A stretch of 64,000 nt of DNA from NCBI GenBank assembly GCA_023664865.1, contig JAMPEU010000006.1:62001-126000 (forward strand), written 5' to 3'. Made by a program: the position numbers and the translations under genes. The stretch comes from Butyrivibrio sp. (GTDB lineage: Bacteria > Bacillota > Clostridia > Lachnospirales > Lachnospiraceae). The notes beneath the pieces were generated by a model that did no database searches, was not told the DNA's origin, and was given only the letters and a program-made list of their open reading frames with translations. Positions 1-64,000 of the stretch are shown piece after piece. Within the stretch, counting starts at the first letter, position 1. Each line of letters opens with the position of its first letter.

Positions 1-848
1 GTCGGTCAATATATTGCGAATAATCTGGCGCATGCAGGATATGAAGTTATTGGTGTTTGCCGTAACCATATTCCACAGCATGCAGACTATGAATTGCTAT
101 ATGCAGATTTATCCGATACAATTAGGGGGGGGTAAAAAACATTGATGTTGTCATTCATATTGCAGCAAATATATTAGGAGATGTGAATGCTTTAATCCGT
201 GATAATATTGAAGCAACTAAAAATCTTGTTTGCTGGTCTGAAAAAGTTCAGGTGAAAAGGATTATATATATGTCATCTGTAGCAGTTTATGGAAACGTAG
301 ATGGTGAGTTGTGCGAGGAAAGCGCCATTCAGAATCCGAGTATATATGGTATAACAAAACATTTGGGGGAATCCATTATCAAAGAATCAGAAATCCCTGA
401 GAAATTGATTCTTCAACTTCCAAAAATGATTGGACCATATGTTCATTTAGAAGATACACGAGATTCAGGATTCCTAACGATGACCAAGAAGATTTTGAAT
501 GATGAAAAAGTTATATGCTTTATTCCTGAAATGTACTATAATAATTATTTACATGTGGCGGAACTAAGTGTTTTTTTACAGACTCTTTTGCAGCAAGCCG
601 TTTGGGACGAGAAGAAAACAGTGCTTGTTGCAGCTCAAGAACGATTAACGATGATGAAAATTTTACAGATTATGAAAGAGACAGCGGAAAGTAGGTCAGA
701 AATTATTGCACAAAGTAATGGAACAATGCCAAATGTTTCATTGATAAATGTGAGTAAGGCAAAGGAACTGGGATTTTCTCCGTGCGCGGCTGAAGATATG
801 CTAAGACGATTTATAAGTGAAGTTAAAGTTCCTAGCGTTTCAAAATAG
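1..848 (+). CDS. NAD-dependent epimerase/dehydratase, 5' partial, frame broken at an 8-G tract (phase-OFF or pseudogene)
   Basis: Extended short-chain dehydrogenase/reductase, the type that makes or edits nucleotide sugars. The window opens inside the Rossmann glycine motif (VGQYIANNLAHAGYEV). The frame runs to a stop directly after eight Gs at 125-132. The rest of the protein is open in another frame up to 848 and carries the IHIAAN strand, MSSVAVYG and the catalytic YxxxK as YGITK. With nine Gs the two halves join exactly (IRGGVKNIDVVIH). The internal methionine at 183 has no Shine-Dalgarno site, so the downstream half is probably not a gene of its own. Sugar substrate unknown. The gene is followed by two others with the same defect. 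Confidence 0.8.
125..132 (+). repeat. Poly-G tract (G8) interrupting the epimerase gene
   Basis: Eight consecutive Gs lie inside the coding region. Eight gives a stop (TAA at 133-135). Nine (or six) gives the full-length frame. This is the classical architecture of a slipped-strand contingency locus, but a homopolymer undercall would look the same. Confidence 0.9.
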
Positions 849-913
849 TTGTTGAGTTTATTCTATATCTTTTTGAAATGTTATAAGAATAATTTTGGGA
901 GGGATCAAATGTT

Positions 914-1596
914 ATGGATATTAAAAAAATGAATTATGAAGAGATGAAAGAGGCATTTGAAACACAGGAATTAAAAGTAGGACCGTGGACCTCATGGAGT
1001 ATGATACACGATGCACGACATATGGCATTTGTACTTTCGAGGTATAAGTTTGTGGCAAAAATGCTTGAAGGAAGAAAATATGTAATGGAAGTAGGATGCG
1101 GTGATGCGTTTGGAATGCCTATTGTTGCACAGAATCTACGGGGGGGGCGCTGTATGCAGTTGATTGGGAAGAAAAATTTTTGAACGATAATAGAGAGAGA
1201 ATGCAGTTTTGCGATAATGTGAAATTTATACAACATGATATGAATAACAGTCCGCTTGATACTGTTAAAGTCAGTGCAATTTATTTAGTTGATGTAATAG
1301 AACATGTTGATCCGGTCAAAGAAAATTCTTTTATAGAAAATATGATTGCATCCTATGATAAAAAAGAAGATGCGGTAATGATTATAGGAACGCCTAATTT
1401 AGCGGCAGCAAAATATGCTTCTGAGCAAAGCGCCTCTGTTCATATTAACTTAAAGGGACAGAGTGAATTGGCGGCATTGCTGAATAAATATTTTTACAAT
1501 GTTTTTATGTTTGGCATGAATGATGAAGTAGTACATACGGGGTATGGACCAATGTGCCATTATATATGGGGGATAGGCGCAGGACTTAGGAAATGA
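914..1596 (+). CDS. Class I SAM-dependent methyltransferase, frame broken at an 8-G tract
   Basis: The start ATG at 914 follows GGGAGGG at 897-903. The first half carries SAM motif I (VMEVGCGDAFG) and runs out of frame after the G tract at 1140-1147, stopping at 1183. The second half is open from the tract to 1596 in the +1 frame and carries the acidic post-motif and the motif-II-like IYLVDVIEHVDP. One added G gives a seamless protein of about 227 residues through LRGGALYAVDWEEKF, a normal Methyltransf_11/23-like fold. The substrate is probably a sugar or surface glycan, judged from the neighbours only. Confidence 0.8.
1140..1147 (+). repeat. Poly-G tract (G8) interrupting the methyltransferase gene
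   Basis: Eight Gs within codons for Gly-Gly. The two open frames on either side differ by exactly one base, and nine Gs join them. Confidence 0.9.
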
Positions 1597-1633
1597 AAAA
1601 CTTTGCGAAATAAATATATATTTGGAGGATAAA

Positions 1634-2724
1634 ATGAAGAATAATAACTGCACTTTTTATAAGCCGGTGTGTCGGCTGGAAGATGATGATTGGAGAATTC
1701 ATAAGGGGGGGGTAATGGCGGTCGAATTGCTTTATATGGCGCAGGGAAATATGGCAAAATTGCTTTGCAAAATATTAAAAAATATTTACCTCAATTACAA
1801 ATTATATGTTTTATAGATGATAATAGAATTAGAAATAACGAAGATGTTGAAGGGTTAAAGGTACTCTCTTTGCAGGAAGTTATGGAACAAGAATCGGATT
1901 TTACTATTATCATTACAAATTATTATGTTTCATCGGTATTGGCAAAAATAGAAGCTAAGGGATTTGATTTAAATAAGGTATTTTTTTGGAGCCAGTTTTT
2001 GATAGAGGATGTTGATCATTCTTATCTCATTAAAAATAAAGATAATCTGTATAGAGCATACGATTGTTTGGAAGATTATCTGTCAAAAATGATTTTTGAA
2101 AATATGGTGACAGCCCGGTTTGATAAGAATATCGATTTATTGGGAAGAACTTGTGAAAAGGAACAATATTTTCCGGATGATATTTTTATCTTAGGAAATG
2201 AAGAGGTTTTTGTTGATGCCGGGGCATACGATGGAGATACTATAGATACTTTTCTGAAACATACAAAACAAAAATATAAGTATATATATGCATTTGAACC
2301 GGATAAAACAAATTATGAAAGATTATTAACGCGTGAGTATAGTCAGAATATAAAGGTTTATAATGCGGGATTATACTGTGAAACCGGAGAAATGAATTTT
2401 GGTTCTAATAGAGGCGGTTCATCTAAGATTGAAGAAGATGGAATAGATATTGTACAGGTAATAAAGTTTGATGATTTGGAACTTCCGGAAGATAGAGTGT
2501 CATTTATTAAAATGGATATTGAAGGAAGTGAACTAAATGCATTGCAGGGAATGCAGGAAACAATTAAAAAGAATAAGCCTAAATTAGCAATATGTATTTA
2601 TCATAAATTTGAGGATTTGTGGGAATTGCCGTTATATATTAAGAGTTTGGTGCCGGAATACAAACTGTATATACGGAACTATACATCATATTTAGATGAA
2701 ATAGTTTTGTATGCTGTTATATGA
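1634..2724 (+). CDS. FkbM-family methyltransferase with N-terminal Rossmann segment, frame broken at an 8-G tract
   Basis: ATG 1634 follows GGAGG at 1624-1628. The first 24 or so codons lead into eight Gs at 1705-1712, after which this frame ends at 1816. The +1 frame is open from the tract to 2724. It begins with a dinucleotide-type strand and loop (RIALYGAGKYGK) and continues into an FkbM domain: FVDAGAYDGDTIDTF, YAFEPDK, and KMDIEGSELNALQGM followed by AICIYHK. With nine Gs the product would be about 363 residues. FkbM enzymes O-methylate sugars and polyketides, and in surface-glycan clusters they usually decorate exported glycans. The stop codon overlaps the next reading frame. Confidence 0.8.
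1705..1712 (+). repeat. Poly-G tract (G8) interrupting the FkbM gene
   Basis: Eight Gs near codon 25. Nine (or six) are needed to connect the initiator region with the Rossmann and FkbM domains. Confidence 0.9.
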
Positions 2725-2975
2725 TTCTTCTAGTAGAGGCTGAATGGCTATCAGTGTGTATGTATACTCCGGTGCAGTTTTTCCAGCATGATAAAAGTAA
2801 AGACTTTATGGATATCTGGAATGTTTCGGAATATCAGAAATATAGAGCGATTGTAAATACTCCACAAGAGATGGATAAGCCGTGCAGAAGATGTTATCAG
2901 TCTTCTCATTGTAACTGTAATAGAAAAGAATCGTTTATTCAGGTCGGAGAACAATTTTCGCCGGATTGGGAATAA
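2721..2975 (+). pseudogene. C-terminal SPASM fragment of a radical SAM protein
   Basis: An 84-residue frame with the tail typical of SPASM radical SAM proteins: a first cysteine before YTPVQFF, then DIWNVSEYQKYRAI, then PCRRCYQSSHCNC with closely spaced cysteines able to bind an auxiliary Fe-S cluster. The CxxxCxxC radical SAM core is absent; upstream lies only the end of the FkbM gene. This looks like the remainder of a larger gene after a deletion, although the frame is intact and might still be translated by coupling to the preceding stop. Confidence 0.6.
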
Positions 2976-2979
2976 GAAT

Positions 2980-4779
2980 ATGCATAAGTTAAGAAGCGTA
3001 AAAGACATTTGGAATAAATATAACTTTATTTTGACTACTCCCCAGAAGAGATGGGGAGTAGTTATTATAGTATTGACGTTGATTGGAGCTGTATGTGAGA
3101 CGCTTGGAGTATCTGCCATTCTGCCGCTGGTACAGGTTATGATAGAGCCTCAGCGGTTAAGGGAAAATCCTATAATGGCCTCCATTATTGATTATTTGCA
3201 ATTAGATTCAGAAACTTCTTTAATTTGGGCGATTGGCATTTTTGTCATTGCTATATATATAATTAAAAATCTCTTTATGCTCTTTTTATCTTATGTAAGA
3301 ATTAAGTATGCCTGTAAAGTACAAAGAGAGTTATCAATTGAAATGCTGGAATCATATTTGAAACGCGGCTACGTGTTCTTTTTGAATATGGGTACAGGCG
3401 AACTTATGAGGGGGGTAACAAATAGTATATCTAATACTTACACGGCGTTATATCAGGCATTTAAACTTCTGGCAGAAATTTTGACAGTAATATGTATATG
3501 CGTTTATATAATGTCTACGGACATTGTAATGGCGATGTGTGTTGTGGCATTAGCTGCAATATGTCTGCTTATTGTAGTGTTAGGCTGTCAGAAATGGGTT
3601 AAGAAATGTGGGGAAATAACTTATAAATATACAGCGTTAATTAATAAGGTACTCTTGCAAACATTCCAGAGCATAAAAGAAATTCTGGTAATGCATAGAG
3701 AAAAATATTTTGTTGACTCGCATAAAGATAATTATATTAAACAGCAGAAGGGTACTATTGGTCAAACTGTTGCATCAGAAAGTCCTGCATATATAATTGA
3801 GGCAGTATGCGTATGCGGTCTGATTATTGCAGTATGTATAAAAGCAATAGATTCTGATAATGCAGCGACGCTCGTGCCGCAGCTTGCCTCTTTTGCGGTG
3901 GCGGCTTTTCGTATTCTGCCTTCTCTGGGAAGGATATCAAGTAATTTTAACCAGTTTATGTTCTGTGTGCCAAGTATTAACGATACGTATAATAATCTTA
4001 AGGAAGCAAGAGATATTGAAGAGAAAACCGACGGAACAAGAAGAAATGGTGATTCTGTTTATGATGATTTGAGTCAGAATGACCGGAAATCTTTTCAACA
4101 TAAATTATCAATAGAAAATATATCATGGAAATATCCTAATACAGATAATAATGTACTGGATGATATCAGTATTGAGATTAATAAAGGGCAGTCCATTGCT
4201 TTTGTGGGAAAGTCCGGGGCAGGGAAAACAACTTTGGCGGACATCGTGCTTGGATTGTTAATTCCCCAGAAAGGAAAAGTTAAAATTGATGGAATTGACA
4301 TTACAGACATCCAGATGGGAAGAAATCATATAATCGGTTTCGTTCCACAGAATGTAAATCTTCTTGATGATACGGTTAGAAAAAATGTTGCTTTTGGAAT
4401 TGAAGATGATAATATAGATGATGAATTAGTCTGGAAAGCATTGGAGCAAGCGCAGCTGAAAGATATAATTGAGAATAGCGCGCACGGCTTAGATACTGAG
4501 ATTGGTGAGCGCGGCATTCGGTTTTCCGGTGGACAGAGGCAGCGTTTCGCAATCGCGCGTGCCTTGTATACAGACCCTGATATTCTGATTCTTGATGAGG
4601 CAACTTCTGCTCTTGATACAGAGACTGAAACAGCAGTAATGGAGTCTATTAATGCGTTGCAGGGGCATAAGACATTGATAATAATTGCGCATAGACTAAC
4701 GACCATAAGAAACTGTGATAAGATTTATGAGATAGCTGATGGGAAGGCGATAGAGAGGAAGTATGAGGAGCTTGGGTGA
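2980..4779 (+). CDS. ABC transporter, fused permease and ATPase (PglK/MsbA-like exporter)
   Basis: 599 residues: an N-terminal ABC exporter membrane domain with about six hydrophobic helices (roughly residues 20-330), then a nucleotide-binding domain from about 370. The Walker A motif GKSGAGKTT is near residue 409, followed by the signature FSGGQRQR, Walker B ILILDEATSALD and H-loop AHR. As a half-transporter it should dimerise. Placement beside glycan-modifying enzymes suggests flipping of a lipid-linked oligosaccharide (PglK-like) or glycolipid. It starts four bases after the SPASM remnant. A G6 run at 3410-3415 is in frame here. Confidence 0.88.
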   Translation: MHKLRSVKDIWNKYNFILTTPQKRWGVVIIVLTLIGAVCETLGVSAILPLVQVMIEPQRLRENPIMASIIDYLQLDSETSLIWAIGIFVIAIYIIKNLFMLFLSYVRIKYACKVQRELSIEMLESYLKRGYVFFLNMGTGELMRGVTNSISNTYTALYQAFKLLAEILTVICICVYIMSTDIVMAMCVVALAAICLLIVVLGCQKWVKKCGEITYKYTALINKVLLQTFQSIKEILVMHREKYFVDSHKDNYIKQQKGTIGQTVASESPAYIIEAVCVCGLIIAVCIKAIDSDNAATLVPQLASFAVAAFRILPSLGRISSNFNQFMFCVPSINDTYNNLKEARDIEEKTDGTRRNGDSVYDDLSQNDRKSFQHKLSIENISWKYPNTDNNVLDDISIEINKGQSIAFVGKSGAGKTTLADIVLGLLIPQKGKVKIDGIDITDIQMGRNHIIGFVPQNVNLLDDTVRKNVAFGIEDDNIDDELVWKALEQAQLKDIIENSAHGLDTEIGERGIRFSGGQRQRFAIARALYTDPDILILDEATSALDTETETAVMESINALQGHKTLIIIAHRLTTIRNCDKIYEIADGKAIERKYEELG

Positions 4780-4816
4780 TGTAACCCTAAAGCGTCAAAA
4801 CACACAAGTCTCCGTC

Positions 4817-4863
4817 GCCTTGCTATTCTGCCAGTAGCAGGGCGGCTTGGTAAAACAGCCGCC
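4817..4863. other. Two adjoining hairpins after the glycan exporter gene
   Basis: The first stem is GCCTTGCTA (4817-4825) with TAGCAGGGC (4835-4843), one G-U pair. The second is GGCGGCT (4841-4847) with AGCCGCC (4857-4863). They share bases 4841-4843, so they cannot both form fully. No T-run follows on either strand, so this is not a textbook terminator, although it lies between convergent genes. Confidence 0.45.
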
Positions 4864-4887
4864 TCCTGTGAAAGAAGTACAAACCAA

Positions 4888-6465
4888 TCATCTCCCCAAT
4901 CCTTTTTTCACCTGTCTGTTAAAATCAAATAATATTATTTGAATCTGTTTATAGACCTCATCTTGCAGATACATATCGGATTGGGACTTTGAAAGGCAGA
5001 GGGCATCTGCTGTTTTATGGAGGCGGGAAGACAACTGCGCCTCGTTTCCCTGAAACCATTCCCTGTTGCTTGTCAGCATCGTGGGTTTTATAATGCTTTT
5101 CTAATGAGTCCAGCGCCTCCTGCAGATTTTCCACATTCAAGACATTGCTTTGTATGTACATCTGTGCATCTAAGGAAAAATATCTCGCAAATACAGTGTC
5201 TTCGTCGGCCGGACGCTGCAATAACGTAGACACATCGCTCCAAATACTGCAGACTATGAACAATAGCTGACAGTTTTCCAAATCAGACTTTATATATGGG
5301 TATATCTTTGAATATTCCTTCTTCCGCATTAATGATTCCAATTTCTGGTAATATTTCTGTATAAAAGTCAGCTCGTCAACGACTTGCGCATTATCGTGGT
5401 AAGCAATGGATTGATCAATGCTGGCTAGCCATGAATAGAGCTGTTTAAAATTGTCCGTTCCCCGAAAGTTAACCGGCATTTTCGGAATGTTTACGCCGAA
5501 AGCAACATAAATCGGATTTTTGAGCATATTTACGCTGCATTCAAGACAGTAGTTTATGATTTCCACGCCTTGCGTTTGGCAGATAGAGATTTCAGCCTCA
5601 GGGAGACAGCTTTTTTGCAAGACTTCAATCACCGCTTCGGACAGCCGAAGGAAAGCGGGCCAGTCTTTTATATGCTGCCGTGCCATTTTCTGTAACAGAG
5701 TCTGTATAAAAGAACGTATCTGAAAGCGCGACAAGGAGGCTTTATGTGCGTCATATAATTTTATGGCGCTGAAATAATCTTCATATTGATTCTGCGAAGT
5801 TATATAATATACGTAGTGTTCAAGATTTTTAATATCAGGAGAATCGCTGCGGAGTTCATCTAAATATTGCTGCATGGTTGTTTTATTTTTCTTAAAATCC
5901 AGTACATCAAGTTGATAAATAACCAGATTTAATATTTCTCCCGATTCATTTGGGGAGATGCCGGGATGCGGCGTTTCAAGTATGGCTTTAACCCACTTGG
6001 CGTGAACACCATTATATTTTTCCATATTATTGCAGAGATACAGCTCCCAATAATTATCCGGGAAAAAGTGTTTTAAAACTGCACACGGATAATAGGGGCA
6101 ATCCAGTCGCCGTTAAGGCATAAATTAGCAGAATCTTCTTCCCATGCAGCGTTAAGCTTCATAATATCTGATTTTATGCCTTTCAGATAGTTTTTGACCT
6201 TCCGTGAATTTGCAGTATCGGTTTCTATTATTGCTATGGCGACGTTAATATGCTCAATATCCTTCTGAACAGCCGCACCTTCTGCTATAGAAGTTTTATT
6301 CGATTCTAAATCAGAAACGGTCTTTTTCAGGGCATCCAATAACTGCATGGGAAGATCAAGGATTTCTCCGAGCAACGTTTGTGGATTTCTGCCATGCCAG
6401 ACGGATTCGCTAATAGCGGCTAAATAATCATCCTTAAAAATAACTTTCCAGTATTTGCAGGCATA
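4888..6465 (-). pseudogene. Degenerate gene of unknown family, 5'-truncated with two frameshifts
   Basis: Three minus-strand frames read as successive parts of one helical protein. The first is open from 6465 (no start; a stop precedes it) to 6073. The second is open from about 6070 through the main block (methionine at 6025) and drifts out near 5090. The third continues to 4888 and ends QVKKGLGR. The joins lie near 6070 (beside TTTT/AAAA runs) and near 5085-5100. The readable text is alpha-helical and lacks a motif I recognise. It may be a decayed member of the neighbouring glycosylation cluster, but that is only inferred from position. Confidence 0.5.
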
Positions 6466-6540
6466 TTAACAAAATTTCTTGTTGCATATATAATACAAAT
6501 TTGATAAAATGCATATAAATATATAGGAGGTAATAGTAGT

Positions 6541-6876
6541 ATGTTTTTAGACAATGATATGGTTCTGGGCAATTTATTCATTAAGGTAATAGAAAAAGAG
6601 ATGAATGAAATCACATTTGAGAAGATATATGATTTTGTTTATTATGCATCTATAAAACTTAACGAAAAAGAAAATACAATTATATTAGTTTCAAAAGAAG
6701 GCATAATGAACTTTGCGGAACTATATAAAGATTTTATACAGATTGATGAAGAAGAAAAGAAAATTATAATTACCAGCAAAGAAGAAACATTAATCTGTTT
6801 TCGAAACAGATACGAAGATAATGGAAAGGATTTTGCAGAATCATTTGATTTCGCTTTGGAACAGATAGCTGCTTAG
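6541..6876 (+). CDS. Small acidic protein of unknown function paired with an HD phosphohydrolase
   Basis: 111 residues; the ATG at 6541 is preceded by GGAGGT at about 6526. The sequence alternates helices and strands, is rich in Glu and Lys, and shows no signal peptide or membrane segment. It ends six bases before the start of the HD-domain gene, which has no Shine-Dalgarno site of its own, so the two are probably translationally coupled. It could be a regulatory or antitoxin-like partner of that enzyme. I do not recognise the family. Confidence 0.65.
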   Translation: MFLDNDMVLGNLFIKVIEKEMNEITFEKIYDFVYYASIKLNEKENTIILVSKEGIMNFAELYKDFIQIDEEEKKIIITSKEETLICFRNRYEDNGKDFAESFDFALEQIAA

Positions 6877-6882
6877 ATACGA

Positions 6883-8442
6883 ATGAAAACAACGAATCAG
6901 GATAAATTAATAAAAGATAATGTACATGAGTATATCTATATAGATGAAAATTATTTTGATATCATAGATACGGCAATATTTCAAAGATTAAAGAACATTA
7001 AACAAACGAGTTATGCCAGTCTGTACCCATCTTCAACCCATGATCGCTTTACACATTCTTTAGGAACTTATTACCTTGGGAAACAGGTAGTTACCCAATT
7101 GTGGAAAAATATCGGTGAATCGTTTAAACTGCCGTTTGATGGTTCTGCTAAAGATGAAATTACTTTTACATTTGAAATGGCATGTCTTTTGCATGATTTG
7201 GGTCATGCGCCCTTTTCCCATACAGGAGAAAATTTCTATAAGGTTAAAAAAATCAATGCATCGCTACCGCATTATGATTACTTTAAAGCTTACATGGAGA
7301 AAAATAAACTGGATAAATTTTGTTATATAGATGGCTTGCTGATTAACGAATTATGTAAATGGTATGAAGTAAATGGTGAGAATATTGCCGATAATGACAT
7401 TATTAAAAATTTTCTGAATGATTATTGTGGTGTTTTAAAGGAAGATTCAGCTAAACCACATGAAAAAATGAGTGCACTTATTGCCTTACAGGAGATAAAA
7501 GAACAAATTATAAGTTTAGCGGCTAAAATCTGTAAAACGGATGGAAGTGAAGAATGCGGTGTAAGATTTAATGCTGATTTATTCGTGCGTTGTATAATAG
7601 GAGCCCAATATCAGGCCAAGCCGTCAGATAAACTGGAGTCACAGGCAAATTCTTTTAAAAATGCAATTATCAGCCTGCTGAATTCAGATATAATTGATGT
7701 AGATAAACTTGATTATATTTTAAGAGATAGTTATATGACCGGTTACAAGAATACCGGTATTGATATAGAAAGATTAATAAAATCGTTTACAATTGTTTTA
7801 GAGGATGATAAGTGGTGTAGGCTGGCATATAAAAAGAATGCCCTTAGCGTCATTGAAAATGTAATATTGGCAAATGATTCCAGCAGGAGGTGGGTACAAA
7901 ATCATCCAATTATATTATATGATACATATATTACACAACGGTGTGTGAGTGAAACTTTTCAAATATTACAGGCGGAAAAACCGACAGGTGAGAATATTTT
8001 TGAGAAATTTTTCTCTATTGATGCATTGACGGAAAAAGGCATAGAGTGGAACGATACAGAACGGATTTTTCTTGCAAGTGACTTAGATGTGATTACATTA
8101 TTTAAAAAAGCATATGTCATTAGCAGGCAAAAAGGAATGGGAGATGCTGAAGAAATATTTAAAGAATATTTTTCAAGAGATGCAAGAAGACATCCATTAT
8201 GGAAATCTGAAATGGAATTTCGGGTATGCTTTAATGAACAGTTGATGAATGAAGATGAGCAGGATAGAATGAAGATTATTAGAGATGCTGTAGTAAATAT
8301 TGATTTATGCAAAAATAAAACAACAGGTATTAGTGAAGCTATTATTAATGAATCTATGTGGAATAAAATTAATGAAGGAACAATTGAATTTCCACAAAGT
8401 GGTCTTAAGTTGGTCAATGCACTAAAAGTAAGTATATTTTGA
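6883..8442 (+). CDS. HD-superfamily phosphohydrolase (SAMHD1/dGTPase-like)
   Basis: 519 residues with the metal-binding pattern of HD hydrolases: the first His in DRFTHSLG (about residue 57), HD in LLHDLGHAPFSH (about 104-105), and a late Asp in DVDKLDYILRDS (about 274). The order and the flanking HDRFTHSLG/YILRDS text resemble the COG1078 and SAMHD1 branch, which act on nucleotides or phosphoesters. The C-terminal 200 residues have no motif I recognise. It is coupled to the small gene upstream and lies in an AT-rich accessory stretch, which would fit a nucleotide-depleting defence role, though that is inference. Confidence 0.82.
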   Translation: MKTTNQDKLIKDNVHEYIYIDENYFDIIDTAIFQRLKNIKQTSYASLYPSSTHDRFTHSLGTYYLGKQVVTQLWKNIGESFKLPFDGSAKDEITFTFEMACLLHDLGHAPFSHTGENFYKVKKINASLPHYDYFKAYMEKNKLDKFCYIDGLLINELCKWYEVNGENIADNDIIKNFLNDYCGVLKEDSAKPHEKMSALIALQEIKEQIISLAAKICKTDGSEECGVRFNADLFVRCIIGAQYQAKPSDKLESQANSFKNAIISLLNSDIIDVDKLDYILRDSYMTGYKNTGIDIERLIKSFTIVLEDDKWCRLAYKKNALSVIENVILANDSSRRWVQNHPIILYDTYITQRCVSETFQILQAEKPTGENIFEKFFSIDALTEKGIEWNDTERIFLASDLDVITLFKKAYVISRQKGMGDAEEIFKEYFSRDARRHPLWKSEMEFRVCFNEQLMNEDEQDRMKIIRDAVVNIDLCKNKTTGISEAIINESMWNKINEGTIEFPQSGLKLVNALKVSIF

Positions 8443-8458
8443 TAGAAATAACTTAGAA

Positions 8459-8710
8459 TTGGATATAGTAATTATATATACTCGAAGTTTTGAATCTAAA
8501 ATGACAAAATTAAATAAAAAATCAGTTCGCGTGCAGATGCCGGATTATGCATTAGATAGATGGCAAAAAACTACCTTATATTCTTACTCAGAACTGGTAG
8601 ATGTTCAGAACCGAACAAGTCGTCAACCGCTTTTTTATATGTATTCTAAGCATAAAATTGACATTAAAGATTTTGTGACATATTTACTTACGGAAGCAGA
8701 ATTTGTATAA
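8459..8710 (+). CDS. Short hypothetical protein downstream of the HD gene
   Basis: An open frame of 83 codons from a TTG at 8459; an ATG at 8501 would give 69 residues. There is no convincing Shine-Dalgarno site before either start. The residue composition looks coding, with mixed charge and several aromatic residues, but I recognise no family. It may be the tail of a lost gene. Low confidence. Confidence 0.35.
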   Translation: MDIVIIYTRSFESKMTKLNKKSVRVQMPDYALDRWQKTTLYSYSELVDVQNRTSRQPLFYMYSKHKIDIKDFVTYLLTEAEFV

Positions 8711-8783
8711 GTATTGCAAATTTCCCCAAATTTACGACAAAAATTGCCTAAACCCAAAACTCGCCATAACATTATGTTACAAT

Positions 8784-8809
8784 AAACCCAGCTTTAGCAG
8801 GCTGGGTTT
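8784..8809. terminator. Hairpin after the HD gene, possible terminator
   Basis: Perfect 9-bp stem AAACCCAGC (8784-8792) and GCTGGGTTT (8801-8809) with an 8-nt loop. The downstream sequence is AT-rich (AAATAATTAAT) but has no clean T-run, so termination efficiency is uncertain. Confidence 0.5.
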
Positions 8810-8866
8810 AAATAATTAATGCGTAAATCTTATTAAGGGACAACAATAAGAAAGGAATATGGCATT

Positions 8867-9051
8867 ATGAAGAATACAGGGGAAATAAGGTGGATTCAAT
8901 TATCAGATTTGCATATTATAAGCAAAGGGGAAATAAAATTGATATGGATGAGTGGATTGGCTATGCCCGCAGTAATGTCGTCACATCCTTGGGAAAGAAA
9001 CTTTTAGGTTTTGTAATGGAAAAAATAGTATGCGACTGTGAGCAGGAATAA
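8867..9051 (+). pseudogene. Remnant of a metallophosphoesterase gene with internal deletion
   Basis: An ATG at 8867 after AAGGAAT starts MKNTGEIRWIQLSDLHI, the typical N-terminus of calcineurin-like phosphoesterases (the first metal motif is D-x-H). The frame stops after about 36 codons. A second frame then gives what looks like the C-terminal end of a protein (DMDEWIGYARSNVV to CDCEQE, stop at 9049). The middle of the enzyme, with all other metal ligands, is absent. A deletion joining the two ends of one gene is the simplest reading. Confidence 0.6.
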
Positions 9052-9087
9052 CATCCGTCCTATAGATGGCAGGAAGAGGTATTATAA

Positions 9088-10302
9088 ATGATTGAAAGTG
9101 TAAGTGCATATGAGACAGTATTGCAAAAGATAGATATTTATATGCAGAAATATATAATTCCATATTTTAACCCTTCTAAAATATATTGGTGGTTTTCTTT
9201 ATCTGGAGGAAAAGACAGCTTTGTTATGGCGCACGGTATGAATGAATGGTATAGTCGGAACAATTTTTCCTTTCATGCTGAAGGCTTTTGCGTAAGCCAA
9301 TGGAATAAAAATGTCCAGTATTCATTGCTGCAAAAACAAATAACCTGGATGCCAGTTACAATAATTGACGGTGTTGATTTGTCAAGAAATACAATCAACT
9401 ATACATTTGGAGACCAGGCACCTTGCCACGATTGTTCATTAATACGAAAAAATATGGGTGATTTTTATATTAAGGATAACTATAAAGATGGATATATAAA
9501 TATTATTGCCAGGGGGATACATCTGTCAGATATGGCAATTAGTTATTTGTGGCGGGTATTTTGGGATATTGATGTTGAATCCTTTACAAGAAGATTGGAA
9601 AAAGGAAATCCATTAGTAAAGCTTAATACGCAGCCGATTGTTTATCTTGCGAAACCTTTGTGTTTTGTTCGAGAGTATGAAACCCAGGAATATGCAAATC
9701 AATTAAAGTTTCATCCGATTTGCTGTGGTTGTCCTGCCTGCAGATATCCTTCAAGACGTGATATTGTAGAGGAATCGTTGAAGCAGTTATTTTCATCTGT
9801 AAAATGGGAGTTTGAGGTTTATGGAATTAATGATTACTTAAAATTAATTGGAGATAATGCTCCTATAGAGGAGATATCGCTTTCCGGTTTGGAAATTAAA
9901 AGGGCTCATTTACCTGTTGAATTCTTTGACTATATGGTAAACCAATTCAAAAATGAATGTTTTTATGATTTTTCAAAGTCCATGTATTTTTTAGATGATG
10001 TTGGTGCGAATTACCTGACGAAATACAAAAAATTTAATCTTGATAAAATAATCAGTCCCAAACTTTGTTCTGATATTCCATTAACTTTTCCTGAAAAGTC
10101 AATGATAGCAACGGTGGGACCGTTGTGGGGGAGTATAGGATATCAGAATAAGTCAATGCGAAACAAATTATTGAAATTACAAACGGAAATATATCATATT
10201 CAAATAGATTGTTTGTGGTCTCAGGTAATTCCAATGCTAAGAGATTTTTACTCACATACCTTTAATGCTTTAACTACTTGCTATGTATGTAATATTAATT
10301 AA
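9088..10302 (+). CDS. PP-loop ATP pyrophosphatase superfamily protein (PAPS reductase/TtcA-like)
   Basis: 404 residues, ATG after GGAAGAGG. The PP-loop SGGKDS is at residues 39-44, so it should adenylate a substrate and release pyrophosphate. Two cysteine pairs follow: PCHDC near residue 112, and CCGCPAC with PSRRD near 212-222. These resemble the Fe-S or zinc ligands of tRNA-thiolation and PAPS-reductase-like enzymes. The last 150 residues have no motif I recognise. It stands in an accessory island behind a phosphoesterase remnant. PP-loop proteins of this kind occur in defence systems (DndC, QatC), but no partner here identifies such a system. Confidence 0.75.
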   Translation: MIESVSAYETVLQKIDIYMQKYIIPYFNPSKIYWWFSLSGGKDSFVMAHGMNEWYSRNNFSFHAEGFCVSQWNKNVQYSLLQKQITWMPVTIIDGVDLSRNTINYTFGDQAPCHDCSLIRKNMGDFYIKDNYKDGYINIIARGIHLSDMAISYLWRVFWDIDVESFTRRLEKGNPLVKLNTQPIVYLAKPLCFVREYETQEYANQLKFHPICCGCPACRYPSRRDIVEESLKQLFSSVKWEFEVYGINDYLKLIGDNAPIEEISLSGLEIKRAHLPVEFFDYMVNQFKNECFYDFSKSMYFLDDVGANYLTKYKKFNLDKIISPKLCSDIPLTFPEKSMIATVGPLWGSIGYQNKSMRNKLLKLQTEIYHIQIDCLWSQVIPMLRDFYSHTFNALTTCYVCNIN

Positions 10303-10336
10303 CAATCTCGATAACAAAAGGCGGAGAAACTTTAAA

Positions 10337-11362
10337 ATGAGCGCTAATAAAAAAAGAAAATACAATGATATAAAGAAAATAAAGAAAATGAAGAAAATAA
10401 AGAAAATGAAGAAAATGTATGACAATGCCCATACATTTTTAATTCCTATATTACTAACACTATTAATTGAATTCTTTAAATATTTAGGCAAGTGTATGCT
10501 AAATATAGGGAATGAAACAGTAAACACTTTAGGAGAAGCATTCCCCTTAATGAAGACTATATGTTTTATAATGTTTGCAATTCTTTTCTACATTTCCTAT
10601 GTTTTTGTAATACGTGTAGATACTTGGATGCATGATAAAATATTTAACAATCCAGATGAAGAAAAGTATATGAAAGATACATTTCTTCGCTTGAAGGATT
10701 TTGGCGGTAAACGTCAGAAATGTTTCAGAACGGATTCTATCTCGGGAGATTCTGTTGATGCATATGTTGCATTTCTTGTTGAAACGCATAAAAAAAGTAT
10801 TGATTTGTTAGTGTCTACATGCCGGGAATTTTTTTATGAGTCATTTTCAGAAAAAGGAAATTTAGTTAATGAAATTGGATTCGAAGTATCCTTTATGTCT
10901 AAATCGTTTAAGGATGATAAAATAACTATTGTTTCATCATCTAATAATAAAGAGCGAACACCGCCAAGTATGTTGAATCGGGAGTCAAACCCTGATATAT
11001 ATGACAATACCGAAACAGGAAAACTGTATCAGCGTTATGCTGACAGCCCATCTGGGAATCTTGCTATACATATAGTAGAAGATTGCTCAACACAAGATGA
11101 ATTTACTGCTTTGTATGAAGGTGAAATAGATACTATAAAGTCAATGGCTATTCTTCCAATTCTTTCACCGCAGAATGAGTTGTTAGGCACTTTGGTCGTT
11201 TGTGTTAATCAAAGCAATTTCTTTAAAAAGAAGGATGAGCATTTTTGGAATGAACTATTAGAAATTTACTCTGTTGAATTAGGATATCACTATTTGGCTT
11301 TAAAATATTGTATAAATCATAATGGTAACACATTATCGGAAAGTCTTAAAAAGCCTTTTTAA
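10337..11362 (+). CDS. Membrane-anchored protein with a C-terminal GAF-like domain
   Basis: About 341 residues. I chose the ATG at 10337 because AGGCGGAG lies about 11 bases before it; an upstream ATG at 10283 overlaps the previous gene. A very basic N-terminus (Lys-rich triplet repeat) is followed by two hydrophobic helices (about residues 37-60 and 75-100) and a soluble domain. The end of that domain has a GAF-like pattern: SMAILPILSPQNELLGTLVV, then FFKKKDEHFWNELLEI. GAF folds bind small ligands or cyclic nucleotides. The arrangement suggests a membrane sensor or effector, perhaps paired with the PP-loop gene upstream. Confidence 0.6.
   Translation: MSANKKRKYNDIKKIKKMKKIKKMKKMYDNAHTFLIPILLTLLIEFFKYLGKCMLNIGNETVNTLGEAFPLMKTICFIMFAILFYISYVFVIRVDTWMHDKIFNNPDEEKYMKDTFLRLKDFGGKRQKCFRTDSISGDSVDAYVAFLVETHKKSIDLLVSTCREFFYESFSEKGNLVNEIGFEVSFMSKSFKDDKITIVSSSNNKERTPPSMLNRESNPDIYDNTETGKLYQRYADSPSGNLAIHIVEDCSTQDEFTALYEGEIDTIKSMAILPILSPQNELLGTLVVCVNQSNFFKKKDEHFWNELLEIYSVELGYHYLALKYCINHNGNTLSESLKKPF
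10372..10416 (+). repeat. Tandem 9-bp repeat, five units, coding for (Lys-Lys-Ile/Met)
   Basis: Five head-to-tail copies of RAAGAAAAT. They encode a run of Lys-Lys-Ile and Lys-Lys-Met triplets just before the first membrane helix. The unit length is a multiple of three, so copy changes would alter length but not frame. Confidence 0.8.
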
Positions 11363-11428
11363 AAAATAATTATAGAGACGAGATAGTTCTGCTTGTAAGA
11401 GAAATAGGCTTTCTATCTAAAGAAAAAA

Positions 11429-11466
11429 GCCGGTTTCCATATTCTGCAGAGAAACTGGAAACCGGC
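11429..11466 (-). terminator. Rho-independent terminator of the SAH/MTA deaminase gene
   Basis: Perfect 11-bp stem GCCGGTTTCCA (11429-11439) and TGGAAACCGGC (11456-11466). Read on the minus strand it is followed by TTTTTTC. It lies 25 bases beyond the stop codon of the minus-strand gene. Confidence 0.9.
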
Positions 11467-11491
11467 AGCATGGATCAGGTTTACAGACTCT

Positions 11492-12793
11492 TTAGTACAC
11501 CTTCTTATCCAGCCCCATACGGACAATAATTTCATTTATTTTCTTATATACAAGCCCTTCATCGATTGTCAGTAGCTTACGGTTCTCCATCGTAAGCTGT
11601 CCGTTTATGATAACTGTGTCTACTTCCGAGCCGTTTGCGGAATAGCAGAGTCCGGCAAGCAGATTGTTTCTCGGAGTCAGGGATGGACTGTTTAAGTTGA
11701 GAATTGCCAAATCCGCCTTTTTGCCGACTTCGATAGAGCCGATTTCTTTTTCTGCGCCCAGCGCTTTTGCACCGTTTATTGTTGCAATGCGGAAACCTTC
11801 TTTAGCGCTTATGCACTGCGGGGTTTTAGCGGTTCCCTTATGAATCAGAGTAAGCAGACTCAGTTCATGGAACATGTTAAGGCAGTTATTGCTTGCCGCG
11901 CCGTCTGTGCCCAGGCATACATTGACGCCTTTATCCAGCATTTTGGCAATCGGCGCAAAACCGTTACCCAGCTTCATATTGCTTGCAGGATTGGTAACTA
12001 CGCTGACATTGTGCGCCTTTAAAATATCGATATCTTTATCCGTCACCTGAACGCAGTGCGCTGCAATCGCAGGAACATCAAAGATTCCGGTCCTTTCCGC
12101 AAGTTCTATCGGGGTACAGCCGTACTTTTCCTGAATTTGTTCAATTTCGCTGACGCTTTCCGACAAGTGGATATGTATTCCCATGTGGTTCTTTTTTGCC
12201 TCATTAGAAACAATCTTAAGAAACTCGTCATCGCAGGTATAGGGGGCGTGAGGACCGAGTAGGAAGCTTAGCCTGTCGCAGTCTTTTGCCGCGTCGCGTT
12301 CTTCATATGCCTGACGCAGGCGCATCTGTCCGCCTTCGTCATTGCCGTTTCCGACTAAGCCGCGGCAGATAAATGCGCGCATGCCGGATTCTTTGACGGC
12401 GCGCGTAGTCTGGTGGATGTTCATCTGCATATCGTTAAAGCAGGTAGTTCCGCTTTTCATCATCTCGATTATCGCGAGATTCGCGCCCCAGTATGTATCC
12501 TCATCGGTCATTTGCTGCTCAATCGGATCTATAGTGCCGAAGAGCCAGTCCATAAAAGATAAATCGTCAGCGACATTTCTCATAAAAGACATATAAGAAT
12601 GGGTATGGCAGTTAATAAGACCGGGGATAACAAGCTTATCCGTTCCGTCGATTACCTTATCTTCTTTAAATCCGGTCGGCATCTGCCCGATTCCTGTGAT
12701 TCTGTCATTTTCAATATAAATACTGGTTTTCTTAATGATGTCTTCATCGCCCTGCGGAATAACAGCCAGAGCATTCTTAATTACGATTCCCAT
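11492..12793 (-). CDS. mtaD: S-adenosylhomocysteine / 5'-methylthioadenosine deaminase family amidohydrolase
   Basis: Zinc amidohydrolase of about 433 residues. The start at 12793 (MGIVIKN) follows AGGAGGATT; an earlier in-frame ATG at 12811 would lie upstream of that site. Metal ligands are visible in order: CHTHSYMSF (HxH), GPHAPY, HIHLSE, AAHCV and LGTDGAASNN. The MtaD/DadD branch deaminates SAH, MTA or 5'-deoxyadenosine to the inosyl forms. An SAH hydrolase gene lies about 8 kb away on the other strand, so SAH might be cleared directly or after deamination. The exact substrate cannot be read from sequence. Confidence 0.88.
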   Translation of the reverse strand: MGIVIKNALAVIPQGDEDIIKKTSIYIENDRITGIGQMPTGFKEDKVIDGTDKLVIPGLINCHTHSYMSFMRNVADDLSFMDWLFGTIDPIEQQMTDEDTYWGANLAIIEMMKSGTTCFNDMQMNIHQTTRAVKESGMRAFICRGLVGNGNDEGGQMRLRQAYEERDAAKDCDRLSFLLGPHAPYTCDDEFLKIVSNEAKKNHMGIHIHLSESVSEIEQIQEKYGCTPIELAERTGIFDVPAIAAHCVQVTDKDIDILKAHNVSVVTNPASNMKLGNGFAPIAKMLDKGVNVCLGTDGAASNNCLNMFHELSLLTLIHKGTAKTPQCISAKEGFRIATINGAKALGAEKEIGSIEVGKKADLAILNLNSPSLTPRNNLLAGLCYSANGSEVDTVIINGQLTMENRKLLTIDEGLVYKKINEIIVRMGLDKKVY

Positions 12794-12838
12794 AAATAAT
12801 CCTCCTATCACAACACAGTTGTATCTATGTTTGTCTTT

Positions 12839-13798
12839 TTATAAGTTTACGACATTCCTGTCTTCGCCGCGCAGGAAGGCTTCAATATTTTTCACAACTT
12901 CCTCAATGAGCCTGGTCCTTGCTTCTACGCTCGCCCAGGACATATGGGGCGTGATAATCAGTTTAGTGCTGTCTTTAATCTGGCTTAAAGGATTGGAATA
13001 TTCCATCGGTTCTTTTTCCAATACGTCCAGTCCGGCAGCCGCGATTGTGCCGTCCGAAAGAGCCTGGTATAAATCCTGCGTATTTACGACAGGTCCTCTT
13101 GCCACATTAATAAGGATTGCAGTTTTTTTCATTTTACTAAACGTATCTTTATTAATCAGGTTTCTCGTCCTATCGCTGAGCGGGCAGTGGAGCGATAGGA
13201 TATCGGACCTGCCCAGCAAGGAGTCGAGTTCTACTCGTTCGTATTCAGTACAAGTGCTTTTGCCTGATGCGGAATAAAAAATAACATTGCAGCCAAAGGT
13301 TTTCGCTAACAACGCTACCCTGTGTCCGATGTTGCCCATGCCGACGATGCCCCATGTCTTACCTTCAAGTTCGTTAAAAGCCCTGTCAAAATTGGAAAAA
13401 AATGATTGTGCGCTGTAAGCCCCCGATTTTACATAATCATCATAATGTGCAAGGTTTTCCGACAGTGCCAGCGCCAGCAGGAGCGTGTGCTGCGCGACCG
13501 CAGACGTACAGTAATTAACGACATTGGCAACCTTGATGCCTCTGGATTTGCAGTATGCTAAATCCACGTTATCATATCCTGTTGCAAACAGGCAGATAAG
13601 TTTTACGTTTGGCGCGTCCTTCAAGGTGCTTTCATTCATTGGAGCTTTGTTGGCAATGATGATATCGACGTCTTTTACCCTTTCTGCAGTATTTTCGGCT
13701 GACGTATTGGCATAATATGTAACTTCGCCAAATTTCTCAAAGGCTGATACGTCAATATCCGTGCCTGCGCTGTTTCGTTCCAAAACTACCAGTTTCAT
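12839..13798 (-). CDS. D-2-hydroxyacid dehydrogenase (glycerate/hydroxypyruvate reductase type)
   Basis: 319 residues, ATG after GGGGGAG. It has the NAD-binding GMGNIGHR and the catalytic trio of the family: Arg in NVARGPVV, Glu in LDVLEKEP and His in ITPHMSW. It reduces 2-ketoacids such as hydroxypyruvate, or runs in reverse, in the cytoplasm. It lies between the deaminase and ogt genes on the same strand, but the spacing does not prove an operon. The short segment after the Rossmann motif lacks the arginine-rich stretch expected for clear NADP preference. Confidence 0.88.
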   Translation of the reverse strand: MKLVVLERNSAGTDIDVSAFEKFGEVTYYANTSAENTAERVKDVDIIIANKAPMNESTLKDAPNVKLICLFATGYDNVDLAYCKSRGIKVANVVNYCTSAVAQHTLLLALALSENLAHYDDYVKSGAYSAQSFFSNFDRAFNELEGKTWGIVGMGNIGHRVALLAKTFGCNVIFYSASGKSTCTEYERVELDSLLGRSDILSLHCPLSDRTRNLINKDTFSKMKKTAILINVARGPVVNTQDLYQALSDGTIAAAGLDVLEKEPMEYSNPLSQIKDSTKLIITPHMSWASVEARTRLIEEVVKNIEAFLRGEDRNVVNL

Positions 13799-13876
13799 TT
13801 AATCTCCCCCAATCAATACAGATATGGCTATATGCCTGATAATAAATAGTATACAATATGCCAAAGCAGATGTCCA

Positions 13877-14410
13877 CTATGGTGCAGTACTCTTCTTTGG
13901 AATAAAAAATGTGTCCTTATATCCTTTCTCCATCTTTAAGAGTGCAATTTTTTTGTCAATGCCGCCGGCATATCCTGTAAGGCTTCCGTTTGCACCGACT
14001 ACCCTATGGCAGGGGACGATAATGGATATTTCATTATGCGCTACTGCACCGCCAACGGCTTGCGCTGACATTCTTGCAAGTCCTTTTTCTTTCGCAAGCT
14101 GCTTAGCAATAGCGCCATAAGTGGTTGTCTGCCCGTAGGGGATTTGATAAAGAATTTCCCAGACTTTATTTTGAAATGTGCTGCCCGTAAAATGGAGCGG
14201 CAGTTTAAAATTCGGTTCATTTCCTGAAAAATATATATCAAGCCACTTCTTTGCCTGCTCAAATATAGGAAGTTCTTTTTCTTCGTTTTCCTTATCAAGA
14301 TAGAGGGCAAAGTATTTCTGCCCCTCGAACCATAACCCGGTCAGACCGAGTTCGTCTGCTGCAAGCATAATGCCACCAAGCGGAGACTCGTATTTGCTCG
14401 TATATTGCAT
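13877..14410 (-). CDS. ogt: Methylated-DNA--protein-cysteine methyltransferase
   Basis: 177 residues from the ATG at 14410, preceded by GCGAGGAAC. A GTG eight codons earlier is less likely. It removes alkyl groups from O6 of guanine by irreversible transfer to its own cysteine. The active site IVPCHRVVGANG is present, followed by LTGYAGG and KIALLKMEK as in Ogt/MGMT proteins. The DNA-binding arginine region is VGGAVAHNE...; no Ada-type N-terminal domain is present, so this is the stand-alone repair enzyme. Confidence 0.93.
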   Translation of the reverse strand: MQYTSKYESPLGGIMLAADELGLTGLWFEGQKYFALYLDKENEEKELPIFEQAKKWLDIYFSGNEPNFKLPLHFTGSTFQNKVWEILYQIPYGQTTTYGAIAKQLAKEKGLARMSAQAVGGAVAHNEISIIVPCHRVVGANGSLTGYAGGIDKKIALLKMEKGYKDTFFIPKKSTAP

Positions 14411-14447
14411 TTTAGTTCCTCGCAAAACTTTCACTGAATTTTATAAT

Positions 14448-14477
14448 AGGGTATGCCAGACCGTTCCGACATACCCT
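14448..14477. terminator. Hairpin between reverse rubrerythrin and ogt
   Basis: Perfect 8-bp stem AGGGTATG (14448-14455) and CATACCCT (14470-14477). It lies about 40 bases past the rubrerythrin stop on the minus strand. The following bases are AT-rich (ATTATAAAATT) without a strong T-run. It is probably a weak terminator or processing hairpin. Confidence 0.5.
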
Positions 14478-14514
14478 TAAAATTTTAAATCACTTGATTT
14501 TACAATACTTTTAA

Positions 14515-15054
14515 TTAACCAAAGTATCTCTTAAGAAGTCCTTCAAATGCCTTGCCGTGTCTCGCCTCATCCCTTGCCATCTCATGAACTGTGTCATGGA
14601 TTGCATCCAGATTAGCGGCTTTAGCGCGTTTTGCAAGGTCGAACTTGCCTGCCGTAGCGCCGTTCTCAGCTTCTACTCTCATTTCAAGGTTCTTCTTGGT
14701 AGAGTCTGTTACGACTTCACCGAGTAATTCTGCAAATTTAGCGGCATGCTCCGCCTCTTCATAAGCAGCCTTCTCCCAGTACAGACCGATTTCAGGATAG
14801 CCTTCTCTATGAGCGACTCTTGCCATAGCAAGATACATACCTACTTCGGTACATTCTCCCGTGAAGTTTGCGCGTAAATCAGCCATAATGTCTTCACTCG
14901 CACCCTGAGCAACTCCTACCACATGCTCAGCAGCCCATGTTTTGCCTTCTTCCTGTGCGGAAAATTTGGAAGCCGGCGCATTGCACTGGGGACACTTATC
15001 CGGCGCTGAATCTCCTTCGTGAACATAACCACATACCTGACATACAAATTTCAT
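14515..15054 (-). CDS. Reverse rubrerythrin (N-terminal rubredoxin plus ferritin-like diiron domain)
   Basis: 179 residues. The first 35 form a rubredoxin iron site ([10 protein letters not shown] and CPQCNAP). The rest is a four-helix ferritin-like domain with the glutamate and histidine ligands of the diiron centre ([34 protein letters not shown]). In ordinary rubrerythrins the rubredoxin domain is C-terminal; this swapped order is the clostridial form that detoxifies peroxide and oxygen in strict anaerobes. A near-consensus promoter lies upstream, consistent with high expression. Confidence 0.93.
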
Positions 15055-15129
15055 AATGATTCTCTCCTTTACTTGATATATTTTATGGTTATAGCAGACT
15101 AAGCTGCTGATTGAACCCTTTCGGCTAAA

Positions 15130-15158
15130 ATTATAAGCATAGAGAAAACGAATGTCAA
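15130..15158 (-). promoter_or_regulatory. Sigma-A type promoter for reverse rubrerythrin
   Basis: On the minus strand: TTGACA (15158-15153), 17-bp spacer, TATAAT (15135-15130). Both hexamers match consensus. It lies about 75 bases before the start codon. Confidence 0.88.
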
Positions 15159-15259
15159 TAGAAATATCAAGCGAAACGATATAAAACTAATAAAGTAAAA
15201 AAATTTACAAATTTTTAATAAGATTTATGAGTTGGTTTATTTTTATTATGCAGAATTAC

Positions 15260-15268
15260 TGTTATAAT
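15260..15268 (+). promoter_or_regulatory. Probable extended -10 promoter for the two-component system
   Basis: TGTTATAAT combines a TGn extension with a consensus TATAAT. No good -35 hexamer is visible at 17 bp. It lies about 70 bases before the kinase gene. Confidence 0.55.
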
Positions 15269-15336
15269 ATAAAAAGAAAGTAATTGTCAAAGTATTTTAA
15301 CAGGCAATGACAATGCTTACGGAAGGGATGATTTGT

Positions 15337-16812
15337 TTGAAGTTCAAAACGCGGTTACTGGTTACTTCCATTTTTATAATTGTGGCGCCGCTTTTAATGA
15401 CCGCAATCGCTTTTATGGGAATCGGCATCTATATGGCGAACTCAGGACCGGAATTTGAGGCTTCCGAGCAGAATTACACATCTTTTTCATACACGCTTGA
15501 AAATTATAATGAAATTACGGAAGAAATCATTCTTGCAGCGAAAGAGCGGATTAATGCAGATTCTTCTATAATAGAAGATGCGGAATATCTTAGGGAAATG
15601 AATAAGAAGCTGGCGAGCATTTCTTCTTATGTGATTGTCAGAAAAGGCGAAGACATATATTATGCCGGAAATGAAAACGCTGCCAATAAGATATTTAGCA
15701 AGCTCCCCGAATATGGAAGCGATATGCCCGATACGGCGAGGGGCTATTATTATCATGATATGCGGAAACTGGTAAAGCAGCTTGATTTTGTTTTTGACGA
15801 TGGCGCTGCGGGCAGCCTTTTTATTATCACAAGGGTAAGCACGCTGATTTCGCAGAAAGTGCTGGTAGATATGGTGCTGGCTTTCGTGTTGATATTGATT
15901 TTTACCAGCTTGTTCCTGACGCAATGGCTGCAAAAAGGAGTGTTTACTCCGGTCAATCAGTTAAATACGGCGATGCAGAATATCGCGGAAGGTAATCTTG
16001 AATACCGTCTTGAGAGCGATGGAAAAGGTGAAATCGGAGAACTGTATAGGAATTATGAAGATATGCGGCTTCGGTTAAAAGAGTCCACAGATGAAAAAAT
16101 CGAGCATGAAAAACAGAACAGGGAGCTTATAAGCAATATATCCCATGATTTGAAGACGCCTATCACAGCCGTAAAAGGATATGTGGAGGGTATAATGGAC
16201 GGCGTGGCGGATACGCCGGAGAAGATGGATAAGTATATCAAGACCATATATAATAAAGCGAATGATATGGACAGGCTGATTAATGAACTGACCATTTATT
16301 CCGGTATAGATAACAATAGGATTCCGTATGATTTCCACAGGATTAATGTGGCGGAGTATTTCGGCGACTGCGTGGAAGAGGTCGGGCTGGATTTGGAGTC
16401 CAAGAATATCACGCTTAACTATGAAGACCTGGTATCGCCTGATACGCAGATAATCGCAGATCCTGAGCAGCTAAAGCGGGTTATCAATAACATAATAAAT
16501 AACAGCGTAAAATATCTGGGGAAGGAAAAAGGCGTAATCGATATCCGTATTTTGGACGAGGTAGACTCCATACGGGTTGAAATAGAAGACAACGGAAAGG
16601 GCATTTCGGCGAAGGACTTACCGAATATTTTCGAACGGTTTTACCGGACGGATGCTTCCAGAAATTCGACGCAGGGCGGAAGCGGAATAGGGCTTTCCAT
16701 CGTCAAGAAAATTATCGAAGACCACGGCGGCTATATATGGGCGACCAGTAAAGAAGCGGAAGGCACATGTATGCACTTTGTAATAAGAAAATATATAGCG
16801 CCTGAACAATAA
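15337..16812 (+). CDS. Sensor histidine kinase with HAMP domain
   Basis: About 491 residues. I prefer the TTG at 15337, nine bases after GGAAGGG, because it gives the usual short basic lead (KFKTRLL) before the first membrane helix. ATGs at 15307, 15313 and 15328 lack a good ribosome site. Order: membrane helix, extracytoplasmic sensor of about 130 residues, second helix (near 180-205), HAMP, HisKA (SNISHDLKTPITAVKGY), HATPase (NNIINNSVKY, DNGKGI, GGSGIGLSIVKKI). It should phosphorylate the response regulator encoded 21 bases downstream. The signal is unknown. Confidence 0.92.
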   Translation: MKFKTRLLVTSIFIIVAPLLMTAIAFMGIGIYMANSGPEFEASEQNYTSFSYTLENYNEITEEIILAAKERINADSSIIEDAEYLREMNKKLASISSYVIVRKGEDIYYAGNENAANKIFSKLPEYGSDMPDTARGYYYHDMRKLVKQLDFVFDDGAAGSLFIITRVSTLISQKVLVDMVLAFVLILIFTSLFLTQWLQKGVFTPVNQLNTAMQNIAEGNLEYRLESDGKGEIGELYRNYEDMRLRLKESTDEKIEHEKQNRELISNISHDLKTPITAVKGYVEGIMDGVADTPEKMDKYIKTIYNKANDMDRLINELTIYSGIDNNRIPYDFHRINVAEYFGDCVEEVGLDLESKNITLNYEDLVSPDTQIIADPEQLKRVINNIINNSVKYLGKEKGVIDIRILDEVDSIRVEIEDNGKGISAKDLPNIFERFYRTDASRNSTQGGSGIGLSIVKKIIEDHGGYIWATSKEAEGTCMHFVIRKYIAPEQ

Positions 16813-16833
16813 AAGAAAGGGGTAGATGGTAAA

Positions 16834-17523
16834 ATGGGCAGAATTTTAATTATTGAAGATGAGGAAGCGATTGCGGATTTGGAGAAGGATTATCTGGAAC
16901 TGAGCGACTTTGAAGTTATAATTGAGAATACGGGAGACGCAGGGCTTGCCAAAGCGATGTCTGAGGACTTCGACTTAGTGATTTTAGACTTGATGCTGCC
17001 GGGGATGGATGGGTTTGAGGTATGTAAAAATATCAGGGAAGAAAAAAACATACCTATAATAATGGTGTCCGCTAAAAAAGACGATATTGATAAAATAAGA
17101 GGGCTTGGATTGGGAGCCGACGACTATATGACGAAGCCTTTCAGCCCTTCTGAGCTTGTGGCAAGGGTTAAGGCACATATGTCGCGGTATGACAGATTGG
17201 TAGGAAGCAATCAGAAGCTTAACGATATCATTGAGATAAGGGGGCTGAAAATTGACAAAACGGCAAGGCGTGTTTATTTAAACGGTGAGGAGAAAATTTT
17301 TACGACCAAAGAATTTGACCTTCTTACATTCCTTGCGGAGAATCCTAACCATGTATACACAAAGGAAGAACTTTTCAGGGAAATATGGGACATGGATTCT
17401 ATCGGGGATATCGCTACAGTAACAGTGCATATTAAGAAAATCCGTGAGAAAATTGAATTTGATACCACTAAGCCGCAATATATAGAGACCATCTGGGGAG
17501 TAGGGTATAGGTTCAAAATTTAA
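16834..17523 (+). CDS. OmpR/PhoB-family response regulator
   Basis: 229 residues. The receiver domain (about 1-115) has the acidic pair near IIEDEEAI, the phospho-acceptor Asp in VILDLMLPGMDG, and the Lys in TKPFSPSEL. The C-terminal winged helix (about 130-229) ends in the typical TVHIKKIREKIE and WGVGYRFKI. It follows the kinase gene closely, with a good GAAAGGGG site, so the two form a cognate pair. Target genes are not evident. A structured repeat element follows at 17571. Confidence 0.95.
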   Translation: MGRILIIEDEEAIADLEKDYLELSDFEVIIENTGDAGLAKAMSEDFDLVILDLMLPGMDGFEVCKNIREEKNIPIIMVSAKKDDIDKIRGLGLGADDYMTKPFSPSELVARVKAHMSRYDRLVGSNQKLNDIIEIRGLKIDKTARRVYLNGEEKIFTTKEFDLLTFLAENPNHVYTKEELFREIWDMDSIGDIATVTVHIKKIREKIEFDTTKPQYIETIWGVGYRFKI

Positions 17524-17570
17524 AAAGTTTGTATAAATCTCTCATATTAATCAAAAATATATATAGGCGT

Positions 17571-17654
17571 AGTTTAATCAATATGAACAAAAACGGAGCT
17601 CCAATGCCTGAAAAGCGGTAAGTCGCTCCTTATTTTGTTCATGTTGATTAAACT
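17571..17654 (-). repeat. Covarying hairpin element, copy 1
   Basis: 84-bp imperfect palindrome. In the orientation of the other copies it lies on the minus strand. The outer arms (AGTTTAATCA at 17571 with the complementary TGATTAAACT ending at 17654) enclose an inner GGAGC/GCTCC stem and a core at 17600-17624 read as GACTTACCGCTT, a pyrimidine, then TCAGGCATTGGA. It lies between the response regulator and ytvI-like genes and is antisense to both. Confidence 0.88.
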
Positions 17655-17685
17655 TATAACAAGTAATATATATGGGAGAGACAAT

Positions 17686-18735
17686 ATGAACGATTGGGGC
17701 AAAAATATATATAATACTATATTTGAAAAGAATAAACTGGTCAGGTTCACGGCAGTAACCTTACTGGTTTATCTTTTTTTTAAGTTTATTTTTTCCCTGA
17801 TTGCGCCTTTTTTTCTCGCATTTATCTTGATTACCCTGTTTTATCCGCTGCTGCAGCATATCCAGAAGAGAATCCCGACTAAGAAGAAATTTATCGCTGT
17901 CGGGGTGATATTGTTAATTCTGTCGTTTATCTCCGTAATATTTTGGATACTAGGATATAATAGCGGCGGACAGCTTGAAAATCTTACGGATTTCGTTGAA
18001 GAGGCATATGAGAAAATCCAGATGTTTCTCCATCGATGCTGTTATAGTTTAGACGGTAAATTCGGTTGGAATGGATATGAGATAGAGAATTTCATCATCG
18101 AAAGAATGGCTGTGATAATGGAAAACGTTCAGGTGCAAGTGCTGCCTAGCGTGATTTCGTCGTCATATACATGCTTTAAAGGGATTTTTGGCGCAGTGGC
18201 TTTTCTTTTTATTACGGCGATTGCCGCAGTCTTGATGGAAAAAGATTATAAGCCGTTTGTGGAGTGGCTTAAAACAGATGAAGACATATCGTTTATCTGG
18301 AAAACCCTGAAAGGCGTTCTGGACTATATAATCACATTTATAAAAGCGCAAGGGACGATAATGCTTATTATAATCGTGACATGCTGCGCTGTGCTATGGG
18401 CTGCGGGCATTAATGGCAGCATATGGTGGGGGATTCTTGCCGGCTGCCTTGACGTCCTTCCGTTTATCGGCACGGGGATAGTTTTGGTGCCGATAACGAT
18501 ATGGCAGCTTTTAAACGGTTATTATGTGGCAGCGGCAGTCTGCGTTATGCTTTATATTGCCTGTATTTTTATCCGCGAATTTCTGGAACCTAAGCTGATA
18601 GGGGACAGGCTCGGAATTGCGCCTGTGCTTATGATGCTTGGGATTTATGCGGGAATTAAGCTTTTCGGAATTGCGGGGATTATTGAGGGGCCGCTTGCGA
18701 TTATCGTCATATACCAGCTTTTAAAGGCGGAGTGA
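17686..18735 (+). CDS. ytvI: AI-2E family membrane protein, YtvI-like
   Basis: 349 residues from the ATG at 17686, preceded by GGGAGAG; a longer frame would start inside the repeat element. The layout is typical of the AI-2E/YtvI family: an N-terminal hairpin of two helices, a soluble segment (about 90-190), then a bundle with the conserved glycine-rich loop (GILAGCLDVLPFIGTGIVLVP) and the C-terminal EFLEPKLIGDRLGIAP motif. YtvI is a sporulation-associated integral membrane protein in Bacillus; its transported substrate, if any, is not known. Confidence 0.85.
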   Translation: MNDWGKNIYNTIFEKNKLVRFTAVTLLVYLFFKFIFSLIAPFFLAFILITLFYPLLQHIQKRIPTKKKFIAVGVILLILSFISVIFWILGYNSGGQLENLTDFVEEAYEKIQMFLHRCCYSLDGKFGWNGYEIENFIIERMAVIMENVQVQVLPSVISSSYTCFKGIFGAVAFLFITAIAAVLMEKDYKPFVEWLKTDEDISFIWKTLKGVLDYIITFIKAQGTIMLIIIVTCCAVLWAAGINGSIWWGILAGCLDVLPFIGTGIVLVPITIWQLLNGYYVAAAVCVMLYIACIFIREFLEPKLIGDRLGIAPVLMMLGIYAGIKLFGIAGIIEGPLAIIVIYQLLKAE

Positions 18736-18815
18736 AAAATGATAGGATTTGACGAAACGGCACGGACATTTTATAATAACAACATATATGTGGATTGTGT
18801 ATGATGTCATAGCGC

Positions 18816-20465
18816 ATGGCGGAGAGCATATTTCATTGTCACAAGAGTGTTGATTTAAAGGATATAACGATGGATAAAGGGATAAATTTAAAAGAAAAGC
18901 TGCTTAAGCAGACCAGGCAGGCACAAGATTATATGTTAGAGATATACTTTTTTATGCTTGTAGTAGTATATCCTTTTTTCATGAAAGACGGATACTTTGA
19001 AATAGGAGCGGCAAAATATTTCTTTTTCCGCAATGTAAGCCTTCTGATAATAGCGGTTATGACGCCGTTAGCGGTTGTGGCTTTTCTGTGCCGAAGGAGA
19101 CGGCATGAGAATTTAGTAAAATCATTTTCAGGGTATTTGAAGAAGCTGTCTGTCACGGACTGGTTTGTGTATGGATATTTTTTCATTGTGATTGTTTCAT
19201 ATCTGCTTACGCCATATAGGGACAAGGCGTTTCTGGGGGCGCAGGGCTGGTATATGGGGCTTGTGAGCCAGTTTATATTTGTATTAATATACCTTATGTT
19301 CTCAAGATGTTTTAAATGGGAGAATAATCTGCTTTATGCCGTGTTTATCAGTTCCGGGGTAGTGTTTCTTTTGGGTATTCTTAACAGATATTCCATATAT
19401 CCGATAAGTTTCAAAGTCAAGTCTCCGGAGTTTATCTCCACACTTGGAAATATTAACTGGTTTAGCGGATATTGGACTGTATTCGCGGCAATTGGGATTA
19501 TGTTTTATTGGAATGCCGGCGGAAGGGTTTTGCGGGCGGCAGCAGGCATATATGTTGTGATATGCTTTATATCGGGAATGACGCAGGGCAGCCAGAGCGC
19601 ATATATTGCGATTGTAATAATTTTAATGTTGTTGTTTTGGCTTTCGTTTCAAGCGAACCAGAAGATGTACCGTTTCTTGGAGATATGTGGATTGTTCGCA
19701 TTATCCGGGCAGATTGCCAGGCTGCTCAGATATGTGCCTGGGGCTTATATGAATTATGATGATGGGCTGGTAAAGGCATTTACGAATACCGGATTGACTT
19801 TATACATAGGAATAGGCATGATTGCGCTTTATCTGCTGTTTTATTATCTGGTGGAGCATAAAGGCATGCAGATATCAGACTATAAAGTTTTTCGCTGGGT
19901 GATGGTGATAGTGGCTGCCATAATATTGCTGACATATATTGCCCTTATAGCAGCCAATACCCATGCTGGTGGAGGAATAGCTTGGCTTGCAGATAAGCCC
20001 AATTTTGTATTCAATGACAAATGGGGTAATGCTCGCGGTGTTACATGGAGCGCAGGACTTTTGGCATATAAGAATATGACCCTGGTGCAGAAACTTGTAG
20101 GAGTGGGGCCGGACTGTTTTGCAGAATATGTATATACAATTCCTGCCTTGGCGGATCGTATCAATATAAGGTTTGGCGAATCCAGACTAACGAATGCCCA
20201 TAATGAATGGATTACGACACTGGTAAACTATGGCGCGCTGGGGTTTATATGTTATTTGGGGATTTTTATTTCCGCATTCAGCAGATTTATTAAAAAAGCG
20301 CCTGTAAAGACGGGGCTGTATCTGTGCGCGGCGGGAATATGTACATATGCCGTCCATAATATATTCAGTTTCCAACAGGTTCTTAATGCCCCCTTCGTCT
20401 TTTTGCTTATGGGAATCGGAGAGGGGCTTATTAGAGAAGAAAAAATAAATAATAATTTTCCCTAA
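18816..20465 (+). CDS. O-antigen ligase-like (Wzy/WaaL superfamily) membrane protein
   Basis: 549 residues with about ten to twelve hydrophobic helices and one large outside loop (about 395-465), the general layout of O-antigen ligases and polymerases. The start is uncertain: ATG 18816 and ATG 18870 (after AAAGGAT) are both possible. In Gram-positives these proteins polymerise or attach surface glycans, or attach sugars to surface proteins. It lies apart from the glycan genes at the left end. The substrate is not predictable. Confidence 0.75.
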   Translation: MAESIFHCHKSVDLKDITMDKGINLKEKLLKQTRQAQDYMLEIYFFMLVVVYPFFMKDGYFEIGAAKYFFFRNVSLLIIAVMTPLAVVAFLCRRRRHENLVKSFSGYLKKLSVTDWFVYGYFFIVIVSYLLTPYRDKAFLGAQGWYMGLVSQFIFVLIYLMFSRCFKWENNLLYAVFISSGVVFLLGILNRYSIYPISFKVKSPEFISTLGNINWFSGYWTVFAAIGIMFYWNAGGRVLRAAAGIYVVICFISGMTQGSQSAYIAIVIILMLLFWLSFQANQKMYRFLEICGLFALSGQIARLLRYVPGAYMNYDDGLVKAFTNTGLTLYIGIGMIALYLLFYYLVEHKGMQISDYKVFRWVMVIVAAIILLTYIALIAANTHAGGGIAWLADKPNFVFNDKWGNARGVTWSAGLLAYKNMTLVQKLVGVGPDCFAEYVYTIPALADRINIRFGESRLTNAHNEWITTLVNYGALGFICYLGIFISAFSRFIKKAPVKTGLYLCAAGICTYAVHNIFSFQQVLNAPFVFLLMGIGEGLIREEKINNNFP

Positions 20466-20536
20466 AATCTTGTAATAAGTACTGGTAAAAATTCTTTTTT
20501 TTATATACAATAAAAATGTATGAAATATCTAAAAAC

Positions 20537-20564
20537 AGTGATGATAGGACAGACGACCATCACT
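20537..20564 (+). other. Hairpin in the leader of the SAH hydrolase gene
   Basis: AGTGATG (20537-20543) pairs with CATCACT (20558-20564) around a 14-nt loop, about 50 bases before the start codon. It does not match the SAM or SAH riboswitch consensus known to me. Function unknown. Confidence 0.35.
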
Positions 20565-20615
20565 ATAATAAAAATTCGGCTGGTTTAATTACTATTTAAT
20601 TAAGGAGGAAATATC

Positions 20616-21863
<1,248 letters not shown>

Positions 21864-21890
21864 AAGTTGAACGCATTATTTTAACTGACA

Positions 21891-21923
21891 GAATCCCTCG
21901 TAAGCTTTTGCCACGGGGGATTC
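21891..21923 (+). terminator. Hairpin after SAH hydrolase gene
   Basis: GAATCCCTCG (21891-21900) pairs with CGGGGGATTC (21914-21923), one G-T pair. The sequence after it is only mildly T-rich, so it is a probable but not strong terminator. Confidence 0.55.
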
Positions 21924-21968
21924 TTAAGTCTATAGGAACTACAAATCAGAAAGGGGCAAAATTATAAA

Positions 21969-23744
21969 ATGAAGCCGCAAGATGAAACTGCATCAAAATA
22001 TAAGGCGGGAGAACTGCTTAAGAGATTTCTGCCTTATTATAAAAAATATTGGGTTATCGTAGTAATCGACTTATTCTGTGCAGGGCTTACGACGATATGC
22101 GAAATGGTTCTTCCCATGTTTATAAGGTACATTACCAATACGGGAATGAATGATTTGGCATCCCTGAGCGTGGGCATCATACTCCGTATGGGAGTCTTAT
22201 ATCTGTTTTTAAGGATAGTTGATTCGGCGGCGAATTTTTATATGGCGTATACGGGGCATGTAATGGGCACCCAGATTGAGACTGATATGCGGCGCGACGC
22301 ATACGCCCATTTGCAGAGCCTTTCCGATACATATTATAATAATACGAAAGTCGGACAGATAATGGGGCGGATTACCAACGATTTGTTTGACGTGACGGAA
22401 TTTTCACACCACTGTCCCGAAGAATTTTTTATCGCGGCTATTAAGGCTGTAATATCCTTTATTATCCTTTTAGGCATCAATGTATGGCTGACGCTGATTA
22501 TTTTTGCCATCGTGCCGGTTATGGTTATTACATGTACGGCAGTCAACCTTAAGCTGCGTGCCGCAATGCGCCAGCAGAGGATTCAGATTGGCGAATTAAA
22601 TGCGAGGATAGAAGACAGCCTGCTTGGACAGAAGGTAGTCAAGACATTTACCAATGAAGAAAAAGAAAAGGAGAAGTTTGAAGAAGATAACCAGAAATTT
22701 TATAGAATTAAAAAGAAATACTATAAATTTATGGCAGCGTTCCAGACTACCACAAGGGCGTTCGACGGGCTTATGTATCTGACTGTGCTGACGGCAGGCG
22801 GCATCTTCATGGTAAAAGGCATGGTTATGCCGGGCGATTTGGTTGCATATGTCATGTACGTTTCGACGCTGATTGCCACTATACGAAGGATTATTGAGTT
22901 TGCCGAGCAGTTCCAGCGCGGCATGACCGGAATTGAAAGATTTGTTGAGATTATGGATAGTGAAATTGAGATTTATGACGAGCCGGACGCAGTGCCGTGT
23001 GAGAACGTAAAGGGAGATATCTCTTTAAGAAATGTAAGCTTTGCTTATCCGGACGACCATAATATCGTGTTCCGGAATTTAAACCTGGATATCCATGCCG
23101 GAGAAAAAATCGCCATTGTCGGACCTTCCGGCGGCGGCAAAACCACACTCTGCAACCTGATTCCACGTTTCTATAATCTTGATGAAGGCGAGATTGTCCT
23201 GGATGGAAATAATATAAGGAAGTATACGTTGAAAAGCCTGCGCCGGAATATAGGCATGGTGCAGCAGGACGTGTACCTTTTTTCAGGAACTGTGTATGAG
23301 AATATTGCCTACGGCAAAGAAAATGCCACGATGGAAGAAGTAGTAGAGGCGGCGAAAAGGGCAGGCGCACATGAGTTTATAGAATTGCTAAAAAATGGGT
23401 ATAATACTTATGTAGGAGAACGCGGCGTGAAACTCTCAGGCGGACAGAAACAGAGAATCAGTATAGCCAGGGTATTCTTAAAAAATCCGCCGATTCTGAT
23501 TTTGGATGAAGCTACTTCGGCGTTGGATAACGAGAGTGAGTTTCAGGTGGCGAAATCCTTGCGCGAACTGGCGAAGGGAAGGACGACTATTACTATAGCG
23601 CACAGGCTTTCCAGTATCCGTAATTCTGACAGGATTCTGGTATTGACAGAGGACGGCATAGTGGAAGAAGGAAACCATGAACAGCTTCTTGAGAAGAAGG
23701 GAATATACTATAATTTCTACATAACGGCGAATGAACTTAAATAA
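21969..23744 (+). CDS. ABC transporter, fused permease and ATPase (multidrug/lipid exporter type)
   Basis: 591 residues. About six membrane helices occupy residues 25-320. The nucleotide-binding domain begins near 345, with Walker A GPSGGGKTT, signature LSGGQKQR, Walker B ILILDEATSALD and the AHR switch. It is a half-exporter with no partner gene next to it, so it is probably a homodimer. Family members export drugs, lipids or peptides; nothing here narrows the substrate. Confidence 0.9.
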   Translation: MKPQDETASKYKAGELLKRFLPYYKKYWVIVVIDLFCAGLTTICEMVLPMFIRYITNTGMNDLASLSVGIILRMGVLYLFLRIVDSAANFYMAYTGHVMGTQIETDMRRDAYAHLQSLSDTYYNNTKVGQIMGRITNDLFDVTEFSHHCPEEFFIAAIKAVISFIILLGINVWLTLIIFAIVPVMVITCTAVNLKLRAAMRQQRIQIGELNARIEDSLLGQKVVKTFTNEEKEKEKFEEDNQKFYRIKKKYYKFMAAFQTTTRAFDGLMYLTVLTAGGIFMVKGMVMPGDLVAYVMYVSTLIATIRRIIEFAEQFQRGMTGIERFVEIMDSEIEIYDEPDAVPCENVKGDISLRNVSFAYPDDHNIVFRNLNLDIHAGEKIAIVGPSGGGKTTLCNLIPRFYNLDEGEIVLDGNNIRKYTLKSLRRNIGMVQQDVYLFSGTVYENIAYGKENATMEEVVEAAKRAGAHEFIELLKNGYNTYVGERGVKLSGGQKQRISIARVFLKNPPILILDEATSALDNESEFQVAKSLRELAKGRTTITIAHRLSSIRNSDRILVLTEDGIVEEGNHEQLLEKKGIYYNFYITANELK

Positions 23745-23804
23745 AAAGCGCGTAACCGTTCAAAGAAGTAAATGCGCGACCTGTTGAATAGTTGTAAAAA
23801 ACGC

Positions 23805-23833
23805 TTACATTTAAAAAATTTTAATGTTAAAAT
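23805..23833 (+). promoter_or_regulatory. Sigma-A type promoter for the CarD-family gene
   Basis: TTACAT (23805-23810), 17-bp spacer, TAAAAT (23828-23833). It lies about 60 bases before the start codon. Confidence 0.65.
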
Positions 23834-23892
23834 AGTAGTATAGAAGCTTATTTATATAGAGTTGTTTGGTTTTAACATTAGGAGGAGATTGC

Positions 23893-24402
23893 ATGTTTGA
23901 AGTTGGCGAATTAATTATGTGTGGGGGACATGGAGTCTGCCGTGTTACGGCAATTACAGGTAATCCTATTGATAAACTTGATAAAAAGAAGAAATACTAC
24001 ATTCTTGAGCCTGTTTTTGAGAAGGGCAGCACCATTTATACCCCCGTGGATAATGATAAGATTGTCATGAGAAGGATAATGAGTGAAAAAGATGCGAAGA
24101 GTCTGATAGGTCAGATTCCCGATATTGAGACTGTTTGGATTAAAGAAGAGAAGACAAGGGAACAGATGTATAAAGAGGCAATCGGAACCTATGACTGCCA
24201 GAGCCTGGTACGGATTATTAAAACCCTGTATCTGCGTAAACAGGACAGAGTGCAGCAGGGGAAGAAAGTTCTTTCATCGGATGAGTTTTACTTAAAGAAG
24301 GCTGAGGAACTGCTTTACAGCGAGATGTCGCTTGCATTGTCCATCCCGCGGGAAAGCGTGGAAGAGTATATTGCGGATGAAATAAACAAAAATAGGAATT
24401 AA
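23893..24402 (+). CDS. CarD family transcriptional regulator
   Basis: 169 residues from the ATG at 23893, preceded by AGGAGGAG. The N-terminal Tudor-like RNA-polymerase-interacting domain reads FEVGELIMCGGHGVCRV to YTPVDN. The C-terminal helical part has the REQMYKEAI and LYLRKQDR segments usual in clostridial CarD proteins. Such proteins bind the RNA polymerase beta subunit and stabilise open complexes, rather than recognising specific operators. A bidirectional hairpin terminator follows. Confidence 0.88.
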   Translation: MFEVGELIMCGGHGVCRVTAITGNPIDKLDKKKKYYILEPVFEKGSTIYTPVDNDKIVMRRIMSEKDAKSLIGQIPDIETVWIKEEKTREQMYKEAIGTYDCQSLVRIIKTLYLRKQDRVQQGKKVLSSDEFYLKKAEELLYSEMSLALSIPRESVEEYIADEINKNRN

Positions 24403-24411
24403 TGTTATAAA

Positions 24412-24443
24412 ATAAAAGCGAAACTGAAAAGTTCCGCTTTTAT
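24412..24443. terminator. Bidirectional terminator between carD-like and comFB-like genes
   Basis: ATAAAAGCG (24412-24420) pairs with CGCTTTTAT (24435-24443), with a further inner AACT/AGTT stem and a GAAA loop. T-rich on both exits. It lies between convergent genes. Confidence 0.75.
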
Positions 24444-24489
24444 TTTAAGAAAGTATGTTTTTTAAATAGCACTGATATTTGTTATTTTA

Positions 24490-24846
24490 TTATTGCGCAG
24501 AATTATCAGAAGAAGATTCCTGCGCATCAGAAACAGGAGCGCTATCGGCAGAACCCTGAGCCGGCTGCCCATCTTTGGGTGGATGGTGCGGATGGCTTCC
24601 TATTATAGTTATAGCGGATACTACAGCGGTTGTAATCTCCGCATCTGTCTGAATGGAGGACGTATCGAAACGATGAAGGATGAGTCCCTTCGCTGTACGC
24701 GCATATTTAGGCTGCAATCGGTTTAGGGCATAAGTCGCCATGTCCAGCTTACAATCATTACATGAGCAAATATTAGGCATAGTGGGCAAAAGATGGTTAA
24801 GAGCCTGCTCCACATTGTCTTCCATCAGATTCTTTAGTCCTTCCAT
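24490..24846 (-). CDS. ComFB family protein
   Basis: 118 residues, ATG after GGAGGATT. It has the ComFB pattern: LKNLMEDNVEQALNHLLP, ICSCNDCKLDMATYALNRL and PKYARTAKG, with close cysteines (CSCNDC) able to bind zinc. In cyanobacteria ComFB-domain proteins bind c-di-GMP; in Bacillus comFB lies in a competence operon. The last 35 residues are a low-complexity tail rich in Ser, Asp, Gln and Pro. It stands alone here, and its ligand is unproven in this lineage. Confidence 0.82.
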   Translation of the reverse strand: MEGLKNLMEDNVEQALNHLLPTMPNICSCNDCKLDMATYALNRLQPKYARTAKGLILHRFDTSSIQTDAEITTAVVSAITIIGSHPHHPPKDGQPAQGSADSAPVSDAQESSSDNSAQ

Positions 24847-24988
24847 TGTAAATCCTCCATAGGTAAATTTATCAGTAATGTTTAATCAATATAATATAAA
24901 CATACCGATATATATACTATGTTATAACTTTTTTTAATTATAATCAATATTAAAATTAAAACAAATGTATATTTTTAATAGTTTTTTA

Positions 24989-25017
24989 TTGACCTTTTTG
25001 AAAAATATGGTTATATT
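24989..25017 (+). promoter_or_regulatory. Sigma-A type promoter for the efflux permease gene
   Basis: TTGACC (24989-24994), 17-bp spacer, TATATT (25012-25017), about 50 bases before the start codon. The rest of the 24847-25068 gap is AT-rich and shows no gene. Confidence 0.7.
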
Positions 25018-25068
25018 TATACAATCCGTATAGGAATATTAGCTAAAAATGTAGAAAAGAGAGTGTAT

Positions 25069-25923
25069 ATGTTTGAAATTATTTTAGATACTTTGTTGGA
25101 TAGCATAAGATTATTACCTTTTTTATTTCTGACTTATCTTGCGATGGAATATTTGGAGCATAAGGCGGGTGAGCGGCTGCAAAGCATAATTCGTAAATCA
25201 GGTAAATGCGGTCCGCTGATAGGCAGCCTTCTGGGAGTCTTCCCGCAGTGCGGATTTTCTGCTGCTGCGTCTAATTTTTATGCAGGAAGAATTATAACGA
25301 TTGGCACGCTGATTTCGATTTACCTTGCCACATCAGACGAAATGCTTCCGATTTTGATTTCCGAGAACGCAGGAATGGGAATGATATTGAAGATATTAGG
25401 CGCGAAGGTGATAATCGGTACGATTGCCGGCATGATAATTGATGTTGTGGCAAACCGCTTTTTCTATAAAAAGGAAAGAAAGCCGGAGATAGAGCATCTG
25501 TGTGAACAGCATCACTGCCATTGTGAAGAAGGCATTCTTAAGTCAGCGCTGCATCATACGCTGGAAATATTTATTTATCTGCTGATAGTTTCATTTATAT
25601 TGAATATATTGATTGCCATAATTGGCGAAGATTTTCTGGCAAGCCTCGTTTTAAACCGTGTGGTTATAGGAGAATTGCTTGCGGGAGTAATCGGGCTTAT
25701 TCCCAACTGTGCGGCGTCCGTCATTATTACGCAGCTTTATCTAAAGGGCATACTAAACGCGGGCGCAATGATGTCCGGGCTGCTTGTCGGCGCGGGAGTC
25801 GGCATCATCGTATTGCTGCGAGTGAATGACAGACCTAAAGAAAATGCCGTAATTATATCCTTGTTGTATGTGGTCGGCGTTGCTGCAGGGATTGTGGTTG
25901 AGCTGATGGGGGTTGTTTTTTAA
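25069..25923 (+). CDS. Putative arsenic/manganese efflux permease (ArsP_2/DUF2899 type)
   Basis: 284 residues with about eight hydrophobic helices. Two halves carry matching motifs: GVFPQCGFSAAASNFYAGR in the first and GLIPNCAASVIITQLYLKG in the second, an internal duplication with a cysteine in each. A His/Cys-rich cytoplasmic loop (HLCEQHHCHCEE, about residues 143-155) separates them, which suggests metal binding. Annotators call this family arsenic efflux or putative manganese transporter; the substrate is not established. The ATG at 25069 is preferred to a GTG two codons before. Confidence 0.78.
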   Translation: MFEIILDTLLDSIRLLPFLFLTYLAMEYLEHKAGERLQSIIRKSGKCGPLIGSLLGVFPQCGFSAAASNFYAGRIITIGTLISIYLATSDEMLPILISENAGMGMILKILGAKVIIGTIAGMIIDVVANRFFYKKERKPEIEHLCEQHHCHCEEGILKSALHHTLEIFIYLLIVSFILNILIAIIGEDFLASLVLNRVVIGELLAGVIGLIPNCAASVIITQLYLKGILNAGAMMSGLLVGAGVGIIVLLRVNDRPKENAVIISLLYVVGVAAGIVVELMGVVF

Positions 25924-25936
25924 GGGTTAAGAAGCT

Positions 25937-26431
25937 TTATAAAGCTTTTTCCATCAATATAAATCGTCCTTTACGCCAGTCTGCAAAACCGCGTTCTTCG
26001 TAGCCGTTATTCTTATATAGTCTTAAGGCGTATGGATTTTGAGAATATGCGTCTAGTCTGACAGAAGTATATGCGAGATTAGCAAGCTGCGTTTCAATAT
26101 GCTTTAATATCTGTTTTCCGATGCCTTTATTTTGAAAAGTGGGAGCTACGCATAATCTGTGGATAATACATGCTGTTTCATCAGGGTTATGCCATTTACA
26201 CTTTGTATACTCTTCATCGCACTCCTGGCTAATAGCATATATTGCCACGATTTCGTGCTCATTTTCTGCAACATAAAGGGTTTTATTATTTATATCATTA
26301 TAAAAATCTTCTTCTGTCGGATATAAATAATCCCATTGATATATACCGATACTTTCCATTTTATTAATTGCTTCATTTACCAAAGAACATATATTTTCAA
26401 TATCATTTATTGTTGCGAGCCTGTAATTCAT
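25937..26431 (-). CDS. GNAT family N-acetyltransferase
   Basis: 164 residues, ATG after AGGAGAAA. The acetyl-CoA loop is visible as VAPTFQNKGIGKQILKHIE (Q/RxxGxG/A pattern), preceded by IHRLC and followed by SVRLDAYSQNPYALRLYKNNGYEERG, the usual C-terminal GNAT signature. It transfers acetyl groups to an amine; the acceptor is unknown. It converges with the permease gene, only 13 bases away. Confidence 0.88.
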   Translation of the reverse strand: MNYRLATINDIENICSLVNEAINKMESIGIYQWDYLYPTEEDFYNDINNKTLYVAENEHEIVAIYAISQECDEEYTKCKWHNPDETACIIHRLCVAPTFQNKGIGKQILKHIETQLANLAYTSVRLDAYSQNPYALRLYKNNGYEERGFADWRKGRFILMEKAL

Positions 26432-26508
26432 TTTATTTCTCCTGAAGTTGCTTTAAATACTGATTTGCACAGTTATTATGATAGCATAGGGGTGGGTATA
26501 TGGTATAT

Positions 26509-27075
26509 TTAATATCTTCCCGCATAAGCCTTTTTTGCCTCTGCAGTCCACTTCTTTACAAAATCCGACTTTGCTTCGGTATAGCCGTCTCTATTATGCT
26601 CATACTGCTTCCATAAATTTAATTTTAGCTGTTCATATTCTTTTGCTACCTGTGAATGTTCGTTCAGATAATCCCTAAAGTACAATTCATCGTTATCGCC
26701 TGCCAGTCGTAGGTGTAAATGATAAACCTTTTCTTCAAATCCATTTTCAGTATATCCGCGATTAAATGAAATCCGGTTTGGGACCGATGACATACGAATA
26801 AATCCATTGTACTCGATTATCTTGGATATATCTTCCATATTTTCATCGGGGGCTGTTTCAATAAGAATATCAATAATGTTTTTCGCCCATATATTTTTAA
26901 TTGCCGTGCTGCCAATGTGGCTGATGCGCTGGATTTCATAAGCAGAAAGGATATTACGCAGAAAAATTTCTATTTCAGCATAGTATTCAGTCCAATGCTC
27001 ATTATGCGGCACTAAAGAGATGGGAAATAACTGCCATAATTCGTCTAAAGTCATTTGTGATAAGGTTTTTTTCAT
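26509..27075 (-). CDS. GrpB family protein (UPF0157)
   Basis: 188 residues, ATG after AAGGAGCAA. It has the nucleotidyltransferase-like features of the GrpB family: HIGSTAIKNIWAKNIIDILIE, then VYHLHLRLAGDNDELYFRDYLNEH and a final YTEAKSDFV. Biochemical role uncharacterised; the fold suggests nucleotide transfer. A single gene with its own ribosome site. Confidence 0.87.
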   Translation of the reverse strand: MKKTLSQMTLDELWQLFPISLVPHNEHWTEYYAEIEIFLRNILSAYEIQRISHIGSTAIKNIWAKNIIDILIETAPDENMEDISKIIEYNGFIRMSSVPNRISFNRGYTENGFEEKVYHLHLRLAGDNDELYFRDYLNEHSQVAKEYEQLKLNLWKQYEHNRDGYTEAKSDFVKKWTAEAKKAYAGRY

Positions 27076-27146
27076 ATATGTAATTGCTCCTTGCGTACGA
27101 TGTTGGAAATCATGTTTGTAATGCGTAAATCATTAGCAGGCATAAA

Positions 27147-27734
27147 TTGTTAATAGAGATAATAATCAACTTGATGTTCACTTTTTCCTATGGCATAATT
27201 ATACCATATCTAATAAAAAGGAGAAATTCAAATATGCTCAATTTTGGATTTTCATATGTAGGGCTTATATATTTGCTGATGCTGTTTATACCTAATACGA
27301 TTTGGACGAAGCATAAGCCCACAAATTATGAACAATACGCCGAACAGGAAAGCAAGGCTTTGCAGATTATAGAGAGAATTGGCGAAGTATTAGTCTGCTG
27401 CTGTGCATTAATATTTGCTGATTTCAATATAAGGCTTAATTCTCTTTGGAGTGTATGGTTATTAATTTCATTTATGCTAATGTTTCTGTATGAAATTTAC
27501 TGGATAAGGTATTTCCGCAGCGAAAAAAGGATGTCTGATTTTTATAGTAGTATTTGCGGTATCCCTGTGGCGGGGGCGACATTGCCTGTGTGCGCATTTA
27601 TCTTACTTGGCGTGTATGGGAAGAATGTATTCCTTATCATTTCAACAATTATTCTGGGAATTGGACATATAGGCATTCATGTAAGCCATTATAAAACTGA
27701 GGGAATGAGGAAACCCAAAAAAATGAATCATTGA
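27147..27734 (+). CDS. Hypothetical integral membrane protein
   Basis: Up to 195 residues from a TTG at 27147; an ATG eight codons later is also possible, and neither has a good ribosome site. There are about six hydrophobic segments, spread along the whole length, with a charged loop near residues 50-75 (TKHKPTNYEQYAEQESKAL). I recognise no family. Function unknown. Confidence 0.6.
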   Translation: MLIEIIINLMFTFSYGIIIPYLIKRRNSNMLNFGFSYVGLIYLLMLFIPNTIWTKHKPTNYEQYAEQESKALQIIERIGEVLVCCCALIFADFNIRLNSLWSVWLLISFMLMFLYEIYWIRYFRSEKRMSDFYSSICGIPVAGATLPVCAFILLGVYGKNVFLIISTIILGIGHIGIHVSHYKTEGMRKPKKMNH

Positions 27735-27863
27735 TAATTTTCGCATACAAGAATAAAATAAATACGAATATGGATGAATCTTTTATGAGAGGTATTACAG
27801 GTGTTAGCAGGATTTATATATGATAAGTTTATGGAGATTGTGAAAGGGCTATAGGTAAATCCA

Positions 27864-29402
27864 ATGACGATTGAGGAATTATTGCAAAATGAAGAACGGC
27901 AGACCTTTGACCGTAAAAGCGTTATGATTGGACCAAAGGCATTGGCAATATCATTGGTAGCTTTTGCAAATGCAGATGGTGGAAAGATTGTTATTGGCAT
28001 TTCAGATAAAAATCGGAGAATTGAAGGTGTAGATTACGAAATTGAGAGAGTGAATGAATTGTTAAGGGTTCCGTTTGATTTCTGTGAACCAACGGTCAAA
28101 GTGGATATTGAGAAAGTTCCATGCACTGATTATAAAGGAAGAGAAAATCATGTGATTGTGATGTATATTGAACCAAGCCCATATGTACATACAAATCAGG
28201 CAGATGAAGTATATTTCCGCATTGGAGATAAGTCTAAACTCTTAAAGTTTGAAGAACGATTGCAGTTGACTTATGATAAGGGCGAACGATATTTTGAAGA
28301 TAAATTAGTTCAGGGCGCTACGATTGATGATTTGGATATGGAACAAGTAAAGGGATATGTTGAAAAGATTGGATATAGCAAAACTCCGATTGAGTATTTA
28401 AAGCAGAATAACGGTTTTGTCATAGAGAAAAATGGAGAATTGCAGGTAAGTACGGCTGCGGTTTTGTTGTTTGGAACTGAACCGCAGAAATTTTTCCCAC
28501 GAGCCAGAGTTCGTTTTATACGATATGAAGGTGTAGAAGAGAAATTTGGCACAGAAATGAATGTGATAAAGGATGTTATCTTCAAGGGTAATATTTTAAA
28601 GATGATAAGGGACGCTATTGCTTTTCTTGATACACAAATTAAAGAAAAAACATACTTGGGTACAGATGGTATCTTTGTGACGGAAGAGGAATACCCTAAA
28701 TTTGTACGTCAGGAAATTATCGTGAATGCGGTGACGCACAGGGCATATAGTATTACAGGAACGGATATACAGATTAAAATGTTTGATAACCGCATTGTTG
28801 TTGAAAGCCCAGGAAAACTGCCGGGTATGGTTAGGGCAGATAATATCAGGTTTACACATTTTTCAAGAAATCCTAAAATTGCCGAATTTTTGAAAGCATA
28901 TGATTTTGTGAAAGAATATGGTGAAGGCGTAGACCGTATGTGCAAGGAACTGGAAGCAGCAGGGCAGAAATATCCTGAATATTATACAAATGCCTTTATG
29001 TTACAGACAGTTATATATAATAATAAAAGTCAAATCAATGAAAATATAAATCCAGCTATTTATACTAAAAATCCAACTATACAAAATGAAAAGTCGGAAT
29101 TTGGCATTAAAAAGCTGGAAATTGAAAGATTAAAATCAGCTATTGCAAGACAAAAGTATTTTACCCGCACAAAAGAAAACCTGCTAAAAGTTTATAATTC
29201 TATTGAAACTAACCAAGTATTCGGGGCGCCGGAAGTAAAGGAACTGCTTGGGTGTACAATTACGGCATCAAAGGATATTATGAAAAAATTGAGGGATATG
29301 AATGTCGTAGTGGAAGTAAAAGGAAAGGGCAAAGGAAAATATCGATTTATGTATGAGGGTGAAATTGATGAACGAAGCGAATTGGAAATAAATATTACGT
29401 AA
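27864..29402 (+). CDS. Putative transcriptional regulator with AlbA_2 (Schlafen-like) and GHKL-type ATPase domains
   Basis: 512 residues. The N-terminal AlbA_2 domain (about 5-125) reads FDRKSVMIGPKALAISLVAFANADGGKIVIGISD. A C-terminal ATP-binding domain (about 275-385) has EIIVNAVTHRAYSITG and NRIVVESPGKLPG, as in COG2865. The last 80 residues look like a winged helix (LLGCTITASKDIMKKLRDMNVV). Such proteins are frequent in accessory regions; some are phage- or stress-related regulators, but the ligand and targets are unknown. The ribosome site is weak. Confidence 0.8.
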   Translation: MTIEELLQNEERQTFDRKSVMIGPKALAISLVAFANADGGKIVIGISDKNRRIEGVDYEIERVNELLRVPFDFCEPTVKVDIEKVPCTDYKGRENHVIVMYIEPSPYVHTNQADEVYFRIGDKSKLLKFEERLQLTYDKGERYFEDKLVQGATIDDLDMEQVKGYVEKIGYSKTPIEYLKQNNGFVIEKNGELQVSTAAVLLFGTEPQKFFPRARVRFIRYEGVEEKFGTEMNVIKDVIFKGNILKMIRDAIAFLDTQIKEKTYLGTDGIFVTEEEYPKFVRQEIIVNAVTHRAYSITGTDIQIKMFDNRIVVESPGKLPGMVRADNIRFTHFSRNPKIAEFLKAYDFVKEYGEGVDRMCKELEAAGQKYPEYYTNAFMLQTVIYNNKSQINENINPAIYTKNPTIQNEKSEFGIKKLEIERLKSAIARQKYFTRTKENLLKVYNSIETNQVFGAPEVKELLGCTITASKDIMKKLRDMNVVVEVKGKGKGKYRFMYEGEIDERSELEINIT

Positions 29403-29459
29403 CTTGCGATGGAAGCTCTCATTGTTTATTAGATATAAAGTAGTATATAGAGGAAAATA

Positions 29460-30509
29460 ATGAAAGAGCATACAATAGACAAACTAATATCGGAATTAAT
29501 GGAAAAATGCGGGTTTGGAATGGTGGATTTGCCGATTGAACAAGTATCCGGCGGCTGCTCGCATAGAATGTATAAGGTGGCGACTGACAGCGGAGTGTAC
29601 GCAGTTAAGCGCCTGAATCCGAATGTAATGAGCAGGGCAGATGCGCATGATAATTTCGCGCGGGCAGAAAAAATCGAACAGATTTTAGAAAAAGAAGATA
29701 TTCCTATTGTACCGGCGATAACAGTTGACGGGAAGAAAATGCAGAATGTAGAAGAAAATTTCTTTTACATTTTCAGGTGGCAGGAAGGGCGCATAGCCGA
29801 TTGGAATAATATTTCAAGCAGACAGTGTAATATAGCAGGAAATATTCTTGGGAAAATCCATGCAATCAGCCCTCAAAATGTAATCAGTCTCAAAAATACA
29901 GTCAGTCCCCAAAATGCAGCCAGTCAAAAGCCGGAAATAAGCAGGATTAACTGGCACGAATATGTCAGCAGGGCAAATGAAGAAAGAAGCGGGATTGCGT
30001 CTGTTTTATCTGATAATGAAAATCTGCTCATTTATGCCGAGCAAGAGTTGAATAAAGCAAGAGCGGCGCTGCCGGATATAATGTGTATATCGGACGCAGA
30101 CTTAGATCCTAAGAATATTATGTGGGAGAACGGCAAGCCGTGGGTAATAGACTTGGAATGTCTTGATTATGAAAATCCTGTGGATAATGCGCTGCAGCTT
30201 GCGCTCCAATGGTCCGGAATCGTAACCTGTGATATAGATATTGAGAAAATGCTTGCTTTTTTTGATGGCTATCTGAAAGCATATGATAATGGTTTCCGTG
30301 CATACAGCAAGGTATACGGCTTAGTATATACATGGGTAGAATGGCTGGAATATAATATTCAAAGGGCGCTTGGAGAATGTATTGACGAAGAAGAAAAGAT
30401 GCTGGGTATCTCTGAGACGCGGAATACTATCAATAGAATAAAATACGCTCATAAGATGGAAAAGGAAATCAAGGCGGCGTTAGATTTAAGACTGCCCCGC
30501 CCTGATTAA
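29460..30509 (+). CDS. Aminoglycoside/choline-kinase-like phosphotransferase (APH family)
   Basis: 349 residues, ATG close behind AGAGGAAAATA. It has the kinase-like fold motifs: lysine in VYAVKRLNP, the catalytic loop as ISDADLDPKNIMW (Asp where many members have His), and the metal-binding Asp in WVIDLECLDYENP. The insert near residues 138-160 is a short Ser/Gln/Asn-rich repeat (VISLKNTVSPQNAASQ). It may phosphorylate a small alcohol or antibiotic; resistance cannot be claimed from sequence alone. Confidence 0.75.
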   Translation: MKEHTIDKLISELMEKCGFGMVDLPIEQVSGGCSHRMYKVATDSGVYAVKRLNPNVMSRADAHDNFARAEKIEQILEKEDIPIVPAITVDGKKMQNVEENFFYIFRWQEGRIADWNNISSRQCNIAGNILGKIHAISPQNVISLKNTVSPQNAASQKPEISRINWHEYVSRANEERSGIASVLSDNENLLIYAEQELNKARAALPDIMCISDADLDPKNIMWENGKPWVIDLECLDYENPVDNALQLALQWSGIVTCDIDIEKMLAFFDGYLKAYDNGFRAYSKVYGLVYTWVEWLEYNIQRALGECIDEEEKMLGISETRNTINRIKYAHKMEKEIKAALDLRLPRPD

Positions 30510-30521
30510 GCTGCCGCCAGT

Positions 30522-30928
30522 TTAGTCGCCGATTATTTCCAGCCCATCGGGAAAGTTCCGTATTACAAGCGCACATGTATTTGTGAGCTTTATGTTATCT
30601 TTTAAAGGATATGTTAATTTTCCATGGTGCTCGCCCGCTGCACAATGGACGTCTAATTTTGTGTCTATCAGTCCCAAATTATCAGGCAGATTGTTGGAAA
30701 AAATGAGGCTTCCGGCGCTTACCCCTATTACAAGTCCGTCCGCTTTGATATATTCCATCAAAGACTTATTAAACTTGGTCGCATTAATTCTTTCCAATAA
30801 ATAATGTGTATTGCCGCCGTGGGAATGAATAATGCCTTTATTAAAGACATATCCTTACCTGCCATGCCCATAAAAAACTCTTTAATTTCCTCTGTTTCCA
30901 AACCCGCCGATGTTAATAATACTCTCAT
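30522..30928 (-). pseudogene. Peptidase S51 (dipeptidase E-like) gene with internal deletion and frameshift
   Basis: An ATG at 30928 after GGAGATTATC starts MRVLLTSAGLETEEIKEFF through ALFIPTAA, the normal N-terminus of PepE-like peptidases. The next conserved block, GGNTHYLLERIN, follows at once but in another frame, then the nucleophile GVSAGSLIF and DGLEIIGD, closing at 30522. The residues between IPTAA and GGNT, about 30 in intact relatives, are missing. The breakpoint lies in a GGCGGC stretch. Probably inactive. Confidence 0.75.
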
Positions 30929-30962
30929 GATAATCTCCTATTCTTACTCAACCACTATGCTC

Positions 30963-31577
30963 CTATTCCGACCAATTCATTTGTTCATCAGAAATGCCTA
31001 ATTTTCTGCATTCATTGCAGACATACTCTTTTTCGGTTTTATTTCCGATGTGGTATTTTAAAATCTTGTCTCTGAACACAATGTATTTTTCATTACCCGA
31101 TTTAAAATCAACAAACCAGTTTTCTCCATTAGCAGCAGATATCATGACTTTAGAAATCTGCTCTGGGAAATCCCTTTTATCGCTTGTAAAAAATAATACA
31201 GTCCAGTATTTAGGCTTTCCGCCGGTATTCCACAACTCTATTTTATGAATGCTTAGACAATCAATGATGACGTCGTCTTCTATGCTTTCCTTAATCAAGA
31301 CCCCTTCATATAGCGAAGGTTTCTTTTGCTCGATGGCATTGCTGCCGCAAGTATGAACGTCCTTAATCTCGTTTAATGTCAATTCGTCTTTCAATAAAAT
31401 ATCCATAGAGATATGGAAGGTCTCACCTAAAATCAACAGCTTTTCTGTCTCCGGAAGCGCGATATCGGCTTCCCATTTAGATATGGACTGCCTGCTGACA
31501 TTGCATATTGCGGCAAGCTCTTCCTGTGTCATGCCGTTTGCTTTTCTTAATTCCACAATTTTTTCTGATAATTTCAT
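30963..31577 (-). CDS. XRE-family helix-turn-helix regulator with unknown C-terminal domain
   Basis: 204 residues, ATG after AAAGGAGTG. Residues 5-60 form the HTH (MTQEELAAICNVSRQSISKWEADIALP). The C-terminal 130 residues form a beta-rich domain and end with VCNECRKLGISDEQMNW, including a CxxC. That domain may sense a ligand or metal. First of three XRE genes in the same direction. Confidence 0.82.
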   Translation of the reverse strand: MKLSEKIVELRKANGMTQEELAAICNVSRQSISKWEADIALPETEKLLILGETFHISMDILLKDELTLNEIKDVHTCGSNAIEQKKPSLYEGVLIKESIEDDVIIDCLSIHKIELWNTGGKPKYWTVLFFTSDKRDFPEQISKVMISAANGENWFVDFKSGNEKYIVFRDKILKYHIGNKTEKEYVCNECRKLGISDEQMNWSE

Positions 31578-31637
31578 AGCTGCACTCCTTTCGATAATCT
31601 ATATAATACAGGACAACAGCGTTTCTTTCCACCAACA

Positions 31638-32486
31638 TTAAGGTGCTTTTTTGCAACTTTCGGTTGCGTTTATTTCTTTCATTATCACATTTTCCAATTC
31701 CGTGACAGAAATATTTTTCTGCCATTCCAAAGTAATATCCATAACTTCAATTATCTTTGGAAGATAGACGATAGAACCGCCTTTACGTAAAATGCGTTTA
31801 ACCATATCTGCCAGCATATTATACGATATTTTTTCCGGAATAACCCCTTCTATTAAAATAGGATATTTGATTTTTAAATTGTCAACCAGTCCTCTTATCA
31901 AATCCGGATTTAAAATTTCGCAGTAATTTTTTTGAAGACAGTCCCCTGTTTTCTCAATAATATAATGCAGGGATTTATCATCGATGTTTGTGATTTTTTC
32001 AGAATAGAGTATATTGCGATAAGACAGAACCATGAACTCGCGTGTATCTAAGCTTAACTCGTCTCTGATACGAAAAACAGGTAGCAGAAAGCCTTCATAA
32101 GAAAGCCGCAGTCTTAAATCTTTTATTTCTTCGACATACTTTTTATCCATGAAAAGCGGTATCAATTCTTCTCCAAATATGAGTTCAAGCGGCTCTAAGG
32201 AGTTTCTCAAGTTTTCTCCCAGTGTGTGCTGCATTGTAATGTCGCCGTTTTGGACATTATTCTGCCTGCTGACGCCCAGAAGATAATCCGTACTGATTTC
32301 CAATATAGCTGCGATATCAGGGAGCATTGATATATCAGGAAGACTTACTCCCCGTTCCCATTTACTCAATGCTTGTGGGGTTACGCCCAGTCGGTTTGCA
32401 AGCTCTTCCTGCGTCATATTTTTATTTTGTCGGCATACAGACAGTCTGCCGCCAATCTGCCGTAGTTCGTCAGTTTTGGTTATCAT
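31638..32486 (-). CDS. XRE-family helix-turn-helix regulator
   Basis: 282 residues, ATG after AAGGAGAG. The HTH at about 10-65 reads MTQEELANRLGVTPQALSKWERGVSLPDISMLPDIA. The rest is helical and resembles the C-terminal part of clostridial regulators of this size, without a recognised enzyme domain. It does not overlap its neighbours, so each of the three XRE genes probably has its own promoter. Confidence 0.82.
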   Translation of the reverse strand: MITKTDELRQIGGRLSVCRQNKNMTQEELANRLGVTPQALSKWERGVSLPDISMLPDIAAILEISTDYLLGVSRQNNVQNGDITMQHTLGENLRNSLEPLELIFGEELIPLFMDKKYVEEIKDLRLRLSYEGFLLPVFRIRDELSLDTREFMVLSYRNILYSEKITNIDDKSLHYIIEKTGDCLQKNYCEILNPDLIRGLVDNLKIKYPILIEGVIPEKISYNMLADMVKRILRKGGSIVYLPKIIEVMDITLEWQKNISVTELENVIMKEINATESCKKAP

Positions 32487-32608
32487 TTTGGCTCTCCTTC
32501 ATATCTAAATTTGTATAGGCATATGATAACATAAAGAAAATGAAAGTAAAACAACTGGCAGTTTACATGCTTATAAACAGCATATCGGCAGCAGCATGCT
32601 ATTATATT

Positions 32609-33289
32609 TCAAAATTTAATTGGAACAGTTGCCAATCCTGCGGCTATCAATATAACCATAAACGCGATAAAATCAAAATTTGTCGGGAAATGAAACAATA
32701 CGCTTATAATTAAAAATATCAGCGTTATGAAGCTTGCAATAAGAAATGTCCTTAAATATTTCCACGCATAAGACTTTCTTCTTTGTGAACCGGCGTTTCC
32801 GGCAGTCTCAAAGTCAGGCCCATAAACAATCCAGTATACATATTCACCTTTAAAAATAATGACAAATAGCACATCAATTAACGTCATAATCACTATAATA
32901 AATATTTTAGATAATATTTGGGCGTTTCCAAGCAAGTTCCAGCCAAATCCAAAAAACAGAGCAGTAAGAATAAATGAAACAAACCATGCGGCTAACGGTT
33001 TATAAGTTTTAATATATTCATGTTCTTTTACTAAATCCATCATATTCTCCTCTGCTTTCTGAGTATATTCGTCAGCAGAAAGCCTTTCCCCTGAAAGGAG
33101 TTCATTGACATTTATACCTAACAAATTGCAAAGCGGTATCATAAATTGCACTTCCGGCAAGCTCCTGCCACATTCCCACTTGGATATTGTCTTATCGCTG
33201 ACTTCAAGGATATCCGCTAATTGCTGCTGCGTCATACCTTTTTCCTTGCGGCAGCCTGCTATGAATTTTCCTATTTTAATTTGATCCAT
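32609..33289 (-). CDS. XRE-family regulator with C-terminal membrane segments
   Basis: 226 residues, start after GGGGGAAG. The HTH (about 8-62) reads MTQQQLADILEVSDKTISKWECGRSLPEV. From about residue 95 there are four hydrophobic helices (LAAWFVSFILTALFFGFGW, then IFIIVIMTLIDVLFVIIF, then two near the end). A DNA-binding domain tethered to the membrane suggests sensing of envelope or ligand signals. The element at 33377 lies upstream. Confidence 0.82.
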   Translation of the reverse strand: MDQIKIGKFIAGCRKEKGMTQQQLADILEVSDKTISKWECGRSLPEVQFMIPLCNLLGINVNELLSGERLSADEYTQKAEENMMDLVKEHEYIKTYKPLAAWFVSFILTALFFGFGWNLLGNAQILSKIFIIVIMTLIDVLFVIIFKGEYVYWIVYGPDFETAGNAGSQRRKSYAWKYLRTFLIASFITLIFLIISVLFHFPTNFDFIAFMVILIAAGLATVPIKF

Positions 33290-33376
33290 ATATACTTCCC
33301 CCTTCGCTTATTTTAGCTCATAACAATAACGATAATTTTGCGCTTGCATTAATAAACCATCGGCTTGCAGTAACCA

Positions 33377-33462
33377 GAGCTTAGCCCAAATGAAGAAAAT
33401 AAGGGGCGACTTACCGCTTTTCAGGCATTGGAGCCCCGTTTTTCTTCATTTGGGCTAAGCTC
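33377..33462 (+). repeat. Covarying hairpin element, copy 2
   Basis: 86-bp nearly perfect palindrome. The outer arms GAGCTTAGCCCAAATGAAG and CTTCATTTGGGCTAAGCTC enclose an inner GGGGC/GCCCC stem (33403-33407 and 33433-33437) and the conserved core at 33408-33432 (GACTTACCGCTT, T, TCAGGCATTGGA). Compared with copies 1 and 3, the inner stem has G-C where they have A-T, and the outer arm has other compensatory changes. It lies between two minus-strand genes. Confidence 0.9.
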
Positions 33463-33524
33463 GTGCCAGCAAACAATACTCCCTTAATCACATAGTAAGC
33501 ATATAGCATCCATATAACAAAATA

Positions 33525-33577
33525 ACACCCACGCACAGTAGAGATTAGAAATTATCGTCTCTACGCAACGTAGGTGT
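33525..33577 (-). terminator. Long hairpin terminator of the MBL hydrolase gene
   Basis: On the minus strand ACACCTACG (33577-33569) pairs with CGTGGGTGT (33533-33525), with a second inner stem GTAGAGA/TCTCTAC. It is followed by TATTTTGTT. It lies about 30 bases after the stop of the minus-strand gene. The rest of 33290-33605 holds the repeat element and nothing else recognisable. Confidence 0.75.
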
Positions 33578-33605
33578 CTGATAACCATGCCCTTCCCCAG
33601 CCATG

Positions 33606-34382
33606 CTATAACAAAGTCACAGCTTTTCCCGCAGTCGGCTTAACAACAGGCAAATCGGGAAAGCGTTCTTCCAATGCCTTCTTTAAAGGTCTGGTATCTA
33701 TGTGATTAGAAATGGGCGGAAAGGCATCGTCAAAATGGTCTAAAAGCACAGTCCGTGGTTCGAGCTTTTCAATAATGGAAAGCGCAGGCGTAACCAAATC
33801 CGTCGCGCCCTGATAGGGCAGGATTAACATATCGGCATATTTGGGATATTCTGCGTTTTCGGCAAGCCCCAGACTGCCGAGAATAAGGATTCGCCTATCT
33901 GCGGTATCGACCTGAAAAGCGAGAGTTTCGTTTCCTTCGGGATAAGTGTGGTTGCGTAAAAGCAGTGATAAAAAATTAGGAAAGTGCCTTAGTACGCGGG
34001 TATTTATCAGGGTATGCCTGACTAACTTAGAATCAAAACGTATATGCCTGCCTGAGAGTGCAGTAACTCTAATTTGCCCGAAATGCAGCATATCGCCGGG
34101 ACGGATAGTCACAATCTGGTCGCTGTCAACACCCTTTTTTTCCAAAGTGGCAGCAGGAAGTGCGCTGCAATACACTGTGGCGTCTGAATCTTCGAGGATT
34201 ACGGGAATGCTTCCGAGATGGTCTATATGTCCATGCGTAATGAGAATAGAATCCTCTTTTCTATAATCCAATAGTGAAGGGTGATTTTCCGCGCCCTTCA
34301 TCGGTAAAAAAGGATCAATTAAAACCCTGTCTTTTCCGTTTTCAATTAAAAGTGAAGCTGTTCCAAACCATGTGATTTTCAT
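33606..34382 (-). CDS. MBL-fold metallo-hydrolase (UlaG/L-ascorbate-lactonase-like)
   Basis: 258 residues from the ATG at 34382, which follows GGAGGGCG; the longer frame adds 17 unlikely residues. It has metal motifs of the metallo-beta-lactamase fold: ITWFGTASLLIE, then ILITHGHIDHLGSIP (HxHxDH), a later strand-Asp, and LLDHFDDAFPP near the end. The KITWFGTASLLIENG opening matches the UlaG-like branch. Substrate unknown. A strong hairpin terminator follows. Confidence 0.83.
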   Translation of the reverse strand: MKITWFGTASLLIENGKDRVLIDPFLPMKGAENHPSLLDYRKEDSILITHGHIDHLGSIPVILEDSDATVYCSALPAATLEKKGVDSDQIVTIRPGDMLHFGQIRVTALSGRHIRFDSKLVRHTLINTRVLRHFPNFLSLLLRNHTYPEGNETLAFQVDTADRRILILGSLGLAENAEYPKYADMLILPYQGATDLVTPALSIIEKLEPRTVLLDHFDDAFPPISNHIDTRPLKKALEERFPDLPVVKPTAGKAVTLL

Positions 34383-34567
34383 AAGACGCCCTCCAATTAA
34401 GTTAATTGTATGGCAGGCGGTGGGATTTTGCAAGCTTACTTTTTCATTACAATAATCTATCCTTTCGTGCCAAACATATTGATAATTCCAGCGAAATTTT
34501 TTACACTAATTTTAAGCTAAGATAAATAAAAGTCAGTACAAGCGTATTTCGGGAGGCGGATTGATTT

Positions 34568-34966
34568 ATGTATATTAATGGACTTGGGATGCGGAATATT
34601 GAAGGGCTCTCAACAGTAAGCAATGGTTCTCAAAAGACATCGAATACCGGTAAGATTTCAAATACCAATAAATTTGAAAATAATATGCAAAAAGCTGTGG
34701 AGGCATGGAAGGCGATAACAAAAACAGGCGGGGATTCAGATTCCGCATCTTACGCGGGCAGCGAGGATTTCTGCTGCGAACAATGCTATATCAACAGTCA
34801 GATAATTGACAGATTGATGACACGGAGCTTGTATACGAGCAGTTTGTCAAGCGGCATGAATATGCTGGGGCTTTCGGCATACGGAGGCGGAAGTTCAGCC
34901 CTTTCAGCATATGGGAGTACGCTGGGATTGCTGGGCGGCAGCATTTTCAGTAACATACAGATATAA
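34568..34966 (+). CDS. Small Ser/Gly-rich protein of unknown function
   Basis: 132 residues, ATG after GGGAGGCGG, followed by a clear terminator, so this is a monocistronic gene. The N-terminal half is Ser/Asn/Lys-rich and helical. The middle has a CCEQC cysteine cluster (near residue 70). The C-terminal 50 residues are Ser, Gly, Leu and Tyr rich (SAYGGGSSALSAYGSTLGLLGG). No signal peptide. I do not recognise a family. The composition recalls flagellar or surface-associated accessory proteins, but that is only an impression. Confidence 0.7.
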   Translation: MYINGLGMRNIEGLSTVSNGSQKTSNTGKISNTNKFENNMQKAVEAWKAITKTGGDSDSASYAGSEDFCCEQCYINSQIIDRLMTRSLYTSSLSSGMNMLGLSAYGGGSSALSAYGSTLGLLGGSIFSNIQI

Positions 34967-34972
34967 AAGGGT

Positions 34973-34997
34973 CAGGCTTAAGAGCCTGATTTTTTTA
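34973..34997 (+). terminator. Rho-independent terminator of the small Ser/Gly-rich gene
   Basis: CAGGCT (34973-34978) and AGCCTG (34983-34988) with a TTAA-type loop, then a run of Ts from 34990. Confidence 0.92.
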
Positions 34998-35029
34998 TGT
35001 TCAATTATACGGACTCAGGATTTTTGAAT

Positions 35030-35075
35030 AAAAAAAGCACCATCCCCAAGGCACATACGTCCTCAAAAATGGTAC
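35030..35075 (-). terminator. Rho-independent terminator of tRNA-Lys
   Basis: On the minus strand GTACCAT (35075-35069) pairs with ATGGTGC (35043-35037), with an inner AGG/CCT stem, followed by TTTTTTT. It lies directly behind the tRNA. Confidence 0.85.
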
Positions 35076-35082
35076 TCCCGAC

Positions 35083-35155
35083 TGCGCCTTCAGGGGCTCG
35101 AACCCTGGACACCCTGATTAAGAGTCAGGTGCTCTACCAACTGAGCTAAAGGCGC
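35083..35155 (-). tRNA. tRNA-Lys (anticodon CUU)
   Basis: Cloverleaf on the minus strand: acceptor GCGCCTT/AAGGCGC with discriminator A, D-arm AGCTCAGTTGGTAGAGC, anticodon arm CCTGA-CTCTTAA-TCAGG (anticodon CTT) and T-arm GGGTTCGAGCCC. The 3' CCA is not encoded and must be added afterwards. The gene stands alone with its own terminator. Confidence 0.96.
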
Positions 35156-35283
35156 GTATTTACAACGTAAGTGTTATTATAGTATAATGTTTTTTAGATT
35201 GCAAGTATTTTTTAACATTTTTTTTAGAGTTTTTAAAGAAATTTATAGAAATAGCTTTAGAATTGCAGTTACGGAGGAAAATA

Positions 35284-36051
35284 ATGATATTTGAGAGCCA
35301 TGCCCACTATGATGATAAGGCGTTTGATGGGGACAGGGAGGCGCTTTTGCAGTCTTTGCAGCTAAACGGAATAGACACGGTAATAAATGTGGGAGCAAGC
35401 CTTGAGAGCTGCAGGAAAACAATCGAATTGATGGACAAGTACCCGTTTATTTATGGCGCTATAGGTATACACCCAAGTGAGACGGGGGAACTTGATGAAG
35501 AAAATTTTAAATGGCTTAAAGAAAGCTGCCGCTATGAGAAAGTCGTTGCGGTTGGCGAGATAGGCCTGGACTATCACTATGATGAGCCGGAACATGCCGT
35601 TCAGAAGAAATGGTTTGAAAGGCAGCTTGAACTGGCGAAAGAACTGGAACTTCCTGTGGTTATCCATTCAAGAGACGCCGCTAAAGATACCGTGGATATT
35701 ATGAAGAAGATGCACGCAGAGAAGACGGGCGGCGTGATTCACTGTTACTCATATACGAAGGAAACCGCAAGAGAATATCTGGATATAGATTTTTATTTTG
35801 GAATCGGCGGAGTGATTACCTTTAAAAATGCCAGAAAGTTAAAAGAAGCGGTAGAATATATTCCTATCAATAGGATTCTGCTGGAAACTGACAGCCCGTA
35901 TCTGGCGCCGGAGCCGAACCGCGGCAGGCGCAATTCTTCTTTGAATATTCCTTATATTGCGCAGGAGATTGCGCAGTTAAAAGGAATAAGCTATGAAGAA
36001 GTTGCTGCAATTACGCATGAGAACGCCTGCAGGCTGTTTCGCATTGGGTAA
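35284..36051 (+). CDS. tatD: TatD family metal-dependent hydrolase/DNase
   Basis: 255 residues from the ATG at 35284, preceded by CGGAGGAA. TIM-barrel hydrolase with ESHAHYDDKAFDGDR at the start (HxH), AVGEIGLDYHYD, VIHSRDA, GVIHCYS and LLETDSPYLAPEPNRG, the full TatD signature set. TatD proteins are nucleases or deacylases acting on DNA ends or D-aminoacyl-tRNA. The rsmA gene follows after 57 bases. tatD and rsmA are neighbours in many Firmicutes, usually with rnmV between them; rnmV is absent here. Confidence 0.95.
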   Translation: MIFESHAHYDDKAFDGDREALLQSLQLNGIDTVINVGASLESCRKTIELMDKYPFIYGAIGIHPSETGELDEENFKWLKESCRYEKVVAVGEIGLDYHYDEPEHAVQKKWFERQLELAKELELPVVIHSRDAAKDTVDIMKKMHAEKTGGVIHCYSYTKETAREYLDIDFYFGIGGVITFKNARKLKEAVEYIPINRILLETDSPYLAPEPNRGRRNSSLNIPYIAQEIAQLKGISYEEVAAITHENACRLFRIG

Positions 36052-36108
36052 CGTATGCAGGCTGTTCCGCTTCGGATAGCGCACAATGGTAAAGAAGGGA
36101 TAACGGAT

Positions 36109-36978
36109 ATGAAAAATCTGGGAAATGTCGGAAACACTATAGAGATATTGCAGAAATATGATTTTAACTTTCGTAAGAAGTTCGGGCAGAACTTTCTGAT
36201 TGACGGAAATATTTTAGAGAAGATTGTAGATGCGGCGCAGATAGAGGAGACAGACTGCGTATTGGAGATTGGGCCTGGTATAGGCACGATGACGCAGTAT
36301 CTCGCGGAACGGGCGCAATCTGTGGTTGCGGTTGAGATTGACGCTAACCTGATTCCCATTTTGCAGGATACGCTTTCTTCCTATAATAATGTAACGGTTA
36401 TAAATAGCGACATTTTAAAAGTGGATATACACAGCATTGTAGAAGAACAAAACGCGGGAAACCCGATAAAAATAGTGGCGAATCTTCCTTATTATATAAC
36501 GACGCCGATTATAATGTCCCTGCTGGAAAAGCATGTAAAGCTGCAGAGCATTACGATTATGGTGCAGAAAGAAGTAGCAGATAGAATGCAGGCGGGACCC
36601 GGAACGAAGGACTACGGAGCCTTGTCGCTGGCGGTACAGTATTATACCAAGCCTGAGGTTATAACCAGTGTTCCGGCTTCATGCTTTATGCCCAGGCCCA
36701 ACGTTGACAGTACGGTAATAAAGCTGGTGAGATATGAAAAACCGCCGGTAGAAGCGTTGGATGAGGAATATTTGTTTGCCGTTATCAGGGCGTCTTTTAA
36801 CCAGAGGAGAAAGACTCTTATAAACGGACTCGCCAATGCAGCAGGGCTTAATATAAGCAAAGAGGCGGCAGCGGCGGCTATAGGGCAGATTGGACTGTCG
36901 GCACAGATACGCGGAGAAGCGTTGACGCTGGAACAATTTACAGAACTTTCCAACTGTCTTATGCAATGGAAAAAATAG
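36109..36978 (+). CDS. rsmA: 16S rRNA (adenine1518/1519-N6)-dimethyltransferase RsmA
   Basis: 289 residues from the ATG at 36109 (after AAGGGAT). The rRNA adenine dimethylase motifs are clear: KKFGQNFLID, VLEIGPGIGTMTQYL, VAVEID, IVANLPYYITTPI, and the C-terminal NQRRKTLINGL domain. It dimethylates two adenines in helix 45 of 16S rRNA during small-subunit maturation and underlies kasugamycin sensitivity. Confidence 0.96.
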   Translation: MKNLGNVGNTIEILQKYDFNFRKKFGQNFLIDGNILEKIVDAAQIEETDCVLEIGPGIGTMTQYLAERAQSVVAVEIDANLIPILQDTLSSYNNVTVINSDILKVDIHSIVEEQNAGNPIKIVANLPYYITTPIIMSLLEKHVKLQSITIMVQKEVADRMQAGPGTKDYGALSLAVQYYTKPEVITSVPASCFMPRPNVDSTVIKLVRYEKPPVEALDEEYLFAVIRASFNQRRKTLINGLANAAGLNISKEAAAAAIGQIGLSAQIRGEALTLEQFTELSNCLMQWKK

Positions 36979-37024
36979 GAAAATTCTATTCTAAAAAATA
37001 CAATATAAAGGAAAAGCATATTGC

Positions 37025-37075
37025 GATATCACCATATCTGGTATATACTATTATGATAGAGGTGATATTTTTCTC
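37025..37075 (+). terminator. Terminator after rsmA
   Basis: GATATCACC (37025-37033) pairs with GGTGATATT (37061-37069), followed by TTTTCTCTTAT. The loop is long (27 nt) and could form additional pairs. It lies 47 bases beyond the rsmA stop. Confidence 0.7.
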
Positions 37076-37168
37076 TTATATTTATTTACATCAATACTTG
37101 TCTATGGTAAACTAAAACAGAAAAACAGCTACTATTCACGCAAAGCACAGCGTTATGAGGTGAACATT

Positions 37169-39730
37169 TTGGATAAATACGAATACAAGGTTCGCGCAGA
37201 TGAAATTAAGTCACTGATAGCGGAAGGGGAATACGCGGAGGCGGTAAAAATCGCAGATACAATCGACTGGCGCAGGGTAAGAAGCGTCATGATGCTATGT
37301 ACCATCAGTGATTTATATAAAATAAACAGAAGGTATCAGGAAAGCAACGATATCTTATTATTGGCATACGAAAAACACCCTACGGGAAGGCTGATAGTCT
37401 ATTCGCTGTGTGAACTGGCGATTAAAATGGAAGACTATGTACGTGCGATTGAGTATTGCAAAGAATTTGAGCAGATAGCGCCCAAAGATACAGGACGGTA
37501 TATACTGCGGTATCGCCTGTATGAGGCGCAGGAAGTCCGACTGGAGGAGCGGATCGCGGTTCTTGAGGAATTTAAGAAACGTGATTACCGTGAAAAGTGG
37601 GCTTATGAGCTTGCCTATCTTTACCATAGGATTGGACTGGCAACTAAGTGCGTCGAAGAATGCGACGAGATGTATGTTTGGTTTGGAGAAGGCAAATATG
37701 TATGCAAGGCGCTTGAACTTAAGGCTTTGCATGTACCGCTTAGCGATGAACAGCAGGCAAAATATGATTCATGGATTGGCGGGGGGGCTGTGGAAGAAAC
37801 GGATTCCGAAGAAGAGCCTCAGACTAATGAAGGTGAAAACAATCAGGAATATGGGGAGTATAATGGGGAAGAAACTGAAATACCCGAAGAAAACGTAGAA
37901 GAAGATGCCGGAGATTCCGATGCGGAGATAAATGATATTATGACGCTGCCTACAACAGAACTTCCAGAGGTGAAGACAGTGGACGTAGGTCAGTACAATA
38001 CGATTAATCTGCAAAGAGAACTTGCAGAAAGCATGAAAGAGGTTCTGGAAGAAGACGAGCCGTCCATTGCGGAACAGATTATTGCGCCGCTGTTAGAAGA
38101 AACAGGCGAGATATCGGCAATGGAAGTTGAGCGCTCATTGTATGAACCGCCTGTAGAAGAGATTGTGGAAGAAGAACCTGAACCCACACCAATGCCGCAT
38201 GAAGAAATGGAAGAAACCTATCCCGAACCTGCACACCATGAAGAAACGTATAGTGAGCCGACATATAGAAACGAGCCATATGCCGAGATGGCGGTACAGT
38301 ATAATATGCAGCCAAGCATATATGATGATGTACTGGCGCAGGAATACGACGGACAGATTAGCCTGGTAGTTCCGGACGAAAAGAAAGTCGAAAAACAGAT
38401 TACCGGACAGCTTAGCATAGAAGATGTTATGGCTGAATGGGAAAAAATGAAAAAGAGTAACGAACAGAAGCGCATGGAGGAAGTCCGCCAAAGGATTCTC
38501 AGCCATACAGGCGGTTTGTTTGCCGACTTTGATGAGGCTACCAAGAGCGGTTTGTTAGAACAGCTTGAGAAAGTTTTTGATATGGCGGCTGTTCAGGATA
38601 CAGACAGCGAACCGGCTGTTAAGAAAGTGATATACCCTGACGAAGAGGCGGAACTCAATGTGGCAGCGTCTGATGAAGCGTTATCTGACAATGAGCCGCA
38701 GAAGGAGCTATCTTCCGAGGAATTATCTGAAGATGAATTGACCGAAGACGATGAAGTGGAGGAATTGGAAGAAATAGAAGAACCGGAAGCGTCAAATAAT
38801 GAAGAAGAAATAGAAGAATCGGAAACGTCAAATAACGAAGAAGAAATTAAGGAGTCGGGAGTTTCGAAAACGCCTGAACCTGCTGAAGAAGAACTTGTCG
38901 AAGAGAAAGCTGATAAAGAAGAATCCGCCGAAGAGACAGCCGTACCGCATCGTGAGCCTTTGCAAGAAAACAACCGTGCAGTCAGGGAATTGACTGATGA
39001 TGAAAAAGAACTGTTTGGACCGAGCGTAAATAATAAGAAGACGAAGGAGCAGCTTCTTCATGTCCTGGATAATATGAGTATGGCGGCATATACAGGCAAC
39101 GTTATTATTACCGGCGAGAAGGAAAGTACGTTGGAATTGGCGAAGAACCTGATTCGCGAGATGCAGAATAACGACGGTAATTTTTCCGGTAAAGCTGCAA
39201 AAATATCAGGCGCGGTTCTGAACAAGAAGGATATTCACGAGACGATAGGAAGGCTTGTAAACGGCGCATTAATTATTGAAAAGGCGGCTGGTTTAAATCA
39301 GGAAACTATTGTGAAGCTGAATAAGGAGTTGGAGAAGTATAACGTAGGGTTGCTTTTGCTCATGGAAGATACAAAGCTTGAAATGAATAAGCTGCTGTCA
39401 AAGAATGAAGTCTTAAGACAGAACTTTAATTTGCGGGTTGATATTGAGCCTTTGGATAACGAGGCGCTGGTCGCATGTGCGAAAGCGTATGCGCAGGAGA
39501 TGGAATATTCTATTGATGAATTTGGCATTTTGGCGCTGCACACAAGAATTGCGGAGATGCAGACAAGCGACCATGAAGTCAGTGTGTCGGAAGTGAAAGA
39601 GCTGGTAGACGAGGCTATTTACTATGCAAACAGAAAAACTCCGAAACATTTTATGGATATTATTTTGGCAAAGCGATATGATGATGATGATATGATTATA
39701 ATAAGAGAAAGTGATTTTATGCACAATTAA
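37169..39730 (+). CDS. Large TPR protein with acidic repeat linker and degenerate AAA+ C-terminal domain
   Basis: About 853 residues. I choose the TTG at 37169 because GAGGTGA lies six bases before it. Residues 1-200 look like TPR or helical repeats (YRESNDILL, DYVRAIEYCKEFEQI, REKWAYELAYLYHRIG). Residues 210-610 are very acidic, with Glu/Pro/Thr stretches and three 12-residue repeats. Residues 615-853 resemble an AAA+ domain (GNVIITGEKESTLELAKNLI, GALIIEKAAGL, LLLLMEDTK, then a lid-like helical end) but lack the Walker A GKT. A scaffold or adaptor is more likely than an active ATPase. glgB starts 21 bases later. Confidence 0.7.
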   Translation: MDKYEYKVRADEIKSLIAEGEYAEAVKIADTIDWRRVRSVMMLCTISDLYKINRRYQESNDILLLAYEKHPTGRLIVYSLCELAIKMEDYVRAIEYCKEFEQIAPKDTGRYILRYRLYEAQEVRLEERIAVLEEFKKRDYREKWAYELAYLYHRIGLATKCVEECDEMYVWFGEGKYVCKALELKALHVPLSDEQQAKYDSWIGGGAVEETDSEEEPQTNEGENNQEYGEYNGEETEIPEENVEEDAGDSDAEINDIMTLPTTELPEVKTVDVGQYNTINLQRELAESMKEVLEEDEPSIAEQIIAPLLEETGEISAMEVERSLYEPPVEEIVEEEPEPTPMPHEEMEETYPEPAHHEETYSEPTYRNEPYAEMAVQYNMQPSIYDDVLAQEYDGQISLVVPDEKKVEKQITGQLSIEDVMAEWEKMKKSNEQKRMEEVRQRILSHTGGLFADFDEATKSGLLEQLEKVFDMAAVQDTDSEPAVKKVIYPDEEAELNVAASDEALSDNEPQKELSSEELSEDELTEDDEVEELEEIEEPEASNNEEEIEESETSNNEEEIKESGVSKTPEPAEEELVEEKADKEESAEETAVPHREPLQENNRAVRELTDDEKELFGPSVNNKKTKEQLLHVLDNMSMAAYTGNVIITGEKESTLELAKNLIREMQNNDGNFSGKAAKISGAVLNKKDIHETIGRLVNGALIIEKAAGLNQETIVKLNKELEKYNVGLLLLMEDTKLEMNKLLSKNEVLRQNFNLRVDIEPLDNEALVACAKAYAQEMEYSIDEFGILALHTRIAEMQTSDHEVSVSEVKELVDEAIYYANRKTPKHFMDIILAKRYDDDDMIIIRESDFMHN
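37781..37787 (+). repeat. Poly-G tract (G7), in frame, in the TPR gene
   Basis: Seven Gs code for Gly-Gly between the TPR part and the acidic linker. Any one-base slip would cut the protein after about 205 residues. Confidence 0.8.
38765..38872 (+). repeat. Three tandem 36-bp coding repeats in the acidic linker
   Basis: Three units of 12 codons, read as LEEIEEPEASNN, EEEIEESETSNN and EEEIKESGVSKT. The unit length keeps the frame. The third unit is the most diverged. Confidence 0.85.
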
Positions 39731-39751
39731 TTAATAATGGGGGGTTATTTG

Positions 39752-41680
39752 ATGGCAGGCAGGACAGTTACAAAAAAGGATGTTGAGAAGAAGGTATTTA
39801 TTTCCGAAGACGACCAATACCTTTTTGCCAACGGAACGCACTATGACATCTATAAAAAGCTCGGAGCGCATCCGTCTGTAGAGGACGGGGTAAAGGGCAT
39901 GTCCTTTGCGGTATGGGCGCCGAATGCGGCAAGCGTGAATGTCATAGGCACATTTAACGATTGGAATGAAGATAGTCATTCCATGATCAAGTTAGGACCT
40001 GGAGGAATATATCAGCTGTTTATTCCGAACGTCGGTGAGAATGAGATGTATAAATATCTTATCCGCACGCCCGGCGGCGGGAAGTGCTATAAGGCGGATC
40101 CGTTTGCCAACTACGCGGAGATGCGTCCGGGGAATGCATCTAAAACCTTTGATATTTCCAAATTTAAATGGGGCGATGGCGCGTGGATGGACGCAAGGAA
40201 AAAGAAAGATTATAATAAGGAGCCGCTTGCGATTTATGAGTGTCATATCGGTTCATGGATGAAACACCCCGACGGAACAGAGGAAGGTTTCTATAATTAC
40301 CGTGAATTTGCCGACCGGATTGTAGGATATATGAAGGAAATGCAATATACCCATATTGAGCTTATGGGAATTGCAGAATATCCGTATGACGGCTCGTGGG
40401 GATATCAAGTAACCGGATATTATGCGCCGACTTCACGATATGGAACGCCTGACGATTTTATGTATCTGGTAAATGAACTGCATAAGAATAAAATAGGAGT
40501 CATTTTGGATTGGGTTCCGGCGCATTTTGCCACTGACGCTCACGGTTTGGGGCGGTTTGATGGAGAATGTATTTTTGAACATCCGGATCCGAGGCTTGGA
40601 GAGCATCCGGACTGGGGGACGAAAATATTTAACTATGGCAAGACAGAAGTAAAGAATTTCCTGATTGCGAACGTTTTATTCTGGGCAAGGGAGTACCATG
40701 TGGATGGTATCAGAGTTGATGCGGTAGCCTCCATGCTGTATCTGGACTATGGCAAACGCGATGGGCAATGGCTGCCCAATAAGTACGGCGGCAATAAAAA
40801 TCTGGAAGCGATAGAGTTTTTCCGTCATATGAATTCGGTTGTACGGGGTTCTCTTCCAGGCTTTATGACGATTGCGGAAGAATCAACGGCGTGGCCGCTT
40901 GTTACGGGAAAAGTCGAAGACGAGGGCTTGGGCTTTAGCTTTAAGTGGAATATGGGCTGGATGCATGATTTCTGCGAATATATGAAGTTAGATCCGATAT
41001 TCCGCAAGAACAATCATTATGCCATGACATTTGCCATGAGTTATAACAATAGTGAAAATTACATTCTCCCATTGTCTCATGACGAGGTTGTACACCTGAA
41101 ATGCTCAATGCTCAATAAGATGCCGGGTTATCCGGTAGATAAATATGCCAATTTAAGAGTCGGCTACAGCTATTTCTTCGGACATGCGGGCAAGAAGCTT
41201 CTCTTCATGGGGCAGGATTTTGCGCAGGAGAGGGAGTGGAGTGAGACAAGAGAACTGGATTGGTTTCTTTTGGGCGAAGAGCTTAACCGCGGTATGCACG
41301 ATTATGTAAAAGAACTACTGAATATTTACAGAAAATATCCGGCAATGTACTCGATTGATAACGACTGGGGCGGATTCGAGTGGCTGAACGCGGACGATGC
41401 CGAGCGCAGTACATACAGTTTTTATAGAAAAGACGCTACAGGTAAGAACAATATTATGTTTGTCCTCAATATGACTCCTGTAATGCGGGAAGGCTATAAG
41501 CTTGGAGTGCCTGTAAAGAAGAAATATAAGCTGCTTTTAAACAGCGACGATAAGCGTTTCGGCGGCAATGGCCATGAAGTTCCGGCTGAAATTGCGGCAA
41601 AAAAGGAAGCCTGCAACTTTAAGGATTACTGCATTACATTTGATTTGCCGCCGCTTACTGCATTGGTTTTCCGATTCTAA
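39752..41680 (+). CDS. glgB: 1,4-alpha-glucan branching enzyme
   Basis: 642 residues from the ATG at 39752. The six Gs at 39739-39744 probably serve as the ribosome site; an ATG at 39737 would lie within it. An N-terminal CBM48 domain (SFAVWAPNAASVNVIGTFNDW) precedes the GH13 barrel: GIRVDAVASMLYLDYG holds the catalytic Asp, TIAEESTAWP the acid Glu, and LPLSHDEVVH the third acidic residue. The C-terminal beta domain ends in TALVFRF. It forms alpha-1,6 branches in glycogen. No other glg gene is in the window. Confidence 0.96.
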   Translation: MAGRTVTKKDVEKKVFISEDDQYLFANGTHYDIYKKLGAHPSVEDGVKGMSFAVWAPNAASVNVIGTFNDWNEDSHSMIKLGPGGIYQLFIPNVGENEMYKYLIRTPGGGKCYKADPFANYAEMRPGNASKTFDISKFKWGDGAWMDARKKKDYNKEPLAIYECHIGSWMKHPDGTEEGFYNYREFADRIVGYMKEMQYTHIELMGIAEYPYDGSWGYQVTGYYAPTSRYGTPDDFMYLVNELHKNKIGVILDWVPAHFATDAHGLGRFDGECIFEHPDPRLGEHPDWGTKIFNYGKTEVKNFLIANVLFWAREYHVDGIRVDAVASMLYLDYGKRDGQWLPNKYGGNKNLEAIEFFRHMNSVVRGSLPGFMTIAEESTAWPLVTGKVEDEGLGFSFKWNMGWMHDFCEYMKLDPIFRKNNHYAMTFAMSYNNSENYILPLSHDEVVHLKCSMLNKMPGYPVDKYANLRVGYSYFFGHAGKKLLFMGQDFAQEREWSETRELDWFLLGEELNRGMHDYVKELLNIYRKYPAMYSIDNDWGGFEWLNADDAERSTYSFYRKDATGKNNIMFVLNMTPVMREGYKLGVPVKKKYKLLLNSDDKRFGGNGHEVPAEIAAKKEACNFKDYCITFDLPPLTALVFRF

Positions 41681-41771
41681 TGAAGGTTAAGGATTTTAAA
41701 ATTATGACGAAATAGATATAGACGGATATCAATAGCTATAGCCATGGACGGCGCTATAGAGGAGAGATGGT

Positions 41772-42158
41772 ATGGGGCAGAGAATAGCTTTATCATGTAA
41801 AGACTGCGGGCTGCATAAGGAAATATCGGTAGGAAGCGGTTTGATGAGCAATAATCCGGATGTTATTGCGTCCTGTTTGAACAAAGAAGATGCAGAGAAA
41901 TGGGAAACGCTGCTTGAACAGAAAAAAATAGCGTCTTTTACAGCGGAACAGAAGGCATATTATTGCGCTAACTGTGCCGATGTGTTTGCTCTGCTTTCCG
42001 TGGATGCCGAGCTGACAGACGGGAGCAGAGTTACATTAGGGAATAAATGCGAAAAATGCAATAGGGAACTATATGAAATAATATTACAGAAAAATAGGCC
42101 ATGCCCCATCTGCAAGGGTGAAAAGTTCAGTTGGCAGCAAATCGGTTTCTGGGATTAA
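41772..42158 (+). CDS. Zinc-ribbon-like protein of unknown function
   Basis: 128 residues, ATG after GGAGAGATGGT. Cysteines form pairs at the start (CKDCG), the middle (CANC), and the end (CEKC and CPICKG), which suggests two zinc-binding knuckles. No other domain is recognised. It ends 21 bases before the protease-flagellin gene and could be co-transcribed with it. It might be a chaperone or regulator for that protein, but nothing in the sequence proves this. Confidence 0.65.
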   Translation: MGQRIALSCKDCGLHKEISVGSGLMSNNPDVIASCLNKEDAEKWETLLEQKKIASFTAEQKAYYCANCADVFALLSVDAELTDGSRVTLGNKCEKCNRELYEIILQKNRPCPICKGEKFSWQQIGFWD

Positions 42159-42179
42159 GGATACGGGGAGGAACGGCAG

Positions 42180-44144
42180 ATGGTTATTCAGCATAATTTA
42201 AGTGCGTTGAACGCCACGCGCAATTTGAATACGACGGTTGATAAAAAAGCAAGATCAACGGAAAAACTTTCGTCCGGATATAAAGTCAACAGTGGAGCGG
42301 ATAATGCGGCAGCTATGGCGATATCTGAAAACATGCGCAGACGTATCAGGGGAATGCAGCAGGCTTCTTTTAATACCAAGGACGGCATTTCTTTTGCACA
42401 GAGTGCAGAAGGCGCGCTGAATGAAGTGCATGACCTTCTCCATAGGGCTAATGAGCTGGCGGTTAAGGCGGCAAATGATACGAATCAGCCGGCAGACCGA
42501 AAGGCAATTTATGATGAGATTGCACAGCTGCATAAAGAGATTAACAGAATTGCCACAAGTATGCAGTTTAATGAAATCGATATGTTTGATTCTTCTCACG
42601 TGCCTTCTGAAGAAAAGAATAATGTAGAGCAGACGGAGAATATTTCTGATATTATTTTCCTAGATGCGGATTATATGTCGTTTGAAATGCAGAATTTTAC
42701 GGACTCCATTTCACAGGCGCGGGCTGCCGGAAAGGTATTCACCCAAGGCGGGCTGGCGGATTTTGCCATGGAGATAAAGGATACTTATATGCCGAGATTA
42801 TTAGGGAATATCGTATCTGCGCTGCCTGATTCCGCAGTGCCTACGGTTCCCGGAATGCAGATTGGCTTGAAGATGTATTATGAAAATAATTCCACATTGG
42901 CGTATGTGTCTTCCAACGGAATTTCTTTTCAGCTTGGCATAAACTTAAAATATTTAGAGGAGAATGCTGGAAAAATAGATATGTCGGATGACCTTGCCAC
43001 GACGATTGCCCATGAAATGACACATGCGGTTATGTTTGATGCGACAACGAATGGCATGCTGGGTACGCATGGGGCGGATCAGTTCCCTTTATGGTTTGTG
43101 GAAGGCACTGCGCAATCAGTTGGCGGTGCAATCAACTATTGCTCAGAGCTTGTTAATAATGCTATGCCGAAGGGCGATGGAGCAATTAGTAATTGGTTAT
43201 CGAAATTAACGGATACTTCCAAGTCCTATAATGCTTATGCGCAGGGGTATATTGCCAGTATGTATTTGGGCTATACTGCAGGCTGTGCAGCAGGCGAAGA
43301 TCCTACTGTGAGTGCCGGAACCATTGCGAAGGGGCTTGATGCCATAATAAAAGATATTGAAGATGGATACTCCTTGGGTCAGGCTATTTCGCGCAAGACC
43401 AATGGCAAATATTATGACTTGGCGGACTTCGAGGATAATTTTTCAAAAGATGCGGTGAAGTTTACGAAAGATCTTGTCAATGCAATCGGAAACGGCACCG
43501 GCTCCATTGCGTCTCCGGATGGACTTTCAGGATCAAAAAATTCCCTTATTGGACAGAACAATGGCAATAATTACTTTACTCTGGATGTAGACCATCAAAG
43601 CGTTGAAAATAATCTGGGGGGAAAAAATACATATACAGGCGGCGGCGCTACAACCACAGGCGGTTTAGACAGAGATGGAAATGTGAATCCTGACGCCGAG
43701 AGTACATGGGGAAGTTCAGCGGATGCCAAAAGGGGTACTGTGCAGCGCTCGGGAGTCCTTTCCGTACAGGTTGGCGCAGAAGCACACCAGATGATAGAAC
43801 TCAGTACATTCATGTTGTCTACGAATGATTTAGGCATTGCAGATGTTAGCGTAGATTCCATGGAAAATGCAGGAAAAGCTATTGATAAATACAAGACGGC
43901 AATTAACTGTATCTCCATTATGCGTTCAGAATATGGCGCTGTACAAAATAGGTTGGAACATACGATTTCCAATCTGGATAATATGGTGGAAAAAATGCAG
44001 GCGGCAGAGTCGCTTGAACGCGACACTGATGTTGCGGACGAGATGGTTGAATATTCTATCAATAGTATATTGGAGCAGTCAGGAGTGTCCGTTCTGGCGC
44101 AGGCAAACCAAAGCGCTCAAAATGCAATGAGACTTTTACAGTAG
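42180..44144 (+). CDS. Flagellin with an embedded zinc metalloprotease domain (flagellinolysin type)
   Basis: 654 residues, ATG after GGGGAGGAA. The N-terminal 140 residues are flagellin D0/D1 (QHNLSALNATRNLN, EKLSSGYKVNSGADNAAAMA). The C-terminal 130 are the matching D1/D0 (LEHTISNLDNMVE, VLAQANQSAQNAMRLLQ). Between them lies a gluzincin-like domain: HExxH as HEMTH (His278, Glu279, His282) and a downstream Glu308 in WFVEGTAQSVGG, the likely third zinc ligand. Known flagellinolysins assemble into filaments and cleave substrates on the cell surface. Here the insert is about 370 residues. It probably forms a proteolytic filament or a minor filament subunit. Confidence 0.88.
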   Translation: MVIQHNLSALNATRNLNTTVDKKARSTEKLSSGYKVNSGADNAAAMAISENMRRRIRGMQQASFNTKDGISFAQSAEGALNEVHDLLHRANELAVKAANDTNQPADRKAIYDEIAQLHKEINRIATSMQFNEIDMFDSSHVPSEEKNNVEQTENISDIIFLDADYMSFEMQNFTDSISQARAAGKVFTQGGLADFAMEIKDTYMPRLLGNIVSALPDSAVPTVPGMQIGLKMYYENNSTLAYVSSNGISFQLGINLKYLEENAGKIDMSDDLATTIAHEMTHAVMFDATTNGMLGTHGADQFPLWFVEGTAQSVGGAINYCSELVNNAMPKGDGAISNWLSKLTDTSKSYNAYAQGYIASMYLGYTAGCAAGEDPTVSAGTIAKGLDAIIKDIEDGYSLGQAISRKTNGKYYDLADFEDNFSKDAVKFTKDLVNAIGNGTGSIASPDGLSGSKNSLIGQNNGNNYFTLDVDHQSVENNLGGKNTYTGGGATTTGGLDRDGNVNPDAESTWGSSADAKRGTVQRSGVLSVQVGAEAHQMIELSTFMLSTNDLGIADVSVDSMENAGKAIDKYKTAINCISIMRSEYGAVQNRLEHTISNLDNMVEKMQAAESLERDTDVADEMVEYSINSILEQSGVSVLAQANQSAQNAMRLLQ

Positions 44145-44149
44145 GGGGT

Positions 44150-44176
44150 TAAGAAAACGCTGAATCAGTCCGAAAT
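44150..44176 (+). promoter_or_regulatory. Possible sigma-D promoter before the 990-residue protein
   Basis: TAAG (44150-44153), 15-bp spacer, TCCGAAAT (44169-44176); compare the sigma-28 pattern TAAA-N15-GCCGATAA. The match is partial. Confidence 0.35.
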
Positions 44177-44233
44177 AAAGTGTGAATGGTACGAAATACT
44201 ATAATTAAATAACCTGCTACATGGAGAGTGTAT

Positions 44234-47203
44234 ATGAAGATAACGTTTGACAACAATAACACTATAAATAATGTAGAGCAGGGAAGGACAACTGCATATC
44301 GCGGCACTCATGCGGAAGAGGTAAGCCAAATGAGTGCATATACATTAGACATTTCTGGGACAGTTATGGATAACAATGCTTACAAAGGTCAGGGAAAGAC
44401 CGCAGAAGATGTAATGCAGGCAGCAGGGCAGACGGATATTGCCGTGCAGCGGGACTTTATCACAGTTATGTCTAATACTATGTCTACGGAAGATTTTAAG
44501 AAGATAGAACAGGATGGATACCATGCCGGAGACATGGAGGCGGAGGAAGTTGTCACTATCCTTGATACAATTAAAGCAGAATTGGTAAAGAGCGGCGTAC
44601 AGATAGATGGTTATACTGACCGGATTGATATGGAAGCGCTTGAGAGCATTGTAGGCAGTGAAGCTTTTGCAAGAGAGCTTTGCGCACAGTTTGCGAAACA
44701 GGATATCCCCGTCACGGAAGAAAATGCGAGAAATGCAAAGGAAGCTTATGACAGGGCGAAAGAACTTCAGGATATGACGGAAGGCAGTATGAAATATATG
44801 GTGGAGAACCATATGCAGCCAACCATTGACAATCTGTATCTGGCGGATTATAGTTCCACGGCTGATGGAAACAGGCAGGGCAGGGGATATTATGCGGATG
44901 TTTCCGGCTATTATGCTAAGAAAGCGGAAGAGTTTAACTGGAAGCAGTTATTGCCGCAGATGGAAAAGATAATAGAAGAAGCCGGCCTTGATGTAGAAGA
45001 AGATACCCTGAATGATGCAAAATGGATTATAGAAAAAGGGATTCCGCTTACACGGGAAGCGCTGGCAGATTTGCATAAGCTTAGAAATATGCAGCTGCCG
45101 CAGGATGAGAAACAGATTTTATCTGCAGTCGCAGCGGCGATAGCGGATGGGAAAAGCGCAGGAGAGGCAAATCTTGCCGATGATAGGAGTAATCTGGAAA
45201 AAGCGGCGGATTATGTGGAAAGATTTGAGCGCATTACGGATGAAACAGTTGATAAAGCTGTAAAAGAAGAAAAACCTCTGACTCTTGCTAATTTAGAGAT
45301 GATTCAAAATAAGCCGGAAGACTCTTATGTACCGGCTGAAGATGTTACTGCGAGAAGGCAGCTGGAAGAAGTCCGCCTGATTATGACGATAGAAGCGAAT
45401 AGGAAGCTGTTAGAGAGCGGATACTCGATTGATACTACGGAATTGGAACAGCTGGTTGAGGCTTTAAAGGAAATTGAAGCTAGGCAGAAACAACTCTTGT
45501 TTAATGAACCCGATACCTTGCGTGCTGCAGAAAAAGCGGCGCTTTATACGGAAACAAACGATATAATCGCACAGATTCCGCAGTATCCGATAGACATGAT
45601 TGGCAGATTTAAAGTGACGGATGAAGATTTTACTTTAAATCATGTTCATGTCGAGGGCAGCGCTCTTAAGAATGATTATGAGAGCGCAGGCAGGAAGTAT
45701 GAAGCATGGATGACAGAAATAAGGCCTGATTTAGGCGATTCTATCAAGAAAGCGTTTCGCAGTGTGGATGATATCCTGCAGGATTTAGAGATGGAAGTGG
45801 ACGAAGAGAATCGTCGTGCAATTCGGATTCTTGGCTATAATAAAATGGAGTTGTCTGAGGAAAATATGCGCAATGTAATAGCTGCCGACAGAGAGCTGCA
45901 CAGTGTAATATCTAAAATGACGCCGGCAGTCGTCCTGCAGACAATCCGTGATGGCAGAAATCCACTGGAAATGACAATTTCGGAATTGGATGATTACCTG
46001 ACTAATTCACAATATGAGCAGGAGCAGGAAACTGAAAAGTACAGTAAATTCTTATATAACCTTGAAAAAAATAATCAGATTACAGAGCAGGAGAGGGAAG
46101 CGTACATCGGAATTTACCGCATGTTCAGACAATTTGAAAAAACCGATGATGCTGCGGTTGGGGCAATCTTGAATACCGGAGCCGAGCTTTCGTTTAAAAA
46201 CCTGTTAAGCGTCATAAGAAGCCAGAAGAAAAAGGGCATGGATTATGTCGTTGATGATGATTTTACAGGCCTCAAAGCGGTAGAGCAAAATATATCGATT
46301 ACTGCACAGATAGAGAGCGGATTTAAAAAATGCTACCGTGATATTGTCAGAGATATAAGAGACCAGATGGCGAGACAGGATGCGGACATAGAGGCGGATT
46401 ATCAGGAAGAACAGCTTCAGGACTATCGGCAGGCAAGTGAAGTAGAGGATGCTGTCATTAATGAACTTTTGCAGAATCATCAGCCTGTAACCGCCAACAA
46501 TTTGCTGGCAGCCGATATGCTGATGAATAAAAGAGGTTCGCTATATAAGGATATCAACTCTGCCGCAACAAAGGACAGAAAAGAGAAAATTAAAGAGTCT
46601 GTTTCCCATATGAAAGAAGCCCTGACTGATAAAGATACTGCGCAGGAAGCGTACAGGGAAATGAACCAGGTTTTCGAGGAAACGCTTGAAGAAGAGCAGT
46701 ATGATGCGAAAAACGATTACATTGATTTGAAGTTCATTCAAAGCTGTCATAGGCAGCTTGCACTGGCGGCGAATCTGTCACAGGAAGAGAACTACCAGAT
46801 ACCGGTTGAAATTAATGGTGAAATGACGGCGATTCACTTGAAGGTTCTGCACGGACAGGACGAGGGCGGTAAGGTAAAGGCAGTCTTTTCTACTGAAAGC
46901 TATGGTGAAGTTGCTGCGGAGTTCAGTATTAGGAATCGAAAGATATCCGGATACATTGCATGTGATACGGTCGAGGGAACAGAAAACCTGCAGAATAAGG
47001 AAGAAAGTTTAAAAACAGCCTTTAAGGAGCATGTGGATTCCCTTATGCGAAACGAACTTGAACTTGGAACGGTCAGTGTGGTCCACAGCAAGGAGCTGAA
47101 TTTAAATAATTTTACGGCTAAGGAGACGCAGGATGAATCAGCGGTCGCAGATGCCGACCTGTATAAGGTTGCAAAAGCGTTTATAACAGTCGTAGCAGAA
47201 TAG
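44234..47203 (+). CDS. Large motility-associated protein of unknown function (possibly DUF6240-like)
   Basis: 989 residues from the ATG at 44234; GTG 44228 is an alternative. No signal peptide. Mostly helical, with a loosely repeated phrase every 100-150 residues, such as IPVTEENAR, IPLTREALA, KPLTLANLE, MELSEENMR, AELSFKNLL and QPVTANNLL. The last 180 residues end in a beta-rich segment (VEINGEMTAIHLKVLHG, VKAVFSTESYGEVAAEFSI) that recalls the C-terminal domain of hook-length protein FliK. It lies between two flagellin genes, so export by the flagellar apparatus or a role in filament assembly is plausible. The family assignment is tentative. Confidence 0.6.
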   Translation: MKITFDNNNTINNVEQGRTTAYRGTHAEEVSQMSAYTLDISGTVMDNNAYKGQGKTAEDVMQAAGQTDIAVQRDFITVMSNTMSTEDFKKIEQDGYHAGDMEAEEVVTILDTIKAELVKSGVQIDGYTDRIDMEALESIVGSEAFARELCAQFAKQDIPVTEENARNAKEAYDRAKELQDMTEGSMKYMVENHMQPTIDNLYLADYSSTADGNRQGRGYYADVSGYYAKKAEEFNWKQLLPQMEKIIEEAGLDVEEDTLNDAKWIIEKGIPLTREALADLHKLRNMQLPQDEKQILSAVAAAIADGKSAGEANLADDRSNLEKAADYVERFERITDETVDKAVKEEKPLTLANLEMIQNKPEDSYVPAEDVTARRQLEEVRLIMTIEANRKLLESGYSIDTTELEQLVEALKEIEARQKQLLFNEPDTLRAAEKAALYTETNDIIAQIPQYPIDMIGRFKVTDEDFTLNHVHVEGSALKNDYESAGRKYEAWMTEIRPDLGDSIKKAFRSVDDILQDLEMEVDEENRRAIRILGYNKMELSEENMRNVIAADRELHSVISKMTPAVVLQTIRDGRNPLEMTISELDDYLTNSQYEQEQETEKYSKFLYNLEKNNQITEQEREAYIGIYRMFRQFEKTDDAAVGAILNTGAELSFKNLLSVIRSQKKKGMDYVVDDDFTGLKAVEQNISITAQIESGFKKCYRDIVRDIRDQMARQDADIEADYQEEQLQDYRQASEVEDAVINELLQNHQPVTANNLLAADMLMNKRGSLYKDINSAATKDRKEKIKESVSHMKEALTDKDTAQEAYREMNQVFEETLEEEQYDAKNDYIDLKFIQSCHRQLALAANLSQEENYQIPVEINGEMTAIHLKVLHGQDEGGKVKAVFSTESYGEVAAEFSIRNRKISGYIACDTVEGTENLQNKEESLKTAFKEHVDSLMRNELELGTVSVVHSKELNLNNFTAKETQDESAVADADLYKVAKAFITVVAE

Positions 47204-47246
47204 AAATGAATAAGTTTATTGTCAACTTTACGAGGAGGAATACAAA

Positions 47247-48386
47247 ATGAGGATTAATTATAACGCATCAGCGATGCGTGCCAACAATGCGTTGAATGTA
47301 GCGGACAACAGAGTATCGGCATCTTTACAGAGGTTATCATCAGGACTGAAATTGAATAGGGCAAAGGATAACCCTTCCGGTTATGCGATTGCGCGTAGAA
47401 TGGACGCACAGATTGAAGGTGTTTCAGTTGCGACAAAGAATGCCAGCACGGGCATTTCGGTTATTGAAACTGCTGATGGGGCGTTGACGGAAGTGCATGA
47501 GATGCTGCAAAGGATGAACGAGTTGGCAATTAAGTCAGCTACCGGAACCTTGACCACAAGCGACAGGGCTATCGTGCAAGAGGAAATGAAACAGTTAAAA
47601 GAGGAAGTTACGAGAATTTCACGAGACACTGAATTTAACGGACAGACGCTTCTGGACGGCAGCTTTGAGTTGAAAGGATATACGAATAACCTGGATGTTA
47701 AAGTGGGCTATTATAGCGATGATGTAATAGCAAAGGTTTATACGGTTGATGCACTGGAAGTCTTTTATGAAGATGCCGAGAAAGGTAAAATAGATTTCGA
47801 TAGAACAAAAGACACTTTTGTGAGGGGGAATGGATTTCCGGCAGGGGCAGTGTTGTCTTCTGTAGGAGAGAACTGTGTTACGATTACGGACAATAATGGC
47901 TTTGAGATTACATTGGACGTTACGCCGCCGGACGGAGTGACAGGGGCGACAAGTAAGAATATAGCGCCTTTGCAGCTTGACATCACAGGCATTGGGGCTA
48001 TGGATACACAGATTGGAGCGAATGAAGGTCAGACCCTTGCAGTTCGCATTCCGACAATTTCCTTGCAGAGGCTTGGGCTTACCAATGCAGATTTGTCCAC
48101 GCAGGAAAGCAGTTCTGATGCCATTGAGGCTATTAAAGGGGCGATTGCTTATGTATCATCGGCGCGCAGCCGCCTCGGTGCATATCAGAACCGTCTGGAA
48201 CATACGGTTAGCAGTCTGGATATTACGAATGAAAATATGACCGCATCATATTCCCGCATCATGGATGCGGATGTGTCGGAAGAAATGACTGACTATACGA
48301 CACAGCAGGTTGTTGAACAGGCAGCGGTTTCCATGCTGGCACAGGCAAATGAGAGACCGTCGCAAATATTGCAGTTATTGCAGTAA
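47247..48386 (+). CDS. Flagellin
   Basis: 379 residues, ATG after ACGAGGAGGA. The N-terminal D0/D1 segment (INYNASAMRANNALN, LQRLSSGLKLNRAKDNPSGYAIARRM) and the C-terminal D1/D0 (SRLGAYQNRLEHTVSSLD, VSMLAQANERPSQILQLLQ) are complete. The middle of about 150 residues is the variable surface part. It is followed 16 bases later by fliS. It is a secreted filament subunit exported by the flagellar type III system, so it has no signal peptide. Confidence 0.95.
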   Translation: MRINYNASAMRANNALNVADNRVSASLQRLSSGLKLNRAKDNPSGYAIARRMDAQIEGVSVATKNASTGISVIETADGALTEVHEMLQRMNELAIKSATGTLTTSDRAIVQEEMKQLKEEVTRISRDTEFNGQTLLDGSFELKGYTNNLDVKVGYYSDDVIAKVYTVDALEVFYEDAEKGKIDFDRTKDTFVRGNGFPAGAVLSSVGENCVTITDNNGFEITLDVTPPDGVTGATSKNIAPLQLDITGIGAMDTQIGANEGQTLAVRIPTISLQRLGLTNADLSTQESSSDAIEAIKGAIAYVSSARSRLGAYQNRLEHTVSSLDITNENMTASYSRIMDADVSEEMTDYTTQQVVEQAAVSMLAQANERPSQILQLLQ

Positions 48387-48402
48387 TAGAGGGGAAATAT
48401 AT

Positions 48403-48879
48403 ATGACTAAGGAATTGAAACAAGAGTTCACACTGAGGATTACGCACGCAAACAAGACTCAGTTGATTACTATTCTGTATGAAATGGTTCTGCTTTATCT
48501 GGATGAAGCTAGGGAAGCCCTTCCAGCGGAGGATAAGACCGAGTATAAAAATGCAATCCGTAAAATCCGTGGCTGTATGGATGAACTTATCGTATCGCTG
48601 CATATGGAGTACACAGTGGCGCAGAATTTATTGCAGCTTTATCTGTATATTAACAGAGAACTGGTTCAGGCAAACAGGCATTGTAAACAAGAAAATCTGG
48701 ATCATGTGGAGAATATAATTAAAAGGCTTCACACAGCATGGCAGCAGATAGAGCCGCAGGATGCGTCGGAGCCGATTCTGGGAAATACGCAGACGGTATA
48801 TGCGGGATTGACCTATGGCAAAAATACTTTGACGGAAAATATGTCGGACTTAAAGGAAAACAGAGGGTTTTGCGTTTAA
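48403..48879 (+). CDS. fliS: Flagellar export chaperone FliS
   Basis: 158 residues from the ATG at 48403, after AGAGGGGAAA. An all-helical FliS pattern: ITHANKTQLITILYEMVLLYLDEA at the start and LLQLYLYINRELVQANRHCKQENLDHVENIIKRL in the middle, compare the LYxYINxxL signature. It binds the C-terminal D0 helix of flagellin to stop early polymerisation and deliver it for export. The position right after flagellin supports the call. The last 40 residues are a longer tail than usual, and the stop codon lies inside the terminator hairpin. Confidence 0.85.
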   Translation: MTKELKQEFTLRITHANKTQLITILYEMVLLYLDEAREALPAEDKTEYKNAIRKIRGCMDELIVSLHMEYTVAQNLLQLYLYINRELVQANRHCKQENLDHVENIIKRLHTAWQQIEPQDASEPILGNTQTVYAGLTYGKNTLTENMSDLKENRGFCV

Positions 48880-48895
48880 AGCAAAACCCTCTGTT
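48859..48895. terminator. Bidirectional terminator between fliS and the giant flagellin
   Basis: Perfect 15-bp stem AACAGAGGGTTTTGC (48859-48873) and GCAAAACCCTCTGTT (48881-48895) with a 7-nt loop, followed by Ts on the plus strand and by TTTTCC on the minus strand. The left arm is part of the fliS coding region. Confidence 0.95.
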
Positions 48896-48905
48896 TTTTA
48901 ATGAA

Positions 48906-51900
48906 TTATTGCAGTATGGTTAAAAGTTTTTCAATTCTTTGATTCGACTGTGCAATCATATTCTGCCCGGCTTGGAGCAACACGCTTAGATTAGAATACC
49001 GTATCATTTCTGTAGCAATATCCGTATCGCGGATGCCGGATTCCGTTTCCTGAACCTTTTCTGTTACATTTTCATTGTTATTGATTGTATGCTCCAGACG
49101 ATTCTGCATGGCTCCATAAGTGCTTCTCTTAGCGTTTAGCTTATGGATTGCTTCTTTAATACGTTCTATTGCCTTGTCAGCATATTTCATCTGGCTTAGC
49201 GTAAGAGAGTTAATACCCAGTGAACAGGAACTGACGCTTATACGTGGCAATTCTATTGTTGAACGCTGCTCAGCGCCGACTTGAAGAACCAACGGATCTC
49301 TGGAATCTCTGCCGTCCTCTTCAAAAAAGATGGTACTCCTTGCGCTTCCGCCAACATTTGTTATTTTATTGGCACCTAGAAGCTTGTGGGAAATTTTTAC
49401 CGCGCCATTTTCCAATGATGCTTCTAGCGGGGCAGGATTGCCAGAGTCGTCGCCGTTTTCAAACTTATCATTTAACCAATCAATCAATTCGTCTGCGGTA
49501 TAATAAGTATCTTCCGGGAACGTATACCGGTAAGGCACGTCATTCACGGAAAGCGTAAGCACATTCTTGCCTGTTTCAATTGTAACTCCATTCATGACAT
49601 TCTTAGTGCCGATAATGTAAGATGCCGTCGGCAAGGAGGTTGTCTTATAGAAGACAAAAGGCGCTGCGCTTCCGCGGACACCATCAAGTATATATTGTCC
49701 CGCACTCAGTTCAGAAACATCTGCGCCATCTCTTAGTGTTGCATATATCTGTAATGCGGAGGCGTCTACACTATTAGCCGCATTAGTATTATTTTCGCCT
49801 TCGGGGGCTCCGATAGAAAAGTTCAGGTCAAAGCAGCCGTCTTTACCGAACAGTTTTTGGATTTCCTCATAATAGGGGTCATTTTTATCGTATTCAGCAA
49901 TCTGCCTTTCTATATCGTTGATCAGATTTTGATTAGGTTGGTCTTTATCGCCAAAAAGCGCAATTCCATCCTTATATTCTCCCGCAGGAAGCGTAATAGT
50001 CATCACTAAAGGCTCCTTGGAGCCGGGATAAGTAAAATCAAAAGTAAGCTGATCATTAGTGCCTTTGATTATTTCAATTGATTCCTTTGTCAGGTCTGCA
50101 CGGCCTATAATGCGGGGAATGGGGGCAAGTTCAGAGGATCCGTTTGAAGGTTCCTTCTTGGCGCCTTCTGCCCTGCACATTACCTCAGAATAAAAATTGC
50201 CAGTGGCGCAGCCTTCTTGTAATGTTCCGCCGGGAGCGGTAAAAACCAGTCTGTTAGACGAATCATAGGATACGGTAATTCCTATATCTTTCAGTTCATT
50301 GCATTGACTAATCTGTTCCTTTAATGCATCCAGCAGCGTTTGTCTGGTATAAGAGTCGTTGGTGGTGTCGGCATCATCAAGGATGTTTTCTGGAATGATT
50401 ATTTTACCGGAAATTTTAGTACCGTACATATCTAATTCTAAATTCAATGTATTATTATTACTATCTATTATGATATTATCAGGTATACCGGAAAATGACG
50501 TTAATGTTGCCTTGTTTTCCGGAGTTGTTTCATGTTCGACAGGTTCGGTTTTGGTTTCCTTTCTGAGAATAGCATCCCACGCCGAACCGCTTGCTGCGAT
50601 TGACCATCTGTCGCCGTCGGTGATAATAGTATTGACAGGCTTAGCATATATAAATGTTATGTTATCGCCGCTGCACGATACCTGTATATTGTTTGCTTGT
50701 ATAGCAGAATGTTTCTTTATTTCAGCAGCCAATTGTCCGAGGGAATAGGATCCGTTATTTAAGTGAATTTCTATGTTTTCAATATTTTGCGAATTGTGCG
50801 TCAGGCTGATTGTTATTATATTATTAGTACTGTCTATATTTATATTCTGCTTACAGTATGATGCAGTAGCTAATGCCGGTTCATTTGTTATTCCAAGATT
50901 GCCTTGCGGCGAATTACTATATGCGCCTCCGCCTTGCGATGATACTGAACCTTCAACCGAATTCGTCCTTTCTTCTGTAAAAAGCTTTTGATAAGTATCA
51001 TTCTTATCCGCTTCATCAATTGTTATAGAACTCACATCGGATGATATGGAAATAATCTGAAGACAGCCATTATAGGACACGAATTTTATCTTATCATTTA
51101 TACCTTTATCGTCGGCGATAGCGTTTAATTTTTCCAATAATGTCTTCAGATCATCATAATCATCTTTAATATTGGTGAATTCATATTTATCGTCGTCGAC
51201 ATAAAATATTAAAGGCTTGTCTGAAAGAGAAATCTTTCCGTTCAAAGCGGCAGCTCCCGTTAGTGACAAAGGCTGACCCGGTTTAACTGTAGCTTCCCCG
51301 CTTGTAAAGCAGAAAAGCGTATCGTATGTGTTCTTATAAATATCAGGATTTTCCGTGTTAAAAAAGGATTGAAAATCAAGCGAACTTTCGGGACCTGTTA
51401 ATTTGCTTGTTAATGTCAGGGAAGTCGAGCCGCTGGCGACAACTTCTCCATCAACTCCCAAATCCTTTAATTTCTCATTTATATCTGAGACAATTTTTGA
51501 GACGCTGTAGCTGCCGGAATCGAAATTAATGGTTATATCCTGAGAACCATTTACTCTGAACTTCAGGCTATTATTATTGTTTGTTATTATTATCGGATAT
51601 TTATCGTCATAAGGATTGCCGGTGATGGAAGCGGCAGTTTTTGTACACTCACCATAAATCGTATTGTCGTAAAATACAGAGTGATAGCTGTTGCCGCTTA
51701 CTTCATATCGAAACATATTGCCCTTTAATCCGGTGATGCTAACGTCCTCCTCGCTGGTAAGCTGAATAAACTTTTTACCATTTGCTTCATATGTTTCAAC
51801 TTTGATATCTGCAGCGAGAGAAGTATCATCTTTCTTGGCAGCTTCGTTTAGTTTTGATTTTAGTGCATTGAACATATCATCGTAGGTATACGCCTTCGGT

Positions 51901-52796
51901 TCAAGTGTTATTTCAATATACTGGGAAACTCCTTCGCTTTCAGCATAAAAACCAAGCACATCATTATTTCCTCTGGAAATGGGCAGAGTCTCGCCGGGAC
52001 CAAAACCTGTAGTGCCAAGCAGGGTAGCGGATGAAACTCCTGTTTTAAAATCGTAAATAAGATACGCAAGAGAGCCATCTATGAAATCAATCATTGTCGG
52101 CTTGCCATCAGCATTTTCAAAATTCAAATTACAATAACCGTTGCTTGTGTATTCAAACACAAACCCCGGATTAGCTGGTGACATTTTATGTAGGGCGTCG
52201 TCTATTTCATCTATTAACTCCTGCGTAGTATATGTGCCTGCCGGAACTGTAATCGTATAGTCTTTTGGCACATACCCATCAGGCAGATGAATGTTTAATT
52301 CATTTGTTGACTCGGTAATCGTATGAAGCTGATTATCATTCCACTGTCTGTTTCCACAAATCTGATAATAGGAAGGCTCATGTTCTTCAAATACTGGTTG
52401 TTCATTAAATGAAGTATTGCTGTTAATACGATCAATTTCCGTGCGCAGCTGGTCAAATTCGGCATTTAATGCAGCACGGTCGCTTATAGTACAGAGTCCG
52501 TCCGCCGATTTGAGCGATAACTCGTTCATCCGCTGTAACATATCATGTATTTCCGACATAGCTCCGTCAGCAATCTGGAGGAAAGCAACGCCATCTTTTG
52601 CGTTGTTGGTTCCCTGCATAAGCCCTCTAATTTGTCTCCGCATGGTTTCGGACATGGCTAGCCCTACAGGATTGCCTGCCGCAAGGTTTATCTTATAACC
52701 GGAAGAAACTTTTTCCGAGGATTTTGCATGTGCACTGATATTAGAGTTGACGATTCGATTTAGATTCATTGCGTCCAGATTGCGAGAAATAATCAT
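48906..52796 (-). CDS. Giant flagellin (about 1296 residues)
   Basis: Start at 52796 (MIISRNLDAMNLN), after AAGGAGG. The N-terminal D0/D1 (KVSSGYKINLAAGNPVGLAMSETMRRQ, AMSEIHDMLQRMNEL) and the C-terminal D1/D0 (STYGAMQNRLEHTINN, IRYSNLSVLLQAGQNMIAQSN) are intact. About 1000 residues lie between them, some three to four times the usual flagellin, formed by repeated beta-rich segments of similar style (ITVPAGTYTTQELIDEI, KFRVNGSQDITINF with SYSVSKIVSDI, TITLPAGEYKDGI, RYTFPEDTYYTADELIDWL). That pattern suggests five or more related domains on the filament surface. A good sigma-D promoter lies upstream. Confidence 0.9.
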   Translation of the reverse strand: MIISRNLDAMNLNRIVNSNISAHAKSSEKVSSGYKINLAAGNPVGLAMSETMRRQIRGLMQGTNNAKDGVAFLQIADGAMSEIHDMLQRMNELSLKSADGLCTISDRAALNAEFDQLRTEIDRINSNTSFNEQPVFEEHEPSYYQICGNRQWNDNQLHTITESTNELNIHLPDGYVPKDYTITVPAGTYTTQELIDEIDDALHKMSPANPGFVFEYTSNGYCNLNFENADGKPTMIDFIDGSLAYLIYDFKTGVSSATLLGTTGFGPGETLPISRGNNDVLGFYAESEGVSQYIEITLEPKAYTYDDMFNALKSKLNEAAKKDDTSLAADIKVETYEANGKKFIQLTSEEDVSITGLKGNMFRYEVSGNSYHSVFYDNTIYGECTKTAASITGNPYDDKYPIIITNNNNSLKFRVNGSQDITINFDSGSYSVSKIVSDINEKLKDLGVDGEVVASGSTSLTLTSKLTGPESSLDFQSFFNTENPDIYKNTYDTLFCFTSGEATVKPGQPLSLTGAAALNGKISLSDKPLIFYVDDDKYEFTNIKDDYDDLKTLLEKLNAIADDKGINDKIKFVSYNGCLQIISISSDVSSITIDEADKNDTYQKLFTEERTNSVEGSVSSQGGGAYSNSPQGNLGITNEPALATASYCKQNINIDSTNNIITISLTHNSQNIENIEIHLNNGSYSLGQLAAEIKKHSAIQANNIQVSCSGDNITFIYAKPVNTIITDGDRWSIAASGSAWDAILRKETKTEPVEHETTPENKATLTSFSGIPDNIIIDSNNNTLNLELDMYGTKISGKIIIPENILDDADTTNDSYTRQTLLDALKEQISQCNELKDIGITVSYDSSNRLVFTAPGGTLQEGCATGNFYSEVMCRAEGAKKEPSNGSSELAPIPRIIGRADLTKESIEIIKGTNDQLTFDFTYPGSKEPLVMTITLPAGEYKDGIALFGDKDQPNQNLINDIERQIAEYDKNDPYYEEIQKLFGKDGCFDLNFSIGAPEGENNTNAANSVDASALQIYATLRDGADVSELSAGQYILDGVRGSAAPFVFYKTTSLPTASYIIGTKNVMNGVTIETGKNVLTLSVNDVPYRYTFPEDTYYTADELIDWLNDKFENGDDSGNPAPLEASLENGAVKISHKLLGANKITNVGGSARSTIFFEEDGRDSRDPLVLQVGAEQRSTIELPRISVSSCSLGINSLTLSQMKYADKAIERIKEAIHKLNAKRSTYGAMQNRLEHTINNNENVTEKVQETESGIRDTDIATEMIRYSNLSVLLQAGQNMIAQSNQRIEKLLTILQ

Positions 52797-52856
52797 AATT
52801 GCCTCCTTGACTTCGATTCGCAAGTATTAATCATATACTATAAAATAGCATATATT

Positions 52857-52884
52857 ATATCGGACGCTTCATCTAAAAAGTTTA
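52857..52884 (-). promoter_or_regulatory. Sigma-D (sigma-28) promoter of the giant flagellin gene
   Basis: On the minus strand TAAA (52884-52881), 16-bp spacer, TCCGATAT (52864-52857). This matches the flagellar-class pattern TAAA-N15/16-GCCGATAA closely. The -35 TAAA includes the stop codon of the DUF2508 gene. The start codon is about 60 bases downstream. Confidence 0.78.
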
Positions 52885-53133
52885 GGTTTCTTCAAGCAGT
52901 AAACCGTCCTTTTCAGCCTGCTCCAACAGATACTTATATCTTTTCATAATGGAATTTAATTCATAGATATAGCAGTCTATCAAATCCGGATCGGTCACGT
53001 AATCGAAACCGCTGTATGCAATTTCCAAAGCACGTCTTGTCTGAACCAGTTCCTCCCTTATAGATGGTTTATGAAGCTCCAATATGTCTTCTGTATTAAT
53101 CTGGTCGGATTTTTGATGAAATAAAATCTTCAT
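52882..53133 (-). CDS. DUF2508 family protein (YaaL-like)
   Basis: 83 residues, ATG after GAAAGGAGC. It has the DUF2508 pattern: IREELVQTRRALEIAYSGFDYVTDPDLIDCYIYELNSIMKRYKYLLEQ. In Bacillus the YaaL protein is encoded next to bofA, and the BofA-like gene here is close by but on the other strand. Function unknown. The flagellin promoter overlaps its stop codon. Confidence 0.8.
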   Translation of the reverse strand: MKILFHQKSDQINTEDILELHKPSIREELVQTRRALEIAYSGFDYVTDPDLIDCYIYELNSIMKRYKYLLEQAEKDGLLLEET

Positions 53134-53331
53134 ATCAAAACCAATGCTCCTTTCATGCCGACGGATTTGCTTAAAATATAATCCTTCTCTTAATAGTATA
53201 GTCGCGATATAGGAAAAATATTCCAGTTATATTATTGGAACGCAATGAATATAGATTAGTAAAAAGGTTGACAAGTTTGTGCAAGCAGGATTGCATTAAG
53301 CTTTACGGCAGGGAAGGGCGGATATATAGCC

Positions 53332-53604
53332 ATGGAAAAAATGGGCAGTATGGCGGCTATTTTGGGCGTGTGTGTTCTGGTGCTGGTAATCGGCGCATTT
53401 GGCAGAAAAATAGAGTGGATTATTAACTTTGTCCTGCGTGCCGTGTTGGGGACTATAGGGATTTATTTTCTAAATAATTTTCTGCTTTCAAGTAATATTT
53501 TAGTCACGGTAGGCATTAATCCGATGACTGTTTTGACATCCGGAATCCTAGGATTTCCGGGGCTTGTAGTGCTTTACGGCATCAATTTTTTTAAAATATT
53601 GTAG
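53332..53604 (+). CDS. bofA: BofA-like pro-sigma-K processing inhibitor family protein
   Basis: 90 residues with three hydrophobic segments; the start lies about 10 bases after GGGAAGGGCGG. The C-terminal block INPMTVLTSGILGFPGLVVLYGINFF is the BofA family signature. In Bacillus BofA holds the SpoIVFB protease inactive until the forespore signal arrives. Many anaerobic Clostridia carry bofA even when sporulation is doubtful, so this alone does not prove endospore formation. Confidence 0.88.
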   Translation: MEKMGSMAAILGVCVLVLVIGAFGRKIEWIINFVLRAVLGTIGIYFLNNFLLSSNILVTVGINPMTVLTSGILGFPGLVVLYGINFFKIL

Positions 53605-53640
53605 ATTTTTCACAAAAAAATATTTTTTTGTAAAAAACTC

Positions 53641-53669
53641 TGGACAAGATTAATTAAGGCATATATAAT
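53641..53669 (+). promoter_or_regulatory. Sigma-A type promoter of the Tad locus
   Basis: TGGACA (53641-53646), 17-bp spacer, TATAAT (53664-53669). It lies about 110 bases before the first Tad gene. Confidence 0.75.
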
Positions 53670-53776
53670 ACGACTTACAACTCATGAATTCACATCATTT
53701 AATCTGCATCTGCAGATATCGGGAAGTATCTTCCAATGATTTCGTTGAGTAGACTTTAAGGCAGAGGAGGTGTTTT

Positions 53777-54310
53777 ATTGGACTGATTTATTTTTATTAC
53801 ATTTTAATTCTATTGCTCATCGTGGCAGTCTTTATGGATTTTAAGTATGACAGAATACCTAATGCGCTGATTGCAATCGGACTATGCGCAGGCTCTTTAT
53901 TCCGTTTCATGGACGGCGGCTTGCCGGGCATAGCAGATGCCGCAGTGGTAATACTTATTTCTTTCTGTCTTTTATATCCTATATATCGGCTTGGCGGCCT
54001 GGGCGGCGGTGATGTAAAACTTTTTCTTATGACGGGAAGTTTTTTCACGGCGCACATGCAGTTTCGCATCATGATATATTCTTTTATTACCGGAGCTTTA
54101 ATATCCATTTTAAAGATAATATCGGAAAAGAACTTTAGGGAAAGAATGAAGTATCTGTGTTCTTATCTGTTTGACGTTATGTACACGGGGCAATGGAAAC
54201 TGTATGGAGAGAATCTTAAGTGGGATTCTAATGAAGACAAGAGGAATAAAATACATTTTGCATTACCGATTTATTTTGGTGTAATGCTCGGATTAGGAGG
54301 GATGCTTTGA
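53777..54310 (+). CDS. Prepilin peptidase, A24 family (TadV/CpaA-like), first of two
   Basis: About 177 residues with several membrane helices and the aspartyl pair of A24 peptidases: the first Asp in FMDFKYDRIPNALI, and GGGDVKLF for the GxGD motif. It should cleave the leader of the Flp pilin. The start is unusual. A strong AGAGGAGGT lies at 53763-53771, but the in-frame codons after it are ATT (53777) and CTG (53783). The next standard candidate, TTG 53813, has no ribosome site and would remove most of the first membrane helix. Confidence 0.8.
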   Translation: MGLIYFYYILILLLIVAVFMDFKYDRIPNALIAIGLCAGSLFRFMDGGLPGIADAAVVILISFCLLYPIYRLGGLGGGDVKLFLMTGSFFTAHMQFRIMIYSFITGALISILKIISEKNFRERMKYLCSYLFDVMYTGQWKLYGENLKWDSNEDKRNKIHFALPIYFGVMLGLGGML

Positions 54311-55323
54311 AACACAAAATTTTTGCGGTCTGCGATTTGGAAGAGACTTACGCGTTTCGTATGGCGGAGTACATAACGGACAGGATATCCATGCCGTATA
54401 TCCTGCACCTTTTTACCAAAACAGAAGAATTGCAGCCGTTTTTAGACAGAGAGGAAATTAACGTTTTACTGATTGGCGAGGGCGCATTAAAACAGGTAAA
54501 GGTAAGGCCGGATATAACGCAGACCTTTGTACTTTATGAAGGAAAACTCGACGGCTTGCAGACGGACTATAAATACATAAATAAATATCAGAATCCGGAA
54601 CAGATAGTTTCTGAGGTATTGGAGCAGGTCACGGAGCTTGAAGGCTGGAGCGGCAAGAGTACGGCTCAGGACTTGAAAATGAAAATTATCGGAATATATT
54701 CTCCGGTAAAAAGATGCCTCCAGACCACATTTGCCCTTACCATGGGACAGCTGCTTGCGCGCGAACATAAGGCTCTATACCTTAACTTTGAGAGTTATTC
54801 GGGTTTTGGCAGGATGCTCCATAGGGATTTTGCGGCTGATATGATGGACATGGTCTATTATTTTAACTGCGCTAAGGAAAAACTGTCTACCAGACTGCCG
54901 TCCATAGTGCAAAACATTAACGGGCTGGATTATATTCCGCCGGGAGAGACCAATCTCGATATGCAGGGGATTTCGGGCGACAAATGGGTGGAACTCATAG
55001 AAACAATAGGCAAAATAAGCGACTATGAATATCTGATTCTGGATTTGACGGACGGAATGAGCGGGCTTTTTGAGCTGATGGCACGCTGCAGCAAAATATA
55101 TACGATTATAAAAGACGACAGTTTTGCAATGGCGAAGATGGAACAGTATGAGAAAATCTTGCGGTTAAACGAAATGGATGAGATTGCAGAAAAAACAGTG
55201 AAATGCCGATTCCCGTTTTTTGAAAGGCTGCCGTCGGATTTGAATCTAATGACGCACGGAGAGCTTGCCGGATATGTCAAAGCAATCATACAGGGTGATT
55301 TATATGAAAACAAGACAGGCTGA
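54307..55323 (+). CDS. TadZ/CpaE-like pilus assembly protein (MinD/ParA relative)
   Basis: 338 residues; the TTG start after GGAGGGATGC overlaps the previous stop. An N-terminal receiver-like segment (about 1-110) is followed by a ParA/MinD-type domain in which the Walker A is not canonical (IIGIYSPVKRCLQTTFAL), while the strand LILDLTDG is kept. TadZ proteins place the Tad secretion machine at the cell pole. Position directly before the TadA/CpaF ATPase supports this. Confidence 0.8.
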   Translation: MKHKIFAVCDLEETYAFRMAEYITDRISMPYILHLFTKTEELQPFLDREEINVLLIGEGALKQVKVRPDITQTFVLYEGKLDGLQTDYKYINKYQNPEQIVSEVLEQVTELEGWSGKSTAQDLKMKIIGIYSPVKRCLQTTFALTMGQLLAREHKALYLNFESYSGFGRMLHRDFAADMMDMVYYFNCAKEKLSTRLPSIVQNINGLDYIPPGETNLDMQGISGDKWVELIETIGKISDYEYLILDLTDGMSGLFELMARCSKIYTIIKDDSFAMAKMEQYEKILRLNEMDEIAEKTVKCRFPFFERLPSDLNLMTHGELAGYVKAIIQGDLYENKTG

Positions 55324-56539
55324 AACCAGAAAAGAATTGAGGGAGACGCTTGCGGCGAGTATAGATTATTCCAAAGAAATGTCGGATGAAGAAATCAAGG
55401 AGCTTATTGACGAGCTGCTTATCAGGGAAGGGAAAAAGCGTTCCATGCCGCTTGCCGAGAAGGAAAGCCTTAGGAAAGAACTCTTTCATGCTGTGAGAAA
55501 ATTAGACGTTCTGCAGGCGCTTATCGATGATGCTGAGATTACAGAAATAATGATTAACGGAGCGGAAGAAATTTTTATCGAGAAAAAGGGCAGGTTAATT
55601 CATTCTGACTTGAAATTTGAAAGTAGGGAAAAATTAATCGACGTAATCCAGCAGATAGTGGCGGAGTGCAACAGGGTTGTCAATGAAGCCTCGCCGATTG
55701 TGGATGCGAGGCTGAAAAACGGAGCAAGAGTCAATGTGGTCTTAAATCCGATAGCCCTGAACGGTCCGATTGTCACGATAAGGAGATTTCCGGATAAGCC
55801 TATTACCATGGAAGACTTGATTTCATTCGGTTCCGTTCCGGCAGAGGTGTGCGCCTGGTTAGAGAATCTGGTCAGGGCGGGATACAATATTTTTATCAGC
55901 GGCGGAACCGGCTCCGGCAAGACTACCTTCCTAAACGCACTGTCTAATTATATCCCGAAGGAAGAAAGAATTATTACCATTGAGGACAGCGCTGAACTGC
56001 AGATTTTGAATGTCCCTAATATAGTCAGACTGGAAACAAGGAATGCAAATGTGGAAGGCTGTAGGGAGATTACGATTCGCGAGCTGATTAAATCGTCTCT
56101 TAGAATGAGGCCTGACAGGATAATAGTCGGCGAGGTCAGGGGCGGCGAGGCGTTTGATATGATGCAGTGTCTGAATACAGGGCATGACGGCTCCATGTCC
56201 ACAGGACATGCCAACAGCTCCAAAGACATGCTTTACAGGCTGGAAAATATGATTTTGATGGGAATGGATTTGCCGCTTAACGCAATAAAACAGCAGATTG
56301 CTTCAGGGATTGATATAATAATTCACCTTGGACGGCTTAGGGATAAATCCAGAAAGGTTTTAGAAATCGTGGAAGTTCTTGGCTTTGAGGATAGTGAAAT
56401 CAAATTAAACACACTCTATCGCTTTGAAGAGGATGGTGAGAGCGCAGATGGAAGAGTATTAGGACGGCTGCATAAAAAAGGAGAACTCAGCTATGTTGAA
56501 AAACTTAGAAACGCAGGAATACAGACGGAATGGAATTGA
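55304..56539 (+). CDS. tadA: Tad secretion ATPase TadA/CpaF
   Basis: 411 residues from the ATG at 55304, overlapping the tadZ-like end. It belongs to the type II/IV secretion ATPase family: Walker A ISGGTGSGKTTFLNAL near residue 203, the Asp box (IEDSAELQI), Walker B-like DRIIVGEVRGGEAFDM, and the His box TGHDGSMSTGHANS. It powers assembly of the Flp pilus at the inner face of the membrane. Confidence 0.95.
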   Translation: MKTRQAETRKELRETLAASIDYSKEMSDEEIKELIDELLIREGKKRSMPLAEKESLRKELFHAVRKLDVLQALIDDAEITEIMINGAEEIFIEKKGRLIHSDLKFESREKLIDVIQQIVAECNRVVNEASPIVDARLKNGARVNVVLNPIALNGPIVTIRRFPDKPITMEDLISFGSVPAEVCAWLENLVRAGYNIFISGGTGSGKTTFLNALSNYIPKEERIITIEDSAELQILNVPNIVRLETRNANVEGCREITIRELIKSSLRMRPDRIIVGEVRGGEAFDMMQCLNTGHDGSMSTGHANSSKDMLYRLENMILMGMDLPLNAIKQQIASGIDIIIHLGRLRDKSRKVLEIVEVLGFEDSEIKLNTLYRFEEDGESADGRVLGRLHKKGELSYVEKLRNAGIQTEWN

Positions 56540-57272
56540 CTATGAAAAATATGCTTTAAGCGGCAGAGAATGGATAACGTGTTTGGTTGAAGCTATATTG
56601 CTTTTGGCTGTAATAGGATATTTTTTCTATCGCTCCGTCTGGGCATGCCTTATTTTATCTCCGCTTATCATTATTTTCTTTAAGGAGAAGAGAAAAGAGC
56701 TTAATAAGAGCAGGAAACAGGAACTTAATGTACAGTTTAAAGACATGGTATTGTCAGTGTCGGCGAACCAGCGGGCAGGATATTCCGTGGAGAACTCATT
56801 TCGGGAAGCATATAGGGATATGGCGATGCTATACGGAAGTGAAAGCTATATCTGCCATGAAATCGACCATATTGTGAAGGGTTTGGATAATAACATCACA
56901 CTGGAAAGGCTTTTGTATGATTTGGGAGCAAGAAGCCATGTGCCTGACATTATGCAGTTTGCCGATGTCTTTATGATTGCCAAGCGAAGCGGCGGGAACA
57001 TGACGGAGATTTTGGCGCAGACGGCGGATGCCATTGAGCAGAAAATCGCTGTAGATAAGGAAATACAGGTTATGGTAAGCGCTAAGAAAATGGAACAGAA
57101 GATTATGAATGTAGTTCCGTTTCTAATAATTATCTACATAGAAATGACATCGAAGGGATTTTTTGATGCGCTTTATCATAATCTGACGGGAATCATTGTT
57201 ATGACGGTCTGTCTTGCCTTATATCTTGCGGCGTTTATGATTTCTAAGAAATTGGTTGAGATAGAAGTTTAG
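56493..57272 (+). CDS. tadB: Tad inner-membrane platform protein TadB
   Basis: 259 residues; ATG after AAAGGAGAA, inside the end of tadA. Two hydrophobic helices near 33-70, then a T2SSF domain (DMVLSVSANQRAGYSVENSF, ADVFMIAKRSGGNMTEIL) and two C-terminal helices. It forms the membrane base on which TadA acts, together with the TadC-like protein encoded next. Confidence 0.9.
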   Translation: MLKNLETQEYRRNGIDYEKYALSGREWITCLVEAILLLAVIGYFFYRSVWACLILSPLIIIFFKEKRKELNKSRKQELNVQFKDMVLSVSANQRAGYSVENSFREAYRDMAMLYGSESYICHEIDHIVKGLDNNITLERLLYDLGARSHVPDIMQFADVFMIAKRSGGNMTEILAQTADAIEQKIAVDKEIQVMVSAKKMEQKIMNVVPFLIIIYIEMTSKGFFDALYHNLTGIIVMTVCLALYLAAFMISKKLVEIEV

Positions 57273-57304
57273 ATGGACAGGCTGCATAAGAATGGGGGAT
57301 TATT

Positions 57305-58813
57305 ATGATTTATGTATATCTTGTTGTTTTGGTTTTGTTCCTTATACTGTTTATGGCATCACGAACGGAAAATGCGGCTGAGTATATGAAACAGGGGGAA
57401 GAAAAGCCGAAAGCATGGGAGAAATATTTTATAAAGGCAGCTATATGGTGTATAAGGCAGAAGGAGAAATTTTTAAGAAAAAGCATAGGCAAAGGTGTAG
57501 GAAGAAGTTGGAGAAGTAAAGAGCAAATCCAAAAAGGCAAACTCGGAAAGGACTTAAAGCTCCTGCATCCGTCACGGTCTGAGAAATATCAGGTAAATGA
57601 GTTTTACATAAAGCAGTATTCGACTACCCTGTTGGTGCTTTTTGTAGGAAATATTCTTTCGCTATGCGCAGCGGTAAGCGCGCAGACAGGCGGATTAATT
57701 AAAGAAGGAAATTATATTAACAGAAAAAGCTATGGACAGGGCGGTACGGAAGTGGCGTTGACGGCTGAGATAGAAGGAAATGAACCCGAAAGCATTACTT
57801 ATACCGTGGAAGAGCAAAAATACACGCATGAGGAGATTGAACTGCTTCATCAGCAATTTGTAGAAGACCTTCCCCAAATCATAAAAGGGGATAACGAAAG
57901 CTTAGAGGCGGTAACAAATAACCTTAATCTGGCAGCCGAAATAGAGGGTTATCCTTTCAAAATAGAATGGGAGAGTAGTAGCTATGCCATTATCCATACT
58001 GACGGAGAAGTTAATAATAGGGAGTTGGAAGAGGCGGAAATAGTGACTTTGCGGGCGATACTGCGATATGACGGGATAGAATATGAAGAAATCTTTCCGG
58101 TTCAGGTACAACCGGCGGTTCTTACCAGAGAGGAACAATTATTACAGAGCATTGAAACTTCTTTGGAAGAACAAAATCAGGCGAGCAGAACAGGCGGCGT
58201 CATGATATTGCCGGATAATATAGAGAACAAAAATGTTATCTGGAAGGAGGTGATTGAAGACAACAGCGGATATTTTTTTCTTCTTATGTGCGCCGCTTCT
58301 ATACTGATATTTTTTTCTAAAGTGAAGGACGTAGAGAAGGATTTAGAGAAACGTAAAAAAGAATTATTGCTGGATTATCCGGAAGTGGTTAGCAAAATAA
58401 CGCTGTATATGGGCGCGGGATTGTCCGTTAGAAAAACTTTCTACAAGATGGGGGAGGATTATAAAAGAAAAGGAAATTCAGATAAAAAAAGATATGCTTA
58501 TGAGGAAATCCTGCTGCTTGTAAACGAGCTGCAGAGCGGTATTTCGGAGACGGAAGCGTATGCCCATTTGGGAAAGAGGTGTCAGCTGCAGCCCTATATG
58601 AAACTGGGCGCGTTATTAGCACAGAACATACGGAAAGGCAGTAACGATATGCTTATGATGCTGCGTCAGGAAGCGGCGAGCGCATTTGAAGAAAGGAAAA
58701 ACACCGCCAGAAGGCTGGGAGAAGAAGCCGGAACCAAACTTCTCATGCCAATGATGATGATGCTCTGTATCGTCATGGTGATTATAATGTTTCCGGCGTT
58801 CTGTTCATTTTAG
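57305..58813 (+). CDS. tadC: TadC-like platform protein with a large extracytoplasmic insert
   Basis: 502 residues, ATG after GGGGGATT. The C-terminal half is T2SSF (VSKITLYMGAGLSVRKTFYKM, GTKLLMPMMMMLCIV). A first helix at the start, a basic stretch, and a helix near 98-120 precede about 190 residues of non-membrane sequence (about 125-315) before the next helix at about 318-338. The insert contains an Ig-like phrase (FKIEWESSSYAIIHTDGEV, then TLRAILRYDGIEYEEIFPVQVQP), like an atrophied bacterial Ig domain. Ordinary TadC has no such insert, so this may contact the cell wall or the growing pilus. Confidence 0.8.
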   Translation: MIYVYLVVLVLFLILFMASRTENAAEYMKQGEEKPKAWEKYFIKAAIWCIRQKEKFLRKSIGKGVGRSWRSKEQIQKGKLGKDLKLLHPSRSEKYQVNEFYIKQYSTTLLVLFVGNILSLCAAVSAQTGGLIKEGNYINRKSYGQGGTEVALTAEIEGNEPESITYTVEEQKYTHEEIELLHQQFVEDLPQIIKGDNESLEAVTNNLNLAAEIEGYPFKIEWESSSYAIIHTDGEVNNRELEEAEIVTLRAILRYDGIEYEEIFPVQVQPAVLTREEQLLQSIETSLEEQNQASRTGGVMILPDNIENKNVIWKEVIEDNSGYFFLLMCAASILIFFSKVKDVEKDLEKRKKELLLDYPEVVSKITLYMGAGLSVRKTFYKMGEDYKRKGNSDKKRYAYEEILLLVNELQSGISETEAYAHLGKRCQLQPYMKLGALLAQNIRKGSNDMLMMLRQEAASAFEERKNTARRLGEEAGTKLLMPMMMMLCIVMVIIMFPAFCSF

Positions 58814-58820
58814 AAGTACG

Positions 58821-58904
58821 AGTTTAGGCAAAATGAATAAAATAAGGAGCGACTTACCGCTTCTCAGGCATTGGAGCTCCGTTTTTATTCATTTTGACTA
58901 AACT
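58821..58904 (+). repeat. Covarying hairpin element, copy 3
   Basis: 84-bp imperfect palindrome with AGTTTAGGCAAAATGAATAAAA and its near-complement, an inner GGAGC/GCTCC stem (58846-58850 and 58876-58880), and the core at 58851-58875 (GACTTACCGCTT, C, TCAGGCATTGGA). It lies between the tadC and flp genes, inside an otherwise tight operon. Confidence 0.9.
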
Positions 58905-58929
58905 ATGATTCGGAAAGGAGAAAAGAATT

Positions 58930-59118
58930 ATGGGTAAAAAGAAACTAAAAGGATTTAAAGATTTTTTAAGAGAAGAAGACGGAATGGGAACGGTAGAGAT
59001 TATCCTTATCATCGTGGTATTAGTCGGACTGGTAATTATATTTAAATCGCAGCTCCGCAGTCTGGTTGAGAGCGTATTTAATAAAATCACCTCAGACAGC
59101 AACACGATAATGTCATGA
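58930..59118 (+). CDS. flp: Flp-type pilin
   Basis: 62 residues, ATG after GGAAAGGAGAA. It has a basic leader (MGKKKLKGFKDFLREEDG), a Gly18 cleavage point, then MGTVEIILIIVVLVGLVII with the Glu at position 5 of the mature protein, and a short C-terminal helix. This is the structural subunit of the Tad pilus, cut by one of the two prepilin peptidases in the locus. The stop overlaps the next start. Confidence 0.93.
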   Translation: MGKKKLKGFKDFLREEDGMGTVEIILIIVVLVGLVIIFKSQLRSLVESVFNKITSDSNTIMS

Positions 59119-60551
59119 GGAAAGGATATATTACGGTCTTTTTGTCATTATCGCTGACATTGATTCTGTCCCTTGTATTCACGGTAATAGAAGGGGCACG
59201 AATCAGTGCGATAAGAATGAAATTCGAGTGTGTGGCGGATATCGGCATGAATTCCATCCTGGCGGAATACCATAGGGAATTGCTTGCCCAGTATGACTTG
59301 CTGTTTGTGGATGCTTCCTATGGCGGCAGCTTTCCCTCGATTGCAAATACGGAGGAACATCTGAAAAAATATATTCAGGAAAATCTGCAATACCCAAGAG
59401 GAAATTTATTTTACAAGACGAGGGATTTCCTTAACATGAGTGTAGAAAGCGTAGAACTCACGGAATATTCTATTGCATCAGATGATGAGGGCGATGTGAT
59501 AAAGAGACAGATTAGCGATTATATGGCGGATTACCCGCTGGGAAATCTGCTTATGAGACTTACGGACAATGTATCTATGACTGAGCATTACCAGATGGAG
59601 ACGCGGGACGTTGCGGGCGAAAGGGATGGATTTCAGGCGCGTATTGACGAAATCGGGCTGCCGCTTCAAGAGGTGGGGGAAGGCATGTACGAAGAAGTGC
59701 CGCTTAATAATCCGGCGGATATTGCTAATGCAACGCGCAGTATAGGCGTGCTGAACCTTGTAGTGGATAACATAGAAAGTATTTCTACGGTAAAAATTAT
59801 GCCGGAACAATATATATCCGCGCGGACTCTTTTTCAGGGAAGCGGAACCTGCGAAGAGGCTGAGAGGATTGCCGGAAAGTCGAACGATATGCTTTTTCTT
59901 GCCTATTTATTTGAAAAATGCGGCTGCTATGGAAAAGAAAAAGAAGAATCAGTTTTGCAGTATCAGATTGAGTACATAATTGCGGGAAAAGATACAGACT
60001 GGAAGAATCTTGAGTATGTGGCAAAGAAACTGCTTAAATGGAGGGAAGCCGCTAACGTGCTTTATATTCTGTCTGACAGCGCCAAAGTGGCAGAGGCGGA
60101 AGCAATGGCGCTTGCGCTTACGGCAGTAACGCTTAGTCCGGAACTTGCCGAACCCGTAAAGTATCTGATTTTGTTTGCATGGGCGTATGTGGAGAGCCTG
60201 CAGGACGTAAAAGACCTGCTTAATGGAGGGCGCGTGCCTATTTATAAGACTTCTGCCGACTGGAAGACGGGAATCAATAGCATTAAAGACGTCAAAGGGA
60301 GCCTTAAGGATAGCGATGATAACGGCAGAGGACTGAGCTATAAAGAATATCTGGAAGTTATGCTGTTTCTTGCCAATTCGCATGATACGACTTTCCGCGC
60401 TATGGATATTATGGAAATGGATATCCGGAAGACTCCGGGGAACAGTGAGTTTCGCATGGACGGCTGTTTCGATACATATAAGGCGAGGTTAGCGGTTAAG
60501 AGCGGCTTTGGATACAGATATGAAATGGAGCGGTTATATGGATATTACTGA
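59115..60551 (+). CDS. Tad-locus DUF5702 protein
   Basis: 478 residues. The N-terminus has a single membrane helix (KGYITVFLSLSLTLILSLVFTVIEGARISAIRMK), as in TadG-like and DUF5702 proteins, then a long helical and beta extracytoplasmic part with conserved phrases LLAQYDLLFVDASYGG and DLYKYIQENL-like. The last 50 residues (CFDTYKARLAVKSGFGYRYEMERLYGYY) resemble the family end. In Lachnospiraceae it accompanies Tad genes; probably a minor pilus component. The ATG overlaps the flp stop. Confidence 0.82.
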   Translation: MRKGYITVFLSLSLTLILSLVFTVIEGARISAIRMKFECVADIGMNSILAEYHRELLAQYDLLFVDASYGGSFPSIANTEEHLKKYIQENLQYPRGNLFYKTRDFLNMSVESVELTEYSIASDDEGDVIKRQISDYMADYPLGNLLMRLTDNVSMTEHYQMETRDVAGERDGFQARIDEIGLPLQEVGEGMYEEVPLNNPADIANATRSIGVLNLVVDNIESISTVKIMPEQYISARTLFQGSGTCEEAERIAGKSNDMLFLAYLFEKCGCYGKEKEESVLQYQIEYIIAGKDTDWKNLEYVAKKLLKWREAANVLYILSDSAKVAEAEAMALALTAVTLSPELAEPVKYLILFAWAYVESLQDVKDLLNGGRVPIYKTSADWKTGINSIKDVKGSLKDSDDNGRGLSYKEYLEVMLFLANSHDTTFRAMDIMEMDIRKTPGNSEFRMDGCFDTYKARLAVKSGFGYRYEMERLYGYY

Positions 60552-60562
60552 GGAGGTAAAAG

Positions 60563-61483
60563 ATGATGCCCTTTTTACAGTCACAAAATTCAAATAAAAA
60601 TAATTCGACAGCAAATTCTCTCCGGACATGTCTTAATGTTCTTCACAGAACAGGACTGGTAAAGAGGGCGTCATCTTTTACCTCACGGAAATATAAGGCG
60701 TCAATGACGGTTGAGGCTGCGTTTGCATTGCCGTTGTTTATCTTTTTGATAGTCAACTTAATTTATGTGATGAACATCATCGGGCTGCAGAGCAGGCTTA
60801 ACGCCGCGCTCCACCAGGTAGGCAATAAAATTGCGTTTTACGGCTACGCCTATGAAAAGTCAATAGGGGGCATACTGCCGGATGGTATGGACGGGCTTGC
60901 ATCAATAGCGGTTTCGCAGTTGTATGTCAGAGGAGAGATTGAAGATTATGCAGGAGCTGAGTATCTGAATAAGTCGTGCGTAAAAAACGGGGCGGGCGGC
61001 ATCAGATATGACGGAACAGTAATTGCAGATAATAACGATATTGTAGAGATATGTCTGAATTATCAGGTTCAGCCGTTAATCACAATTCTTGGATTTGAAA
61101 ACTTCAATATGTGCCAGCGTTATTATGCAAGAATGTGGACAGGCTATGATGTGGAGATGGGAATCAGTGATTTCACAAGCGACGAGCCAATGGTCTATGT
61201 GACAGAAACAGGTACAGTGTATCATACCAATCGCAGCTGTACGCATTTGAATCTGTCTGTTACTTCTGTGGATACAAGTGATATAGCGGATAAGAGAAAC
61301 CAGTCCGGCGGGAAATATTATCCGTGTGAAATATGCGGCAGCAATCCGCAAGGAACAATATATATTACCGCGCAGGGCAACAGTTATCACACAAGGTTAA
61401 ACTGCTCCGGATTAAAGCGGACTATTTATACCATACCGTTGTCGCAGGCGGGAGGAAGGGGGAGATGCTCAAGATGCAGATAG
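60563..61483 (+). CDS. TadE-like pseudopilin with C-terminal twin Cys/His repeats
   Basis: 306 residues, ATG after GAGGAGGT. A TadE-type N-terminus (KASMTVEAAFALPLFIFLIVNLIYVMNII) begins near residue 48 after a basic Ser-rich leader. The C-terminal 95 residues hold two similar modules: VYVTETGTVYHTNRSCTHLNLSV followed by YYPCEICG, and IYITAQGNSYHTRLNCSGLKRTI followed by GRCSRCR. Each has a His and three Cys (YHxxxxC and CxxC), the pattern of a small metal site. It probably lies outside the membrane, on the pilus tip or the cell surface. Confidence 0.8.
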   Translation: MMPFLQSQNSNKNNSTANSLRTCLNVLHRTGLVKRASSFTSRKYKASMTVEAAFALPLFIFLIVNLIYVMNIIGLQSRLNAALHQVGNKIAFYGYAYEKSIGGILPDGMDGLASIAVSQLYVRGEIEDYAGAEYLNKSCVKNGAGGIRYDGTVIADNNDIVEICLNYQVQPLITILGFENFNMCQRYYARMWTGYDVEMGISDFTSDEPMVYVTETGTVYHTNRSCTHLNLSVTSVDTSDIADKRNQSGGKYYPCEICGSNPQGTIYITAQGNSYHTRLNCSGLKRTIYTIPLSQAGGRGRCSRCR

Positions 61484-61914
61484 ACGGCACATTTGTTAAT
61501 ATAGCGGCTTTAATTATATTATTCATATGCGCGATTATCGATATAAGGAAGAAGGAGATTCCGCTTATTATATTATTAACAGTCTCTTTAGCCGTACTGG
61601 GAATTGATATATGGAAGATATTTTTGGGACACGTATTACTGTTGGATATGGCAGTATCCGTGCTGCCGGGGATTTTCTTTCTGCTGCTTGGTTTCTGTAC
61701 GGGCGAAAAGATAGGATATGGCGATGGGTTTCTGATTATATTTTTAGGACTCTCGTTTGGATTCGGCAGATGTCTGCTTAGCGTATTTATCGGACTGCTT
61801 GCATCATCAATATTTGCCTTGTTTTTATTGGTATTTTGTAAGGCGGATAGAAACAGCAGGCTGCCATTGGCGCCATTTTTATCAATCGGAATGGGGGTGA
61901 GCTTTTTTGTTTAA
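61465..61914 (+). CDS. Second prepilin peptidase (A24 family)
   Basis: 149 residues from the ATG at 61465, which follows AAGGGGGAG within the end of the TadE-like gene. Several membrane helices; the first active Asp is in AIIDIRKKEIPLI and the second in GEKIGYGDGFLI (GxGD). Having two A24 peptidases in one Tad locus suggests that one serves Flp and the other the TadE-like pseudopilins; assignment is not possible from sequence. Confidence 0.85.
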   Translation: MLKMQIDGTFVNIAALIILFICAIIDIRKKEIPLIILLTVSLAVLGIDIWKIFLGHVLLLDMAVSVLPGIFFLLLGFCTGEKIGYGDGFLIIFLGLSFGFGRCLLSVFIGLLASSIFALFLLVFCKADRNSRLPLAPFLSIGMGVSFFV

Positions 61915-62359
61915 AAAAATAAACAGTATATCCGTAAATGCCTATATGACGTTAGAGGCAAGTTTTATTATGCCGTGGGTTATTCTTATCTGTGTATTTT
62001 TAATCTACATATCATTCTATTCATATGATAAATGCGTTTTATTTCAAGATTCCTATACAGTGTGTATGCGGGGGAGTATTCAGAAGGAAGAAGGCGCGGC
62101 GGTAGAGTATATTAATTCCAATATGTCGGGGCAGTTTGGCAGGAAATATTTCTGCGTGGATGGGATAGAAGCGAGTGCAGAACAACATGGAAAGGAAGTC
62201 AAAGTATATGCGGAATGCAGCGTGCGGATGCCGTTTAAACATTTTCTCACTATGTTTGGTAATGATGGCTGGCATATTCGGACAGAGGCTAAAGCATGGG
62301 AAATTAATCCAACCAAACTAATCCGCGGCTTTAGAATGGCGGAAAATCTTATACACTAA
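61907..62359 (+). CDS. TadE/TadF-like pseudopilin
   Basis: 150 residues from a TTG at 61907, after GGGGGTGAG; it overlaps the peptidase stop. The leader is MFKKINSISVNA, then YMTLEASFIMPWVILICVFLIYISFY, with the Glu at the expected place for a prepilin. The rest is a soluble pilin-like part. Probably a minor component of the Tad pilus. Confidence 0.78.
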   Translation: MFKKINSISVNAYMTLEASFIMPWVILICVFLIYISFYSYDKCVLFQDSYTVCMRGSIQKEEGAAVEYINSNMSGQFGRKYFCVDGIEASAEQHGKEVKVYAECSVRMPFKHFLTMFGNDGWHIRTEAKAWEINPTKLIRGFRMAENLIH

Positions 62360-62416
62360 GCAGCTAAAGCGGCATTAGGGCGGTAAAATAGGAAAAGGAG
62401 TGAAAGTAACGGAAGA

Positions 62417-63790
62417 ATGTTGGAAGCAAAATATTTTAAGGACTATAAGCATAATTACATGATTTTAAAGTGCGGGGAAACTAATTCCGGTGAAGGCTAT
62501 CGGTATCATATGCTTGCCTGTAATAAAATAGACGGAATAGTAAAATGTTCGGTTAGAAATATAAATGGAGAATCATATCTTTATTATGATATCAGTTCTA
62601 AAGTGACGCTTGAAACTTTGTATCAAGGGAAGAAAATGTCATATGAACAGGTTAGGGATTTCTTCTGTCAGATGAATATGATATATAGGAATCTGGGACA
62701 GTTTTTTATGGAAGAAAGAGGATTGCTGCTGCGGCAGGATTGTATTTTTTATGATTTTTCATCTAAGAAGTTCTTCGGACTGTACTATCCTGCAGCAGAT
62801 ATATTAAACGATAATCAGTACGAACCGCTGATGGATTTTCTGCTTAATCATACGGATACGGCTAATCAGAAATTGGCGGATATTATTTATCAGGCCTACG
62901 AAATGTCAGAAAGTAAATTTTTCTCCATGACAGACGCGCTTGCGCTTTTCGATGAGGTGCAGGATGCAGGAGCCGTGCCTGTAGTAGTTGATACCGGGAT
63001 ATTTTCAGAGAAAAATATTGAAGACGCAGGAACTGTGTATGAGGATACTCCCGACATAGCGGAAATAGCTTATGAAGGCAGCAGCGCCAGACTCAAAACA
63101 AAGGGCAGGGCAGAAGGAAATAAGAACGCCATATATTATACGATTTTTGCAGTAGTATCGATATGTGGAATAGGCGCTGTATGCTGGATTTATAACAATT
63201 ATAAATTGACGCCGCGGGAACTGCTGCTGCTTATATGTTGCATGGCAGTCATGGGATTGTGCCTTATTTTTTCCGTGGTGCAGATTATGATTTCCGGAAG
63301 AAAAAACAAACAGAAAGAAGGCGAAGAACAGAGGCTTCTAATGGATATTGAAGATGAATTCCGCGAGGAAAAAGCGGTTGATTTACAGGATGTTATTGAT
63401 AAAAATATGAGTGTATATGCGTATGGAAACCATGTGATAGAAAATAAAGCTGCGGCAAGCGCTGAAACTGTCTTTATGGATGCAGGAATACGGGAGACGG
63501 AATATAAGCTTTATGCAATGGATAATAAGAACAAAAAGCATATAGAGCTTACCAAGTTCCCATTCACGATAGGGAAGATGGCGGGATGCGTAGACTGCGT
63601 TTTGACGGACTCTTCCGTAAGCCGGGTTCATGCGCGGATTGAGAAACAAGACGATAAAGTTTTCCTTACCGATATGAATTCAATGAATGGGACATATAAA
63701 AACGGACTGCGTATGGAGCCGAGTGAGACGTTGGAAATTGAACCCGGAGACGAAATCCGTTTCGGAAAACTTAATTATTGCTACAGGTGA
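62417..63790 (+). CDS. DUF6382 protein with C-terminal FHA domain
   Basis: 457 residues. The N-terminal DUF6382-like domain is about 1-175 (NYMILKCGE, YLYYDISSKVTLETLY). Two membrane helices follow at about 240-300. A C-terminal FHA domain from about 375 reads FTIGKMAGCVDCVLTDSSVSRVHARIEKQ, then TDMNSMNGTYKNG. FHA domains bind phosphothreonine, so the Tad machine may be linked to Ser/Thr kinase signalling; no kinase is in the window. The ribosome site is close (GGAAG at 62411-62415). Confidence 0.82.
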   Translation: MLEAKYFKDYKHNYMILKCGETNSGEGYRYHMLACNKIDGIVKCSVRNINGESYLYYDISSKVTLETLYQGKKMSYEQVRDFFCQMNMIYRNLGQFFMEERGLLLRQDCIFYDFSSKKFFGLYYPAADILNDNQYEPLMDFLLNHTDTANQKLADIIYQAYEMSESKFFSMTDALALFDEVQDAGAVPVVVDTGIFSEKNIEDAGTVYEDTPDIAEIAYEGSSARLKTKGRAEGNKNAIYYTIFAVVSICGIGAVCWIYNNYKLTPRELLLLICCMAVMGLCLIFSVVQIMISGRKNKQKEGEEQRLLMDIEDEFREEKAVDLQDVIDKNMSVYAYGNHVIENKAAASAETVFMDAGIRETEYKLYAMDNKNKKHIELTKFPFTIGKMAGCVDCVLTDSSVSRVHARIEKQDDKVFLTDMNSMNGTYKNGLRMEPSETLEIEPGDEIRFGKLNYCYR

Positions 63791-63794
63791 AATA

Positions 63795-63822
63795 TTGACT
63801 AATCGCGCGGAATTGATATAAT
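63795..63822 (+). promoter_or_regulatory. Sigma-A type promoter of the GH51 gene
   Basis: TTGACT (63795-63800), 16-bp spacer, TATAAT (63817-63822), about 40 bases before the start codon. A strong match. Confidence 0.82.
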
Positions 63823-63863
63823 TCTTATTAATAGTATTTTTTTAAGTTAAAGGAGGATGCGCA

Positions 63864-64000
63864 GTGCGGATATTTATCAATGAAAAGAACAAAAAAGGCC
63901 ATATTAACCCTGAAGTTTACGGACATTTTTCCGAACATTTAGGGAGATGTATCTACGGAGGCCTCTATGTTGGGGAGGATTCTGACATTCCCAATGTGAA
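63864..64000 (+). CDS. Alpha-N-arabinofuranosidase (GH51), 3' partial
   Basis: Starts at GTG 63864 after AAAGGAGGAT and runs off the window. The first 45 residues ([22 protein letters not shown], then [23 protein letters not shown]) match the N-terminus of GH51 arabinofuranosidases, which remove arabinose side chains from arabinan or arabinoxylan. No signal peptide, so it probably acts on imported oligosaccharides. This fits a gut or rumen plant-fibre lifestyle. Confidence 0.88.

Follow-up and report, generated by a model that had tools for sequence, protein, structure and literature searches.

The BOX, RUP, and SPRITE repeats of Streptococcus pneumoniae are, according to PMC3049150, small interspersed, hairpin-forming intergenic repeats present in 30-125 copies per genome; about half of their insertion sites are common to strains, and they are interpreted as parasitic MITE-like elements, of which SPRITE is terminator-like and lies near gene 3' ends. 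ERIC, YPAL, Correia, and other small mobile sequences are, according to PMC2229807 and PMC10969869, non-autonomous and intergenic, with transcripts that form secondary structure. Here, these systems are set beside a hairpin family found in a 64,000-nucleotide stretch of Butyrivibrio sp. DNA, hereafter the window. A search of open-licence PMC papers, sequence strings included, found no description of this repeat. The hairpins very probably represent a non-autonomous mobile element (MITE) of the Lachnospiraceae, apparently moved in trans by an IS1182-like transposase.

The window holds three copies of the hairpin, whose coordinates, strands, core, and stem and arm variants are all as described in the original prediction. 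Specifically, copy 1 (17571..17654, minus strand) consists of outer arms, the inner stem GGAGC/GCTCC, and a tip formed by the 25-nt core (17600..17624, minus strand), and has a response-regulator gene on one side and an AI-2E-type transporter gene on the other. Copy 2 (33377..33462, plus strand; 25-nt core tip at 33408..33432, plus strand) has the inner stem GGGGC/GCCCC and retains the flanks TAACCA and GTGCCAGCA. Copy 3 (58821..58904, plus strand), in whose 25-nt core tip (58851..58875, plus strand) the variable pyrimidine is C, begins 7 bp past the stop codon of the ORF 57305-58813, before the next ribosome-binding site; the original prediction placed this ORF in the Tad operon. The three copies score 110.8, 127.6, and 110.9 bits, respectively, with a covariance model built from 77 copies that has these three among its training rows. 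Recognisable terminal inverted repeats (TIRs) are found in none of them: they are decayed members whose ends can no longer be recognised, and since the TIRs are missing, their assignment to the family rests on the hairpin. The sister species of the same genus (G020) has an arm-like remnant only at the locus of copy 1 and the right arm and flank only at that of copy 2, and because such remnants are kept there, these two differences are better read as losses in G020. Copy 1 is also absent at the same locus in G010 and G068, and copy 3 is absent at the same gap in four relatives (G020, G068, G010, and G097).

In the whole genome from which the window derives (G000, a 3.82-Mb draft in 180 contigs), 85 sites match the core when up to three mismatches are allowed and none matches a reversed-pattern control, and a degenerate core has 100 matches with up to two mismatches; the copies are far beyond chance and far more numerous than the three of the original prediction. 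At least five additional copies carry other tips (L320, L331, L336, L346, and L354). Among 61 genomes, comprising its own and 60 relatives, the core is found only in G000 and in G020, the latter with 23 matches. A search of the genus (R1) gives hits in 15 of 77 genomes, G000 included, with 1 to at least 47 per genome, and none in the other 62 at the threshold used, and a search of the family (R2) is positive in 10 of 299 genomes, one of which is G000. Inspection of the loci listed supports six other genera (G230, G246, G251, G256, G283, and G299), and in G256 and G246 the hairpin is flanked by similar outer ends; among the nine other genera with R2 hits, those in G263 and G175 look like chance and were set aside, and that in G275 is uncertain on inspection. 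Weak R1 and R2 matches at 24392-24461 of the window (E 0.025-2) were left out. Moreover, a related tip, GAYTTGCCACCGCATCGGAR, occurs in 40 stretches of named genome contigs, mostly Lachnospiraceae and Acetatifactor MAGs, strain 1XD8-76, and Lachnoclostridium sp. An14; judged by eye, 36 of them have palindromic arms, L224 has the right side only, and L229, L230, and L248 have none. Viral contigs contain no match to the G000 core and three hits to the common tip, all lacking arms, while the elements L254 and L319 find no match in plasmids and in phages, respectively.

Intact copies span 142-150 bp and are bounded by the TIRs TAGRYAATTGCRAAACTC and GAGTTTYGCAATTRYCTA, so that the length of 84-86 bp first given to the element proves too short. 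Allowing up to three mismatches, the outer TIR consensus matches 88 sites in G000 and its reversed control 14. The 15 TIR-bounded elements of G000 among those listed span 68-235 bp: four, of 143-150 bp, belong to this hairpin family, eight, of 205-235 bp, to another hairpin family, and the remaining three are short, at 68-89 bp; intact TIR pairs are found in several species. Just 4 of the 87 G000 copies have clear end scores on both sides (at least 24 on the left and 22 on the right, against shuffled means of 14.5 and 12.8). The direct repeats of about 10 bp that flank 36 TIR-bounded elements and insertion sequences (IS), a count in which one L254 place is entered twice (two left ends) and two doubtful L345 rows are included, have a mean match of 0.80 against 0.56 for permuted pairs, and the match reaches 0.88 or more in 15 of the 36 against 1.6% of the permuted pairs. 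A TA target duplication, an early idea prompted by the ends, gave way to these duplications of about 10 bp. Clear target duplications flank members of this family (L254, L260, L126, and L352) and other TIR-bounded elements (L199, L200, L293, and L313), and are missing from several MITE copies, for instance L042 and L315.

The original prediction had also suggested looking for empty sites in close relatives, and such sites exist. Of 12 TIR-bounded insertions of G000 queried against G020, 9 sites could be compared and 6 are empty (at most 8 extra bases), three of them belonging to this hairpin family (L320, L326, and L331); two of the six, L042/L326 and L315, show no target duplication. The three compared sites that are not empty hold 29-51 other bases, including element remnants in one case, and two queried sites outside the nine, L306 and L334, look occupied, with G020 flanks about 170 and 225 bases apart, respectively; at the L334 site, G020 holds the TIR-bounded element L383. 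A composite element between close copies, of which C76 is the example, enclosing arginine-pathway-like genes (named from their translations) between two copies, was considered and not retained.

The same ends delimit IS1182-like insertion sequences. When viral contigs were scanned with the end sequence, eight stretches emerged. In two of them, L390 and L393, facing ends enclose elements of 1,796 and 1,767 bp in total, whose proteins have 485 and 507 residues, respectively; L388 shows a single end, and its related reading frame runs off the contig. All three proteins exceed the DUF772 cut-off; with the NCBIfam model NF033551 (IS1182) they score 68.4-69.1 bits, below its curated cut-off of 270, and are therefore named IS1182-like. 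The transposase family searches covered these three, and the other IS share 62-70% identity with L388 or L393. The ends recur, with two mismatches at most, in an IS on plasmid pCY360 of Butyrivibrio proteoclasticus B316 (L394), in one on a plasmid of Roseburia sp. 831b (L395), and in one in an IMG/VR contig (L398). Five IS with both ends (L390, L393, L394, L395, and L398), 1.75-1.80 kb long and with ends such as TAGGCGTTTGCGAAACGCC and GAGTTTCGCAATTACCTA, are available from Lachnospiraceae plasmids and IMG/VR contigs. Clear target duplications flank L390, L394, and L398, and none is seen at L393 (listed as L396) and L395. No IS1182-like IS was found in the examined part of the G000 DNA. The motif GACTTACC, identical to the eight letters that start the G000 tip and on the same strand relative to the ends, directly follows the transposase stop codon in L393 and L394, lies 14 nt after it in L390, and is missing from L395 and L398; its kinship with the hairpin tip is suggestive only, and in folds of the IS non-coding end no comparably long arm pair stands out. 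An IS-derived family, an outcome against which the original prediction had cautioned, is thus borne out in part, through ends that match those of an IS1182-like insertion sequence, with no Rfam family matched.

The element is short and non-coding, occurs in many dispersed and structured copies, and has TIRs, empty sites, target duplications beside some of its copies, and, in other records, an autonomous partner with the same ends; among the three guesses initially offered, the one of a REP/MITE-like mobile hairpin is supported in its MITE-like reading. How the element spreads is well supported as far as the transposase, whose role we infer. REP elements moved by a RAYT, which would also be palindromic, intergenic, and of high copy number, have a negligible chance of being the explanation: the Y1 transposase PF01797 is not found at 1e-5 in G000 or G020, the two genomes with the core, it occurs in 7 of the 15 genus carriers and in 22 of the 62 genomes without hits, and TIRs and target duplications are not known as features of REP elements. 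Mobilisation by an IS630/Tc1 transposase, as proposed for RUP, was likewise rejected, DDE_3 (PF13358) being present in 0 of 13 carrier genomes at 1e-5.

The covariation of the hairpin is strongly supported. In an alignment of 77 of the 87 G000 core matches, which omits nested-palindrome and tandem-repeat copies, the arms have 21 pairs and the inner stem 5 pairs, two-sided changes occur in 24 of the 26 pairs, 96.3% of cells pair, and none of 500 shuffles reaches any covariation measure. Across species, an alignment of 71 of the 76 rows listed, from a source set that omits tips longer than 26 nt and ends cut by contigs, has two-sided changes in 25 of 28 pairs and 91.2% of cells paired, dropping to 41-52% in slid controls, and here too none of 500 shuffles attains any of the measures. 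The proposal of a structured repeat family hence holds when covariation is tested with more sequences. Its supposedly fixed 25-nt core is retained in this species pair, though not in every copy: G000 also has a 24-nt form, and the tips of related species differ (GACTTACCGCTTTTCAGGCAT(T)GGA, GACTTGCCACCGCATCGGA, GATTTCGCTTGCGGTGA, GACCTTCGCTCCYGCGGTTCGA, and others). What is nearly always kept across species is the tip pattern Y-GA-N...N'-GA-R. The closing Y-R pair is C-G, T-A, or T-G in 173 of 181 elements, a set that includes chance hairpins judging by their tips. GA...GA is present in 26 of 27 loci from 14 genomes (L124, the exception, starts with AA), and its near invariance is read from these loci and from the core-selected copies, one of which, L048, has a tip starting with GG; the hairpin finders behind the 71-row, 181-element, 170-element, and 46-case stop-codon counts required GA...GA. 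The two GA next to a Y-R pair match the pattern of tandem sheared G-A pairs. The third tip pair is seen as C-G, A-T, and G-C and is unpaired in 19 of the 71 aligned rows, and the tip helix is the weakest part of that alignment, with 70.9% paired. Rfam returns only tRNAs at the gathering score and no match to the hairpin, and when E values as high as 1 are admitted, everything overlapping it is a microRNA model far below its cut-off; a known Rfam family was rejected, in line with the original view that no known riboswitch or ribozyme consensus is matched.

The covariation had initially been taken, as compensation around an unchanged loop, to mean selection on structure, and the changes at shared sites do not support this step. 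Eleven of 26 G020 copies lie at a site shared with the compared G000 copies, and 9 of the 11 entered the arm comparison, two with a nested palindrome in one arm being omitted; L058/L185 is out of register and was unused. The four pairs with the same arms have 9 one-sided and 0 two-sided changes, while the four other pairs, with flanks 82-97% identical, have 16 two-sided changes (13 paired in both) and 10 one-sided. One element alone shows 7 two-sided changes, and at one shared site (L017/L175) the element is inverted. Since two-sided changes are confined to the pairs that differ as a block, the arms mostly change as blocks, likely by template switching, conversion from another copy, or re-insertion; these processes explain much of the covariation, and the data agree better with homogenised or replaced arms than with compensation that proceeds slowly, point by point. 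The stronger statement, namely that the covariation arose with no selection at all and the arms are kept alike by template switching in the palindrome or by conversion or re-insertion from other copies, stands slightly short of an even chance. This statement bears on the covariation alone and does not conflict with the MITE reading. The two-sided changes that are either block-wise or absent and the inverted element agree with it, and template switching between inverted-repeat arms reportedly homogenises arms and inverts spacers; however, it does not explain the nearly invariant GA...GA, the three forms of the third tip pair, an excess of G-T over A-C mismatches on one strand, or L079/L178, where none of three two-sided changes keeps pairing.

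That excess belongs to a strand preference of the element. In 170 elements retained by a stricter filter, mismatches on the plus strand are G-T in 96 cases and A-C in 43 (p 8e-6, treating copies as independent), with similar proportions where this strand is antisense (40:17) or sense (17:7) to the neighbouring genes, and in the 181-element set the plus strand is the one with more stable folding in 154. Gene contexts were derived from simple ORF calls. Between co-directional genes of the species sampled, the plus strand is antisense in 74 cases and sense in 29; both orientations to genes, claimed at the outset, do occur, with a bias that the claim lacked. A favoured strand that is independent of gene direction, yet mostly antisense, is not as expected of a cis-acting host mRNA element, and the observations suggest that the plus-strand hairpin matters to the element itself. 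On the right side, a stop codon lies at most 30 nt away in 38 of 46 G000 cases, and because operon gaps are short, targeting of stop codons is not claimed. An ORF of at least 70 codons reads across 14 of the 87 G000 copies.

It is distinctly improbable that the hairpin is a structured RNA or 3' end element, such as an mRNA stabiliser, a bidirectional terminator, or a protein-bound regulator, copied around the genome and kept for the host. The strong covariation, the nearly invariant tandem GA beside the Y-R pair, the A/T tracts adjoining the inner stem, and the proximity to stop codons would suit such an RNA, but turnover is quick, with less than half of the sites shared (11/26) between G000 and G020 despite flank identities of about 82-97%, no hit is obtained in 62 of 77 genomes of the genus at the threshold used, the same strand is favoured regardless of the direction of the neighbouring genes, these genes are mixed at the few loci looked at, and for copy 3 a simple terminator scan picks out nothing but a minus-strand stem of 5 bp. 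A host function for the hairpin is not supported, and the guess of a host riboregulator has gained nothing from these data. The same applies to a recombinase DNA site: integron sites lie near stop codons and their folded strand is mostly antisense, features that the hairpins share, but the copies are scattered over contigs with no cassette arrays, and conserved TIRs and target duplications point to transposition, leaving a folded, attC-like recombination site or recombinase target with a very small probability.

For the MITE, the following sequence of events is proposed. An intact element comprises an 18-bp TIR, a short flank (left, AATAACCAGA; right, TCGTGAC), an arm of about 21 bp that is palindromic, an inner stem of 4-5 bp, and a tip that nearly always starts and ends with GA. 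A transposase from an IS1182-like IS with the same ends would mobilise it in trans, giving target duplications of about 10 bp. The copies persist mostly in intergenic gaps, often near stop codons. They then decay by end loss, partial deletion of the palindrome, and block-wise arm replacement, and their orientation can be flipped. The plus-strand hairpin, acting as single-stranded DNA or as RNA of the transposase-sense strand, may be retained because it aids the spread or persistence of the element. An unlikely extension makes this hairpin a working part of transposition, a strand-specific RNA or single-stranded DNA related to IS sequence close to the transposase stop codon and needed by the IS1182-like transposase or its mRNA; it is prompted by the context-independent strand preference, by the GA...GA tip, seen at 26 of 27 loci and again in six other genera, and by GACTTACC in three of five IS. 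If so, these MITEs would consist of ends plus a structure, among DDE transposons the equivalent of what IS200/IS605 or IS110 elements have in their structured non-coding parts, and the hairpin would serve a DDE insertion sequence as a structured cofactor.

The MITE reading accounts for a recurrent, strongly covarying structured repeat of gut Lachnospiraceae, one that might pass for a riboswitch-like RNA in covariation screens, and names the insertion sequence that likely mobilises it. It also provides a case in which covariation alone does not prove selection on RNA, with a residual strand-specific signal that can be tested.

Compared with known systems, this is a new MITE family, ordinary in kind and unusual in its one-strand-favoured hairpin and in ends that are common to other structured elements. 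It resembles BOX, RUP, and SPRITE, by their description rather than by sequence, in being a small, hairpin-forming, intergenic interspersed repeat of a Firmicute; it differs from them in the same-ended IS found for it, the nearly invariant GA...GA tip, and the favoured strand. With ERIC, YPAL, and Correia, it shares a non-autonomous and intergenic nature, whereas hosts and ends are different. ERIC and Correia have short TA duplications, unlike the target duplication of about 10 bp of the Lachnospiraceae element. In ends and duplications it resembles the IS1182-like IS (IS5 superfamily, for example that of pCY360), three of five of which have duplications of about 10 bp like those of the MITE, and which differ from it in their length of 1.75-1.80 kb, in carrying a transposase gene, and in that no such long arm pair stands out.

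The terminal inverted repeats that bound the main hairpin family, a MITE-like repeat, are also common to a second hairpin family of 205-235 bp (L306, L307, L313, L317, L322, L324, L330, and L334 in G000, the draft genome containing the window) and to short elements of 68-89 bp (L310, L315, and L333), indicating that several structured cargoes are carried on one type of end. G000 also has 17 occurrences of a near-perfect 27-bp palindrome, CAGATAATTTACGAAGTAAATTTTCTG. At all 15 loci listed (L291, L296-L298, L300, L302-L305 and L292-L295, L299, L301) it lies inside an arm of a main-family or second-family element; it looks like an additional small palindrome that is itself mobile and comes to rest within the arms of hairpins.

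One insertion site shared by G000 (L017) and its sister species G020 (L175) holds the main-family element in opposite orientations, with flanks of 93-97% identity. Partial copies of the element are found in tandem at a spacing of ~80 bp in G000, three at L078 and two at L082.

Two loci of G000, L101 on contig C36 and L102 on contig C125, each carry a main-family copy between convergent genes, and the arms of the two copies are quite different. Because these loci are 87% identical across 2.7 kb, the draft is probably a mixture of strains or species, and its copy numbers may therefore be somewhat inflated. G256, from another Lachnospiraceae genus, contains 16 scored matches to the hairpin family, many of equal score; both loci examined (L343 and L352) are nearly full-length, and this genome is a promising one for catching recent movement of the element.

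As for known RNA families, the sole gathering-level Rfam match within the window is a tRNA gene at 35083-35155 on the minus strand. In Lachnoclostridium sp. An14, a Clostridiales-1 RNA match (L241:2214-2322) lies ~2 kb away from the hairpin and scores 45.2 bits, just below the threshold of 48.
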